This document shows positions 1 to 64,000 of a stretch of DNA of 64,000 nt, piece after piece (the first letter of the stretch is position 1; the number at the start of each line of letters is the position of its first letter). The DNA lies in NCBI GenBank assembly GCA_016858145.1, contig JAEHOE010000059.1, positions 1-64,000 on the forward strand, written 5' to 3'. The stretch comes from Edaphochlamys debaryana (taxonomy: Eukaryota > Chlorophyta > Chlorophyceae > Chlamydomonadales). The translations under genes were made by a program, and so were the position numbers. Under the pieces are notes generated by a model, which was not told where the DNA came from, made no database searches, and saw only the letters and a list, made by a program, of their open reading frames with translations.

Positions 1-62
1 CCCTTCACCCTTCCCCTTCCCCGTCCCCTTCCCCTTCCCCTTCCCCTTCCCCTATCCCCTTG
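1..62. repeat. CCCCTT-type simple repeat
   Basis: The first 62 bases are an imperfect run of C4-5/TT units. It lies in the intron just upstream of the first visible exon of coiled-coil gene copy A. It is pyrimidine-rich and could serve as a long polypyrimidine tract. It does not match the usual green-algal telomere unit. Confidence 0.8.
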
Positions 63-1376
63 CCGGAACGCTGTGCGTGCAGGCTTCACTGGCGACGGCG
101 GACCCTGAATCAGCCGCACCGGGGTCGGGGTCCGCGTCTGGAGCCGCAGCTGCAGCTGTCCCCACGCAGGTGAGGCGGGGGAGCGAGCAGAGCATTCACC
201 ACCGCGCCGCATGCGCTACCCAGTTTCTGGGCTACTAGCGGTTGGGTTGGGCCTTGCAAGGGTCGAGGAGGGGTTTCCCTCAGCCGTTGCTGTGGGTCTG
301 GCCGGCTATGGCCAGGCCGAGGCGGCTAGACACCTGACGAGTGCATCACCTCATGTAGTGCGGGGTTAAAACGGATTAATGGCCGGTTGTGAGCCTGCAT
401 GCCGTGGTGCGGGCTGTTAGTGGAGAGGGGTTGAGGGCTCCACAGAGCCAGACTCGAACACTGGGCCCCCTGGGGGGGGGGCACGGGTCTCAGCCCTTTT
501 CCTGCCTTCAGGCAGCCACCCTTGTCAACCAACTGTCACCGCTGATCCCTTGCCCCCTTTGCCCTCTACCGCTATTCTTCTCATTATCCGTGCTATCAAA
601 GGCGCGCAACCCCAACGAAGCGGCGGACGTGCTGCCCTCACCGGTGCGTGCACCTGGCCGTGGCAACAGCTGTTTGAGCGTGGACCTCGTTTGCGGACCC
701 ACTTCAGGCTGCATGCTGTCCGTTGTGCAGGGGGCGGGCGAGTTCTTCTTCTCCATCGACCGGGGCAACCTGAAGATGCGCATGTCCCAGGTCAACCACG
801 TGAACTGCGCGTTCGTGGCCTCCAATGAGAGCCCACATGACTTCCTCAAGGTACGGGAGTCTTCAGGCTCTTTGTTTCCCCACCCGCCTCCCCGTCAAGC
901 CCAATGCCCTGAGCGTCATACGGTGCAGGCCATGTCCCTGTGCGCCGCTGCAACCGTGCTGCGACTCTAGTACTGGGTCCGACTGTCCTTCACAGGTGAT
1001 GCCCCGCCTCTACACCGCCCTCTACCCCGGGGCGAGTCTCGAGGAGCTCCCGCAGCGCATCGCGGAAGGGAACCGCAAAGCGCGCGAGGAGGCCACCGCC
1101 TGGGTGCGCACGCTGGTTGCCAACTACATGGAGCCGGCGCAGGCGGAGGCGGGGGCGGAGGCGGCGGAGGCGAGGGCGAGGGAGGCGGAGGAGAGTGCGG
1201 AGGCGGCAAGGGCGCAGGCGGAGGCGAGGGCGAGGGAGGCGGAGGAGAGGGCGGAGGCGGCAAAGGCGCAGGCGGAGGCAAGGGCGAGGGAGGCGGAGGC
1301 GAGGGCGAGGGAGGCGGAGGCGGAGGTACAGCGGCTGAAGGCTTTGTTGGAGGCGCAGGCGGCGAACCGTCAATAG
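1..1376 (+). CDS. Coiled-coil family protein, copy A (5' end outside window)
   Basis: Partial gene. Three exons can be read: 83-169 (Ala/Ser-rich linker), 731-850 (40 residues containing RMSQV and ending DFLK) and 996-1376 (126 residues, stop TAG 1374-1376). All junctions are phase 0 with GT-AG borders. The last exon begins with a compact conserved part (RLYTALYPGAS, RIAEG.RKAREEA.AWVR) and continues as a long Ala/Glu/Arg/Gln coiled coil with heptad-like AEARAREAEE units, ending ANRQ. A paralogue at 31538-34074 has the same exon lengths for the last two exons (120 and 381 nt), which supports the model. The missing 5' exons should resemble those of copy B. Function is not recognised. The coiled coil suggests self-association, which is inference. 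The antisense proline-rich frame is a shadow of the GA-rich repeat. Confidence 0.75.
1138..1334 (+). repeat. GA-rich coding repeat (coiled-coil heptads, copy A)
   Basis: Tandem GCGGAGGCGAGGGCGAGG-type units, fully in frame, encode A-E-A-R-A-R-E-A-E-E heptads. The tract is nearly identical in DNA to 33838-34030 in copy B, although the preceding exon of the two genes has diverged. Confidence 0.8.
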
Positions 1377-1481
1377 GGGGCGCATCGCGGGGACACAGCC
1401 ACAGGTGCGGCGGCAGAATTTGAGGTTGAGGGGCATGGGAGCATGTTAGGCGGGCCTCGTCCGGCAACGGCCCGTGCAGAG

Positions 1482-1524
1482 CGTGGTGGTGGTGGTGGTG
1501 GTGTGGTGGTGGTGGTGGTGGAGC
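1482..1524. repeat. (GGT)n microsatellite
   Basis: Interrupted GGT/GTG trinucleotide run in the 3' flank of copy A. No coding role is seen. Confidence 0.8.
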
Positions 1525-1562
1525 GTAGGGGCGCAGCACGGTGGATCGACAGAAGCTAGGGT

Positions 1563-1960
1563 TTGGTGGGCATGGCCCCCGTATAGCACACAAGCAACAA
1601 GGCTTTCTAGCACCACACGGAGCGGTATGCGCGGACGATGTAGTTGGGGGATGCAGCTGAGCAGCGGCGGCCAGGAACAGCAGACTTGGAGGTAGGCTAT
1701 GGGAAGCGCGCGACGGTTCTTACTGGAAGCTTACTTTCCTGAGCCGTTGGTCGTGTCGAGGTCCCCGGCGGAGGGCGTGCAAACGGCCGCGCTCCCGATG
1801 CCAGCAAAGCGAATCATGTGACGAAGAGGAAGCTGTGTCAGCCGTAGTGGCAGTCGCGGCTAGCAGCAGTGCGGTGTGTGAGTGTGCTATGCTGGGGGAA
1901 AGAGTTAGTGCGGTGTCGAGTGGCTGTTGAGGTGACCCGGCTGTACGACACGGCACTAAG
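1563..1960. repeat. Dispersed repeat, copy 1
   Basis: A stretch of about 390 bp, starting near a GGGCATGGCCCCCGTATAGC-like segment, is alignable by eye with 16495-16890. Shared landmarks in the same order include TTTCTAGCAC/TATCTAGCAC, CACGGAGCG, GATGTAGT.GGGG, ACTTTCCTGAGCCG, GTGCGGTGTGTG and CTGGGGGAAAGAG. Both copies lie just 3' of a gene on the same strand. No ORF or terminal repeat is obvious, so this is a SINE-like or non-autonomous element or a conserved 3'-UTR repeat. Confidence 0.6.
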
Positions 1961-2582
1961 CACCATCCCACATCCCGAGCCCATGCCCGCGTGCAGCTAA
2001 ATAACTCGACACCAGGCGGCAACCGGAAGAAGGTTTTGGGGGGTTGGGGCTTCGGCCCAGAGGACAGCATGGGCGATTGTTAGACCGCAGAAAGGATAAA
2101 AAACCCCCACCGAACCCCGGCTGGTGTAGGACGGCTGGCCGTAGTCCGCTGGACAGACGTGCCACAAGCACGCACGTACGCAACCGCAGCTGACGCGACA
2201 GATGCTGCGGGGGGCTGGGAGGGGCTGGGGAGGGCTGAGTGCAAGGGCGAGGTGGGGCACGGGCTGGGAAGGGGCAAGTGCTCGTGCAGCTGGAGGCTGG
2301 GGAGCTGCGTTGCTGCAATATTTGGGGACGGCGGACAAAGGCGAGCAGGGTTAAGCAACGGCCAGGGTGGGCTGAATGGCGCGGCGCAGGATCGCCAGAA
2401 GCTGGGGGCAAGAAGTGTTCTGCTTGGCAGGGGCAGACAGGAGCTGAAAGTGTAGGGAGAGGATGGGCTGTTGGATAGACACTCGAACGCGGATCAGGCT
2501 GGTGGGTTGGCGGGCAAGGTGCGCTGTTGGCAGGGGTAGGTCCCACGTGGTTCTGACACAGCAGGTGCGTCAGGTCTTGGGG

Positions 2583-2720
2583 TTGCGGATGGGTCACAGG
2601 CCCTGTGTAGCACAACAGCGGCAAAGCTATCTAGTGCTGCACGGAGCGGAGGCAGTAGGTGGAGGTACCACCTACCGGTAGGGATCCCTCAGGCCTAACA
2701 GCAGCGGCGGAAGGTGCGTG
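2583..2720. repeat. Dispersed repeat, fragment
   Basis: A shorter relative of the repeat at 1563-1960. It contains GTGTAGCACAACAGCGGCAA, CTATCTAG and CACGGAGCGGAG in the same order, then diverges. Confidence 0.45.
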
Positions 2721-4859
2721 AAGGGCTGCTGTGTAGCAGACACGCTCCCCGTCCCAAGGATACGGAGGCGATGACACACGTGAGTGGGGTTCCTGTCAAG
2801 TCTAGACCTGCCTTCTAAGACGCATCTACTACAGGCTGCTCGTAAAAGCCGGGAAAACGTAGGCGCGGTGACTACTGACTAGCCGGCCGGCCTTCGATAC
2901 GGCACCGAAAGCCCGAGAGCCCGAAGCCAGCGTTGCTATCTTCCTGTGGTCAGAGTGCGAAGGCCCCTGCACTTCCGGGCCCTAGCCGGTGGCAGAAGTG
3001 CGAAAGCGGGCTGCACTTTGCAGCCACTGGCAGCCCTGAAAGTGCCGGTGCAGTTCCCCGGCCGGCCCAGTTAGCCGTTAACTGCTGATCTCTTAGGATC
3101 CGTGGTTTTTGGCTGCAACCAGCCCCCACGCCCTAGAGCTAACGGAGAGAAGGCGATTGGAGCGCAAATGGAATGAAATGGAGCAGGTTTTGGCCTTGTA
3201 CGGCAGTGTGTGCAGTGTACGGCAAGCGGGGGGTCGGGGGTCCGGAACATTTGTGGGGTGGTGTGCATAAGTAATGTTTCCGGCCTCGCTGCTCTCAGCG
3301 CAGGGTTTCACCGCTCCAAGCCCACCGCCGCAGCGTGCCAGACCGTTCTACCATACAGGCAGACGGTCCCGGGCGTGGCTGCGCGTGCGTCTTGGTCCCG
3401 GAGTCGGGGCCCCTAACGGCCTTGCTCCCCTGTGGGTGCAGCACTCGCCAACCCCGCCTTCCGGTCCGCGAGACAGCCCCGTCGTGAGTAAGGGCGCGTC
3501 AGAGTATGCAGCTTCTCCGGTTGCCGTATGGCTACTGCGGGGGAGTGGGCACTTCTTACGCCTCACAGCCCTTGCCTCCCCTGTGCCTCCTCGCCGTCGC
3601 CCTCCAGCGCAACCTCCGCACCTGCTATCGTGCACCGTAGACTGGAGCCACGACTACCCTGCAGCCTGATACCGGTGAGAACCCTTGTGGTTGTCGGGCT
3701 GGGAACGGGCCAGGCAGGCTGAGGACGCCACGCAGCCGGGTTGGAAGGATACCCCTGGCTAGCTGCGCGTACCATGCCTGACGTCCCCGCACGCCACGTT
3801 CATCATCCTGTTCCAAATTTCCAATACCCTGGGACGAGCAGCTTTAGCCGCGCTTTAGCCCCGCGCGCTCTGCCCCGCCCCAACGAGTACAGTGCGACAG
3901 GCCCCACTCGTTTGCACCGGGGCCAGGGACTCGCCCGAGCCCGACGGGCGCGACGGGCGCGGTAGCATGCCGCGACTTTAGGGCCCTTCCGGTCACGCAG
4001 TCCACCGAAATGCGGCCGCTTAAAGTGCGGCAGTCTAAGCAGCCTGATTCCTGGACCTGGGGCACGCGCTGCGATGGCGCGAGAGGGGCAATGCCCTCGC
4101 AAGCGCCCGAGGCGGACGCGCCTTTCTGCACCGCCGGCGTAGGCACTCGGGGCCGCCAGTGAACCACGGAGAACCACAACGCTCGGCGCGTCCCCGGCGG
4201 CCGCAGCAGAAGAGCGAGTCCGGGTCTGGCCTGGCCCAGGGCATCCTGGGCAGGACATCCCCGCTTTTGGACCGGCGCCCGACCGGCCAGCCGGCTTGCC
4301 CCGCCAGGTGCAGCCAGGTGAGCTCGCTGTAAAATAACTCCCGAGGGCTGTCAAGAGCACTGCGCGAGGGCGAGAGAGCCCCTGGGGGGCGGGGGAGTTG
4401 GGCCGCGTGCTACATGGGAGGTAGGATGAGGAGGATGTCCTGGCAGGATATCCTGGCAGACTTCAGGACTTCAGGAAGAAAATGCGAGATCCGCGCCCGG
4501 CCGCCAAGCGCGCGTGCCGTGAGGGCTTTGGCACGGGCGTGGGGGGGCGAGTGTTGCGCCCGTGAGCGGGGGGAGGGGAGGGTTGAGAGGCCCGGATGTG
4601 TTTGCACGCCACGGCATGTGTGCCGAGCGCGGTTGCACGGCCGCACTGTGAAGCCTGAAATGCCACGAGTTATAGCGTGTAGCTCAGCGGTGCACACGAG
4701 CGAGCAAGCGAGAGAGCAGAATCGAATGCTTGCAGCGCGTTCCGGCCCAGACAGGCCCCAGCCCCGGTTTCGCCGAGCAGTGCAAAGCCACGCTCGACCT
4801 CTTTGCACCGGGCCGCGGGGAGCGGTTCGACTGAGGCGCCGCGGCCCCAGGTGCCACGC
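2721..4859. other. Spacer without a supportable gene
   Basis: Several short frames are open on both strands, but none has a recognisable domain, a consistent exon chain or sustained non-biased composition. A small GGCTGC..GCAGCC hairpin is visible near 3010-3030. CTTTAGC motifs near 3840-3860 resemble those at 14846-14910. A possible exon-like segment near 3430-3490 (CAG before it, GTGAGT after it) could not be tied to any gene. Confidence 0.5.
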
Positions 4860-5029
4860 AGAATGCCAGCACGGACCGCATCACAGAGGGGGCTGCGGCA
4901 CGCGACACTGGTCGCAACGTGCAGCTCGTCGTGAACGCACAAGAAACAGCTTCTCAATGCGCTCATCAAAGCGGGGTCTAGGCCGAAGTCACACAAAGCG
5001 AGCTGCCGCGCCGCTTCAAGAAGGGCGAC

Positions 5030-7164
5030 ATGCAGCGCGTGGTCTTCACGCCCAAGACGCCCGAGGAGCTGGCGGCACTGCGGCTGCCGCCGCGATTCCT
5101 GGCGCTGCGGCACGAGGTGCGCGCGGCGCTGGGGGTCGACGCCACCGAGTGGATCAGCGACGACGTCGGCAAGGCGGCCGCCAACTTTGAGCGCACGATG
5201 GACTTCAATTACTGGATGCAGGAGCAGCTCGCGGAGCTGGGCGCGCACCAGATGCGGCTGACGCCGGTCACGAACGTACGCGCCCAGAACCTGCGGTTCG
5301 ATCGGTGGTCGCTGCTGCGGCTGTCCAAGCGCGTGCGGCCCGACTCGCGCCTCCTGGCGCAGCTGGACCGCGCACGGAAGAGTCCGCACCTCGAGCGCTC
5401 GGCCGTCAGCGCGCTGCCCAAGGCGGCGCGCAAGCTGGCGTGCAAGATCTCGGGCCTGCGTGTGCGCCTGTGCCGCGAGCTGGACGATGCGACCAAGGAT
5501 GAGCTCATGGTGCAGCGAGAGCAGGCGGAGCAGCGCGGCCGCGCGGACGCGCGGCTCGCGCCATTCATCGACGCGCTTGACGCAGTGCGGCAAGCCGAGG
5601 ACGCGGTGCTGCGCGAGCTGTTCGCGGGCGTCCGCGGCGTGGCGGCGGCCGCGCCCTCCTCGGCGGCTGGAGCAGGCTCAGGGTGTGTGAGCGGCGGCGG
5701 CGGCCGAGGAGGGCGCGGTCGCCCCCGCGGCGACCGCGCGCAGACATCGCCAGCCTCGCGTGGATGCCGTCGCGCGGTGCCTCAGTTCGACTTCAGCATC
5801 ATGACGAACGGCGTCAGCGCGTCGCTGCAGTTCTCGCGGTACATCATCAAGTACCCGGAGCCCCTGGTGTTCCCCAGGGCGCCGGCGCCACGCGCTGCCA
5901 AGCCGCCACCGCCGCCTGCGTCGGCGCCCGCGCCGTCGACAAAGAAGAAGCAGCCGAAGAAGAAGTGCGGCGGCACCAAGCGCCCGGGTGGCGCGGACGC
6001 TCCGGAACCGAGCGCTGACGACGGGGCGGTCGCCTCGGCGACCGCCGTCGCGGCGCCCGCGCCCGCGGCGCCCAAGCGCCGCCGCTGCGTTGCGGCGGAT
6101 GATGCAGCGGCAGCCCCGGAGGCGACGGGAGCAGCAGCGGCCGCAGCGGCGGCGGCCGCCGCCGTGGAGGCATCAGAGGCAGCAGCGGCCGCAGTGGCGG
6201 CGGCCGCGGAGGCAGCGGCGGCTGCAGAGGCGCAGAGGGCGAAGCGGCGCTCGGAGATTGAGGAGCAGGTCCGGGGCGCGCAAGAGCGCGCCGCGATGAC
6301 GTCGCTGGTGGAGGAGGCGGGCATCGCCCCCATGGCGCTGGACCTGGGGCACAAGAACCTCTACGTCGGCGCGCTGATTGACGGCAACGGCAAGCTGCAC
6401 TCGTGGCGCCTGACACGCGGCGAGTACCACCACCGCTCCGGCGTGCTGCGCCACAAGCGCGAGTGTGAGCGGCGGCTGGCGCCGTTCCGCTCTACGTTCG
6501 ACGCGATGGGCAACGACGGCGCGGCGCTGCGCACGACGGACCCCGCCAACATCGACAAGTACGTGCGGGCGTACCTGGTGGACGCGCCGCGGTGGTGGGC
6601 GGAGATGCTGTCGCGGCGCGAGCGCCACGCGGACTTTGGCATCCAGATGCGCAAGCGCCGCGTGCTGGACGCCGCCATGTCCAAGATGATCGTCGAGGCG
6701 CGCGTGGCGCTGGATGCGTCGGGCGGCGCTCACCTGCGCCTGCAGGTCAGTCACCTGCGCGCGCAGTGTCGTTCAGTATTAGTACTGATACTACTACTAC
6801 GGTACACAGTACAATCACCTTTCTATCTTTTTCCCGCCTTGCGCAGGTCGCGGTCGGGTCCTCGCGTCCCACCATGAAGCCGACGGGGCGCGGCGAGCTG
6901 GCGGTGCCAACGACCGGCACGTACCAGGCGGTCGTGCGCGGCGTCAAGGCCATGCAGGGCGACGCGTGCCTGAACTGCCACCCCGACGTGCCGCTGGTCG
7001 ACGAGCACTGCAGCACCCTGGTGGACCCGATCACACAGCTGCCCAAGCGCAGCTGCATGCACGTGCTGTCATGGGGCCTCATTCAAGCGCGCGTGGAAAG
7101 CCACGAAGGGTGGGTAGGCGATGACGATGACGTTGTAGAAGACCATGACTTGACCCAATTTTGA
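5030..7164 (+). CDS. Fanzor-type (TnpB-like) RNA-guided nuclease homologue, probably inactive
   Basis: Two exons, 5030-6745 and 6847-7164 (intron GTCAGT..GCGCAG, phase 0), give about 677 residues. Motifs visible: an FDFSIMTNGVSASL block near residue 253, typical of eukaryotic TnpB homologues; basic NLS-like clusters (KKKQPKKK, KRRR); a long poly-Ala linker; then a RuvC-I-like strand DLGHKNLYVG with Asp at about residue 438, followed by LTRGEYHHRSG, the Fanzor 'EYYH.SG' signature. Exon 2 has a C-x2-C (about residues 613-616) and a later C-x(n)-C-x-H, suggesting a zinc ribbon. Known family members also need a RuvC-II Glu and a terminal RuvC-III Asp next to Asn-Ala-Ala. I find neither; the end (GDDDDVVEDHDLTQF) looks unrelated. 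The copy therefore seems 3'-truncated or decayed. ATG 5030 is the first in the main frame, but Fanzor-like N-terminal residues may lie upstream in another frame (4928-4980). Confidence 0.62.
6120..6232 (+). repeat. GCN/poly-alanine repeat within the Fanzor-like gene
   Basis: Two related blocks of GCAGCGGCCGCAG(C/T)GGCGGCGGC type encode alanine runs interrupted by VEASE-type residues. The second block looks like a duplication of the first. It forms a linker just before the nuclease domain. Confidence 0.7.
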
Positions 7165-7542
7165 CAACGGGAGCATGTCGGGTGAACACGAACAAACTGT
7201 GGACACGAGAAAGCTATTTTTTTGTTGGGCTGTATGGCAAAGCCAGGGCCTTGGCCAAGCCAGCAACGCGGGGGGACAGTACTGTATGTATATCCGTCTG
7301 GGCGTTTTAGTCGCGCTCGCGTGGGGGCGGGACGCGCTGCACGCTGTAGGTGTGTCATGGCGCGCATCGATTTTCTAGCCATCCCTTCACAGCGTGCGTG
7401 ATATTGGGACGCTGTGAGAACCCGAGCTGCTGGGCCCACTGCCGCGGGTTAATTGGAAATTTGGAAGAGAGCATAGAGAGAGAGGGCGCCGAACTTATGA
7501 ATAGAGTGTATTTAGAGAGGCCGCGCGGGTGTGCAGCAGCTG

Positions 7543-7547
7543 TGTAA
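7543..7547 (+). terminator. TGTAA polyadenylation signal candidate
   Basis: TGTAA lies about 380 bases after the stop of the Fanzor-like frame in a locally AT-richer stretch. TGTAA is the usual polyadenylation signal in chlamydomonadalean algae. The assignment to this gene is inferred. Confidence 0.35.
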
Positions 7548-7696
7548 TATTTCTTCTGGTGTATGTAGCAGACGCGCTAAACCTGATGAGTCAGCAAGCA
7601 ATGGAGTCTTGTACTATACTGTGTAGCCTGAGAAATAATTTTCCCAGGCTATAGGTATTGAGCTCATAACGCGAGCGCATAGAAGACACACGCAAC

Positions 7697-8041
7697 ATGT
7701 CCAGCAGCGGCCCCGGCTGGCTCTACATCGTGCAGACGCAGTCCGACATCGATGCGAGGAACGGCGTGACCACCAGCGAGCTCGAGGCCTCCCGGCTGGC
7801 CTACGGCGCGGGGGCCGTGCCCATCTTCATGATGGCCGTCACCAACGCGGAGGCGGCGCGCGCCTCGATGGTGTCGGACATGAAGTCGGGCAATTTCGCC
7901 GCGCAGTTTGTGTACCACGAAGAGAACACGGGGGAGTTCGTGAGCGGCAGCAACGATCGGCGCATCGCCACCACGAAGGGGACGTGGTCGCGCTGTGGGG
8001 GTTTGCGTGAGACTTGGGGGCTCTGGGGGCGAGGACACTGA
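7697..8041 (+). CDS. Small GIY-YIG/T5orf172-like ORF, tentative
   Basis: An ORF of 114 codons. The first 80 residues look like real protein: a GWLYIVQT strand near the N-terminus, a Thr-Ser/Arg segment ending SRLAYGAGAVP, a hydrophobic strand IFMMAVTNAEAARA, then QFVYHEENTGEFVSG. This order resembles small GIY-YIG nucleases of the T5orf172/MSV199 type (GYIYI .. KIG.T .. R..Y.TGA .. AV.NA...E .. G.EFF). The canonical Tyr/Gly and catalytic residues are not convincingly present, so the call rests on topology. The tail after residue 95 is Gly/Trp/Arg-rich and may be read-through past a lost exon border. The neighbours are a Fanzor-like gene and a LINE, so a mobile or viral origin is plausible. 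An unrelated algal protein is the alternative. Confidence 0.35.
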   Translation: MSSSGPGWLYIVQTQSDIDARNGVTTSELEASRLAYGAGAVPIFMMAVTNAEAARASMVSDMKSGNFAAQFVYHEENTGEFVSGSNDRRIATTKGTWSRCGGLRETWGLWGRGH

Positions 8042-8810
8042 GCATTCTGGCGTCCTGTGGCGCGGAGCAGGCGAGCAGGCAAACGACGCGATGACGCGAT
8101 GAGCAACGAGCGTGCAAAGCGCGCTCCTTTTGCCCCATTTCCGGCGCGTTGTTGTAGTTTGTAGCCAACTGAATTCCACGGCGCTGCCCGGGCGCTAGTT
8201 TGGGCGCATTTCGAGAGCGTTGATCGGCGAAACTTTGGCCGTTGGGACGAGCATGTACACGGCCGAGGGCGAACTTGCGCCATGGGCTGCGGGGCGCCGC
8301 GAGAAGGACTCGCACGAGTTCCCAGGGCTCGCGGGGAGGCCCCGCATGCTTGTAAACGCCGCGCCGAGGGGCCGGATGCCAAGCGCCTCGCCCGCCACTC
8401 GGGTGAGACGCCGAGTAGGCCGCTCTGCGGCCGCGAGGGGCGCCGCGCGCCCGCTGTTATTGCACGCGGCGCGGTGAACCGTTGGGGCCAAGTCGCGGGC
8501 GTCCGCGCGGCTCGGCCGAGGCCTTCGCCAAGCCTCGCCCCCCGCGATGCTACCGGCTCGGCTCGCTTGGGCATGCCAGTGCACGGCTGCCGGTCGCGTG
8601 CGCTCAGCGACAAAGAGCGTAGTGCCTTGTACGTGCACGGGCTGTTGGCACCGGAGCCAACGCCGTGTTGGCTTAAGCGGTGGCATGGATCCAACCGGTG
8701 CGGCTTATTTGAGCCACGCGGACCGCCACCGGCACGGCGACGTAGCGCAAGTCAAATGCAGTCGATTCGGCGTGCTCGGCCCGCGTGCAATTCAATTGAG
8801 TGAGCTGCAA
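8042..8810. other. Spacer between the GIY-YIG-like ORF and the LINE
   Basis: GC-rich sequence with overlapping open frames on both strands but no recognisable domain. The LINE similarity starts abruptly near 8815. Confidence 0.5.
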
Positions 8811-9420
8811 ACATCCTCCCTATATCTGGCAGCAGCGCAGGCGCTGATGTGCTGGTTGAGGTCCAAGGGCTTCGTCGTCAGGACTGGCCCCGACGGAGGC
8901 CTCGCACTCTCAGCCTCGCAGTATGCAGACGACCACAGCCAATTCCTACGCCCGGAGGCAGCCGCAGCATTTGCAGCCGCCATGGACACGTTCGCGGAAG
9001 CCAGCGGCCAGCGCCTCAACAAGTCGAAATCGGAGCTCCTGATGGCGGGCAAGCCCCTGCCGGCCCCGGCCCAACCAGCCCTGCCGGCCCCGGCCCAACC
9101 AGCGCCAGCCCAGCCAGCGCCAGCCCAGCCAACGCCAGCCCCGGCACAGCCAGTGCCAACCCCGGCCCAGCCAGCGCCAGTTCAGCCAGTGCCAGCCCAG
9201 CCGGCGCCAACCCCGGCACAGCCAGCGCCAGCCCCGGCACAGCCAGCGCCAGCCCCGGCGCAGCCAGCTCCAGCTCCGCCGGCGCCAGCCCCAGCCCAGC
9301 CTACGCCAGCCCCGGTCACGCCAACGCCAGAGCCAGCCCCGGCCCCGGCCCAGCCAGCACCGCAAGGATGCGATGGTTACAGTAGGAACCGCCTCCGAGC
9401 ACCAGCTGAGAGGGGTTAAG
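8811..9420 (+). pseudogene. LINE reverse transcriptase fragment (palm, YADD) fused to Pro-Ala repeat
   Basis: The frame reads LYLAAAQALMCWLRSKG, then SASQYADDHSQFLR (catalytic YADD box) and FAEASGQRLNKSKSELLMAG, the usual motif D/E region of L1-like reverse transcriptases. After that it runs into about 100 residues of Pro/Ala/Gln repeat and stops at 9417-9419. The upstream half of the RT is absent. A fragment containing exactly that missing half lies at 18757-19303. Confidence 0.7.
9055..9360 (+). repeat. Pro-Ala-Gln minisatellite
   Basis: Variable tandem units of about 12-21 bp built on GCCAGCCCCGGC(A/C)CAGCCA encode PAPAQPAPAQP in the RT frame. The tract sits exactly where LINE proteins have a variable linker between the RT and the thumb region, suggesting local expansion after insertion. 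Confidence 0.8.
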
Positions 9421-10212
9421 CGTAAAGCGCCACCTACCGGGTATGGGCCTCCATACCAGCACCGCCCCCAGCTGCAGCCAACTGTTGGTCGTTGACCCAC
9501 AACGAGGGGGTCGCCGAGGGGAGACCCCTCAAAACTTCTTTTCTGGCGCTTGGCCTACCAAGCGCAAATTTCTGGGAAGCGGTCTAGGCCCGCGAGCGGG
9601 CCGGTGTTCTTTGAAGGGCCAAGGCACGTCCAGGCACGTCGAGGGCCACCACTGACTCACACCACCAGGCACAGCGTCCCAACATCCCACCAAAATGCCC
9701 CTAGCGTCGCACGGGCAACCAGAGGGCCACCAAGACATCCAGCAGAGCACCACTCGCAGCATGTATGACATCGAACGCAACATCACACCTTTCCGCAAAG
9801 CCATTCGTCCGGACAGCCCCGCAGATGCCGCACCATGCTAGCTCTGCGTGCGAACGGTTGGGACTTTTATGCGGCGGCACGAGGGCTGCCGATCGTGGCC
9901 TGACGCGGTACAAGGCCCGCCTACCAGCCAACTTAGCTGACACCCTATGGCTCAGATGAGCGTAGTAGTGCGACCACGACCGGACGTGCGAGGAGACATA
10001 GTACGCCGCCTTCAAGCTTGAGTCCCAGAGCTCGCCCTTACATGCAGTCTCTCCGCTAGCCGTCCATAGCATCCAACAAGCGAGAATGAAGATCATCTGG
10101 CCGACGGAGGTGTCAGTCCGCGGTCGCTCCTCGATGCGTGCGACTTTCTGGCTGCGGCCCCGCCGAGGCGGGGCCGCAGATATGTTCTGTGTGTGTTCTG
10201 TGTGTTCTGTAA
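9361..10212. other. Insertion between the two halves of the LINE ORF
   Basis: About 850 bp with no similarity to RT. The reading frame is lost throughout and resumes at 10213 with LAPDQQLGGIRVV.KAKTLG. The segment ends with a TGTTCTGTG direct repeat (about 10183-10210) preceded by a perfect GC-rich hairpin. It may be a small non-autonomous element. No terminal inverted repeat or target duplication is certain. Confidence 0.4.
10152..10179. repeat. Perfect 13-bp GC-rich hairpin
   Basis: CTGCGGCCCCGCC, a GA loop, then GGCGGGGCCGCAG: a perfect 13-bp stem with a 2-nt loop, near the 3' end of the insertion. A Helitron 3' end would need CTRR about 10 nt downstream, which is not seen here. Confidence 0.8.
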
Positions 10213-12174
10213 GGACCACTGGCCCCGGACCAGCAGCTAGGCGGCATCAGGGTGGTGACCAAAGCCAAGACGCTGGGCGTGCTGTTCTGGACCACGCCCC
10301 CAGCCCCGAACTCCCCCGACACAGCCATCTCCTTTGACGACGTATACACGGCGCTGAGCCGCATCGCCGGCATGGGGCTCTCAGCCTTCGGCCGAGCGTC
10401 AGCAGCCTCAGGCTACGCCCTCAGCAAGGTACTCTACCACCTCGAATTTGTCGACCGACTCCCGACAGCACAACTTACCCAGCTCCGCAGCACCGCAGCA
10501 GCCCTCGTGGACAGGTGCCTCAGCCCAACAGCGTACCGCTCCAGCTCCTTGGCACGCCCACCCGGAATGGGCTACGAGGCTATGTGTCTGCCAGTCGCCT
10601 CCGGAGGCTTCGGCCTCCTGCCCGTAACAGAACACACTAGGGCCCGCCAGGCAGTGCTCGCAATCCGCTGGATCAAAGGAGCGTGCGGCCTACTCCCATT
10701 CAGCCCAGCCTGGCCAAAGGTTGCACTGGAGGCAGGGTGGGCCATCGATGTGGCGGCCCACCCTCTAGCGCTGCTAACGGCCCAGCCACCCACGGCCAGT
10801 GGCAGGACATCGCTACTCGGCAAGGTTATCCCCCCAGCCTGCCCCACCCTCAACATGCTCGCAGGCGCCCTGGCTGTCCTACCGCAGGCAGTGATGCTTG
10901 CGGAACCGACACCGGGCGCCTGGTGCACCGCCGCGCCCCTCTGGGGCAACCCAGCTCTCAGCAGGGCGCGGCCGGCGAACGGAACCGGAAACCCGCCGCC
11001 CCGTGGCGGCCTGGAGGAGGACTTCAACGACTTAGCGAGCCTAGGAATGCCCCTCACCACGGTGGGAGCTCTAGCGGCGACCCTCAGGGTGGCACGGGGG
11101 GCCAGGGATGCACTAGAGGACCCGGCCACCAGCCGGCCAGCTGCCAGGGCAGAGTGCAGGCGGAAAATAGAAGCAGACGTTGTGCAGGGGCTCTGGGGGA
11201 AAGCAGGGATGACGGCGCTGCCGACAGCAATTAGGGGGGGCAGCCAGCTACTTGCTCGGCTGGATAGGCTAACTGAGCGGATACCGAACGCATGGATGGT
11301 AGCGGCGTGCACCGCCTTGGATAGCAACATGGCGCTGCCGCCGCCAGTCACTGCCTGGAAAGTCATTGTCAATCTTATTGGATGGAAGCAGGAGAACGCC
11401 CCGGGGGCACCGGCAATCCCCTTGAGCAAGATGTCGGTCAAGGTGGCCACGCGCTTGCAGATGGGGGCCATGTTTGAAGCAATGAAATTGAAGCACCTGG
11501 TGTTTGTGAGAGAGGCGTCAGATATTGCCATGTCCGACGCGGCCGCAGAAACCGCCGCAACCAGCTTTCTTTCCCTATTGAAGCGCGCACGTAAGCTGAA
11601 GTGGGAGAACGAGTACAAGGAGCCGCTCTGGCGGCTGGCAGCCAATGGTTTTACAGCGTTTTCAATGCACGCCGAGAGGGGGAGGGCAGCGGCTAGGTGC
11701 CCGTGTGGCCAACGGATGTGCAAGGGCGACCGCTTCCACCACTTTTGGGAATGCCCCGTGGCCTCCAGCTTACGCACGCTTCTGTGGGAGGGCCCACAGA
11801 GACCAGATCTCGCGCCCCCGAGCCGGGAACAGCTCTGGCTGGGCCGGCCCCCGGACGACGGCTTTAAATCGAGGGTATGGGAAGTGATCTGCCTAGCAGC
11901 GCTGTGGGCCATGGACCAGGGTCGTAAATTCTTGTACGGCACGGTTCTAACTGACTTGGCTGCTAGGAGAAATAAGGGACGTGTGACGGTTATTGCGGCC
12001 TTTTGGGCGGCCCTTAAGTCGTTTGCGACGACAGGCACTCCTAAGCACTGGAACAGGATAGGCTCGGCGCACCCGTTCATATGCTATCGAAATGGCCGCC
12101 TTGAGGTGGATGTGCCCGAGGACATCCTAATAGATGGGATGGAGGAGGATGAGGACGTTCTGCACTTTGCGTGA
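10213..12174 (+). CDS. LINE ORF2 C-terminal region (RT thumb to zinc finger)
   Basis: An open frame of about 653 codons with no proper start (no ATG at its beginning; the first GTG is 10252), i.e. the 3' part of a LINE polyprotein. It opens with KAKTLGVLFW, the conserved segment after the RT palm. It continues with helical sequence (YALSKVLYHLEFVD, LVDRCLSPT) and carries a C-terminal zinc finger, CPCGQRMCKGDRFHHFWECP, of the kind found at the end of L1-like ORF2. The frame is uninterrupted, so the insertion is fairly young or this part is under less decay. The 502-residue frame on the opposite strand is a shadow. Confidence 0.75.
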   Translation, partial: GPLAPDQQLGGIRVVTKAKTLGVLFWTTPPAPNSPDTAISFDDVYTALSRIAGMGLSAFGRASAASGYALSKVLYHLEFVDRLPTAQLTQLRSTAAALVDRCLSPTAYRSSSLARPPGMGYEAMCLPVASGGFGLLPVTEHTRARQAVLAIRWIKGACGLLPFSPAWPKVALEAGWAIDVAAHPLALLTAQPPTASGRTSLLGKVIPPACPTLNMLAGALAVLPQAVMLAEPTPGAWCTAAPLWGNPALSRARPANGTGNPPPRGGLEEDFNDLASLGMPLTTVGALAATLRVARGARDALEDPATSRPAARAECRRKIEADVVQGLWGKAGMTALPTAIRGGSQLLARLDRLTERIPNAWMVAACTALDSNMALPPPVTAWKVIVNLIGWKQENAPGAPAIPLSKMSVKVATRLQMGAMFEAMKLKHLVFVREASDIAMSDAAAETAATSFLSLLKRARKLKWENEYKEPLWRLAANGFTAFSMHAERGRAAARCPCGQRMCKGDRFHHFWECPVASSLRTLLWEGPQRPDLAPPSREQLWLGRPPDDGFKSRVWEVICLAALWAMDQGRKFLYGTVLTDLAARRNKGRVTVIAAFWAALKSFATTGTPKHWNRIGSAHPFICYRNGRLEVDVPEDILIDGMEEDEDVLHFA

Positions 12175-12200
12175 GGCTGTCGTGTCTGCTCCCGCGCAGC

Positions 12201-14845
12201 GGGGGGGAGGCGACCGCCGCTCCCTTTTACAACCGGTCTAGCCCGTTTTGCAAAGCCAGTGTAGCGGCTTAGCAGCGGGCAGCCCCCCAAACCCGCAAAG
12301 AGTGGAGGGGGTGCTTGGCACAGTGTGTGCTCGTCCGCCACACACGCAGTGTAGCAACAGGTACCAGCGTTTCGCTTGACCTGCCCGGGCCTGCCCGGGC
12401 GGAGTCTCCCTCTGTAAGCCATGATTTCTCCCCACGCCTCCCCTCCCCTCCCCTCCCACGGCCCCGGGCAGTGCCCTGAGGCCCAGGCGTGCACCGAGGG
12501 GTTGTGGCCCACCACGATGAGGCGCAGGGGCGCGTCGCCCAGCTTCTCGGGCACACCCGGCGCCTTGGTGGTGGGCGAGGCAAACGGCGCCACGGCAGCT
12601 GGCGCCGCGGGCTGGGAGGCGGCCGGACGGGGGAAGGCAGAGTCGGATGGCGGCAAACAGGGCCACAGATGACCGTAATAATCATCGTTGCACTCGCCAT
12701 CTTGGCAGCCCAAAGCACCTGGGCCCGCCTGCACCTACAAGGTGCGACCAACATGCTCACCCCGCAATCCTGGGAAAGACGTCACCCGGGACTGGACTCC
12801 AAACCCCCCAGAACCCAGACAAACGCCACAGGACGTCATCCAGGAAATGTGTACCCGCCGCAGTAATGGCTACCCCGGGGCGCGTCCCGCCGTCGGGGAC
12901 CTCTGTGTATTGGTCGGAGTGTGTGCCTAGGGCGTGGCTCGCGTGCCTGCGTTTTGGGCCGGGCGAGCGGGGCGGGGCCAGAGTCGAGGGACGTCTGGTC
13001 GTCGGGGACCGGCTTTTTGGGGCGGAGGCCGGCTTGACGGGCGGTGGCGTTGCCCCATGGGAGTCACCAGAGAGAGGTCCTCATCAAGCTCCGGGTGACG
13101 CCCAGATCCTGGCACAGTGCGGCGCCCGTGAGTGAGCGCAACGGCGGTCAAGGCACCACGTAGATGGGGATGTTGACATGCCATTTTGCCGGGGTGTTGT
13201 TCTATTACCCGTTCAACGCGCCAAGGGTCCGCCCAGATCCGTTCCTGGAACAGTGCGGCGCCCGTGCACTAGCACAACGGCGGTAACGGGCGCCAGGTAC
13301 CGTAGAATGGGTACGATGACAACGATGCGACAGCTGTCCGGGTTTAGCGTGCCGCAAAGGGCGCTGTAAGTAACGTATGAGAGATGTGGGCTTGTCTTAA
13401 GCTTGGCCTCGGCACTTCGGCGGGCGCCCGGCCCCACGGCCTTTCGCGAGGAACGCTGCTCGCGCCAGGCTCCACTGCGAGCACGGCGTGCTTTGCGGCC
13501 TGGACGCGCTCCGCGCCTACGTCTCGCTCAAACTGCTCAAACGGCACAGGCTGGCGTCGGAAAAGGCTTGGGGTGGACCAAGGCAAACTCGCAGCTGCCT
13601 GCGCAGCTCGCTGCAGGAGTCCAGCCATGGCTGCTCACGTGTCAAGTGCGCCCTCTGGATAGCAAATGCAACGCCCGAGCGCTGGCTCGGGCGCCGTGGG
13701 CGTCGCCCCCGTCCGCCGTACAGTTGTAGTGCCGTCCGGTATGTTGGTAACAAGGTAACAAGTGCGCCGACGCACACCGACTTACAGCGCTTCCCCTGCT
13801 TTCCTCCCGGTCCCCCCTTGACGTTCACGCCCTCCCCCACCCCTTGGACGTCCTCCCCACCCCCACCCATCCTTGCACCAGTCGCACTGTACCCCACGTT
13901 CGGCACACCCCGCACCGCCGATTCACCCCCCCCACATCGCTCTTCTCCCCCCGCCCGTACGCTCATCGGTAACGAACGACCTGCGAACTTGCGCAGACCC
14001 CCCCCCTTGACGTTCGTGACGCTGTCAGAGTCGTTTTGCGGCCTTACCCTTCGCACCCAAGTCCAACAACGGTAGCCCTCATTCTCTATGTACCGCGACG
14101 GCTGCGTGCACAGATAGCGACTGAAATTGCGCATCGTTTAGCGATGGATGGGCGGGCCGAAACGTTCGGCGGGCGACGCAATAGCTATAGCCCTTTCACA
14201 CTAGCTGTGCTGCTCTCGTTTGGCAAGCACGGCGCCTTGAAGGATGGGCAGAGCGCCACGCAGTCGGCTTTTTTTCCTTTCCTCCTCCTTTCGCCGCCCC
14301 CTCCCCCGGCCCCCCCCAGGTCACTGTCAGCCGGCTGCGCTGCCCAGCGCGCTAGCCTGGGGATGTGTGGGGGGTGCAGTGAGTGCACTGGTCCAAGGAT
14401 GGCCTGATTCGGCCACCGGAAGGGCCGCCCACACGCTGACAAGGGGGGTGGGGGTGGGGGGGGCCGGTTTCGTCCGTGCACCCCCTGCCCCCCCTCCTAC
14501 CACAAGCCGCCGCCCTGGCAGCCCTGCCCCCAGCCCATAACTGCGGCAACCATGACCAGGCATGGTGGGGAGGGGCTGGGGCCAGAGCCGCCGGCTCCCA
14601 GCCCTCCCCCAGCCTGACACCCAGCCCACCTCCGCTCCTGCCCCCCAAGGGGGGCCTGCCGGGGAGGAGCATGCCGCCCCAAAGGCAGCACAGCTTGCGA
14701 CAACCGTGCGGCAACATCTTCCCAGAGCGCAGTATGCCCTGTGGATGCCTCGCGGGCGTCGTTTGTCTCCATTTGAAGCAGTTCGAGCGGTTTGCGCGCG
14801 GAAAGGCTGAAGTCACGCTAAAGGCTCAACGGGAAACAGGCTGGA
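12201..14845. other. Spacer, repeats only
   Basis: No gene is supportable. It holds an imperfect direct-repeat pair (13090-13190 and 13225-13330) and C-rich tracts at 13800-13960 and 14280-14320. A frame near 13450-13570 (VLCGLDALRAYVSLKLLKRHR) looks briefly protein-like but has no detectable continuation. Confidence 0.5.
13090..13330. repeat. Imperfect direct repeat pair
   Basis: Units at about 13090-13190 and 13225-13330 share GCCCAGATC, CAGTGCGGCGCCCGTG, AACGGCGGT and a following (G/A)TG.ACA segment. They are spaced by about 135 bp. Confidence 0.6.
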
Positions 14846-14912
14846 CTTTAGCGAGACTTTAGCGCTCGAAGGGACTTTAGCGAGGCCGCTAAAGGGCGGA
14901 CGCTAAAGGCAC
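14846..14912. repeat. CTTTAGCG cluster with inverted copies
   Basis: Four CTTTAG(C/G) copies and two CGCTAAAG copies within 65 bp form short inverted repeats (TTTAGCGAGGCCGCTAAA). The cluster lies 90-150 bp upstream of the gene starting at 15002. Similar motifs occur near 3840. Confidence 0.6.
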
Positions 14913-14962
14913 TGGAATGAGGCCCAATGGGGGCACGGCAATGGGCAAGTTATGTCGGGAGG

Positions 14963-14999
14963 TGCAAATTTGCATCACCTCTCCCACTTTCCACTATAT
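14963..14999 (+). promoter_or_regulatory. Putative promoter: palindrome plus TATA-like box
   Basis: TGCAAATTTGCA (14963-14974) is a perfect 12-bp palindrome inside a longer imperfect inverted repeat GGAGGTG..ATCACCTC. A CTATATTAATG stretch follows immediately before the start codon at 15002. Both sit in an AT-rich island in otherwise GC-rich DNA, as expected for a core promoter. The short distance to the ATG means the transcription start or the chosen ATG is uncertain. Confidence 0.4.
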
Positions 15000-15001
15000 T
15001 A

Positions 15002-16380
15002 ATGGCCAGTGGGCTGACCAACAGGAGCAAGGTCGTTCCGCAACGTGTCCGCACTGATGACGTTCGAAGTGATTCGGCAACTGGCGCTTCTGCGGCCTAT
15101 GAAGCATTTCGTGCAACATACGATACGATACCGCCTAAAGCGATTCAGAAACTTGTGGAAGAGCAGCGGCGCGACATGCAGACGATCAGGGATGGAGCGC
15201 TGAGCAGCGTCCGCTCATTCCAGATGATGCTCGCCGTCGGGCTTACCCCAAGCGAGATGCGGGCCAGGCTGATAACCGAATTCACCGCCGTGGTGAGCGC
15301 CGTGGGTCCGTCGCATTGTCGCATGGTCCCCCCCTGCTGTGGCTGCGACCCTCACCCCCTCGCAGGGCGTGGTGTGCGCGCTGCTGGCAGGTTTGGGTAT
15401 CACTGTCCTGATGACGCCACCGGCGGATGTCCTCGGAAATACGGCGGTGAGCGTGGGACTTGCTAAGGCTGTGCCACCCGTCGTCTAGAGAGCGCAGGCC
15501 CTGGCCGGCTCCTCCTCCTCCTCGCTGCAGCTCCTCCTCGCCTGGGTCCCACGGGGCACGAGCGAGCCCTGTAAGGTGCTTGACGCTTGTCACCCCCTCC
15601 CGCCGATGCCGCATGCACGTGCACGCCAAGCAGGCGTCCGCCGCGTTCTGCTTCGTCGCACTCATGAGCGTCATCTGCAACCTGGCCTGCGTCGGCTTCA
15701 GCACCTTCATGGTGAGTCGCAGATGACTGCGGTCCGGACGCAAGGAACTCGCCTGAGTAAGACCTCACGCTGTGGCCTGGTTGCTTTCCGGGTACCCTGC
15801 CGCCCAGATCAGCTGCGTTAACCTGCTCACCGACGACATGACGGCATGGTTCATCGGCACCTACGGAACCACTATCACAAGCGTCAACCTCCAATTCTTT
15901 AACCTGGGTGCGTGGGCTTGCTTGCACACGCGTAAATGCGCACCGCAGCTGACACGTGCTCCCACGTGCGCAGGCTTCGGGCTGTTGCTGGTTGCGCTGG
16001 TGATGGCTGCGGTTTACATCTACCCGCCGTACATGGCCTACGTCTGCGGCGGGTTGACGCTGGTCGCTGCGGCGATCGTGGTATGGGTGTACCTCAAGGT
16101 GGACTATGCTCGGTACTACAAGCTCCAAGACATCACCCGTGTGGTCCTGGGGAAGGACGGGGCCGGCGAGAGCGCCACCACGGGAAAGCTTGGTGGAGCT
16201 GATGGTGGCGGCAATGTTGGCGGTGGCGGCAATGTTGGCGGTGACGGCGGTGGCCGTGATGGCTCAGCGGCCTCGGTGCCAGGGGGGGGCGGGCTGCGGG
16301 CGGCCGACGTGGGTGGGCGGCCGACATGGGTGGGCGTCACAAGCAGTTCGGGGCGAATGGAAGCGGCGCTGGCTAACTAG
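15002..16380 (+). CDS. Multi-pass membrane protein, function unknown
   Basis: Five exons: 15002-15292, 15366-15446, 15634-15711, 15808-15907 and 15974-16380 (stop TAG), giving 318 residues with GT-AG borders and matching phases (0, 0, 0, 1). Residues 1-97 are soluble and helical (IPPKAIQKLVEEQRRDMQTI). Hydrophobic segments follow: GVVCALLAGLGITVLM (about 98-113), FCFVALMSVICNLACVGF (about 128-145), FGLLLVALVMAAVYIYPPYM and VCGGLTLVAAAIVVWVYL. A charged stretch and a Gly-rich tail (GGGNVGG repeats) end the protein. Exon 3 starting at 15634 rather than 15498 is the only choice that keeps phase and gives a continuous membrane segment. I do not recognise the family. Four to five transmembrane helices with a long N-terminal domain, probably cytosolic, are inferred. 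Confidence 0.72.
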
Positions 16381-16494
16381 CGGAACCTCTCGCTCGCTCT
16401 CCGAGGCAACATTGACTTGACCAGAGGCGGCGTGAGGGCCAGGGCGGGGCCCGGCCCTTGCGCCAGAAGGGACGCTGGACATGACAGATTGGGG

Positions 16495-16890
16495 GTCGGG
16501 GGGCATAGCCTCCATACAGTGCACTAGCAACAGGGCTATCTAGCACTACACGGAGCGTAATGCGCAGCAGATGTAGTCGGGGATGCGGCTGAGAACGGCT
16601 ATGCTAGAGTAACCGGCATGCTGTTGCTGGTGACGGTGTAGAGCTGTGCCGGGTACGTCTAGCAGGCTGATACAGGTCCTATGGGAGACAGGCGCGAATA
16701 GCACTTTCCTGAGCCGCTTGAAGAAGCCCCCAGCCGTGAAGCGTGCCGGTCGTCTATGGTCATCATGCGCGAGTGCTCACCTGCAGGCGGTAGAGACGAA
16801 GTCGACGTGTCAGCTGCCGAACTAAACGACCGTAGAGTGCGGTGTGTGCAAGTGCGAGCTGGGGGAAAGAGGCCGGCTGCGGCGCGCCGC
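16495..16890. repeat. Dispersed repeat, copy 2
   Basis: Matches 1563-1960 with landmarks in the same order (TATCTAGCAC, CACGGAGCG, GATGTAGTCGGGG, ACTTTCCTGAGCCG, GTGCGGTGTGTG, CTGGGGGAAAGAG). It starts about 115 bp after the stop codon of the membrane-protein gene on the same strand. Confidence 0.6.
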
Positions 16891-16899
16891 CTGAAGGCT

Positions 16900-18750
16900 G
16901 CGAGCTCCGTGCTGCCGTACGTGGTGGGCGGAAGATGCTTCTACGAAGATACCCCGTCCCGAAACCCGGCCCGTGCGTCGAGGAGCTACGTGAAGCGGCG
17001 GGAGAAAGGTTGGTTTTGGGACCTAGGGCAATACGAGGGCCCGGAAGGAGGCCAGCGGGAGCGGGGAGCCGGGAGCGGGGAGGCGATACGTGGGTGTGCA
17101 AGGGAAGTAGTAGCGTAGTCGGAGGCAGCTGCGCTCGTAGACGCTGGCCGCACCGACCGGTCGCAGCTGTGGTTACGGAGCTGCGCATGGCTGGACGCGC
17201 TGGCTGGGCAGCTCGAGCTGGTGGGCGGCGAAGTCGAGGAGCCGTGCGAGCGTGCCGAGGCGATTGGGACGTGCGAGGCGTGTGCCGCTGAGGGTCGGGC
17301 CTGAGGCGTTTGGCTGAGCGCGGCGGTCGGGGGAGGGCGGCATAGCCGCAGGCACAGTCACGGAGGCGGGAGGGCTGGGGCCCGAGGGGTGGCCGGGTGG
17401 GGACGACGGGCTGGGCGCCAGGCACGGAGGCGAGGGCCGGGGCTGCCGGTGGTGGGGCGGCGAGGGCGAAGCGTCATGCCTGTTTGCTACATGTCCGGGC
17501 TCCGCTGAGCTCCCCAGTGATGACAGCCGGCCAAGAGATAAAGCGCGATAAACCAAACTACCAACTGTCCTGCAGCGAACAAAAGGGGACAGCAACCGTA
17601 AAGACCAACAACGAAGGAGCAAGTCACAAGGCGGGCTGGGGTCGACGGAGCCCTGCTGCACCCGCTGATCCCCGGCTGCCCGCAACACGGGCCCCGCCCT
17701 ACACGCGTACAACTGCCCGGCCACGCTCCCACGTAGCCTGTGGCCTGACAGGCCGGTCTCCCCCGCAGCACAGAACTCCAGAGACGACACAGGACTGGGC
17801 ACCCGCGCCCGGCAAGGCGTCCAGGGGTGCGCCACGGCTCCGACAGATTGGGGGTGGGGGTGGGCATGCTGCATGGCAAAGCAAGGCGAAGTTTGAGGCC
17901 CTTGAATGTAAGTGTGTGGAAGGGCCCCACCTCTGCACACCCGCGCCCCCACCTCTGCACACCTCCCCGCTCGGGACCAGCCCCTGCCGCTCCGCCCCCA
18001 CCTTCACGCTCTTGACCCGGCCCCTGCCGCTCCACCCCAGGTTGAGCAGCTCTAGGTACTGGTGCTTGCCACTGAAGGCCAGCAGGCAGGGAGCACCGCA
18101 GGAACCCCCAGGGCAGGTGCAGCCTGCGCCGGAGTCGGGCGAAGCGGAGAGGAGGGCGGCACAGGAGGAAAAAGGGTTACGCGGCAAGGGGGAGGCAAGG
18201 CGGCACCCGCACTGTGGGGCGGCTGCGTCAGCCACACACGAGGCCCTGTGCGCTGCACGCTCCGTCGCGCATGTTCTGCCCCCAGCCTCCGGCACCCCCC
18301 TGGGATTGCGCCACCGGCGAAGCCGCCCACTTCAGAAGTGGTGCCCCCTGCCCACCGCCCCTCACCCCTGCGCACCCCCCATGGCCCGTGTTGTGTTGTG
18401 TGCATAGCCGAGTCCGATACTGATGAGGCAGCGAAAGCTACCGAGGCTGTACGGCACGGTACGGCCAGCCAGCCGGCCAGCAGGCCAGCAGGCCACCTGG
18501 CAACAGTAGCATCCCGCGTCCAGACAGGTCCGTTGCCGTGGCACAATGCACGTGCGCCCTAAGTCGGGCGTTTAGTCGGGCGAGTAGTCCGTCGGCCCGC
18601 CCATGTTCGCCCACGTACACCCCGCCCTTGCCGACGCCCTTCCCGTGGCCCTCTCCCCAAGACCCCAACCCATCCCCGCACGACCGCTTTCCTCGTCCCC
18701 GCACAAGGCCACAGACTGGAGCTGCCCTCCCCAGCCTTCTCCGCCACTCC
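16900..18750. other. Spacer without a supportable gene
   Basis: Long frames exist on both strands (for example 17397-18407), but they are Arg/Pro/Gly/Ala-biased, overlap each other in several frames and show no domain. A short CACCTCTGCACACC direct repeat lies at 17929-17968. Confidence 0.5.
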
Positions 18751-18756
18751 CCAGGC

Positions 18757-19303
18757 GCTACTCGTCAGCCTTCGCCCCAGCCCTGGCAGCGGTGTTCACA
18801 GCAATGGCCGCCGAGGCATCAGCGCCTCGCGGCTTCCTGGACGGCGTTATCTCCTGCTTCCATAAGGCCGGCGACCCCACGCAGCCAGCTAACTACAGAC
18901 CAATATCCCTACTCGACACCGACTACCGCACATTGGCCCGTGTGCTGGCCAACCGCCTCCAGCCAGCTTTCGCAGAGACGATCGGCCCAGAGCAGACAGC
19001 GTTCCTGTGCGGGCGTCGTATTGCAGACAACGTGCTGCTGCTTAAGCTGGCACCGGAGCTGCTGCGCCTATCGGGCAGCGATCCAGCGCTCATTGCCTCC
19101 CTTGATTTCCACAAAGCGTACGACACGTTGGACCGCGGCTTCCTGCTCGAGTGCCTGGAGGCGCTTGGCGTTGGCCCCGGCTTCCTGGCCTGGGCCCGCC
19201 TTCTCCATCAGAACACGCGGGCGAGCGCTATGGTCAACGGCAGCATCTCAGAGAAGGTCAGCATCGAGTCTGGTGTACGGCAGGGGTGCCCGCTGGCCCC
19301 CCT
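18757..19303 (+). pseudogene. LINE reverse transcriptase fragment (fingers and palm, motifs 0-B)
   Basis: An open frame with RT motifs in order: RGFLDGVISCFHKAGDP, ANYRPISLLDTDYR (motif 1/2), LANRLQPAFAETIGPEQTAF, ASLDFHKAYDTLDR (motif A, catalytic Asp), then SGVRQGCPLAPL (motif B). Similarity stops abruptly at about 19303, inside the codons after CPLAPL, and the frame continues into unrelated sequence. The endonuclease and everything after motif B, including YADD, are missing. It belongs to the same LINE type as 8811-12200 and contains just the part lacking there. Confidence 0.75.
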
Positions 19304-21086
19304 CGCCGTACCTGCGCCTCCTCCCCTCCCTTCCTCAGGGCACCGACAACAGCTACACAAGCACACCGTCGATGTGCCGGCGAGCTCAACCCCTTCAAGA
19401 TATCGTGAGTCAGTCGTGACTGGGTAGGGATACTGGCGGTTAAGCCCGGTGAACCTCTGCCAGCCGCCGCGCCCACCTTGACGGCACTACAGTTTCGGCT
19501 CGTCACTATCAGCTGACCCACGTGACGCCAGCATGACTCCGCCACCGTACCCCCAGGTTGGGTGGCTCTAGTCTGGCTCTCTGCCGTCACTTCTAAGGTA
19601 GGAAGGCTAGCCCACCAGCCTGCCCACCTGAAAGTCCGTGGAAAGGGCTCAACGCTGTGAGCGGCCCTTATTGTTCCCACGGCGGGCGTTCCGTAACATG
19701 GCGTTCGGCCCGTACCCTCTCCGTCCCACAGACGTTCAAGGCCGGTCCGTCGTCGTGTATCAAGGACCAGGGCGGACGGGAAAGCCTTGGCCATAGGGCT
19801 GGTGTGATTGCGGGCGGCCTGTGGTCTACCGCCGTAAGCCAGCCCCGGCCCATGCTCCCGCGCCCCGCCTTTCTTCCCCTCACGCCCAGGCTGACCAAGC
19901 GACAGCAGCATCCAAGACGGCGCATGACTACTCTTGCCCTACCGGCAAGCATCGGCCCTCAAGTCCTGCCGTGTCCGCGCCGCTGGACCCAGTCGCCAGC
20001 CGCGAGTCGGCAACACCGCCAAACCCTTCGTACTTCGGCCCGGCCAGCTAGGCCACACCGCGGCACCGCCGCCGGGGGGCCGTACCACTCGAGGGCTGGC
20101 TGCCTCCCGCCTCGCCTATCAAGACCTTGAACGACGCTACTGCTCCAGTTGCACTGCTCCGCACCGACGTCATCTTCGGCTCCGCACCGCACCTGAGTCT
20201 TCCGGCAGATCGGAGTTCCCTCTCATGTGCATAACTAGCTAGGAATTATGTGTTCCGTGGGGCACGTTGTTGTCGTGAGTTATAACCCACGTGTCCCAGA
20301 GGTTTCCTGGTGAACCTTGCCTTCCGTTTCCTTTCCTTCTGGCACAGACCAGCAGAGCGTGTACGTAGGTCAAGCACTTTCTCTTTTCTTCAGGGTGCAT
20401 TTGCAGCCCCAAGCAAGCCAACCGCTGAGGACGGTTACCGTTGGCTCTGGCTCGGGTTTATGCGAGGACGCCCCTTCGCCGTAGCTTTGGTTAGGCATGG
20501 TAGGATCGCCTTGAGGTTTTAGCTACCGGTCTCCGTAGTCCAGGTTCTTACAAATGGGGCTATTTGCTCCCTGGTAGGGATCGGGCACAGCTATGGCACG
20601 CGGGTGTCGGACGACCCCGAGTGGGTATGCTACCCACTTGCGTGGCGACGCTTTGTATCTGCGGACGGCGTTGCGTGATTTCGCCACGAGGTACTTGACC
20701 TAGTTGCGTGTGGACAGGCGCAGCCGTGTATCGACCCAGTTGCGTGGTTGGAGGGTGCCAAGCGGGTTAGTGCCTGGGCCGGTAGGCCGGCACGCGCAAG
20801 GCGCTAACCCGGTCCTCTATTGCGCTGTTTTACGATTGTGGTGAGAGCGCGAGGAAGAGAAGCAACCCGCGCAGTTTGGGGTATTCCCTTACGTCTCGGG
20901 TTCCTCTCTGCGACCCTCTCTCGAACCGGTTCTCAGTGGCCGGCTCGTTGCAGTCTAACGGAAGGGCGCGTGAGGGCCAAGTGGGTCAGCCAGGGAACAG
21001 AACCGAACGGTGATGGGTTCGTCGGGAATGGCAAAGCAGTCCCAACGCTAAGCGCAGCGCGCGAATTGCGAGCAGCAGAGCTAGGT

Positions 21087-21395
21087 TTAAATACCCTCGA
21101 GCTCCTCGAACTCCTCTTGGTGCTCCTCAACGAGCTCGGTCTGATCGTGCTCCAATTTGCACGCAACCAGCGTCCCGGCTACCACTTGAGGTGCGCAGCG
21201 GAAGTGTGAGCCCGACAAGAAGATAGGTCCAGGCGCACAGATGCTGATCTCCTGGACGTCGCACAACACGTTACTGCCCTTGTTTGGGGGTGTTTCTGTG
21301 ATGTCGCCCGCGGTGTATGCTGGTGCGGAGCAGGGGTAGGGTCCGGCGCGGCGCAATGGGCGCGCCGGATTGTGGGCCGTACTTTCGGGGCCCAA
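21087..21395 (-). pseudogene. Isolated protein-like fragment, unknown
   Basis: A minus-strand frame whose last 70 residues have balanced, non-biased composition (NVLCDVQEISICAPGPIFLSG, then CKLEHDQTELVEEHQEEFEE, stop at 21087). That contrasts with the Arg/Pro/Ala bias of chance frames here. No neighbouring exon with matching phase was found, so it may be a relic of a gene or transposon. Confidence 0.25.
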
Positions 21396-21546
21396 ACCTG
21401 CCTCCGTAACCAGGAGTTGGACACCGTTGGGTAGGGGCTCGTGAGTGTGGCAGTGATCTGGGTCTGGAGGTCTGAGGTGTCTCGTAGGTGTGGCAGTGGC
21501 CGGGGACGCGGCCCAGGCCGATGCGGCGGGCCGCGGGCCCTGGAAG

Positions 21547-21554
21547 TATAAATA
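21547..21554 (+). promoter_or_regulatory. TATAAATA box
   Basis: A canonical TATA-box octamer, followed by a T-rich stretch (CCTTTTTCTC) and reduced GC. No convincing gene starts downstream within 900 bp, so it may belong to a decayed element. Confidence 0.35.
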
Positions 21555-22541
21555 GCGGGCAAGTGAATCCTTTTTCTCTTAACTAGAATTTACGTTGATA
21601 CGGAGGATAGCGCGTCCGTCCCAAAGCCTAAAGCGAAGTCCCCGTAGAGGTGCGTGTAAGACCGTGTTCGGATCTCCGTGCAGGCTTTCCGTGTCTACAG
21701 CGTCTACACCGTCGGCAGGACCTTTCCTCCGCAGGAGGTCTCTCTTTCTCACACGCCCGAACGATGCACTGGGCAATCCCTGCCCTTTGCCAGCCGCACT
21801 GAGACCTTCTGGTTCTTGGCCGCAAGAGGCCTCCCGGCGTCCCGGGTTAGGCAGCTAGGGCACCGGTGTCCGCAGGTTGAGACCCTTCGCCGAGCGCAGC
21901 GACGCGACAGCTCCAGCTTTCCTCAGCTGCCAGCGTCCCCACTAGCGCCCAGCCCACCTGCCCTGCGTGTCAAGCCTTCATTAGTCTTCCGCTGCAACCT
22001 ATAACGCTTCCGCAAAGCGCAATATCCCCGAGGTTTACTGGATCGAGTGTCTACTGCCTTCTCCTCCCCTCATCGTCTACTTGCCGCTGCCAGTAGGGCC
22101 CTAGGCGTGTCTCCTAACACGTCTGGGGTGTGAGCTGTACGGTCCTTGGCAGGAGAGTGTGTGCTGACCCTCAGGTACCACCCGAAGGAAAGCGAAAAAT
22201 TTGGAGTGGTTACCCACTGTGTGGTCATACTCTTCCCCGTGGCACACTCCCATAGGGCTGGCCCAGGAGCCCCACCAACCCCGCCGACGGCTCTCCCCAG
22301 CTATGGCAAGGGCCAGGGAGGCTGCGCCCCCCCCCTGGGAGGAAGGAGCCGCCAGCGGCAGCCAGCATGGCGCTGGAGTCCTATTGCCCGGCCATGCAAA
22401 GTGAGTACGTACCACGCTCGTTGTTGTCCGAGCTGCAGCCCTTGTTGTCAGAGCCTCACCCAGCGCTTGACTTGCGCCAGGGAGACGGAATCCACCCCGC
22501 CGTCCTCCAAGCGGACCAGGGAGAACCGGGGGCGTGCTAGC

Positions 22542-24360
22542 GCGCCACGGAACTCGAGCTGCCCAGCCCGCGGCTTAGCCGCCCGGAGGAGCAGTGGAAG
22601 CAGCAGGCGCTCGAGGACGCAGCAGGCGTGATCGATGGCATAGCGTCCGTCATCGGATCCGGCACAGACGCAGTCAGCGAACTCCTTGCGCTGCCGGGTG
22701 CGAGCGCCGTGCATCTCACCATCAACCCGGACGGTAACTAGGTCTGTAGCGAATGCGACAAGCGCTGTGCGTTTGTGGTTTACTGCGAGCCGGACAGCGA
22801 GAAAGCACAGCTGATGAAGCCTGGGGCGCCCGTGTATTGTCACTCGTGCGCAACGTGCGGTGTGGAAAGGCCCCCCCCCTTGCGCGCTACCGCGTGCTCA
22901 ACATCTGTACCAACGACAAGCTCCAGTAAGAGGGTGTACGGAACGGAGGGAGTGCGAGGGGATAGGCTGGGGACATCGAATACGGCGCGGGCAAGCTGTC
23001 CAGCATGCCCTTGACACAGAGGCCATATGACCTGCGCCACCTGTCATCCCCCTTCAATCCGCTCTTTCTTGCCTGACCACGTTCCTTTCTCGGTCAGGGC
23101 CGTATGGGGAATGTACCACGTCGGCAACCTGCCCCCCAAGCCGGTGGACTTCGGAGCCATGCGTCCACGGTAAGCAGGCCTACTAGAGAGACAGGGCAAG
23201 CCTCTGGGGAGTTCTAGAACTGAACCGTGCTCTTGGGGCGTCAAGGTTATTTGTCAACGGGCAGGTCAATGACTTATAACGTCAAGTCATCATAGTCCTG
23301 CTGAGCCCCGCCCCACCCCACCCGTTCACCCAACCCACCCACATACTCCCTCCTCGCAGGGTGGGAAAGGCCCCTCTGGGCTTCACCCTGAATGCAATGT
23401 CCCCGAAGGACCTGCTTGCCGAGCTGCGGTCCTGGGGCCCGGAGGTCCTGGGCAAGCTCAGAACCAGATACGGGTAAGCTTCGTCGGTGCAGAGCACCAT
23501 CGCACTACATCGCCCGCATGCATGGGACACGGGGCACGGGGCACACATCGCGCACGGCGCGCAGTGGGCGGTGCGCGCATGCTTTGCTTGAATTACACGA
23601 AGTGCGCTGCCCCCCCCCCTGTCGCTTCAATGAACCATCGTTGCCTTCCCTCCTCTTCCCCCCCCCCCCTTACCGGCCCCTTCTCTTCCCAGGATTCGCT
23701 CTTACAACGATGTCACGTCGTGCCTTGATCCAAACACCAAGTACAAGTTCTTCAACTACTTCTGCCACCCGGCAGTGCAGAGGGATCAGGTCTTCTACAA
23801 GACCATCAGCCAGCTATATGACGAGAGAGAGGGGTCTGGAGGGCCTTCCGCTAGGGACGTGGGTGACTGGTCGAAGTTCGTGCTCATCCTGGTGGGGGCG
23901 GGAGGGGTTACAGTCTCAGAGTTCCACATGGACCGGGCCGGGGCGAGAAACGTGGCGATAGCAGCGCTGTGCGCCGTGCTTGATCAGCCGCTAGTGCAGT
24001 GGGGTTTTGTGCCTCCTGCGTTGCTTGGGCGGTTTGATGCGTGGGCAAGGGCAAGAGCCACCTTCGAGGCAGAGGGGGTGATGGCAGCACGGAAGCAGGG
24101 AACCGAGCCGCCACCCTGCTGGGTGAGAATGGAGACGAAGATGCGTGGCAACGTCCATCCAGGTTGTCCGTCCTTATCTCACCGCGGCAGGGATTGAGGC
24201 CGCAGAGACGGAGTTTGGGGCTGACGTTTTCCGTGTAGTGCTTCAGTATCATGGCGTATGGCTGGAGCTCGGCGGGCGGAGGGCGTGCTGCAGCCGCGTG
24301 GCGCCGACAGGAGGGAGCTCCGCGCAACCGACGAGACGGCTTGCCGCGGCGCTGGCCTGA
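22542..24360 (+). pseudogene. Zinc-finger / JmjC-like multi-exon gene, apparently decayed
   Basis: Protein-like exons with good splice sites: about 22542-22925, 23098-23169, 23360-23473, 23693 to about 24120, and 24145-24360. The first encodes an acidic helix (PEEQWKQQALEDAAGVIDGI), then a Cys-rich stretch: C-x2-C-x4-C, then a C-x-H-x-C-x2-C cluster. Exon d has a helical region (YKFFNYFCHPAVQRDQVFYK) and a strand-rich segment, FVLILVGAGGVTVSEFHMD, with His at 23925 and Asp at 23931 followed by RAGARN. H-x-D in that setting resembles a JmjC/cupin iron site. Signs of decay: an in-frame TAG at 22739-22741, a frame change at a C9 tract near 22870, and another near 24130. Sequencing error in the homopolymer is possible. 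Function is not established. Confidence 0.4.
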
Positions 24361-25790
24361 CGAAGGCGCGGCGGACCGCACGGCAGCAACAGCGGCGCCT
24401 TGTGGGGGCGGGGGGCCGAAGCAGGATGCGAGGGTTTCGCGCGGGTGGGGCCCGGGGCCCCAAGGCTGCTTGCCGCGAGCGTGCCTGAGCGCTGATCACG
24501 CGAGGCGAGGCGAGGGATGCTACGGTAGGAGGATTCTGTCATGAGAGGCGGCCCAGGGACGGGCCTGAACGGAGGCTTACGTCCGCATAGCTGTGGGGTG
24601 GGGGTGGGGGCGGGGGCGGGGCTTTGGATGCCGGGCCGGACCCTGAGGCTCGAGGGGTTCGCCGGAGCGGCCCGGAAGGCAGGGCGCGTGGGGGTCTGGG
24701 TTGCGGACGCAACGGCAGGGCACCGCGGCCAAGTATCCCGCTGCGCGGAAGCCAGGGGGCGGGGGCTGGAGGCAGTGTGCATCGGGGAACATGGCGCCAA
24801 GCGTGCATGCCGTACCGTTTCGGTTTGTGCTTTGGCTTTTGCTTGTGGTGTGGCGTGGCGTGGGATGGCTGTGGGGGCGCATGGAGAGAGTGTAAAAGTG
24901 ACGAGGCGGACAGGGTGGATCTGCGCACCATGCGGCCTTGAGGCGGGGTCACGGTCTCGCCGTTCTGCGGTTGCTGAGTTATAAGGGCTGCTCGCGGAAG
25001 CCGCATGGACGCACAACCGCGGTGGAAGAGCCGGCCAGGGCTACCGGCCTTCCCCAGTCCTCGACGCATCACAAGCTTTGCCTGGGCTGAGGCACGCGCC
25101 GGGCAGGGACGCAGGGCGGGCGAGGCCCGAACACCGCGAGATGGAGTGCGCTGCTGCGCTCAGAGGCCGGGGTCTGCGCTCGCAAGGGGCGTGAAGCGCA
25201 GTCAAGACGACGACGGGGGCTCTGCGCTCGGGGCCGGCCGGGGTGCTTCTTTACGCTGCAACACGCCCGCTTCTGCTGCGCCCTGGCTCTCCGGCCTGGA
25301 CAAGCCGGCACAGCCCACTCAAAAAGCGCCTGAACTCCCTGGAGATGCCCGCTTGCCTCGATACAGGTCCACATGTCAGTACTTGGTCCGTTCCACTAAA
25401 CGCCGCAGCGAATGCCACCCTCCGTGCAGGGCGACCCTCAAGCACCGCGCTCGTACTGTTCCTTGCTTCCGGCACGCACCATGGTGCTCGGCTCTCACTA
25501 CCCTGCTCGGCCCTCGAGAGGGGCCTCCCCCCCACCCTGCATTCTTCATCCCGCCTCCAGTGCGATCCAATGTATCTGTGCTTGCCCTCTCTTCAGGGCC
25601 CCCCCAAAGCCTCTCCCCACCAGTCTCTGCCGCACTCTCTGCAGACCCCACCTGGCCCCGCTTTCACCCAGCCCCGCACACTACATTGTCGCCGTGTCGT
25701 AGCCCCGCTGCTCGTTTAAACTGCGTGGCTGCACGCACACCCATTATCCTCCCCCTGCATCACCCTGCGCCCTTTTCGCCACATCCCGCG
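24361..25790. other. Spacer
   Basis: No supportable gene. Frames on both strands are compositionally biased and lack motifs. It is the 3' flank of the minus-strand gene 25791-27380. Confidence 0.5.
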
Positions 25791-27380
25791 CTAGCTCGAG
25801 GGCATCGGCTTGGGGCTGAGCCTGAACCCCAGCAGCTCCTCCATCAGACCCGTCTCTGCCGCCGCCGCCGCCGCTGCCTCGGCCGCCGCCGCCGCCTCCT
25901 GATCCACGGCCGACGGGTCCGCCGCGGCTGACTTGCTGCCCGCAGGAGGCGCCCTGGCGGCGCCTCCGCCGGCAGTTGCCCCAGCCTGCCCCGCCGCCGC
26001 CGCTGCCGCCAGCGCCAGCGCCGCCGCCATGGCTGTCGGCTGCGGGCCGGCGGCGCCGCCGCGGGCTGCCCCGCCGCTGCCGGCCCGGTTGGCGGGCCCG
26101 ACCCCGCGTCGTCGCACGGGCGGCTTCACCGCACCCACAGTTCCCGCCGCGGCTGCCCCTGCCCCCGCCCCCGCCTCTGTTCTAGCACCCGTGGCAGCGG
26201 GCTCCGCCTCGCCACCCCTGCCCTGATCCGAGGCCCCTGGCGCCTGTTCCCCAGCCTGCGCGCCCTCCTCGGCCCCGGCCCCGCCCTCTGCGGCCGCCGC
26301 CGCCGCCAGCGCCGCCGCCTCCTCGCCTTCCCCAACCGACTCCCACTCCGACTCCTCATCTTCCTCGTCGTCCAGATAGTACCCGCCCTCGAAACCGCCG
26401 TCGTACCCGTCGATGTAGCCTCCTTCCCCGTCCTCGTCCTCGTCGTACTCGCCGTAATCGTCGTACAGATCGTCGAAGTCCGGGTCGTAGTCGAAGTCGG
26501 GGAACGGCGGCTCGGGGTACGGCATGTAACCGCCCATTTCGCCGAAATCAAACGGCATGCCGCCGAACGCTCCGCCGCCGCCCGCCAGCGGGTCCTCATC
26601 CCAGAAACCGCCGCCCGCCATGCCGCCGTCGTCCTCCCAACCCAGATCGAAGTCGAAATCCGCATCTGGCGGCGGCGGCTCCGGCATGCAGTCGGGTTCT
26701 GGCGGCAGCGGCATGGGCAGCCGAGATATGAGCTCCAGGGATTGCGTACGACGAAAGAGGGCCAGGATGACGCGGGAGTAGAGATCTGGCTGCGCCTGGG
26801 AAAGCGCCAGCAGCCGCCGCTGCCCCGCCTCGCCCTCGTCCACTGCCCGCTCCACCGCCGCCACCAGCGCGTCCAGCTCGGCGGCGTCGCCCGCGGCGGC
26901 GGAGCCGCCGCCGCCAGCGGCCGCCGCCAGGGCCACCGCCGTGGCGGCCGCGGCTGCCGCGGCCGAGCCAGCGCCGGCGGTGCGGCCCTGCGGGCCGCCG
27001 CCGCTGCCGTTTCCGCCCCCGCCGCCGCGGTGCCGGGCCGCGGTGGCGGCGGCGGCGGCGCGCTGCTGTTGCTGACGCTGGCGGCGGAGCTGTTGCTGAG
27101 TCAGCGCTCGGCCGGGCGGGGTGGAGCGCGTGGCGGCGCTGGTGGTGCCGATGGGCTGTGCCGGCCGGGATGCCGCGGCATTGCTGGGGGAGGCGGTGTT
27201 GCTGGTGCTGGCACCGGCACCTGCAGCGGTGGTCGTAGTGCCAGCACGGCTCGTCCCTGCGCCGGGGGTGCCGGGGCCGGCGCCCGATAGCTTGGCCCCA
27301 GGCGAGCCTTCTCCGGCGCCTTCTGACTGGGGTTGCGTGGCAGGCTTGGGTGCACCACGCTGGCGTGCCTTCACCTTCAT
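25791..27380 (-). CDS. Large acidic low-complexity protein, unknown
   Basis: Single-exon frame of 529 codons, ATG at 27380, stop TAG at 25793-25791. Order: basic Thr/Ser/Ala/Gly-rich N-terminus (about 1-95); a Gln/Arg tract (LTQQQLRRQRQQQQR); Ala/Gly runs; one ordered helical segment near the middle (LDALVAAVERAVDEGEAGQRRLLALSQ, YSRVILALFRRTQSLELISR, roughly residues 168-220); an Asp/Glu/Tyr/Gly-rich acidic region (DFDYDPDFDDLYDDYGEYDE); then Ala-rich sequence ending ELLGFRLSPKPMPSS. Only the helical segment is likely folded. The acidic domain suggests a nuclear or chromatin-associated role, which is inference. It is divergently oriented from ZOP1, 431 bp away. Introns may have been missed in the Ala-rich parts. 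Confidence 0.6.
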   Translation of the reverse strand: MKVKARQRGAPKPATQPQSEGAGEGSPGAKLSGAGPGTPGAGTSRAGTTTTAAGAGASTSNTASPSNAAASRPAQPIGTTSAATRSTPPGRALTQQQLRRQRQQQQRAAAAATAARHRGGGGGNGSGGGPQGRTAGAGSAAAAAAATAVALAAAAGGGGSAAAGDAAELDALVAAVERAVDEGEAGQRRLLALSQAQPDLYSRVILALFRRTQSLELISRLPMPLPPEPDCMPEPPPPDADFDFDLGWEDDGGMAGGGFWDEDPLAGGGGAFGGMPFDFGEMGGYMPYPEPPFPDFDYDPDFDDLYDDYGEYDEDEDGEGGYIDGYDGGFEGGYYLDDEEDEESEWESVGEGEEAAALAAAAAAEGGAGAEEGAQAGEQAPGASDQGRGGEAEPAATGARTEAGAGAGAAAAGTVGAVKPPVRRRGVGPANRAGSGGAARGGAAGPQPTAMAAALALAAAAAAGQAGATAGGGAARAPPAGSKSAAADPSAVDQEAAAAAEAAAAAAAETGLMEELLGFRLSPKPMPSS

Positions 27381-27811
27381 CCCCGCACGATGCCCGCCGG
27401 CAGGAGCTGAGGTCTGCTCGCGATCTCGCTAGCTAGGTCGCCTGCTGTGCCCGAAAGCGAGAACGCGCGGCCAGCGGAGATGCGCCGGGGATGCGCGACC
27501 TGCTCGCCAGCCGCGCATAGGCGGCAAGGGCACTGGCTAGGTCAGGAGGTCGATCGGTGCTACGTGCAGCGCCGGAGAGCGTCTGACGTGCGATCCAGAG
27601 CGGGGCCCGAATGCAGTAAGTGGACCAAACCCTGCAGGGCCTATACTCTATGTTCAGTGGTACTTGTATAGTACATACGGAGTAGTGCTAGTGCGCCCGT
27701 GTGGTGGCAGGCTTGACAACAACGACCTGCAGTCGCACGATCGCAAGCTGTTGGGCTAGACCCGCACAGCATCCTTGACGCTGACGCGTCCGTTCTAAGA
27801 GGCCAGGAAAA
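27381..27811. promoter_or_regulatory. Shared divergent promoter region
   Basis: 431 bp between the start codons of the minus-strand acidic-protein gene and the plus-strand ZOP1 gene. It contains an AT-richer segment (TACTTGTATAGTACATACGG, about 27660-27680) that may hold the core promoter elements. A bidirectional function is inferred from gene orientation only. Confidence 0.4.
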
Positions 27812-30325
27812 ATGACAGAGGTACGCGGGTGACCGAGGATGGCGACCCTGGTCGACCGCCCTCGGTCTCGCAGCCAGCGCGCCCCTGAGCTCACAAAAGG
27901 AGCATATGGATACAACGATGTCTCCCGGCTCCTTGCCCCGCGCAGTTCTGGAAGAGCAACGCCATGCACTGGTGCGACATCTGCAAATGCTGGCTCAACG
28001 ACACCAAGGCGGCGAAGATGAACCACGAGCGGGGGGCGGGGCACCAGTCGAAGCTGGCGTTCAGTAAGCTCCGGGACCCGACGGGGGGGTGTTCTCCAGC
28101 AGGAGGGGAAAGCGCGGGAGGCACGGGGGGCGTGTGACAGAGGGGGTCCCTCCGGGACTTGTTTGGCAACGCGAGGTCCGGGAGCAGATGCCCTCGCCCC
28201 AGTCCCTGACTGCTGCCAGCTGGCAGCTGTACCCCATCAATTCCACTTGGTCTCAGTCGGCCTCCACGTAAGCCCCCTCCCCCTTCTGCCCACTCCCCTG
28301 CCAGAGCTCAAGGAGATGGGTAAAAAGGCCGAGAACGAGATCAAGCAGAAGGAGATCCAAGACATCGCGATGTCGAAGATCGACAAGGTTCGTACAGACG
28401 CACAGCCCGACTTAGTATTGTGTGTTGTTTAGCCCCTCCACCCCTAATCCACCCGCGTTCTACTACCGACACCCCCCGCCCTCACCCCTCAGGCCGCTAA
28501 AAAGGCATTTGAAGCGGACCGCAAGGCCGCCGAAGCCGCCGCGGGCAGCTGGGAGTGGGACGCGGGCAGCAGCTACTACTACAACTCCACGCACAGGTGT
28601 GCGGCGTGGGGCGGGGTGGGGGCACTGGGTGGGGTGTGTGGGGGGTTGGACCCGTACGGGCCGAGGCGGGGGCCTCCGGGGCGGGGGGGCCGGATGCATG
28701 GAAGGGGTACCGAGGCAGGGGTGGAAGAGAAGCGGTGCAGGCAAGGGGTGGGAGGGCGGGGAAGATCTTGCTGGCCACTGTGGGGTGAGGTGGCGCCAGC
28801 GCAGGAGCCCAGGGTATGGATGGGGCAGGGGGCTGGCGAGGGCTTGGCGCGCGTTTGGATCTGGACGAGCAAGGGTTGGGTCGGGACTGGGGACGGCCCA
28901 TCCAGGGGGGGGAGGGGTCGCAGTGGCGGTCGGGCGGGGCAGGTGCCGCACTGGGGCGGGTTGCCGTTGCGGTGCGTAGAGCGGGGACCAGGGGCCAGGG
29001 GCATGCACCGGGACGTTACCGGCATGCAGGCAGCACGGAGCAGCCTCACACCGGGGGGCAGGCGGCCCCTGGCTACGATGAGCCCACCCCTTCACGCGGT
29101 TATGAGCCTGACTACCTCTGAAGTCAATGCGAAGGCCTGAGCCAAAGGAAGGGCCACCCACACACACACCCGGTCACGTACACTGCACCCACCTCACCCT
29201 TGTCTCACCCCCTTCGGAAGGCCTGCGCCCTGCCTGCCAACGCCCCACAACGCCACCTGTACTTGTCGTACCGTATGACGCCGTGCCGTAACCGCCGTAC
29301 GCCCCCGCGTAGGTGGTACTACGAGCCCAAGAGCGCGTGGTACTACGGCGGGGAGCCGGAGGCGCAGTGGACGCAGGCGCCGCCCATTCCCTCGGCGGCG
29401 CTGTTCGGCACCGCCAAGCACAGCGGGGGGCCCGTGCCGCAGGTGGGGGGGAGTGGGGGTTGGGGGGTGCGTGGTGCGGGGTGGGATGGGGGAAGGAGTG
29501 GCGGCAAGGGCGGCGGGGAGGGGCCAGCGGTACTGGGGGCTACGGCGGGGGTCTGGGTAAGGGGGTTGGGAGTGGGAGGGGTTGGCCCGTGCCGCAGGTG
29601 GGGCGCGGGAGGGGGTGGCAGGGGGTTGGGCTCGGGATGGAGGGGGCGTGTGGGGGCGGGAGGCTGTGGGGCTGCGCCGCGATCCGAGGGCGGCGCTTCC
29701 GGCCGTGGTTAAGCTAGTAGTTTCATGAGCCGCGGGTTGCGGTTCAGTGTGTGCTTGTCAACGTGGCTGCTTGCCGGAAGGCTTTGCGGTGTGGTGAGAC
29801 GGAGGGGAAAGCCAGCCCTAGCGCCACATCCCCGTGCATCCCCCCCCCATATCCCTCCTTTCCCTCTCCATTGCTCGGAACTTCACCCCCTGCATGCCCC
29901 CCCTGCCACCCTCTTGCGACCCCCTCACCACCAAATCCCCCCGCCCCCCTTGTGCCCCTCAGGGCAGCACCGCCGTCGCCCCCAGCGGCCCCGCGGACGG
30001 CGGCGACGGCCCCATCGTCAGACAGACGGTGCAGCGGGTGGTGACGGTCAAGAAGCACCCACTGGCGGACGTGGGGGGGTACAAGGCGCCGACGAGCGGG
30101 CGGGTGGGGGGGAGCATGGGGTCGGGGATCACGCTGGAGGCGGAGGCGGGGGCGGGGGGGAGCGCGGGGGCGGGGGAGAAGCGGAAGCGGGAGGAGGGCG
30201 GGAAGGGCGGGGGCAAGGTCAAGGGGGAGGCGGTGTCCAAGGAGGAGGCGGAGGCGCTGGCGCGGAGAGAGGCGGCCAAGGCGCGAGTGGCGGCGCGGAC
30301 GGCAGCTGGGTTTGGGTACGTGTAG
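27812..30325 (+). CDS. ZOP1: ZOP1/WBP4-type pre-mRNA splicing factor
   Basis: Six exons: 27812-27820 (MTE only), 27946-28063, 28305-28387, 28493-28596, 29313-29442 and 29963-30325, giving 268 residues in consistent phase. The N-terminus reads MTEFWKSNAMHWCDICKCWL..NH..GAGH, a U1-C/matrin-type C2H2 zinc finger. It continues into a charged helix (KKAENEIKQKEIQ). An OCRE motif follows (WEWDAGSSYYYN, then RWYYEPKSAWYYGG), split by an intron. The C-terminus has the VSKEEAEALARREAAKARV helix typical of plant ZOP1. In plants ZOP1 acts with the spliceosome and in RNA-directed DNA methylation; animal WBP4/FBP21 binds the same complex. The tiny first exon is supported because MTE-(Y/F)-W is the conserved start of the family. 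Intron 5 carries an exact 20-bp echo of the exon 5 end. Confidence 0.88.
29584..29603 (+). repeat. Exon echo: ZOP1 exon 5 end
   Basis: 20 bp identical to 29429-29448 (last 14 nt of exon 5 plus the GTGGGG donor), 155 bp downstream inside intron 5. Confidence 0.85.
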
Positions 30326-31537
30326 GGCGAGGGCCGGGGTGGAGCCGGGAGGAGGGGTTGTGTGGTTGCGGGGTTGGGGCCGCGGACTGGGTTGGCATCT
30401 TCCGACTCAGCTCGGGGTCGCCGGGGCGAAGAACGGTGCAGGGGCTTGCGAGGGAATTGGGGACGACGATGAGGACGACAGCAAACGAACGAGGACAGTG
30501 TGAGGCATGTCGCATGCGAGGCAACGAATGGCTGAGGGCCCATGCATGGGGTCATTATAGACAAGGGGGCGGAGTGCTGCGGCGTCGCAGTTCGTAGGCT
30601 GCCTCTGAACGGGGCCCATGGGGGACCGTGCGTTGCGGTTTGCGGGTGGGGGATGCCCCGCTCCTGAAAAGCCTTCCTCGGGGATTCCGGGACCAGTTCG
30701 CGGTGCCGAGTCCTGCAGTTCGTGTTGTACCGCGTGCCGTCCGTACCGTACTATACCGCGGGATGGCACAGGGGCTGAAAGCAAACGGGCAATGCAGGCC
30801 AGGGCAGGGGCGGCCCCACTAGGACAGGGGTCTGAGGGGTGTGAGAGCATGCGCCCCCCCCCTGACCTGAGGTCCCCCGCGCGCGCCTTGACTAATTGAA
30901 GCCTCACCCAGTCCGCGCAAGCCACCGGTTCCTGATGCGACTGTGCAAGTGCATTTCACGCGCATTGCATGTTAGGGCATGTTGGTCTTGGCCCCGCCAC
31001 CCCCGCGAACCCTCAACACCCTCGTCAACACCCTGACCCTGCGTCCCTGCCAGGCCTCCCAGTCAACTCCAGCGAAGACCCACCGCACTTGCATCGTTCT
31101 GAATACACGGCACGGCCCCCTGCGAGCACAGATCCCACCGCACTCCCGACCTCATCTCATGGGCAATGCAGGCCAGGCCAGGCCAGGGGCGGCCCCACAC
31201 GGCCCCACAAGGTCAGGGGTCTGAGGGGTCTGAGAGCATGCGCCCCACTCGCCCTGAGGTCCCCTGCGTGCCCCTGGGCTTGGAGTAGCCTTGCATCCCG
31301 AGTCGCCCCGCTCGCAAAGTGGCAGGCCCCTACCCCAGATACCCCGCCCCCCACGAATACCGCTTGGTTGTGGCTTGTGGGCGCAGGCCATGCGGGAAAA
31401 TGTGGGGTTCTAGGGGGGGCAACGCGCGCGTGCGGACGCCCCCGATGAATGGGCGACAAGCGCACAAGCCCAACTCGCATTTGTAGCACCTGCCCCTCCC
31501 TCCCCTCCTTGGCCCTCACCTTCGTCACTTCACTAAC
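30326..31537. other. Spacer with a 100-bp direct repeat
   Basis: No gene. It contains the direct-repeat pair 30788-30884 / 31161-31274 and TACCGTACTATACCG-type GTAC-rich sequence near 30740-30765. Confidence 0.5.
30788..31274. repeat. Direct repeat pair, about 100 bp
   Basis: 30788-30884 and 31161-31274 share GGGCAATGCAGGCCAGG, GGGGCGGCCCCAC, AGGGGTCTGAGGGG, GAGAGCATGCGCCCC and CTGAGGTCCCC in order. The second copy has small internal duplications (GGCCAGGCCAGG, CGGCCCCACA). Confidence 0.75.
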
Positions 31538-34074
31538 ATGTCTACCAAGCGCCCACGCGAAGAAGACAGCGAGACAGCTAGCATCAGCTCAATTGAGAGC
31601 TCACAGGAGACAGAACCGAATGTCTTAAACAAGAGCGCCTTCGCTGAGCGATATGGCGCGCTTCCGATTGGGGTTCCTTGCAGCCTTCTGGAGTTCTGGC
31701 ACGCAGCACCACCGCTGCCAAACATCCCGCTCCCTGCCGTCAGCGCGTTGCTGCAGCTCGCTGAGCCGTCCGTGTGGCAGGCCGACCACGAGCAGTGTAC
31801 CCTCGAGAAGACTCGCCATGTTCTCCTGGCCATGCTTCCTGGTGCGCGCCCCCGAACGCTAGCAAGACTCGGCACGGGCGCGATTATCGGCATTTGGGCG
31901 GTTGGTTGGTAGGAGGGTGACCAGCCACAACCCTCCATGATCCCCTGACCCGCGGGTGAGAACAAGAACGGGCTCCCCCGCTACCAGCGTCCATGTGCTC
32001 TCCCATTGTGTCCCCCCGTGCTCCCCCCGGTGAATTTGCGGTGTGCAGGACTCCTCGCTTGCGGACCGACAGCGACTGCGACTGCAGGTGCCGGGTACGG
32101 CACCCCGGTGGTCTCACTCCGGGGTGTGCAGGAGCAGGCCGAGGACCACACCCCGCGAGGTGAGGTTCCCCCCGGCCCCCCCCTCCCACCTGCAAGGCCT
32201 TCCCTGGCCCCTTCTCCCGATGCTGGACTCACGGACGGCCCCTGACGTTACTCCTGCCTCGCAGACGCATCGCAACTTGCAGGGCCGGCGGAGCTGGTTC
32301 TGCTGCGGGTGCGCGACGCGGGCTGCCACGCTCGACTGCAAGTGCTGTCATCAGACGTGGACGAGGCCCTGAAACAGGCCGGGCCGAGGCAGCCCTCGCG
32401 TTTGTGGTTGCCCGCAACCGACCTTTCCAGATGGGGTTTTGGCAGGTGTGAGGCCACGGGCCGGCTGATCAGCATTGTCTTCCCACTTCCGGTATCCATC
32501 TAGGGTCTGGAGGGTTGGGGTGTGAAGGCGAAGACACGGCCCTCGACAAGGTGGCGTGCGAAGGGGGTGCTCAGGGCGCGAAGGGGGCTGTATGTTGGAG
32601 TCGGGCAGGTCGGTCCCATGGGAGGGCCCCGCTAGCCCGACTCCCTCTGTTGTGTCCCGCACCTTCTTGCCCCCTCCCTCCCCCGGACCAGGCGCTGGCT
32701 CAGGGTGTGGAGCTGGCCCGGGCCAACTCCCGGTACGACCCCCCCGTGCCGGTGTCGATGGTGCTCACGGACACGAGGGAGTGGTACTTCTTCACGCTCG
32801 TCGCCGTCAAGCCCCAGGGCCAGGTCAGCATTAGTCATGGTCAACATTAGTCATGGCCAGCATAAGTCATGGTCAGCATTTGTATTGGACTCTTGGTCAG
32901 GCTAGTCTTGGTCAGGCTGGTCTTGCGTAGCTAGCCCCGCCTAAAGCCAGTCTTGCGCGTGCGGCCGCCACGAGCCTTCGCCGTACACGCGCCAGTACCC
33001 CCAACCCCGTGCCTCCTGCCCGAACGCTGCGCAGGGCCCACTGGCGGCAGCGGACCCTGGAGCCCCCGCGCCGGCGTCCTCGTCTGCGGCCGCAGCTGCC
33101 TCCACGCAGGTGAGCAGCGGGGGGGAAGGGGAGGCAGCCGAGGACCCACCACCGGGCCCCCACGTACGTGCTCACACCGGTACCACGCCTGACTTGGCTG
33201 ATCACATCTCTTTGCCCTCGACCGCTGTTGCTTGATGCCATTACCGTGCCATCAAAAGCGCCCAACCCCAGCGAGGGACGGGCCGGCTGTCGTTAGCCCC
33301 TAAGCGTGCGCCCTGGCCGCTGCAACAGCGGTTTGTCTCTGACCGGTCCACGGTCCTCCGTTCGTGCCGCTACCCGATCTGCAGGGAGCGCCCGAGTTTG
33401 AAATTACCACCGACCAGGGCAAGCTGACGCTGCGCATGTCCCAAGTCGACTACGCGTCCTGCCCGTTCACGGCCGCGTCCGACAAAACACATGCCTTCCT
33501 CAAGGTACGGTACGGTACGGCACGGTGCGGTACGGCACCCTGGTGGCCTTGTGTTGCCCCACCCGCCTCGATCTCCGTCGAGCCCTCTGTCCTGAGCGTT
33601 GACACTTGCAGGCCCCGCCCCTATGCACGTGCTGCTGCGACCCTGCTGCAGTGTACGGTAACTCATGTGGTGTTCGCTGACCTGTATCCGCAGGTCATGT
33701 ACCGCCTCTACACCGGCCTCTACCCCGGGGCGAGTCTCCAGGAGCTCCCGGCGCGCATCGCGGAAGGGGAACGCAAAGCGCGCGAGGAGGCCGACGCCTG
33801 GGTGCGCAAGCTGGCTGCCGACTACACGCAGGTGGCGCAGGCGGAGGCGAGGGCAGAGGCGGCGGAGGCGAGGGCGAGGGAGGCGGAGGAGAGTGCGGAG
33901 GCGGCAAGGGCGCAGGCGGAGGCGAGGGCGAGGGAGGCGGAGGAGAGTGCGGAGGCGGCAAGGGCGCAGGCGGAGGCGAGGGCGAGGGAGGCGGAGGAGA
34001 GTGCGAGGGAGGCGCAGGCGGAGGTGCAGGTGCTGAGGGCTTTGTTGGATGCGCAGACGGCGAACCGTCAATAG
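31538..34074 (+). CDS. Coiled-coil family protein, copy B
   Basis: Nine-exon model: 31538-31900, 32049-32087, 32132-32159, 32265-32447, 32504-32550, 32692-32823, 33035-33109, 33385-33504 and 33694-34074, giving 455 residues with consistent phases. The first exon's donor (31900) and the 32447 donor are the least certain. Parts in order: a Ser/Glu-rich start (KRPREEDSETASISSIESSQ); a globular region (PAELVLLRVRDAG, LQVLSSDVDEALKQ, LWLPATDLSRW); ALAQGVELARANS followed by VPVSMVLTDTREWYFFTLV; an Ala linker; the RMSQV exon; and the coiled coil ending TANRQ. The LTD..W.FF strand after a helix is reminiscent of restriction-nuclease-like domains of Crinkler-type eukaryotic proteins, but no catalytic set is visible, so this is weak. 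Copy A (1-1376) shares 19 of 40 residues in the RMSQV exon and nearly all of the last exon. Confidence 0.68.
32824..32892. repeat. AGTCATGGTCA tandem repeat in intron
   Basis: Four to five imperfect 15-bp units (GTCAGCATTAGTCATG, GTCAACATTAGTCATG, GCCAGCATAAGTCATG ...) begin at the donor of the 32692-32823 exon, so the GTCAGC donor itself is repeated. Confidence 0.8.
33505..33540. repeat. GTACGG tandem repeat at a donor site
   Basis: GTACG GTACG GTACG GCACG GTGCG GTACG starts exactly at the intron boundary after exon 33385-33504, giving several adjacent candidate donors. Confidence 0.75.
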
Positions 34075-34131
34075 GTTGCGCATCGCGGGGACACAGCCAC
34101 AGGTGCGGCGGCAGAGTTTGAGGTTGGCTTA

Positions 34132-34366
34132 GGCGGAGGCGAGGGTGGAGGCGGCGGAGGCGGCGAGGGAGGCGGCGGAGGCGCAGGCAAGGGAGGCGAG
34201 GGCGCAGGCGGGGGAGGCGAGGGCAGCGAGGGAGGCGGCGGAGGCGCAGACAAGGGAGGAGAGGGCTGCGAGGGAGGCGGCGGAGGCGGAGCTGAGGCAG
34301 TTGAGGGCGTTGCTGAAGGCGGAGGCGGAGGCGGCGGGGGCGGGGGCGGGAGCGAAGGGCATGTGA
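34132..34366 (+). other. Candidate alternative terminal coiled-coil exon of copy B
   Basis: After the stop of copy B, a CTTAG acceptor-like site is followed by 77 codons of heptad sequence (AEARVEAAEAAREAAEAQ .. LRQLRALLKAEAEAAGAG), stop at 34364-34366. Its end resembles the normal terminus (VLRALLDAQTANRQ). Copy A's 3' flank is collinear (GCGCATCGCGGGGACACAGC..) but lacks this 240-bp block, so it was inserted or duplicated in copy B. Splicing to it from an upstream donor would swap the C-terminus. Confidence 0.4.
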
Positions 34367-35324
34367 GCATGCCAGGCGGGCCCCTTCTGACACAGGCTTG
34401 TTGCGGCCCGCTGATGGCGCGTGGCTGTCGGGGAGCTGAGGCAAAGGAGGGTGGGGCGTCTTTAGCTAGGACGGGTTACGCCCTGCCCGGCAGGCGGCAG
34501 GGGGGAAGAGTGGAGCTGCGACCGTGGTGAGGGGTTACTGGAGTGACTGGAGCTGTTGGGTAGACGCTCACCCGCAGCCTTTGCTGGCGGGCTGCCAGAC
34601 ACGGAGTGCTGTTGGCAGGTTGGGCTTGAGTGCTACACGGTGCGGTGTGGAAGCGCGGAGGCTGTCGTCGGGGGCACAGCTAGCTGAGCGCGCTGGGGTG
34701 AGCGGGGGTCTGCCACTCTGCCTGTCCTTGTTACATTTCGCTCACCGGCTCAAAGCGGCCTGCTGCCAAGGCGAGCTAGCATAGCCGCCGGCTCAGTCAG
34801 CCCAGCAAGGGAAGGACGCACTCCTGCTCCTCGTCCGGCGCCCGCCGCGCCCCGGCGCCAGGGCCCTCGGAGGCCTCTGCTCCCAACGGCTTTCGACGCT
34901 TGCCGCCCTCCCCTGGCCTCCGCGCCTCGGCACCGCCCAAACCGCCCCTGGGCGCATGCCCATGCGTCCACCGACTCCACCCTGTCCTGCGATACGCTTC
35001 GATACTGACCCAACTGCACGGCCGAAAGGTGCTCGGCCCTAGCACCAACACACGACATAACCCATGCCGCCTGCAGCTACTCGCCCCCATGCAAGAGAGG
35101 GCAAAGGCAACACAAGTTAGAACCTGTCGGTGTGACAACCGCCTCCCCAACATGTCAGCCGATCACTGCGTCATGCTCGCGTCAGAGCACTAGCTCGCCC
35201 GGGTCGGGTCAAGGGAAGCGAGCCAACCTGCCATCACGCGGCTGCCTGCCCCCGGGCACCCCAACAACGGCGGGCCACGCCTCCTCCCTCCATGTTTCCG
35301 TCATCAGTCTTCATGTCCCCGCTA
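34367..35324. other. Spacer between copy B and OMA1
   Basis: The two genes converge here. No further gene was found, and no clear TGTAA or TTACA signal is close to either stop. Confidence 0.5.
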
Positions 35325-38300
35325 TCAACCGAAGCGAATGCCCTCGTCTCCGAACCCAGCCCCCCCGGCGAAACCGCGGTGGAAGCCCCCGGCGCCGCGG
35401 TCCCAGCCGCTCCGGCGGGAGGCACAGCCTGGCGGACGATGGGGGGGGGGGGGGTCGGGGGTCGGGGGGTGCGATGGTGCACTGCAGGCTGACAGGCGAC
35501 CAGGGCCGTAGGACCGCTCAAAACCGCCCTACGAGCCTGCCGCCTGGCGGGGGCGCCGCCCTCCCCCCCCCTCCCCCTTACCCGACTGAATGTACGTCTC
35601 CGCCGCCGCCTGCATCTGCCCCTAAGCCCCCCTCCCCCTCCCCCTGTCCCCCTCCCCGTTCAGCCGCCTTAACGCCCTTTCAACCTCTCCCCCCCTCCCC
35701 CCCCCCTTACCCGACTGCATGTACGTCTCCACCGCCGCCTGCATCTGCTTCTGAACCAGAGCCACCCGGTCCTCCGTCAGCGGGTGGGTGCGCAGGAAGG
35801 CGGGGATGGGGGGGGCGAAGCCGCGCTGTGGTTTGGGGGCGGGGTGTGGGGTGGGGGCGGGTGGGGGCGGGGATGTGAAGGGGGGGAGGGGTGGGTGGGG
35901 GGAAGGAGGGCGAGGGGGTGGGTGGGGTGGAGGGGGGGTGTTGGGTGCGGGGCGGGGGGGCGGCAGGAGGTGGAGAGGGTGACCTCAGGTCAGCGCAGCG
36001 GTGAGGTGGGCAGGGCATAACGAGGCAGGGGCGGGTGCGGGGGTTGGCATCGAGGAGCCAAGGGGCCCGGCAGGCAGGGCCGCCGCGCGCCGAGGCTTGA
36101 CTCCACCCAACCTGCCCCGGAGCTGCCGCACTGCCGGACCACGCAGCCCCTCCACCTGACCCCTGGGCATTCCCCGCCCCTCGCCCCCCCTTTCCACCCG
36201 CCCCCACACATGCACCGACCCACTGCCAGGGCAAGCCACGCCCCCGCCAGGCTCCCACGTGCTCCCCCGGAGACCCCTCTCCACCCCCCCTTGTCCCCCC
36301 TCTTCTACTCCCCCCCCTCCCCTGTCCAAGACCCCCCCCCCCCTCCCTTCAAGACGCTCGAAAACATACACCCCTCCCCCCCCACACCTTGCTCATCTCC
36401 TTCTCCGCCCGGTTCAGTTTTGCCAGCATGAGGGGTGCGGCGGAGGGGTCGAAGCACGCGCGCGCCATGAGCCGCAGGCCGATCAGGTCCGCCTCGTGCT
36501 CGGCCAGCCTGCGGTTGGCGGTTGGCGGTTAGCGATTGGGAGTTGGAGGCAGGTGGTCGTGGTTGGCGGTGGTTAAGGGGGTAGAGGTGCGAGGGTGGGG
36601 TGCGAGCAGATCCTTTCCCTGCCCTGCGCCGTACTGCAGTACGGCCGTACCTCGAATACGGCAGGAAGATGCCCATGTACCTGAAAGGGAGAGGGCCAGT
36701 TGGGGGCGGGTGACGGGAATCCCGAGGGCACGGGGTTCTAGGTAATGATGGCAGCGTGTGTTCGCCAGATGTGATCCGTGGCCATCGTCAGTTTAGGGAA
36801 GCTGTAATCAACCCACACAACCCAAGCCCACAACCCACGCATATCCCCACCTTGCCCCCCCCCTCCTCACATGGCCACGTTGGGCAGGCCGAAGCCCAGC
36901 GTCAGGCGCATGACCCCCCTCCCCCTCTTGCCTCCCCCCCTTGCCCCCCCCTCACATGGCAACATTTGGGAGCCCGAAGCCCAGCGTCAGGCGCATGATC
37001 ATGTTGGCCAGAGTCCACACGTTGAGCGTGGACATGCGCTCGGCCTGAAAGGGGGGGGGGGAGGGGGGAGGGAGGGGGGGAGGGGGAAGGGGTGGAGGAG
37101 GGCTGCCCTCTGTGTGGGGAGGGGGGTTGAGAGTGGACATGCGCTCGGCCTGAAAGGGTGGGGGGGGGGAGGGGGGAGGGAGGGGGGGAGCGGAGTGGAG
37201 CGGTAACAGGGGACTGGTGCAGTGGTGCCCCTCCCACGGCACAGTGGTCCTCTCCCACACTTCCAACCCTGCGGCCATGCGACCCCAAGCGCCCCCCCTC
37301 CAACCCGGGCAGGGGTACCCACCAGGGATCCTTACGGTGGATGCACCGCAACCCACCACCACCCCGTGGCCCCCCCCTGCGGTGCCATCCCCACCACCAC
37401 CACCACCACCACGACCCGCCCCTCACCGTGTGTCGGGCCAGGATGTGCCCCACCTGGAAGGGGAGGGGGGGCGATGCGGGGAACGCGGGGAGGGGTTCGT
37501 GTTTGCATGTGGCGGGGGGCCATGCGGGGAACCGGGAGGGTGCGTTGATGTGTATGTGTACGGCAGGGCGAGGAGAGGTGCAGCAGCAATTGGGTGCAGG
37601 CGTGCGGCACGGTGCGGGTGCCGGGGGGGGAAGGTATGGACTTCAAGGAGGAGCGGAAGGGCGTCTTTGTGTGCGGCCTGACGCACGTGCCGTACAAGTC
37701 CGTACCGTGCCGTACGGCCTGCCGTACCTCGTGCGCCATGACGGCCGCCAGCTCGTCGTCCGAGTGGCCCAGCAGGCGCAGCAGGCCCGTGAACACCACC
37801 ACCTGGGGGGAGGGAGGCGGGGGCGGCGGGGAAACAACGGGGGAAGGAGCGTGTGTGTTTTGACACGCGTGCCACGCCTCCCCAACCCCCCTCCCTCCCC
37901 TCCCTTCCGCCGCACCTTGCCCCCCGGCACCACGAACGCGTTGGGCGTGGGGTTGTCGATCACCGCAAACTCCCACTGCAGCCCCTTCATGTGCTCGCTG
38001 TAGCCACCGCCGCCGCCGTCGGAAGCAACCGCCGCGATGGCACTGCCCAGGCGCCGGACGCGTACGGCATCGGGGGCTGAGTCGGGCAGCAGGCGGCCCT
38101 CGGAGGCGGCCAGCGCTTTTTGCTTGGGGAGTTGGGGGGAGGGAGGGGATGGGGGGGGGCGCGTGGTGAGGGTGCAGGGGAGGGGGGGAGAGGCGGGCAA
38201 GGGAGGGAGGGATGGGGCAGGGGGGGTGAGGGGAGGATGAGGGGAGGGTGAGGGAGGGTGAGGGGGGGTGAGGCGGGGGAAGGGAGGGAAGCGGGCCGGG

Positions 38301-39611
38301 GAGGAGGGACGGGCGAGGGCCTGGGGGCGGAGCGTGGGCTGATGGGTGGTGAGGGAGGGCGCACGTGGGTGGGCGGTGACGACAGGTCACCAAGGCAGCT
38401 GGCACAAGGCAGCTGGCAGGTGCTCCCCCCCCCCTCCGGAGAGTTCGGCACGCCCTCTACCGCCCGTGCTCCCCCCCCCCTCCTGCACCCGGCCGTACCT
38501 CCTCGAACACCGCCTTGCCCATCCACTTCTCGTTGGCGCTTGAAACCAGCATGATGGAGTGCCGCCGACCCGTGTACGGCACCTGTACGGCAAGATCACG
38601 GGACCATGGACGAGACACGTGAGCCGCGTGCCGCCCTCGCGCGGTTCGGTCCCTTGAGTGCCCCTGCCCCGAATGCGCCTCACGCATGTGGTACGGCACC
38701 CGCACCGACCCTGCCGTACCGTCTCCATGCAGTACAGGTAGTACGCCCCGATTCCAACCACCGCCGCGCCCACGCCGTACATGGCCCGGGGGCTGGGTCG
38801 GAGCCAGTTGTAGCCGCGGCCCTCAAAGTGCTGGTAGCCCCTGGGAGGGGGGGGAAGGCCAAGGGCCAAGGTGAGGCACGTGCTCGGAGCTAAACCTTGC
38901 CGGGCTTGAGTGATTCACCAAAACCGCTCCCGATATATCCGACCTTGGACACGTATTCCTGGCTTTGGGCTGGCTCGATCCTCGCAAGCGACTGAACACG
39001 CCCCCATAACGCCCGATGCCAGGAGCCGAACTTGGGCGAAGGCATGCACTGTTCGTACCAGGCGCCCTAGCCGCCTCCCCTTCTGCCGTACTCCTGCCGT
39101 ACCTGCTGTCCTGCCACATGGTCCTCACCACGAAGCCCATCCCCGCGCCGCCGCCCGAGCCGCTGCCGCCAAGCCTCGCCCCTGCCGCCGCCAGCCCGCG
39201 AACGCCACCGCCGCCAGCCACCTCCGCCGCCGCCGCCAGCGCGCCGCCAAGCCGCCGCAGCGCTGGCCGCGCCCCTGCCGCCGCCAGCCCTGCCGGTACC
39301 ACCGTCGACGCTGCCCTCCGCTGCAGTGCCGCCTCTGCTGCCCCCGCTGCAGCGCCCCGCCAGGCCCCTGCGGCCGCCCCTCTAGCTGCACCCCCCAGCG
39401 GCAGTCCGGTTCGCCAGCCCGCGACCACCCCTTGCCTGAGCCCAGCCCAGAGGCCGGCTGCCATGTATCCCTGCTGTACGGCAGTGCTGGCGGCGGCGGC
39501 AGTGGCGGTGGTGGCGGAGGCAAAGGCGGCGCCGCTGCAGCGGGGCAGGGCGCCCGTCAGCAGACTGGCCGCCGCCGCGGCCGCCGCTTGTGCGGTGCAT
39601 TGGGAGGCCAT
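35325..39611 (-). CDS. OMA1: OMA1-type mitochondrial M48 metallopeptidase
   Basis: Eleven exons on the minus strand: 39611-39103, 38840-38720, 38582-38499, 38122-37916, 37802-37728, 37453-37427, 37044-36956, 36680-36651, 36508-36388, 35825-35711 and 35428-35325, giving 493 residues in consistent phase. The N-terminus (MASQCTAQAAAAAAAS, Ala/Arg-rich, few acids) fits a mitochondrial transit peptide. A membrane segment follows (YGVGAAVVGIGAYYLY), then ETVPYTGRRHSIML, characteristic of OMA1, and NAFVVPGGKVVVFTGLL. The HEVGH zinc site is divided between exons 5 and 6 (HE|VGH); exon 6 is only 27 nt (VGHILARHT). The third ligand is in LAEHEADLIGL, and the C-terminus has THPLTEDRV. OMA1 cleaves OPA1-type and stress-signalling proteins in the inner membrane. 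The last exon is the least certain. Exon edges are duplicated in introns at three places. Confidence 0.87.
35576..35619 (-). repeat. Exon echo: OMA1 exon 10 end
   Basis: A copy of the exon 10 end and its GTAAGG donor (35703-35748) with two mismatches in about 43 bp, 127 bp further into the intron. It reads ETYIQSG instead of ETYMQSG. Confidence 0.8.
36866..36913 (-). repeat. Exon echo: OMA1 exon 7 end
   Basis: About 48 bp matching 36951-36998 with a handful of mismatches. It encodes MRLTLGFGLPNVAM and includes the GTGAGG donor. The copy lies 85 bp into the following intron. Confidence 0.8.
37126..37158 (-). repeat. Exon echo: OMA1 exon 7 start
   Basis: 33 bp matching 37021-37053 with one mismatch, including the TTTCAG acceptor and the codons for AERMSTLN. 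It lies 105 bp upstream (in gene direction) of the true exon start. Confidence 0.85.
37380..37412. repeat. (CAC)n microsatellite
   Basis: CACCAC run within OMA1 intron 6. Confidence 0.8.
37849..37870 (+). repeat. GTGTGTTTTG-ACGCGT intronic box
   Basis: GCGTGTGTGTTTTG, ACAC, GCGT on the plus strand, which is antisense to OMA1, in intron 4. Same motif as the boxes in DBP5 introns. Confidence 0.75.
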
Positions 39612-40446
39612 GGGTTGGAGGGCGCGGGTGGGCCGCTCCTGCCCTGGGAGGGGGTCAGGGGAGGGGCTGCAGGGGCTGAGGGACGGCACCGAAGTGTGTT
39701 TGTGTGTGGGGGGGAGAGCGGGCGTGTGTGTGTGTGTGGGGGGGGGGGGGGGTAAAGAAGGGGCGTGTGGGGAGGCAGGCCGAGGAATGTCCAGGCCTAC
39801 GAGATGGGCTACGAGTTCCTGTTGAGGCGAGCTTCCGCGCCGGGTGAAGCTCTTCCGTGCGTGTGGGCGGGGGGCGGGCGCCCACCTCAGAGTCACAGAG
39901 CCACGATGTGGGGGGCCTCGCCTGACGAGATGGCAGGGCCCAGGGCTACGTATGTTGCACCGTGTGCGCGGAGTCACTCAGTCCCGCCTGATCGCCGCGA
40001 CAGCTATGTACCTCTAGCTTAGCGAGGACTCTGCAGCGCGCGTGGTGACGCGCGTCAAGGAGCGACTGAGATGCGCCGGAAGGCTGTGCCACGCCTGCAA
40101 GCTAGCAAGGGGAGTTCGTGGGGGGCCTCTACAGTCGACTGCGTGGGTACACTGGTGCGAAAGCGGCGACGGGGGATGCTTCCTGTGGTGCGATGCAGTA
40201 CGTGGGGGCCCAGTGAAGAGCCACGCCCTGCTCACTCACACACGGCACACGGGCATAACTCACAAAGCAAACCCGGTAACACTGCACACCTCGCAGCCAG
40301 ACCTCCACGAACTACAAACCCTGGCTCTCGGCAGGCTTTGACTACTAAGACCGCCGCTCTTGCCACCATCATGGCGAAGAGACGCTTGTGCTAAGCGTTA
40401 TTCTTGCATACTAGTGGTGGTGGTCCAGGCCGCACATTCTAACAGC
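39612..40446. promoter_or_regulatory. Divergent intergenic region, OMA1 / EF-hand-like gene
   Basis: 835 bp between two start codons pointing outward, so it should contain both promoters. A GTGTGT/G-run low-complexity tract lies at 39697-39755 on the OMA1 side (probable 5' UTR). No TATA box is evident. Confidence 0.4.
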
Positions 40447-43007
40447 ATGGCCTTCTTACAGCGCTTGGCGTCCGGTATCAAGGACACGCTATTCGGGGGT
40501 GGTGGAGAGTCGTCACGGCCAGGCACTGCTTCCTCTCCGACGCCCCCAATCGCACGCAATAGCCGCGGGCTCAGCAAGACCTCGTCCAACGGCCGGGGCA
40601 ACCGGCCGTCGACAGCGTCCCTCGGATGGCTGGAATCGCACATTCGGGACGCCATTGCCCAATTCGTGCAGGACAAGTTCGATAAGGTAATTGCCGGTCG
40701 GTCATCACGCTGCGCGTTACGCCGAGCCAAGCACCCTGCGAGCTGCTGCTAGCCTGGGGCGTGTCAGAGCCTTCGTGGACGGGCGTTGATCCGGCCGGGG
40801 GCTGCCCCCCAGCCCACCGCAAGTCAGCCCCCCAGTCCCCCACCTTCCCTCCCCTCCCCCACCCTCCCCTCACCCCCCTCACCCATTCCCTCCCTCCCTC
40901 CCCCAACCCCTGACAGGGCCAGTGCAAGCCCCACGTGTTCACCCAGTTCTGGCTGCAGTTCCCCAAGCTCGAAGCCGGCTTCGCGGTGCTCCGCTCGCAG
41001 CTGGAGGCGCGCACGGGTTGCCGCGAGGGCCCGCTGCCGCTGGGGCTGCTGGCGGCGCACCCGGAGGACTTTGGCCTGGGCGGCGGAGGCGCCAGCGGCA
41101 GCGGGGTGGTGGGGGAGCTGTGCGCCAAGGCCGCCACGCAGCGGGCCTGCAAGGACGTGAGCTGGGGGTGGTGGGATGGGGAAGGGGCTGGTGTATGTTG
41201 GGAATGGCCGGGGGGCGGGGGTGTGGGTGTACTTAAGGGGATTGCAGGAGCCAGGGCAGCGGGCCTGCAGGGACGTGAGCTGGGTTTGAGGAAAAGAGGG
41301 AGTGAAAAGGGAGGAGGACGAAGAATAGGGAGGGGAACTATGAGAGGGTAGGCGGGCAAGGGAGCGGGTGACATAGTGGATGACAGAGCGCCTGTTCCGG
41401 GGAGGGACAGGTACGGAGCCAGGTCGTGAGGGGGACGGGGGCACGGGTGAATGGGGGGACGTCGTGGGGCATCGTGATCGGAGGATGGCTGAGGCCAGGC
41501 CAGCCCGGAACAATCGGGGCAGCGCCAGGGTGCGTCCGCCCCACAGCAGGGCCCGACGCCTGACTTGCTTTTTCACCCCACCCCACCCTTGCTTGTCCAC
41601 CCCCACTCTGCCCCACGCGTCACATAACACACACGCTCCCCCCCGCTCCTCGCCCCCTCTCCCCCCCCCAGCTGGACTTCGTGGGCCTAGTGATGCTGCT
41701 GCTGGTGGTGCACATCACGGAGCCGCAGGCCATGGAGGGGGCGGCGCCCGAGGTGCACACCATGCTGTCGTGCCTGGTGGGTCGGCATAGCAGGGCTTGT
41801 GTGTTGGGGCTTTGGTATTGTGCTGACCCTTTAGCAACAGGTGTTAGGGGTTGTGTGTACAGGGCCGCTCGTGTAAGCCTGGGAAACGTAGGCGCGGCGG
41901 AGAGCAGGCTGGGTTTCATAGCACAGTACGCTGTCGTGCCTGGTGGGTTGCAGGGGGGGCTGGGGTGGAGGGGCCTCGAGGCGAGGGGGGCACACGTGGG
42001 GTCGTGCTGGGGGGCGCGGCGTGGCGGTGGGGGGCATGGATTGCAGGGGGCGGGGCAGGGCCTGGGCGGAGTCAAGCCAGCCCCTCGCCGGCTGTTCCCT
42101 CCCACCATCACTCCCACCTTCACGCCGCTCCCGCTCTTTCGTCCTCCCCCTTCCTCGCGTACACTGCGCAGTCCCGCTCAACCACCCCTCTCCCCCTCCC
42201 CTCCCCTCCCCTCCCCTCCCCTCCCCGCGCCCCGCCCTTATCTCCCCAGGAGCTGGCCTTCACGCACTTTAACTCTGCCCGCAAGGGCAAGTTGGACAAG
42301 CGGGAGGTCGGGGAGGCGCTGCAGTACGAGAGCGCCAAGGCGCACGCCAAGGAGGGGCGCGGGGGGCGCACCAGCAACCGCCTGGCGCACCGCCTATTCG
42401 AGGGCCTCGACTGGGAGGTGAGGGCGCTTGCAGCGATGGGGTTAGGAAGTAGAGGAGTGCGCGTGAGACTGGGAGGTGGGAGGCAGGGGCAACGGGCGGG
42501 GAAAGAAAAGTAGAGAGCGCGACAATGGCTGGTGGGCAGGCGCCGGGCGGAAGAACTCGGAACAAAGGACGGGGAGGGGTGGTTGAGGCAGGGAAAGGCA
42601 GGCGTCAAGTTGGGGCGTAGTACACCAGCCTCTAACTGCCGTACCTCCCTGCCGTACCCCTGCAGTACGACAACACGATCTCTTTCGAGAACTTCCTCCG
42701 CGGCATCCTGCAGCTCGTGTCAGACGAGTTTGGTGACGAGGACGAGGACGAGGACGACCCCCTGGGCCTGGGGCCCGCCGGGGCCTCCACTGGGCCCGAG
42801 AGCGGCACCGAGGAGGCGGCGGGCCCGGGGCAGGCCCACGCGCGTGGCCGCCGGCCCTCAAGCGGCGTGGGGTCGGGCAGCGCGAGTGCCAGCGGCGCCG
42901 CCTCCCCCGCGCCCCCCCGCAACACGCCCCCGGCTCCCCAGCACCAGAACAGCCGGGGGGCGGCGCCAGTGGCTTCTGAGCCCCCCCCGCCGGCGGCCTC
43001 GGAGTGA
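40447..43007 (+). CDS. EF-hand-like protein with acidic tail, unknown
   Basis: Five exons: 40447-40686, 40917-41156, 41672-41776, 42250-42417 and 42666-43007, all phase 0, giving 364 residues. The N-terminus is basic and Ser/Gly-rich (MAFLQRLASGIKDTLFGGGG). Exon 2 has FTQFWLQFPKLEAGFAVLRS. Exon 3 is hydrophobic (LDFVGLVMLLLVVHIT), either a buried helix or a single membrane span. Exons 4-5 read FTHFNSARKGKLDKREVGEAL ... LFEGLDWEYDNTISFENFLRGIL. This is a helix-loop-helix pattern like paired EF-hands with DWEYDNTISFENF as the second loop, but the Asp/Glu spacing is not canonical, so calcium binding is uncertain. The tail is acidic (DEDEDED), then Gly/Ser/Pro-rich. An upstream in-frame ATG (40360) exists. 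ATG 40447 was chosen because the sequence before it looks non-coding. Confidence 0.7.
41256..41284 (+). repeat. Exon echo: EF-hand-like gene exon 2 end
   Basis: 28 bp matching 41138-41165 with one mismatch (end of exon 2, RACKD, plus the GTGAGCTGGG donor), 118 bp into intron 2. Confidence 0.85.
41930..41948 (+). repeat. Exon echo: EF-hand-like gene exon 3 end
   Basis: 19 bp identical to 41764-41782 (codons for LSCL plus the GTGGGT donor), 166 bp into intron 3. Confidence 0.8.
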
Positions 43008-43068
43008 GGCGCGAGGCGGGGTTGTGGGTGCGGGTGGGGGAGGGGAGTGGTGGCGGCAGCGGGGTTTG

Positions 43069-43073
43069 TGTAA
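43069..43073 (+). terminator. TGTAA polyadenylation signal
   Basis: TGTAA 62 nt after the stop codon of the EF-hand-like gene, in the expected position for algal 3' ends. Confidence 0.6.
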
Positions 43074-43495
43074 CTGGCTGGAGGCCCTAGAGGCGGGGGG
43101 GGGGAGGCAGGCCCCGCCCGGGCGGGGGGTGACCTCGGGCGTGGGGAGCGCCGGCCGCGGCAGCCCGCGGCGGTTGACGGGGCGGAGGAGGCGCAGGGGC
43201 CACGGCGTGACGCGGGGCCACAGGGCCGTGCTCTTGCTACGCCGGGCGCTCTGCGGCTGCCCGGCAGAAGGGCTCGCCGGAAGCAAGGCGTGGGGGCGCT
43301 AGAGCGCAGCGCTCGCCCTCCTCCCCCCGCCCTCGGCGCATGGGCCCCCCCGCCGGCAGCCTTCTGCCCGGGGGCACGCAGCCGAGTCCTCCGGCCGCCA
43401 CCCTCCGGGGCATCCTGCGTGCCGGGCCTGGGCTGCGGCAGGGGCAGCGCCCGACCTGCTGCGGACCTGCTGCTGGGGCCGGGACCCGCTGGGGC

Positions 43496-43548
43496 TGGAG
43501 CTGGAGCTGGAGCTGGAGCTGGGGCGGGGCGGGGCGGGGCGGGTGGCG
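43496..43548. repeat. GGAGCT / GGGGC simple repeats
   Basis: Four CTGGAG units (GGAGCTGGAGCTGGAGCT) followed by GGGCG units in the spacer after the EF-hand-like gene. Confidence 0.8.
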
Positions 43549-44027
43549 GCAGCGCCGCAACTGCCCTCGCACCCTGGCCCCAGCGAGGGGTACGAGCCCC
43601 CCTTTCCCCTTCGCCCTCTTGGCGTGCGGGGCGCGCCCGGGGCCTCCACTGCCCTGCCTTGGGGCGGCCCTGGGCACGGCCCCCGCTCAGGCGTGTGCCT
43701 GCTCGCGGGCCTGCCGCACGAGGGGGCTCCGCAGCTGGCGCCCCCCCCCCAAGCCCCCCCCTCCCCCAGCCGGGAGTGGTGTTGAGGTCGTGGGCCGCAG
43801 GAGGGGCCTCGGCGCTGGATGCCTGGCACGCTAGCTTGGCAGGGCGTGCAAGTGTGACTGGAGTTCTGAGACGGAGCGTAAGAGCGGCGTTTGGCCTGCC
43901 GGCCTCGCGGCTGGCCCTGGCTGCTGGCGTGGGGTTAGGTTAGGCCTAGGCGTGGGCGTGCGAGGGTTATCAAGACCAAAAACGAAGCGAGGGGCGTGCG
44001 AGAGTACTGTGGCAGAGGTGCATTGGG

Positions 44028-44870
44028 CCCGCCGCCGCCGACCTTGGGGCAGTTGGGAGTTGGGTTCCCGAGTGGGTCGAGGGCGAAGGGCGCACGTGGT
44101 GACATGACCTCGGTGATGGGGATGAATCCCCGGGCTGCACGTCTGCGGTGAGCTGGAAATGGATGCGGGAAACCCTCACGCTCTCCGGGACTCCGGCTAG
44201 CCGACATGACGCGCTGAAGTGCCCTGGGATTCTGCCTCAGATTCTGCAGCGGAATGGTGACGAAGGACTGGAAGCGTTTGTGCCCAAGCTAGCCCAACAC
44301 AAACGGCGCATGGCGCAGTAGAAGTAGTGCCCCTCCCCCGGCGTCGAACCCCACGCCCCCCACCCCTCCCGCCGGCCGTATGCGCCGCATGCCGTATCGG
44401 TACGGCTTCGGCCGTATCCTTACTAATACGTATCCACATTCATACGGGGACATGTACGTATATGCAGCCCTGGGTCAAGTAACGCGCACAGAATTCGCCC
44501 CTGCAACTCCGCGACGTGCATTGGACCCGCCCGCCGCTACCGACCAAGAGACCGCAGTTGGGAGTTGGGGACCCGAGTGCGTCGAGGGCGAAGGGCGCAC
44601 GGGGTGGCAGAGGGGCAGGCGAGTGATGGTGTGCCTTCGGTGGTGAGGAGCTTGCGCCAGGCTTGCGAGTCTGCGGTTTGAGCTGACATGACGGTGCTGA
44701 AAGTTGAAATGTTGTGCGTCTCAAAACATTAAGCGACCTCACGCACCCTAGCCGGCGTGAAGAGGTCCGCACAGGAGTGCAATGGGTCCTGCTTGAGGAT
44801 CTGAGCGGAACTGTGACGGAGGTGTGGAAGCGTTGTCGAGCTGAGGGCACCAACGTTGTTGAGGACACGC
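44028..44870. repeat. Imperfect duplication, about 300 bp apart-copied by 490 bp
   Basis: Shared blocks in order: CATTGG(G/A)CCCGCC, CAGTTGGGAGTTGGG, CCCGAGTG(G/C)GTCGAGGGCG, AAGGGCGCACG, then a TGAGCTG..AAATG segment and a GAAGCGTT block. Copies start near 44028 and 44517. Confidence 0.6.
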
Positions 44871-45504
44871 AGCAGTGGGGCCGACCACCCCGGCAACGGC
44901 ATCGACCGGTCGATAATCGCGCCGAATCTTCGCAGTCTGTCTGTGGAAGCTGCCTTCCAGCGTGCGGGCAGCGTGCTGGGCAGCGTACCTCCCTGGCCGT
45001 ATCGTGCGGGTTTTCGCACCGCGAAGTAACCCCATGGGCCCCCATGTCGCGGCGTAAGGGTTAAACGCAAGCAAGTGCTTAAGTTGTGCTTGGGAAGGCG
45101 GGCAGACAGTAGACCCTATGGTATCGCGCATGTCTTGCGTTTTTGGCGTGGCGGTCGTGGTGGCCGGCATTCCTTGACTCGCTGCCCTTACCTACTAACT
45201 CTTAGGACGTGCCCATAGCTCTGCCAGTGTCACTGGCTGTATCGTCGCCAAGCGTAGTCTCGACTCTCGCATGGCTGCGTTGACCGTGACTGAAACACAA
45301 GCTTCCGGCAGTCGACTATGTTCCATAACCTTGCTACGTATGTCGCGAGAAAGCTAGAACGCGCAACTGGGCGGCGCTCCACACTAGTCTAGAGTGCCCT
45401 TCGGCGCCCCACTCTCGACGGCGCAGCTTTCTGCGCCAGAAGCAAGGCTGAGAGCTCTGTAACTCAAGACACCGAGCGCGGAAACGACCGTACCTGTCGG
45501 GGTC

Positions 45505-47696
45505 ATGGCTTGGGAGACGCCTCTCGGCGGCCTCGGGCCGTCCGCGAACTCCTACATGACGGCAGCAGACAGCAGACCACCTACACGGGGCGGCTCACGG
45601 CGCGGAGGGTCGACAAGCTCGGTGGTAAGAGCGCTTAATAAGGCTTGCTGGCGCCGGTGGCGCTGCGCTGGCCCTCCCTGCCCACGCCAGCACCCGCGTC
45701 CCCCCGCTGACCCCTTCGCCCTCGCCCCATCCGCCAACCCCCCCCCCCCTTTCTCCGTTCCCCAGGGCCAGCAAGTGCCCAACCTTGCCGCCTTCACGAG
45801 TGACCTGGGCTCCAGCCCTGCTTCGGACCCGGCGCGCGGGCGCTCGCACACGCTTCCGCCCGCAGCTGCCCGCAGCTCCCACCGCTCCTTCACGGAGGGC
45901 TGCCACCTTCCGGCTATGGGCCTCCCTGGCGAGTCACCTGACGCTCTCTTCGAATCCTTGACGGAAACGCAGCCCGAACTCACGACCATGGATGTGGGTC
46001 GGCACGGACACATCCTCAACAGTCACGGGGACCCTTCCACAGCGTCCGCACGCCTGGGCCCAGCGCCCAGCCCGCTGCGACTCGCCTCCCCGCCCTGTGC
46101 GCCCGCGACCCAGATCGCTGTCATGCCCCGGCCCCCGGCGGCAGCAGCGCCAGAGCGACGAGCGCCCTCCCGCAAGTCCCTGCTCGTGCACTGCCTGCCC
46201 CTGCACGGCGCTGTGCCAGCGGCGGCTTCAGGCGACGGCGAGACCTCCCCGGGCCCAGGCGGGCCCAGCGGCAGCGGCTCAGACGCCGCCTCGCCGACCT
46301 GCCCGGACGGGCTCTGGCGGCGACCCTCCGGCAGCCTGCTGCCGGGCCTGACGGAGGAGGACGGAGGCAGCGGCGACGCCGGGTCCGGGCCCGTGTACGG
46401 CAGCGCTGGGCCCGCCTACCTGGACCCCTCCAAACCCTCCCTCCGCCGCCTGCTGCCGCCGCTGTGGCGCGCGTCAATCGGATCAATGGATGACGTGGCA
46501 TGCGGCGCCGCGGGCGCCTCGCCGCCGTCAGCACACGTGGAAACGTCTCCAAATGGCGCCGCCGGCGGCGGGGGCGGTGTGGCCTCGCGGGACGGCAGCA
46601 GCCACGGCGGCATGCCCAGCGGTGGCGGCAGCGGCAGCCCCTGGGCCCGATCCGGTACGGCAGCTACGGTCGCGGTGTACGACAGCGGCCCATCAGCTCC
46701 CGACAGCGGAGCAGGCCTGCCGCCGTCGCTGGCAGGGCGGCGGTCGCTGCCGCCAATGGGCGCCTCGCCGGCAGGCCCGTCGGGGAGCCTTGGTACCGCC
46801 GCCGCCTCCTTGCATGGCTCTGCCGGGCGGGCCCACCCCAACGACCCCGCGGGCATTCTGCTTGCGGCTCGCTTCAGCACCTCTACGCTGCCCGACCCAA
46901 CTGAGCTCTACCAAGAGCCTGGCGGCGGCGGCAGCGGCGGCGGCGTCGGCGGCCTGGCCAGCGGCGACGAGGCCTCCCCGGTGGCGGCGCAGGCGCCGAC
47001 GCCGCCGCGGGGCCCCGCCCGCGCGCCCCTGTCGCCCGGGGCCCTCGAGCGGCGCCAGCGCGCCGTCAGCTGCTTCATGCCGCCCCTCAGCCGCAGCCCC
47101 GGCCCCGGCGGCCCGCTGCTCCCTGGCGCTCCGCGCAGCTCGGGCCCCGGCGCCAGCTCCGGCGGGGGCTATCATCGAGCCAGCGGCGACGGGGACGCGC
47201 ACCAGCCCGGCCCATCTGGGTCGGGGGCATCTGGGTCGGGGGCGGCTGCGGGGGCTCCCTTGGGGGACCTGCACCGGCACCTGCGGGCCTCGGCCTCGTT
47301 CTCGGAGCGGCAGCGGCAGCAGGTGCAGGGCTATACAGGTGCGTCGCCCAGGCGGGTTTCAGGGGGGTTCTGTGCTCGCAGGGGCCATGCAGGGGAAGTG
47401 TTGTGTACAAGGTCTAGCGGTGATGGTGGCTGGAGGGCCAAGGGCGGCGCGGAGGATTGGCGTTATCGAGGTGCACTTGGCACGCCATCGCCCTCACAAC
47501 CCCAAATTTCAACAGCTTTTGCCCCTTGGCCCGCCCCTTGCCCCGTCCAGACCGGCCGTCGTCCCGGCGGTCCGTCACGCTGGTAGGAGCGCTCGTGGGC
47601 GCCTCCTCCTCCTCGGGCGGCGGCGCGGCGCCGTCCCCACAGCGAGCGCCGCTGCGGGCCGTCTCCTCTACCCTCCCCGTCCGCAACCTGGGGTGA
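45505..47696 (+). CDS. Large disordered Ser/Pro/Gly-rich protein, unknown
   Basis: Three exons: 45505-45624, 45766-47338 and 47551-47696 (junction phases 0 and 1), giving 612 residues. The protein is dominated by low-complexity Ser/Pro/Ala/Gly. It has scattered short basic-Ser motifs (RGRSHTL, RKSLLVHC, RASIGSMDD, RRSLPPM, RRSVTLVGAL) of the kind phosphorylated by AGC or CaM kinases. A more ordered patch, SPDALFESLTETQPEL, lies near residue 95. No domain is recognised. The final codons read NLG-TGA, but the TGA lies in GGGTGAGG, a perfect donor consensus. The gene could therefore continue into later exons, and a Cys/Trp-containing frame ending at 50411-50414 is one possible terminal exon. Confidence 0.62.
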
Positions 47697-50600
47697 GGCC
47701 GCGCGCTGCGGACTCAGCGCGCGTGCTCAGCGGTTGGCAGCGGCGGGCTTCAATGTATCAAACGGGGAGAGCCGGGCCGGGGGTTCTGTCGTCTGCATGC
47801 CTGCCGATGGCTGAGCGTTTGCTGCTTGGAGTGAGGCGGCGGGGGCGGGCCCTTGGGGGCCCGAGGATGGGGTGGTGGCTTGGGGCTTGTCGGTCGGTCG
47901 GGGCATGAATGCGCACGTCACGATTGCTGAGAGTCCTGGAGAGCGGGCTCAGTCGACGAGCGGTCAACGACGAGCGGTCAACAAGCTGTGGACGGACAGT
48001 CCCGGTCTCAGGGCCTTGTGATGGCGCTGCTTCTCGGGGCAGCACGGCCAAACGGACGAAGCACAGCATTGACTCAACGGGCAAGGAGCATGCGAGCGGC
48101 GAAGTGGGGCTAGGCGGAACGGCTGCCGGCGTGAGGGGCAGCGTGCGGGGCGTGGATTTCCCCGAAGTAATCCGCTGTGGGGTTCTGGTTTCCTTCCGAG
48201 CAGGTCGGCGCGGGCACTGGAGAGGCAGGGCAGGAGGGTTGGGGTGGGGAGGGGCAACGGAACGCTCGGGACTGCTGACCGCTGTTGCGGCTCGACTCAA
48301 CGGCATCAAATATGCTGTTCGTTGCACGCGATTCATCCCCGTGCATTGCAGTGCACAGCCGTGCGGGGCCTCCACAATCTTGGTATTGGGAGCTGGGAGG
48401 GGCGCGTTGCAGTGCAGGGGCTGTCCGCTTTTGTGGTACGCCCCAGGCACTGCAAGACAGCGCTGGCGGAGTTTGGCTTAAGAATAGTACTGTCGGGGCT
48501 TCTTTGAATCAAGGGGCTCGCTTCGTGCACATCGGCACGTCAAAACCCTGTGCGCTGCTTCACTGCGAGAGGCGGACAACGCATGCGGTCGCCATGGGCC
48601 CAATTACTTTCCAAGTTATTATCCGATGCGGCTGCGAGGCCGCCCACTTAGTACCAAGTCCTTACACGTCTCTAACGGGACCTGCTCCCGCTTTCCTAAA
48701 TTGCTGGGGCAGGGCAGTCACTGTGCTTAATGGGGGGCCGGGGTTGGCAGCCAGGCTGGAGCACACCTTGTTGGCCACAGCTTCCCAGGGGCTCGCTTGG
48801 CCATGGTTTCGCGTTCCGGACAGGGATAAGGAGGCCGCGCTGCTCGGGATTGCACCGGCCACAGGGCATCGGGCGGGGTGGGGTGGGGGGCGCTTGCTTG
48901 GATTGGATTTGCGGTTGTGGTCCTTACTGGCAAACTACTAGGGCTAAGGGGTGGTCTGCTTTCACTGTTCCTAACTGGCACATCATTAGGGCTATGGGGG
49001 CGTGTGCTACTGCCCACTAGGTTCTGCTTTTGGGCTGAGCCGCCGCCGTCAGGCTCTGCGGGCGGCGAAGCCCCCCCGGGATCACCCCGCTTGTCATTGT
49101 TGAACGGGTCACACCTAGGTCTGCCAACGTATGTCCGTGCGCGGGACCGTGCGCATGTTTATGCATGAGGTATCGGCCTGAACGACAAGGCTGGTCAGTT
49201 GCGAGGGTGTAATTGTTGACTGGACCGACCGTGGGCCCAAGCGAACATGGCTACGGTAGTCCCGGCGTGTGTGCCGTACATGCCAAAGTGGGCAACCATG
49301 CAGGCGGACGCTTCAAGTGAAGGGTGGCGCCCTGCCATGCGGCTCCGCATGTTATCTGAGCCATGTTAAGGATACTAGGACTCTTCTGCTAGTTGAGGCG
49401 GCAGGGCTGGCCGGCCACTCAACATCACGTGCTGTGGCCCGGCAGACATCGGGGTCGGGGCCAGGGTTTGAGGATCTGAGCAAGATCCCTGCCGCATTTG
49501 ATGTCGTGCGGGCCTCGGGCCGTTCTTAGACGGGCCGTTATCTGTAACTCTAGCTACGCGGCTCTTCCAGCGTCAACTCCGGCCAGGCGACTGGGGAACG
49601 GGCCCCGCCACAAGGCCCTCCATGCGTTGAGGGTGGGTGAGGGTGGGTGACCGCTAGGCGGGTCAGTGGCCAAGAGCGGGGGTCTGCGGCTCACGACCTC
49701 GATGCGTTGTGGGGGCAAGAACGGGCGGCCGCGGGGGGCAAGCACGGGCGGGTGTGCCGGCATTGCGGAGGGAGTGGCGCGGCGACGGCTAGCCAGCCGG
49801 GCGTCGGGTTACGGCCAGGCGCTGCGGTGGTACCGTCAAGCCTGTCTTCTAAGCTGCGGTCCTATGGACCCTGGACGCCTGGAGCCGGGTGCGCCCAGGG
49901 TGTTGCTGCGCGGGAGTCCAACAGTCCATGCAAGGCCACATGTGCAGGCCTCTGGCGTCTGGCGCTCTGGCCCTCTGCCGTTCATAGGCCATAGGGCGTG
50001 GGGCATCTGCCCGCCCCCTCTGGGAGCACGGTTTGATAGGGCCAGCCGGCCCACACCCTCGGTCAAGTCCTACGGTGGCCGCCGTCGTTGTGCGCAGACG
50101 CCCTTCCCCGGAGTCCCCGCTCCCGAACGGCGCCCGTCCTGCGCCGTCACCCCTGCCCCTGCCGGCTGTGGACAGGCCCTCGCCGTCCGCTCTGTCCAGC
50201 GGCCAGCGCCTGCCCACCAGGCCGCTGCCCGCCCCCACCAGCCTCCTCAGCTCCCTCCCAGGCCCCTCTGGCCTCACCCCCTCCTGCGCCTCAGCGCCCT
50301 CCTCCCAGCCCCGTCCAAGACTGCATGGACGAGTGCATCAGCCCGCCCTCCCCGCCCGGCCGCGCGCTTCCCGATGTGCTTGTCTGCTGGGGCTATGCCC
50401 ACGGCGCTGCCTGACAGCTGGTACTTTTGAGCTTGCCTGAGGACGTGCGGGCATGGGGCGTCCATGGGAGGGGCGCTGGGGGCAGGAGGAAAGTTTCGCG
50501 AACGGCACGGGGGGCTCCCAAGCAGGGGCACGGGACGGGGGGCGGGAAGGCACGATTGCGACCGCTTTTGTCGCCTTCGCCTTGACCACAGCAGACTTAC

Positions 50601-50806
50601 AGGCCGGGTGTCTTTGTGCCATAGCTGACCATCGCTGACACCGCTTCTTGCTCTGTGCGTCGCGACTAGTGCCGATCGAACTCGTCGGACACTTGGAGCA
50701 GGCGCGGCGTGCTCAACCAGCTTCCCGCTATGGTACGTGTTACTTGAGCGCACTTACTGATTGCTGCTCGCTGCGCGGGCCCAACAAGATCCTTCTGCTG
50801 GATGCC
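47697..50806. other. 3.1-kb spacer upstream of DBP5
   Basis: No confident gene. A 218-codon frame (48285-48941) lacks any domain. A short imperfect duplication (TTACTGGCAAACTACTAGGG / CTAACTGGCACATCATTAGGG) is at 48922-48990. GGGTGGGTGA is tandemly repeated at 49630-49650. A possible terminal exon reading CMDECISPPSPPGRALPDVL ends at 50414. The DBP5 promoter and 5' UTR should lie within 50400-50806. Confidence 0.45.
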
Positions 50807-53800
50807 ATGCAGGCGGACGCGGGCGCGTCCAAGCCAGCAGAGGAGGGTGGGTGGTAGCGGGTGTCGATATACTGCTTATGCCAATTCGTCATTAGGCAGC
50901 GACCGGGCTGCGCATGGCGATTCAGCGCGCCGCCTGCATCGCCGGCCCCAGCGCGTCCAGTTGGCTTCTGCCCCTATCATACCACCCCTACTCGGACTCG
51001 ACGCGGCACGAGGGCGGTGGCTCCTGTTGCGCGCTCCTAAGCCAGCGACAGCTGGGTCAAGCCTGCGCGGCTCCCCCCCCCGCCACCCCCGGCTGCCCGC
51101 AGCTGCCAAGCCGGATCCCACGCCGGTCAAGAAGTCGTGGGCCGATGAGGCTGACGAGGACGAGGGCCCCCCGCCCGGATTCGAGGGGGAGGCCGTGAAG
51201 GCGGTGGCGGAGAAGCTGGAGGGAGCCAAGGTGGGACTGGGGGCCGGGGCCGGGGCTGGGGCTGCTGGTGGTGGGTGGGGCTGGGCCTCGTGTATGGGCT
51301 CCTCCTGGGGGCTGGGGGCTGGGGTCTCAGGAGGGCATGCGCTCGGGCCCTGCCATGGCCCCCCCTGGAGATTCGGCAGGGAGGGGGACAGTCCCCCGGG
51401 CGGCCCAAGCCTGCTGGCCGCGGGCCGCAGGCAAGGGGCAGGGGCAGGGGCCGCTGCAGCGGGGTGCCCAGGTGGACAAAGCGGCGCCTGGACAGGACGT
51501 GGCTTTGAAGTGGCGTGGCGCGGCGTGGTGCGGTGCGGCGTCGAGGCATTGGCGGGACGCGCTGCAGTGCGTGTGCTCGGCGCGGCATGCCCCAGAGTCA
51601 GAGCGGCGCCCCCAGCGGCAGCGGACCCGCAGCGAGGCATTGGCGGCAGGCTCGGGCGCGGGTGCTGCGTCGGGAGGCCCTGTGACGGCACCTCCCAGTT
51701 TGGGAGCAGGCGGCGCTGTCAGGGGCAGCAGACTGGCGGCTGGGTGGGCGGGAGGCCTTGGCTGTACCTCCCAGCTTGGGAGCAGGCGGCGGCCCCAGCG
51801 GCAGCGGAGCGGCGGGCAGGCGGGTGGGTGCCGGCCCACCACTGAGGCCGCGGCTTCCAGGCCCGGGGGTGCGGGGGCGCGGGGCTTCCAGGCCCAGCCC
51901 CTGCCAGCGCCTGCTCCGAGGGCTCTGGCGGAGCAAGGGCGCTGGCAGGGACCCCCCCCTCTGGCGGCTTCTGTGTTTGTGGGGGTGGAGGGGGGCACAG
52001 GGCTTTCCGTCCCAGCACGTGCCGCCTCTTTGGGCAGCAGGCGCTAGCAGGCACACCCCCCCCCCTCTCTCCAAGGCCCCACCGTGGCGGGGAGGAGGAG
52101 GGGAGGGGGGGGAGGGCCGCGCCGCAGCCCACGGTCCTGCGCGCCCCAAGCGGGTGCGGCGGTGGCGGCCGCGGAGCAGCGGAGTGTGTGTGTGTGTGGA
52201 GGCGGGGGGGGGGGGGGGTCGAGGCGGCTGTTGGGGAGGGCTCTCTCCTGGGACACTCCCCACGGCGTTCCCTTGCGGCGGTGCCATAGAGAGGCACCCT
52301 GCGGTGCGCTCCACGCATTGTACCCCGCATGGGCCTCCCGCGGCACTCTCCTGGAGCACTCCCCTCGGCGCTTGTGACCCGTGCTCCTGTCGTACCGTGT
52401 GTCCACACACGTGCCCCCGCCCGCTGCCCACGTGCCCACGTGCTGCTCTCTCCACAGGTGGCGGAGGTGGGGGTGGACGAGCCGGACCTAGCGCTCAAGA
52501 CGGAGGGGCTGCGGGAGCGGCCCGAGGCGGAGATCACCACCAAGACCGAGGTAAGGGGGGGGGAAAGGGTAAGGGGAGGGAGGGGGGCTCGGGGGGGGGG
52601 GGGGCAGCGAATGAGGTGCGCTCCGAAGCGCCCAGCAAACCCGCCCGGGGGAGGTGGGCGGTGGGGGAAGGGGGGGATGGGTCGGGTGCAGGTTGGATCG
52701 GCGCGCGTTGGGGCGTGTGCTGTCGGGGGCAGGGCGGGGGAGGGCCGCACGTGAGGCCTTGGGGGGTAGCGAGGGCGGGGGCGCTCGGGGGGGGGGTAGC
52801 AAGTGTGCGGCGGGGTGAGTGCTGATGGGGGAGGTCCGCTTCGTCCGAACCGCAGCAAGTGCCCGCCGGTCCACACATCATCGCCCCTATCCCTCTCGGC
52901 TAGTCACGTCGCTTGCCGTTTTCCCGGCGTATCGAGCAGCCCTTCACACATTCCCGCTCTCCCTCTCCCCTTCCACTCTTCCCCCCCCCCCAGGGTGACT
53001 CCATCTACGCCTCGGCTCACAAGTTCGAGGAGCTGCCGCTGTCGCCCGAGCTGCTCAAGGTGGGGGAGGGGGGAGTGGGGGGGAAAGGGGGGGGAAGAGC
53101 GGGGGGGGGGCGTGTGTGTTTGGACACGCGTGGGTCTGGGGGAAGTTCGAGGAGCTACCCCTGTCGCCCGAGCTGCTCAAGGTGGGGGGTTGCGGGGGAG
53201 TGGGGGGGGGAAAGAGCGGGGGGGCGTGTGTGTTTTGGCACGCGTGGGGTCTCAGGGGAGAGGGCAGCAGGGGGCGTGTGCAGTGGTGGGCGTGGTGGGA
53301 TGAGGATGGGGGCGGGGAGCGTGTGGAGCCAGCCATTGTCGCGCCGGATTGCGCCCGAACCGGCCCCGATGGACGGCCTGCCTCTTGACCTCCCCCCCTC
53401 CCCTTATCCCCCTGACAGGGCCTGTACGTGGAGATGAAGTTTGAGCGCCCCTCCAAGATCCAGGCCCTCACGCTGCCCATGATCCTGACGCCGCCGTACA
53501 AGGATCTGATCGCGCAGGTGCGCCCACGTGTCGTGCTGCTGGGGGGGGGTCGGTAGCTGAGAGGGGCTTTGGGCCTGCGATTGCTGGGGAGCAGGAAGGC
53601 AGTCGGAGGGAGCGTGGGGGTTCAGTCCGGGTGGGCCCTGCGCCTTGCATCTAGCCGCACCCACCCACCCACCCTCCCCTCCCCCCCCTTTCCTCCCCCC
53701 CCCCCAGGCCCACAACGGCTCCGGCAAGACCACGTGCTTCGTGCTGTCGATGCTGAGCAGGTGTGGGGCAACGGAGGGGAAGGCAGGGGGTGAGAGGGGG

Positions 53801-56800
53801 GAAGGAAGACGTGTGTGTGTATGGGGCAGCGGGTGGTAGGGTGCTTCGTGCTGTCCATGCTGAGCAGGTGGGGGCGGGGGAGGGGGGAGGGGGAGAGGGA
53901 TGCGCTGCTGGGGTGCCCACGGCGCTGTGGCCGTGGCGCGGGACACGTGTGGCTCAAGCGTCTGGGCCGGTCAGGCGCATCACCACACCTCCCTCCTTAG
54001 CCCTCAACTTCTTCCCGTACCCCTCCCCCCCTCCCCTCTTCCCCCCCCTGTCAGGGTGGACCCCTCCAAGCGCTTCACGCAGGCCATGTGCATCTGCCCC
54101 ACGCGAGAGCTGGTGGTGCAGGTGGAAGGGGAGGGGATCGGGGGTGGGTGTGGAGGAGGGGGGTGAGCGTGGCCAGGAGGTCTTCGTTGCTGTGTGGGCG
54201 TGCAGGGTCGGGTAGCATCGGGCGCTTGAAGGTGGGAGGGGGCTACACATGGGGGTAGCGGTTAGGGCGGCAAGGGGCCGGCATGGTGGCAGGGGTAGCA
54301 TGGTTTCCAGGTGTGGGTTCCCCCCCCTCGGAAGGGGCGGTGTCGCGGTTTGAGCCCGCCCCTTTCCCGCTTACCCTTCCCCCGCCCCTTACCTCCCTTC
54401 CCCCCCCCTCTTGCCTCCCTTGCCTCTCCCCCCCCCCCCAGAACCTGACGGTGCTCCGCAAGATGGCCAAGTACACCACCATCACCGCCACGTCCACCGC
54501 CTCGGAGACGGAGGCGGGGGGCTCAGGCATCCGGAGGGACCCAATCAACGAGCAGGTGTGTGTGTGTGTGTGTGTGTGGGTCCGTAGGGGGGGGAGGGGT
54601 GAAGGGGGGGGGCAGGGAGGGGTAGGGGTGCTAAGGGCTGGCAGGCAACCGCATCCGTATGCCCACGCTCAGCAACCCTTAGGGGTGGGGGGCCTGGAAG
54701 TTGAAAGGGCGGCGCTAGCGCCGGTGTGTCCGTGTTTATCCTGAGGGGGAGCAGGTGGGGGGATGGGGAGGCAGGTGGAAGTGATTTCCGTACTGATCCC
54801 CACAGTTGGGGGGCTGGGGGCAGGCGGGTGCACTGGGGCGTGGAGGGAAGGCGGTGCCAGGGTGCACCAGCGGGGGGCGGAAGCGCTGCCGGGATGCAGG
54901 CGGGGGGCGGCCGTTGACCTCTCCGCCCTCGCCCCCACGCACAGCGGGCGGGGGGCCGGGACGGGGCGCTCCATGGCCCCCCGCCACACCTCCTCCTCCC
55001 CTCCTCCCTGCCTGGGCCCCCCCCAGTTCCTCACCCTCTCCGCCCCTTCCCCTCGTCCCTCCCCCCCCCCGCAGGTGGTGGTGGGAACGCACGGCAAGCT
55101 CAAGAACTGGGTGCAGGTGCGGCGGGGGGGGGGGTCTTCTGAGCGTCATGGACTTGAAGGCGGCGGCCGGCGGAGGTTCGGAGGGAAAGGTCCGTCTTCA
55201 CGGTCGTCGTTGTCGGCTCAGGGTCAGGGGGAAGTGGGGGGGTCCAGGGACGAAAAACTGGGTGCAGGTGCGGCGGCTGCGTGCGTGGGGAGGCAGGGCC
55301 GGCCCCTCCATCTGTTGTGGTACCACCCCTCCATCTGTTACCCGCAGGACCCGCTACTGAGCCCGCCGCATGCCCGCATGCCCACACACACACGCCCATA
55401 CACACACGCTTTACCCCCCGGCCCCCACCTCTCCTTTCCCCCGGACAGAAGCGGCTGCTGGACCTGGAGGGGGTGGCCATCCTGGTGTTCGACGAGGCCG
55501 ACGAGATGCTCAAGGCGGACGGGTTCGCGGACGACTCGGTGCGGCTGATCAAGAGCATTCGGCGGAAGAACCCGGGGGTGAGGGGGATGGGACAGGGTGG
55601 GGGATTGGGGACGGAGGGACGGGGGTGCTGGGAGGGAGTTGGGGGGGCCGCGAGGGGTGGGACCGCACGGGGGCGAGCCTCTGAGCCTCCCGCTGGCCTT
55701 CCTCCGCTGCCCCCCTGCCCTTCGCCATGCGGTACCCGTCCTCGCACCCCCGCTCATTCCCCTTCTTTGCACCCCCTCCCACCCCCCTCCTCGCCCCCAG
55801 GTCCAGCTGCTCCTCTTCTCCGCCACCTTCAACGACGTCGTCAAGCGATTCGCCATCAACATCGCGCCCAAGGCCAACCAGGTGGGGGGGGCCCGCCTGG
55901 GCCCGCCTGGGCCTGCCTGGGCCTGCCTGGGCCTGCCTGGGCCTGTCCGTCTGCGGCTCGGGGCCCGGGGCAGCATGAGCTCACCGCCGGCTACTACAGG
56001 ATCTTGCGCCTCGTCAAAGTTGGCTCCACGCCGTGTACCACCAAACACCTGCTGCCAGCGCAGTCCGGGTCCGGGGTACTGGGGTCCCGGGCCCCTGGGT
56101 TCTAACGCCTAACGCGACGAAACCCACATGCTCCCAACCTGCTCTCACCTCCCCCGCCCCCCCTCCCGCCCCCCCCGGAAGGTGTTCGTGGCCAAGGAGC
56201 AGCTCAGCCTCGATGTCATCGCGCAGCACAACGTACGGTGAGTCGTACTGGTACGACACAGTCCGTACATCCGTACCAGGCGGTACATTGCCAGCGACGA
56301 GCCCCCCCTCCGCACACAACACCCCACCCCACACCCAGCTGCCCCGACGCGCGTGCTCCAGGAGATGATGCGCCTCCCCTGACTCCGACGCGTCGGCAAA
56401 ACACACACGTGCCTCGCCCCCTTTCCCCCCTTCTGCCCCCAGCTGCCCCGACCGCGGCGCCAAGACGCGCGTGCTCAAGGAGATGATCTTCCCCAACTGC
56501 GAGCGCCTGGGGCAGACCATCATCTTCGTGCGCACCCGGGACACGGCTAAGGTGGGGGGGAGGGAGGGGGGGCTGAGGGGGGAGGAGGGGGAGGAAGGTG
56601 CGTGTGTGTTTTGCCGACGCGTGGGGCAGACCATCATGTTCGTGCGCACCCGGGACACGGCCAAGGTGGGGGGATGGGGGGGAGAGGGAAGGTGCGTGTG
56701 AGTTTTGCCGACGCGTCGAATGGCACAGTGCCGCGGCTGCGCACCGGGGGGGGGCATGCGGGATCCGTGGGTTACACAAGCTCCTTGTATCCCGAGTATC

Positions 56801-58754
56801 CCGCGCCCTGTGCCAAAACACACCCGTCTCACCTTTTCACCCCTTTCCCCCCCTTCCCCCTCCCCCCCGCCCAGCAACTCCACGCCGAGATGGAGCGCGA
56901 CGGCTACAAGTGCACCTCCATCACCGGCGACATGCAGCACACGGACCGAGACCGGGTGGTGCAGGTGGGGGGGGGAGGGGCCTAGAGGGGGGCTAGGGGA
57001 AGGAGGGGAGGGAAAGGAGGTGGCAGGCGAGGGGAGCGCCAAGGGACAGAAGTGGACCGGGGGGCCGGGGGGTAGCACACCGACCGAGACCACGTGTTGC
57101 AGGGAGGTGTGTTTGTGTATGGCTGCTCGCTTGAGCCGAGGGAAGCGTAGGCGCTGGGAGTCGCCGGCCGGGATCAGGGTCACGGGAGGGAAGGCAGGGG
57201 CGAGTGTGCGCGGCGGCTAGGGCGGTGGCAGTCGTGTGGCTGCCCGCCCCTCCGAAGTCATAGTGAAGCAGCCCTCTTCTCACCCCTCCCCCCCATCCCT
57301 CTTGCCTCCGCCCCTCCCCCCTCTCAGGAGTTCCGTGACGGTACGACCAAGATCCTCATCTCCACCGATGTGCTCAGCCGAGGCTTCGACGTCAGCCAGG
57401 TGCGCCCGGATCCAGATCCAGATCCAGATGGTCACGCACAGCCCGCCAAGGCTATAGCCAAGGCAGCCGCTGCATCAACTACGACGTGCCCGTGTCATTG
57501 CACACCTCCCACTCCCCTATGGTCCCTCGCCCCCTCCGCCCCTCCCCCCCAAAGGTCATGGTCATCAACTACGACGTGCCCGTGTAATTTAAAACACACC
57601 TCCCCCCCCTCAACCCCCCTCTCTCCACCCCCTCCCCCCTTCAGGTCACGCTCGTCATCAACTACGACGTGCCCGTGGAGCGCGACGGCACCACCCCCGC
57701 CTACGAGACCTACCTGCACCGCATCGGCCGCAGCGGGCGCTTCGGGCGCAAGGGCGCGGCCTTCAACCTGACCTGCACGGGCCAGGTGGGGGGGGGGGCG
57801 GAGAGGGGGGCAGAGGGTGAGGAGGCGGGCGAAAGCGAGGGAAGGAGGGAGGGGGGGCCGGGGAGAGGGTGATGGAAGTGCATGTGTGCGCTGCGCCCTG
57901 TGCCACGCTGCCAGCCCAGTTTGCACCCGCGTTGCTCCCACGCGTACTCGGGGTAACGGGCCCTGCTGTGCGCTGCATGGTCGTTGCACTGCGAGAGAGC
58001 CTGCGTCCACACACACACTCCAGGTCCATGGGGCTTCGGTTTCCTCGGGCTTTCGGTTCCGTATCTAAGGCCGGCCGCCTAATCACCGTGCCTGAGACTC
58101 CCAGGCTCATGCGAGCAGCCCTTCACACTCCTGGTCCATGTCACGGGCCTTGGTCTGCGTTGCATGGTTGGGGGCATGCGGTGCGTGCGGTGGGCGGTGC
58201 TGTGCGGTGATGACGCAAGACTTCGCGGCCCGAGGGGGGCCCGGGCGGGGCGGGCGCGGCCGACCGGGGCAGATCCCGAGAGCCCGCTGCCCCCCCGTCG
58301 CCCGGCACCCGCCCCCCGGTGAGGGCGCAAACAAGATTTGTGCGTGTCTGAGCACAGCCCGCGGTCCGCACCGCCTGGCCCCGGCCCTTGACGTTGTGTC
58401 GTGGCCACCCGCATGCCACCGCTGGTCCCACACAACCTGCCCTGCCCCACACTCGGGCGTCTCTTTCGTCTTCCCCCCTTCCGTTGTTTCCCCTCTTCAC
58501 CACCCACTCACACCTACCCCCTGCCCCTTGCCCCTCTCCTCCCCACCCTGTCAGGACGCGGACGTGATGGAGCGGATCCGGCACACACACGTCATCCCTC
58601 CCCCCCCCTGCCCCCTCCCTCTCCCCCCCATGCCTCCCCCTGTCAGGATGCGGACGTGATGGAGCGGATCAGCAACTACTTCAACAAAAACATCGACGCG
58701 CTCAAGTGGGACGACGAGGACGAGTTCGTCAAGGTGCTGGACAAGACGCTGTGA
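50807..58754 (+). CDS. DBP5: DBP5/LOS4-type DEAD-box RNA helicase
   Basis: 17 exons: 50807-50846, 51103-51230, 52458-52550, 52994-53059, 53419-53517, 53708-53760, 54055-54121, 54442-54555, 55075-55116, 55449-55577, 55801-55881, 56182-56237, 56443-56551, 56875-56964, 57328-57399, 57645-57785 and 58647-58754. They sum to 1488 nt, 495 residues, the usual length. Motifs in order: Q motif FERPSKIQ; Walker A AHNGSGKT (53708); PTRELV; GTHGKL; DEAD (55491); [28 protein letters not shown]; and the DBP5 ending [21 protein letters not shown]. The N-terminal extension has [14 protein letters not shown]5 remodels mRNPs at the cytoplasmic side of the nuclear pore, activated by Gle1 with inositol hexakisphosphate and countered by Nup159/214. 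The start was chosen because exon 1 ([13 protein letters not shown]) joins exon 2 in phase. The introns contain many exon-edge copies. Confidence 0.92.
51600..51950. repeat. Direct repeats in DBP5 intron 2
   Basis: CCTCCCAG(T/C)TTGGGAGCAGGCGGC occurs at about 51698 and 51766, and related CAGCGGCAGCGGA units occur at about 51615 and 51800. GGGGC(T)TTCCAGGCCC is also repeated. This makes the 1.2-kb intron internally repetitive. Confidence 0.65.
53111..53131 (+). repeat. GTGTGTTT-ACGCGT box, DBP5 intron 4
   Basis: CGTGTGTGTTTGG, ACACGCGT. It lies between the true exon 4 end and its echo. Confidence 0.8.
53143..53187 (+). repeat. Exon echo: DBP5 exon 4 end
   Basis: A copy of 53021-53066 ([13 protein letters not shown] plus the GTGGGG donor) with two substitutions in about 45 bp, 122 bp downstream. 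The amino-acid sequence is preserved except for one conservative change. Confidence 0.9.
53225..53245 (+). repeat. GTGTGTTTTG-ACGCGT box, second copy, DBP5 intron 4
   Basis: CGTGTGTGTTTTGG, CACGCGT, following the exon echo and its own G-run. Confidence 0.8.
53841..53870 (+). repeat. Exon echo: DBP5 exon 6 end
   Basis: A copy of 53734-53763 (CFVLSMLSR plus the GTG donor), one mismatch in 30 bp, 107 bp into intron 6. A GTGTGTGTATGGGGC stretch lies between the copies. Confidence 0.85.
55253..55276 (+). repeat. Exon echo: DBP5 exon 9 end
   Basis: A copy of 55102-55125 (KNWVQ plus the GTGCGGCGG donor), one mismatch in 24 bp, 151 bp into intron 9. Confidence 0.8.
56334..56373 (+). repeat. Exon echo: DBP5 exon 13 start
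   Basis: A copy of the exon 13 acceptor and first codons (56439-56490) lacking 12 nt (CGCGGCGCCAAG). It lies about 105 bp upstream of the true acceptor. Confidence 0.75.
56388..56409 (-). repeat. Antisense GTGTGTTTTG-ACGCGT box, DBP5 intron 12
   Basis: ACGCGTCGGCAAAACACACACG: exact reverse complement of the box at 56601-56622. It lies between the exon-start echo and the true acceptor. Confidence 0.85.
56601..56622 (+). repeat. GTGTGTTTTG-ACGCGT box, DBP5 intron 13
   Basis: CGTGTGTGTTTTGCCGACGCGT, directly abutting the exon 13 end echo. Confidence 0.85.
56622..56671 (+). repeat. Exon echo: DBP5 exon 13 end
   Basis: 50 bp matching 56508-56557 with two mismatches ([14 protein letters not shown] plus the GTGGGG donor), 114 bp downstream. 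Confidence 0.9.
56695..56716 (+). repeat. GTGTGTTTTG-ACGCGT box, second copy, DBP5 intron 13
   Basis: CGTGTGAGTTTTGCCGACGCGT, one base different from the box at 56601-56622, 94 bp downstream. Confidence 0.85.
57473..57583 (+). repeat. Two exon echoes: DBP5 exon 16 start
   Basis: CATCAACTACGACGTGCCCG occurs at 57473, at 57562 (preceded by an AGGTCATGGT acceptor-like copy) and in the true exon 16 (57657). The echoes are followed by CACACCTCC or TTAAAACACACC and then C-runs. Confidence 0.85.
58548..58578 (+). repeat. Exon echo: DBP5 exon 17 start
   Basis: A copy of 58640-58670 (CTGTCAG acceptor plus DADVMERI), one mismatch in 31 bp, 92 bp upstream of the true acceptor, followed by CACACACACG and a C-run. 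Confidence 0.85.
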
Positions 58755-59659
58755 TCTGGATCCAGATCCAGATCGGGATCGGGTTTGGGAGCACGTACGC
58801 ATGCTTCGGATCCGCCATGACTCGTGTGTAGATGGGGCGCACAGTCGGGAGCGAACTCGCTTTGTCGGAGGAGAGGTGCGGGAGGTTGGCTTGAGGGTGG
58901 GGGAAGAGGAGGGAGGGGAAGGAGGAGGATGGCAGGGGCGTAAGCGCGAGGCTGTGAATGACCTACTGTACGTGGGTACTGCGCCCTGGATACAGCGCTT
59001 TGGAGCGTTCTCGGACGGCGGAGTGGGGCAGGAGGAGCAATGATGTGGATCCCGATGGGGTGGATGCAAGCACCCGGCGCGGCTGGGGCCAGTTAGGTGC
59101 CCTGGGCTTGGGATCTGTATTCGGGCGCCACTGGTACTGCGGGGCGTCATCAGTCACGGACACTTCAGATCAGACCGCACGGCGTCGTTGAGACTCGGGT
59201 CGTCCTCAAACGGGCGTGACTTCGTTGCCGGAGTGGCGCTGGGGTGGGTGTGTCCCTGCGTCGGACACAACCGCCCTTCCGGTGCTCTGAGCCCTCCTCG
59301 CCGCCGTGGCTCCGGCGGCCCTGCCTCTCCCCGAGTGGCTCCCGACAGAGCCCGCCAGGCCCAGTGGCCATCCGCGAGAGGCTCCGCCCCATGCACCTCG
59401 ACAGCTCGGCTGGGCCAGGGCACGCGCAGCACAACTTGAACCGTCTGCCAGATTCCCTCCTGTCCCTTTTCGGTCTGCGCTCTTGCTGCCCGACAGCAGC
59501 CAGGGTTGCCGATACGTATCAGTCCGACCGGGCAGCCGGGGGCCGGCGGAGGGGGGGGGTAATGAGCGTGCTGAGGGTGGGGCCGTAACCGATGCCCTTC
59601 GCATTCCCTGCGCTTTTTCGTGAACGCGGAGCGCATTCGCTCGCGCACAAGGCGGCAGT

Positions 59660-59785
59660 ATGGGCTGCCGTACGCTGCCGTATTAATACTGATTGATTAA
59701 TTGAAGCCGTATAAAGCCGTATCAGCGAGGAGGGGGCCGTATTGCGTATTTATACGCGTCTCGGCACCGGGGGCTGCCGTATTGT
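59660..59785. repeat. GCCGTA(C/T) heptamer cluster in AT-rich patch
   Basis: About seven GCCGTA(T/C) copies in 125 bp, with ATTAATACTGATTGATTAAT in the middle, an unusually AT-rich island for this DNA. Confidence 0.65.
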
Positions 59786-60244
59786 GCAACCCGGACAGCA
59801 GCTGCGCGCGTCCAGCCCATCCTGCCCTGGCGCTGCCCCGTTGCGGTGGCTGAGGAAACCAGCGCAGTCTCTGCCGCGATACTGAGCGCGCTGCTGAGGG
59901 TTGGGCCGCTGACCAGCCGATTGGGGCGGATGGGGCGAGGTAAGAGGACATGCCTTCCGTTGCGTGGCGTTGCAAGATGCATGCGGGGGCCGGGGGCATC
60001 CGTGACTGTCAGGCCCCCGCCCTGTCCAGCACAGCTACACCCTCACGACAGCAGCCGGCAGCAGCCAGCCACAGCCAGCGCCCATTAGAATAATACATCC
60101 GCCTATCTCTTGACCGAGGGAGCCTCCGCCTCCCACCCCTGCCCCACACCGGTAACGAACCCAGCCCCCACGCACATCACAGCAATCTACTTGAACGGAT
60201 GACGTGAAGAACGAAGATAAGAAGGAAGAGGCCAGGCAGCGTGT

Positions 60245-60312
60245 GGTGGCGAACGTGCGGCGAACGTGTGGCGGCGAACGTGTGGCGGCGAACGTGTGGC
60301 CGCGAACGTGTA
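60245..60312. repeat. GGCGAACGTGTGGC tandem repeat
   Basis: Four to five imperfect 16-bp units (GGCGAACGTGTGGCGG) in a row. Confidence 0.85.
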
Positions 60313-60966
60313 GATAGTGTTATCCCCCGCTACCGATGTACGTCAGGACTGACATCACAGCCCACGCACTAACACGGGACAGGTCCCTGACAAATACAGG
60401 TCCCTGATAAATACATGTACGGCAAAGTTTGCTCGTCAACCAGGAGCGTTGGCACTTGGCATGAGAACTAAGAAAGAAGCAACCAGGCAGCGAAACGTGT
60501 GGCGTTACCTCGGGCTGAACGTTTGAAAGGGGTACCGCCCGGGGCGCCTCCCCCCAAAAGGAAAGGCATTTTACGAAGATGCACATGAAACGCAATCGCC
60601 ACCCTGCCACCCTGCCGCGTCCATCACGGGGCTCGTCCGGCGGCACACTTCATCGCACACCGTTAGTTGCGCAGTTCCATCCCATTGTGGAAGGGGAAGG
60701 CCCAGTGGTGCAAGGATCCCCGGGTGCAGCGGCCACCCCGGCTGCCCTTATTGCTGCACTGCCGTTGCCTTGCCCCTAGTGATGGTTGGCCGTAGCCTGG
60801 AGCACCGCGCGCCGCTGCAGCCGCTGCGCACCATGCCTTGCCTGGCTGTTGGTAAGGCACGGGGGTAGGGCGAGGGGGGAGGAGAGGAAGGGTGATGCGC
60901 TGAAGGGCGGGGCAGGGGATTCGCCGAGGGCATGCCTGCCAAGGCCCAGGCGCAGGGAGACGGAAG

Positions 60967-61016
60967 GGGGGGAGCGGTACAACCATGAAGGGGGGGAGCG
61001 GTACAACCATGAAGGG
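60967..61016. repeat. 25-bp tandem duplication
   Basis: GGGGGGAGCGGTACAACCAT followed by GAAGG occurs twice head to tail. Confidence 0.85.
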
Positions 61017-61455
61017 CGCAGCTGCGCCCTCCACGCAACCCTCGGGGGGCAGGCGCGCGGCCGGCGCAGAGGCTCGGACGACGGGGGGATGTGCCGGGAG
61101 ACGGGCCGACCGAGGGCCTAGTCCCAAAAGGCAAGACGTGGGAGGTTAGAGCTCCGCTAGGCCCCTAAAGCCACGCCCCGGTGTGCCCTCACTCAGCCTG
61201 CTTCCGCTTGTCCTTACCCTCGCTCGTGCCCCTTGCCCCTTGCCCCTTCAACGCTGCAGGCCAACCGGTACGGGCCCGTACCGACTCCATGTGTGGAATT
61301 CACTCCCACCCGCCCACCACCCTTTCAACGCCCCCTCCTCAGACCGGCTCCACACGACCTCCCTCCCGGCGGCCGGCGCCCACAGCCACCACCATGCTTT
61401 GCACCCAAAAGCAAACCTCCCGTCCAATCCCGGGCTCAGCCGACGTCTCACCCCG

Positions 61456-62144
61456 TCAGCGCGGTGGTGGTAACCCTCGGGGCGCGCCGTCAGGGAAGAC
61501 GTAGTACAGGTTGCCTCCGCGCCTGAAATCCTCCGCCGTGCAGCGTACTGGCATGCCCCGCTCGCGTGGGCTGCGGCGCGAACACAAGTACAGGGATTGG
61601 CGCGAGGGTGCAGGCCGCCCCAGGAACGAACCGGGGGCGGGGGGTTGGGTTGCTGGTTTGCGCTGCGCGCTGGGGGTGGGGCCACCAGATCCCAAAGTCA
61701 GCGCGGTCCATCTGAGACCGTCCCAGTTGCCAGTCGCCAGGCTGAAGACAGCTGCAGCCCCGAGTTCCGAGCATACCGGGGCGATGGATGGTGGTGCGCC
61801 ACGTCCGAGAGCCCAAGTTTTAGCTCCGCTGCCGCGGCCACCATGCTCTCGCCGAATATGTAGGAAGAAACCACGAGGCTGTCGGACGCAGCCACCAGGC
61901 CCTGGCTGAGCGTGTCGGACGCGACCAGCATGCTGAGGCTAATTCTGCCGGACGCGGCCACAAGGCCCTGGCTGAGCGTGCCGGACGCGGCCACGATGCC
62001 CTGGCTCATTTTCTGGCCGACGAAGACAATAGCCGCAGCAAGTACTATCGCAGAGAGCAGCAGCTGGTACTCTGCAAGGAGCGTGTGCATAGCGCTTGCG
62101 AGCGGCCCATTCATGTCGCTCGCCTGTGTGTTAAGGATGCTCAC
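61456..62144 (-). CDS. Small membrane protein with 11-residue repeats, unknown
   Basis: The main exon runs from 62144 (or the ATG at 62114, MNGPLASAMHT) to about 61740. It has one hydrophobic helix (LLLSAIVLAAAIVFVG), then at least five 11-residue repeats of LSQGLVAAS(G/D)(T/R/S) type (SQGIVAASGTL, SQGLVAASGRI, SLSMLVASDTL, SQGLVAASDSL), and AELKLGLSDVAHHH. 11-residue periodicity suggests an amphipathic helix lying on a membrane or a right-handed coiled coil. The exon may be spliced to a second protein-like stretch ending at 61456 (RCTAEDFRRGGNLYYVFPDG), where a CCAG acceptor is present. The junction is unproved; the uninterrupted frame would stop at 61698. Not recognised as a known family. 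Confidence 0.5.
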
Positions 62145-63638
62145 AGCGCTTAGACCACGTCAAAGCTGCACGCGCACCGGGCTCGGAGCGGCTCCCGACC
62201 ACGGGCTTCCTCTGTACGACCATACGCCACTGGCACCCAACCGTACCCAGCACATCCCGACCACCCTGCATCATCCGCGTGCCTGACCTGTAGCGGTACG
62301 GACGAACCCCGTCTGCGACTACTGGACAGCCCCGCCCGCATCCCCGTCGCCCTACAGCACCCAGCGCAGGCCACGCTCCCGGGCTCCCGCAGCACCCGCC
62401 ATGACAGACAGGCTCCTCCCGCCGTAGTCCATACCGCATACTGGCAGTGGAGAGGCCCGGGCCCCGCCTGCCTCGGCAGGGGCTAGGCGGCCACCCAGGA
62501 AGCGAAGCGCTTGGTTGGCAGGGGCACGCGCCACGGGGCACAACGGCACATGGCCAGCCGGCGGCCGGGCGGCGGCGCTGGTCAAGGCAGGCATGCGCAG
62601 ACCGTGCGGAAGGGGAGAGCGGCCTAACCCCACGTGACAGTCCGTACCCCCTACCGTACGGTAACACCGCTCGGGTAGTGCCTGCGCCCAACCATGGCCA
62701 GCAGCAGCATGCCGCAGCCCCTACCACATCCGCAGCCACCACGCAGCTGCTACCACGCACACCACGGCACACGGAGCACCCCGCCGGCTCCATCCCCTGC
62801 CTGTTGCCCCACCCGGTCCACACGCACCGCACTGAAACCCCACAGACGTAAGACCTGTCCTCAGCCTGCGCAGCCCTGGACCCCGCTTGCCGTCCTTGCG
62901 GTTGGCCCTGCGGAGTCACTGGATTACGTCGCATCCCCCGGCCTCGTGTTACCAGTGTTCTTGTGAGAACCAGCCGGCAGGCCTCCTTTAAAGCATATGT
63001 GTAAGCCCAACCCGTGTCCTCCGCGTACACGAGCAGACCCTCACACTCCATCACTCCGCCATGCTCAGGCGCTGGCTTAGACCTGGGCATGCGCCCTTGG
63101 CCCCGGCTTGCTTGCAGTTGGCCCTGCCAAATTACTCCAGGGTTGTCACGCCTCTCACTCCGTGACTAGCCACAGAGGACACGCCGCTGACTCCCACACA
63201 GGAGGGCCCCCCGAACAACCCTTCATCCCAGTCAACGGTCTCAGCGCTCTTGTCACCTGACCGTCACCGGTAGTCGTACACGACACATCCCCGGCCGGCC
63301 AGCTTCCCGCCACGCCTATGGCTCCTCGGCTCGCACGAGCAGCCCTTGCTGACACGCTACCGGTATCACGGCGCCATGTCCGCCAGGTCCTCACGCATCG
63401 CCTTCAACGGCCCTGCATGGCCCGCTGCTCGTCCCGCATGACCTGCACGTGGGGTCGACACGACACCATGTTGAGACTTGAGCGGACCGCCGTCTACATG
63501 GCCAACACAGCAACAGGCCTCCTTCCGTCCATCGTGCGGGGCGGAGGGGGGCCCGAGGGCATCCAGCCAGCGAGTGTTTGAGACGGAGGCGCGGGGCCTG
63601 GTCTGTTCTGGCACCACCCACGTATGCGCAGCCGAGGG
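62145..63638. other. Spacer with imperfect duplications
   Basis: A segment (CCCCGCTTGCCGTCCTTGCG .. GTTGGCCCTGC, about 62880) recurs near 63095-63130. A minus-strand frame near 62990-63090 (GLLVYAEDTGWAYTYALKEACRL) looks protein-like but isolated. Confidence 0.4.
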
Positions 63639-63824
63639 CTAGGCAGAGAGGGCTATGTTGACAGCGCCTGGCAGCGCAGCACGCACATCTGCCTGCATTG
63701 TGCTTGCCATCGTCTGCAACAGCCGCAGCACCTCGGCCATCTGCTCGGTGGTCGCGTACTGAGGCGCGGCCTGGGGCCCCTGGCTAGCTTGGACGTCGGC
63801 CTGCGCTGCTCCGTGGGGATCCAT
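63639..63824 (-). pseudogene. Possible gag-like fragment
   Basis: Minus-strand 61-codon frame: MDPHGAAQADVQASQGPQ, then a predicted helix TTEQMAEVLRLLQTMASTMQ, stop TAG. Downstream, frames with CWPCRR-type Cys/His/Arg content stay open but shift. The composition recalls the start of a retrotransposon gag, but no reverse transcriptase or protease is seen. The window ends 180 bp upstream. Very tentative. Confidence 0.22.
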
Positions 63825-64000
63825 CGCGGACGGCTACATGGCAAGGATGAGGAGTTTTGGTCGGCGCACCCAAAGACAACGAGCGCTAGCGGGCTAAAGC
63901 GCGTGTGGGACCAGGCTGACTAGAGGGCAGCGCGGGTCAAGGTGCGCGCCGAGCGAAACGGAACAGAACTTGCCCGAGACGAGTGGGCACCCTGAGCTTG

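Follow-up and report, generated by a model that had tools for sequence, protein, structure and literature searches.

Tandem duplications of exon edges within introns of the green alga Edaphochlamys debaryana, and a short dispersed tag at the junction of a subset

In the green alga Edaphochlamys debaryana, exon edges are tandemly duplicated together with their splice sites, leaving a second copy (here called an echo) inside the adjacent intron. What is new here is that in a minority of echoes a dispersed tag, GCGTGTGTGTTTTG-N1-4-ACGCGT, lies between the two copies. We studied the echoes in a window, the whole stretch of 64,000 nucleotides that was analysed, which is the start of contig 59 of an assembly of 141.9 Mb in 502 contigs, and followed the tag through that assembly. 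A common tag at some of the junctions suggests that introns are being reshaped by a recurrent process of repair or insertion. Repeated duplication of edges offers a direct way to lengthen introns and to duplicate splice sites, and the traces that it leaves can be dated. Core-Reinhardtinia algae are described as having conspicuously long introns of unexplained length (PMC8226300); since the tag makes it possible to count events and to follow them to a source, the question of how introns grow becomes testable. In the open literature searched, mostly by title and the start of the abstract, no description of exon-edge duplications or of the tag in these algae was found.

Fourteen exon edges in the window have an echo (Table 1): one in ZOP1, three in OMA1, two in an EF-hand-like gene and eight in a gene for a DBP5/DDX19-type helicase. 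The names ZOP1 and EF-hand-like were taken over from an earlier note on this DNA, and OMA1 is a Peptidase_M48 match. The DBP5 model translates without an internal stop, matches DDX19B (3fht) over most of its length (E 1.6e-93) and is 100% identical over 439 amino acids to the annotated E. debaryana protein HYH03_010844, with which its outer splice sites agree. The DBP5 edges come from this checked gene model, and those of ZOP1, OMA1 and the EF-hand-like gene were read by eye. By our count, the edges are ten donors and four acceptors, so the four acceptors of the earlier note stand and its eight donors become ten. The ‘regular spacing’ noted there survives as a broad peak near 110 and not as a fixed period, with ranges of 85-138 in the window (from the scan described below) and 86-208 in a genome sample; the similarity across genes probably reflects the position of G-rich tracts. 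Self-comparison of the window returned 30 direct repeats within 1.5 kb, and local duplications with spacings of 78 and 66, not assigned to an exon edge, also occur at 51671-51828 and 61879-62022.

Table 1. Exon-edge echoes, tags and the DBP5 gene in the window (positions in the window; percentages give identity of edge and echo)
Feature	Position	Strand	Details
ZOP1 donor	29429..29602	+	Edge 29429-29447, echo 29584-29602; 19-mer identical at both; tag search negative
OMA1 donor	35560..35748	-	Edge 35689-35748, echo 35560-35619; 92% over 60 bp; spacing 129; without tag
OMA1 donor	36844..36998	-	Edge 36933-36998, echo 36844-36913; 86% over 70 bp; spacing 89; without tag
OMA1 acceptor	37021..37193	-	Edge 37021-37085, echo 37126-37193; 93% over 68 bp including intron part; spacing 105; without tag
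Tag GCGTGTGTGTTTTGACACGCGTG in OMA1 intron of about 115 bp	37849..37871	+	Without significant echo; intron limits by eye
EF-hand-like gene, donor and echo	41138..41284	+	97% over 29 bp; spacing 118
EF-hand-like gene, donor and echo	41755..41948	+	89% over 28 bp; spacing 166
DBP5/DDX19-type helicase gene	52458..58754	+	15 exons and 14 introns modelled; clean translation
DBP5 intron 2 donor, complete tandem duplication	53021..53248	+	53021-53134 with 53143-53248; spacing 122; tag variants 53110-53132 and 53224-53246
DBP5 intron 4 donor and echo	53734..53897	+	Spacing 107; decayed tag, 3 mismatches
DBP5 intron 7 donor and echo	55102..55276	+	Spacing 151; without tag
DBP5 intron 10 acceptor, echo ahead of real edge	56346..56487	+	Spacing 118
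Inverted tag between acceptor echo and exon 11 of DBP5	56388..56410	-	1 mismatch to 23-mer
DBP5 intron 11 donor, complete tandem duplication	56504..56716	+	56504-56622 with 56618-56716; spacing 114; tag at 56600-56622 and 56694-56716
DBP5 intron 12 donor and echo	56936..57103	+	Spacing 138; without tag; GT lost in echo
DBP5 intron 13 acceptor	57473..57677	+	Two echoes (57473, 57563); real edge 57656
DBP5 intron 14 acceptor	58517..58670	+	Echo 58517-58578, real edge 58604-58670; spacing 87

In the case of DBP5, every exon edge (at most 60 bp) was compared with its own intron, and 364 pairings of an exon edge with another intron served as the control (99th percentile at a score of 23, maximum 56). 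Eight of the 28 edges, located in eight of the 14 introns, score above the 99th percentile, and comparing each edge with its own intron reversed gave scores of at most 17. The control maximum is beaten by only two of the 28 edges and is higher than six of the eight; we suspect that true echoes of neighbouring exons sit among the mispaired controls. A scan of edge-like sites that uses no gene model, with its threshold at the 99.9th percentile, detected an echo at 13 of 110 sites in the window (0.1 expected; one in the inverted control) and at 9 of 294 sites in a 140-kb sample of the genome (0.3 expected; one in the inverted control), some window loci being hit twice and two of the nine sample matches being neighbours at one locus (L019). 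The sample consists of 14 of 20 stretches of 10 kb, six with long repeats having been dropped before the count. Echoes thus occur elsewhere in the genome at a few per cent of edge-like sites and are denser in the window. The echoes that the earlier note had described at exon edges of the four genes prove to be real, in DBP5 as judged against mispaired and reversed controls. An assembly artefact is an unlikely source, since the copies have diverged through substitutions and indels, and unrelated loci share the junction tag. The top entries of k-mer enrichment lists pointed to nothing at exon edges.

The best-preserved repeats comprise the whole unit, edge plus intron start, which bears out the tandem duplication of exon edges considered in the earlier note: they are adjacent direct copies that contain the splice site. 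Two complete duplications are found in DBP5 (introns 2 and 11), and the closest pair, 98% identical, lies at L019 (656-754 and 759-857), where the second copy has GC instead of GT. Because a tandem duplication across an edge leaves only the outer copy joined to the exon, the echo always lies in the intron, and its placement requires no special copying device on either intron side. The model of Rogers, in which duplication of an exonic AGGT segment gives a new intron, does not describe the DBP5 echoes, as their units span an existing edge and the gene model needs no new intron. Between DBP5 edges and their echoes, 9 of 15 mismatches fall on third codon positions, too few to interpret (automatically set reading frames left only five mismatches). 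At the OMA1 donor at 36844-36998, edge and echo differ, by eye, in five codons and at third positions only, and the echo holds the apparently preferred codons, which is odd for a dead copy.

The junction of the two complete DBP5 duplications carries GCGTGTGTGTTTTG or a one-base variant of it, and this sequence is widely dispersed. The longer form GTGTGTTTTGNCGACGCG occurs at 95 exact places in the genome and its reversed pattern at none; all 95 were examined, 88 in the main locus set and seven in further loci. With arrays included, the 14-mer GCGTGTGTGTTTTG has 307 genomic matches (five for the reversed pattern) and the bipartite form GTGTGTTTTG-N1-4-ACGCGT has 217 (three in the control); the reverse complement of the tag reads CAAAACACACACGC. 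Among the matches listed, the spacer before ACGCGT is, by eye, CCG, TG, GC, AC, CG, GG or one of a few more, and these limited forms look like tag subfamilies. Conservation stops after ACGCGT(C), with only about 20 nt common to 63 loci, and no source RNA or parent element of the tag was found in our searches. By eye, tag copies cluster on contigs C54, C55, C65, C67, C78 and C130 and in the window.

To relate tag and echo across the genome, the first match per locus and strand was taken, giving 70 loci, with 1381 mispaired controls. An echo of the exon edge directly after the main tag scores above the control 99th percentile at 40 of the 70 loci (38 of 63 in an earlier run) and above the control maximum at 30, with one of 70 in the inverted control. 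A match is seen, too, for the block 100-200 nt downstream of the tag, in 8 of 64 loci and perhaps due partly to arrays, and most of the variant tag sites listed have strong echoes as well, many of them in arrays. At the other 30 of the 70 loci no echo exceeds the 99th percentile, which counts against the explanation favoured below, and at the tags of L090-L093 no echo was detected over more than 2 kb. Within the window, a clear tag (0-1 mismatch) accompanies 3 of the 14 echoes and a decayed one, whose match beats shuffles, a fourth (DBP5 intron 4), whereas ten have no match with 0-3 mismatches that beats shuffles at p 0.05. Duplication is therefore the wider process, of which the tag marks only a part, and the idea that echoes are footprints of an element copying the junction is supported for a subset, namely the 40 main-tag loci, with the tag explaining a minority of the window echoes.

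Where tag and echo occur together, their arrangement follows one order. Reading away from the exon, the edge is followed by the G-rich start of the intron, the tag, a mostly G-rich filler of 0-29 nt and the echo, and the tag is directed away from the exon along the G-rich strand both at donors (sense strand) and at acceptors (antisense strand). Curation by eye kept 30 of 38 echo sites (16 donors and 14 acceptors) and left out eight (L085, L030, L037, L070, L031, L051, L038 and L034) as arrays, ambiguous edges or lacking an edge. At the 30 sites, the duplicated exon part measures 38.8±11.9 nt (17-70), the intron part 39.0±9.0 nt (23-57), and the total 77.8±12.8 nt (53-102). Exon and intron parts show no significant anticorrelation (r -0.27, p 0.15), and a fixed distance from cut to cut is thus not supported; a measured total unit length, put forward by an automatic analysis (r -0.63), was set aside, as some of its edge calls were wrong and the signal was gone after curation. 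At four young loci (L041, L080, L053 and L069) the exon copies are nearly identical and the tag is present at the junction only, and in the arrays L047 and L048 it is missing from the last unit only. With the inner copy free of the tag, tag and duplication would have arisen together at these six loci, and the pattern is that expected from an insert made with its target duplication. Against this, both copies carry the tag at L036, L082 and the window duplications at 53021 and 56504, and at L040 the second tag is altered.

Of the 43 G6 runs in DBP5, 21 are found no more than 48 nt downstream of a donor; of the 32 C6 runs, 24 are found no more than 50 nt upstream of an acceptor. The tag sites, about 39 nt from the edge, are close to where this G-rich tract runs out on the side away from the exon. 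At L030 and L046 the tag adjoins a G run, and no exon edge is apparent by eye. The simplest reading is that G-rich 3' ends are the target and that exon edges are hit because G runs lie there. At L046, tag and G run also adjoin a long inverted repeat resembling a hairpin element.

We hold with moderate confidence that the best explanation is staggered breakage at G-rich intron ends followed by fill-in, with a templated extension by the tag in a subset. The data show the duplication, its geometry, the tag at the junction, the strand rule and the dispersal of the tag, and from these we infer cut positions, fill-in, template and enzyme. One cut would fall in the strand that is G-rich when read away from the exon, close to the distal end of the intronic tract (some 39 nt past the edge), and the other in the opposite strand, about 39 nt back within the exon. 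The broken ends would then carry complementary 3' overhangs of about 80 nt; filling in and rejoining both overhangs would duplicate the stretch between the cuts. In the subset, the G-rich 3' end would first be extended by GCGTGTGTGTTTTG-N1-4-ACGCGT, most simply copied from an RNA or DNA template, and some G-rich filler would be added after the tag before joining. The outer copy, continuous with the exon, would remain the working edge and the inner copy would be stranded in the intron, and unequal exchange or slippage would later turn some of the units into arrays, with as many as 17 copies. Its position, just where the G-rich 3' end would be, makes the tag resemble an addition to that end; a template is argued from the limited subfamilies and the constant start, and the short constant length suggests that the template is short or that copying stops near ACGCGT. 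More tentatively, the tag is possibly a minimal mobile sequence of about 20 nt, bipartite and with subfamilies, that a telomerase- or retroelement-like enzyme would copy from RNA to the G-rich 3' ends left by breaks next to exons, each insertion duplicating about 80 bp of edge and so steadily lengthening introns.

Alternatively, repair by template switching could dispense with RNA: a polymerase stalled in the G-rich tract would jump to another tag copy and return upstream, the tag thereby spreading as copied filler. Filler bases at the junctions, tandem arrays and the G-rich sites would all suit this route, which we nevertheless consider unlikely, since the 28 fillers testable match what follows the tag elsewhere in the genome no clearly better than shuffled filler does (mean longest match 8.71, against 8.18), which mildly disfavours spread by switching to other copies.

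Several exons are bracketed by inverted tags, and these bear on a transposon origin. Seven segments (window exon 11, L048, L089, L097, L099, L100 and L104) are each flanked by a pair of inverted tags, the distance between the tags being 135-197 bp, and L078, an array, is bracketed likewise over 320 bp. Four bracketed segments have an echo on either side. Those of L104 come within 4 nt of each other, as though a single event had split the exon; gaps of 11, 16 and 51 nt separate the echoes of the other three. That one insertion produced both echoes of an exon is not established, L104 fitting better than L099, L100 and exon 11, and independent events also explain the bracketed exons. Ectopic capture of a bracketed exon was rejected for DBP5 exon 11, which in the search made matches only itself and its own donor echo. 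As a single strand, the exon 11 segment is predicted to form a long hairpin (z -8.7), and the one Rfam match, to a plant microRNA precursor family (39 bits, below the gathering score of 200), is taken to reflect this long hairpin of a tag-bracketed exon.

Such bracketing would be expected if the tag were the inner part of the terminal inverted repeat of an introner-like DNA transposon, with introns laid out as G-rich tract plus tag at the start and inverted tag plus C-rich tract at the end, and with echoes arising from aberrant excision or gap repair. The seven segments besides L078 agree with such an element, as do the introns of L075 and L048, which have tags in inverted orientation at both ends, the position of the tag 23-57 nt from the edge at the 30 curated sites and the existence of tag sites without a detected echo. 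We regard this origin as rather improbable: the loci have about 20 nt in common, with conservation ending after ACGCGT(C); L030 and L046 combine tag and G run where no exon edge is apparent by eye; in several young cases the inner copy lacks the tag; and a search for the palindromic pair GTGTTTTG-N4-14-CAAAACAC gave no match, by which a single palindromic element is rejected. Ordinary small tandem duplications, standing out at exon edges only because exon ends are complex in sequence and intron interiors of low complexity, with internal ones hidden in masked introns and the tag an unrelated dispersed sequence, would accommodate the ten window echoes without a significant tag match and have a known precedent across an exon edge (PMC4974935), but are the least probable account, as 40 of 70 loci have the tag between the two copies, on a consistent strand and at a consistent distance.

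The duplications and their tag share features with several known systems. In a potato RdRp gene, one tandem duplication across an intron-exon boundary gave a new mRNA intron (PMC4974935); there too a direct duplication takes in intron end, exon start and splice site, whereas the duplications described here are many, affect donors and acceptors, leave the echo intronic and in a subset contain an inserted tag. Small tandem duplications are reported to arise in mouse and human cells when CST-Pol alpha-primase fills in complementary 3' overhangs (PMC8355091); there, as proposed here, the stretch between two opposed nicks is duplicated, followed by end joining; that system used experimental 43-bp overhangs, and in the available text neither a fixed tag nor a preference for exon edges is mentioned. 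Introners are reported to be families of highly similar introns, some with target duplications of 3-9 bp, found mainly in fast-evolving lineages, e.g. green algae (PMC9860276). Like introners, the tag is a repeated sequence dispersed in the introns of many genes; in contrast to them, high similarity along the whole intron is missing, the duplication covers about 80 bp, and, with only about 20 nt common to the 63 loci, the class of introners does not fit.

Non-LTR retroelements insert by target priming, in which the 3' end of the primer is extended by copying and target duplications are variable or absent. Duplications of variable length are found here (53-102 bp at the 30 curated sites, none detected at others); unlike in non-LTR retroelements, neither a poly-A tail nor an element body was seen, nothing being conserved past the tag among the 63 loci, and no parent element was found.

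Finally, tags also occur in arrays of 10 to 17 copies spaced about 103-125 bp apart, at C2:2766285-2768160, C54:466007-467467, L047 and L104, those on C2 and C54 being known from match positions only. Each unit of the L047 and L104 arrays contains an exon edge, and coding edges can therefore yield intronic minisatellites.
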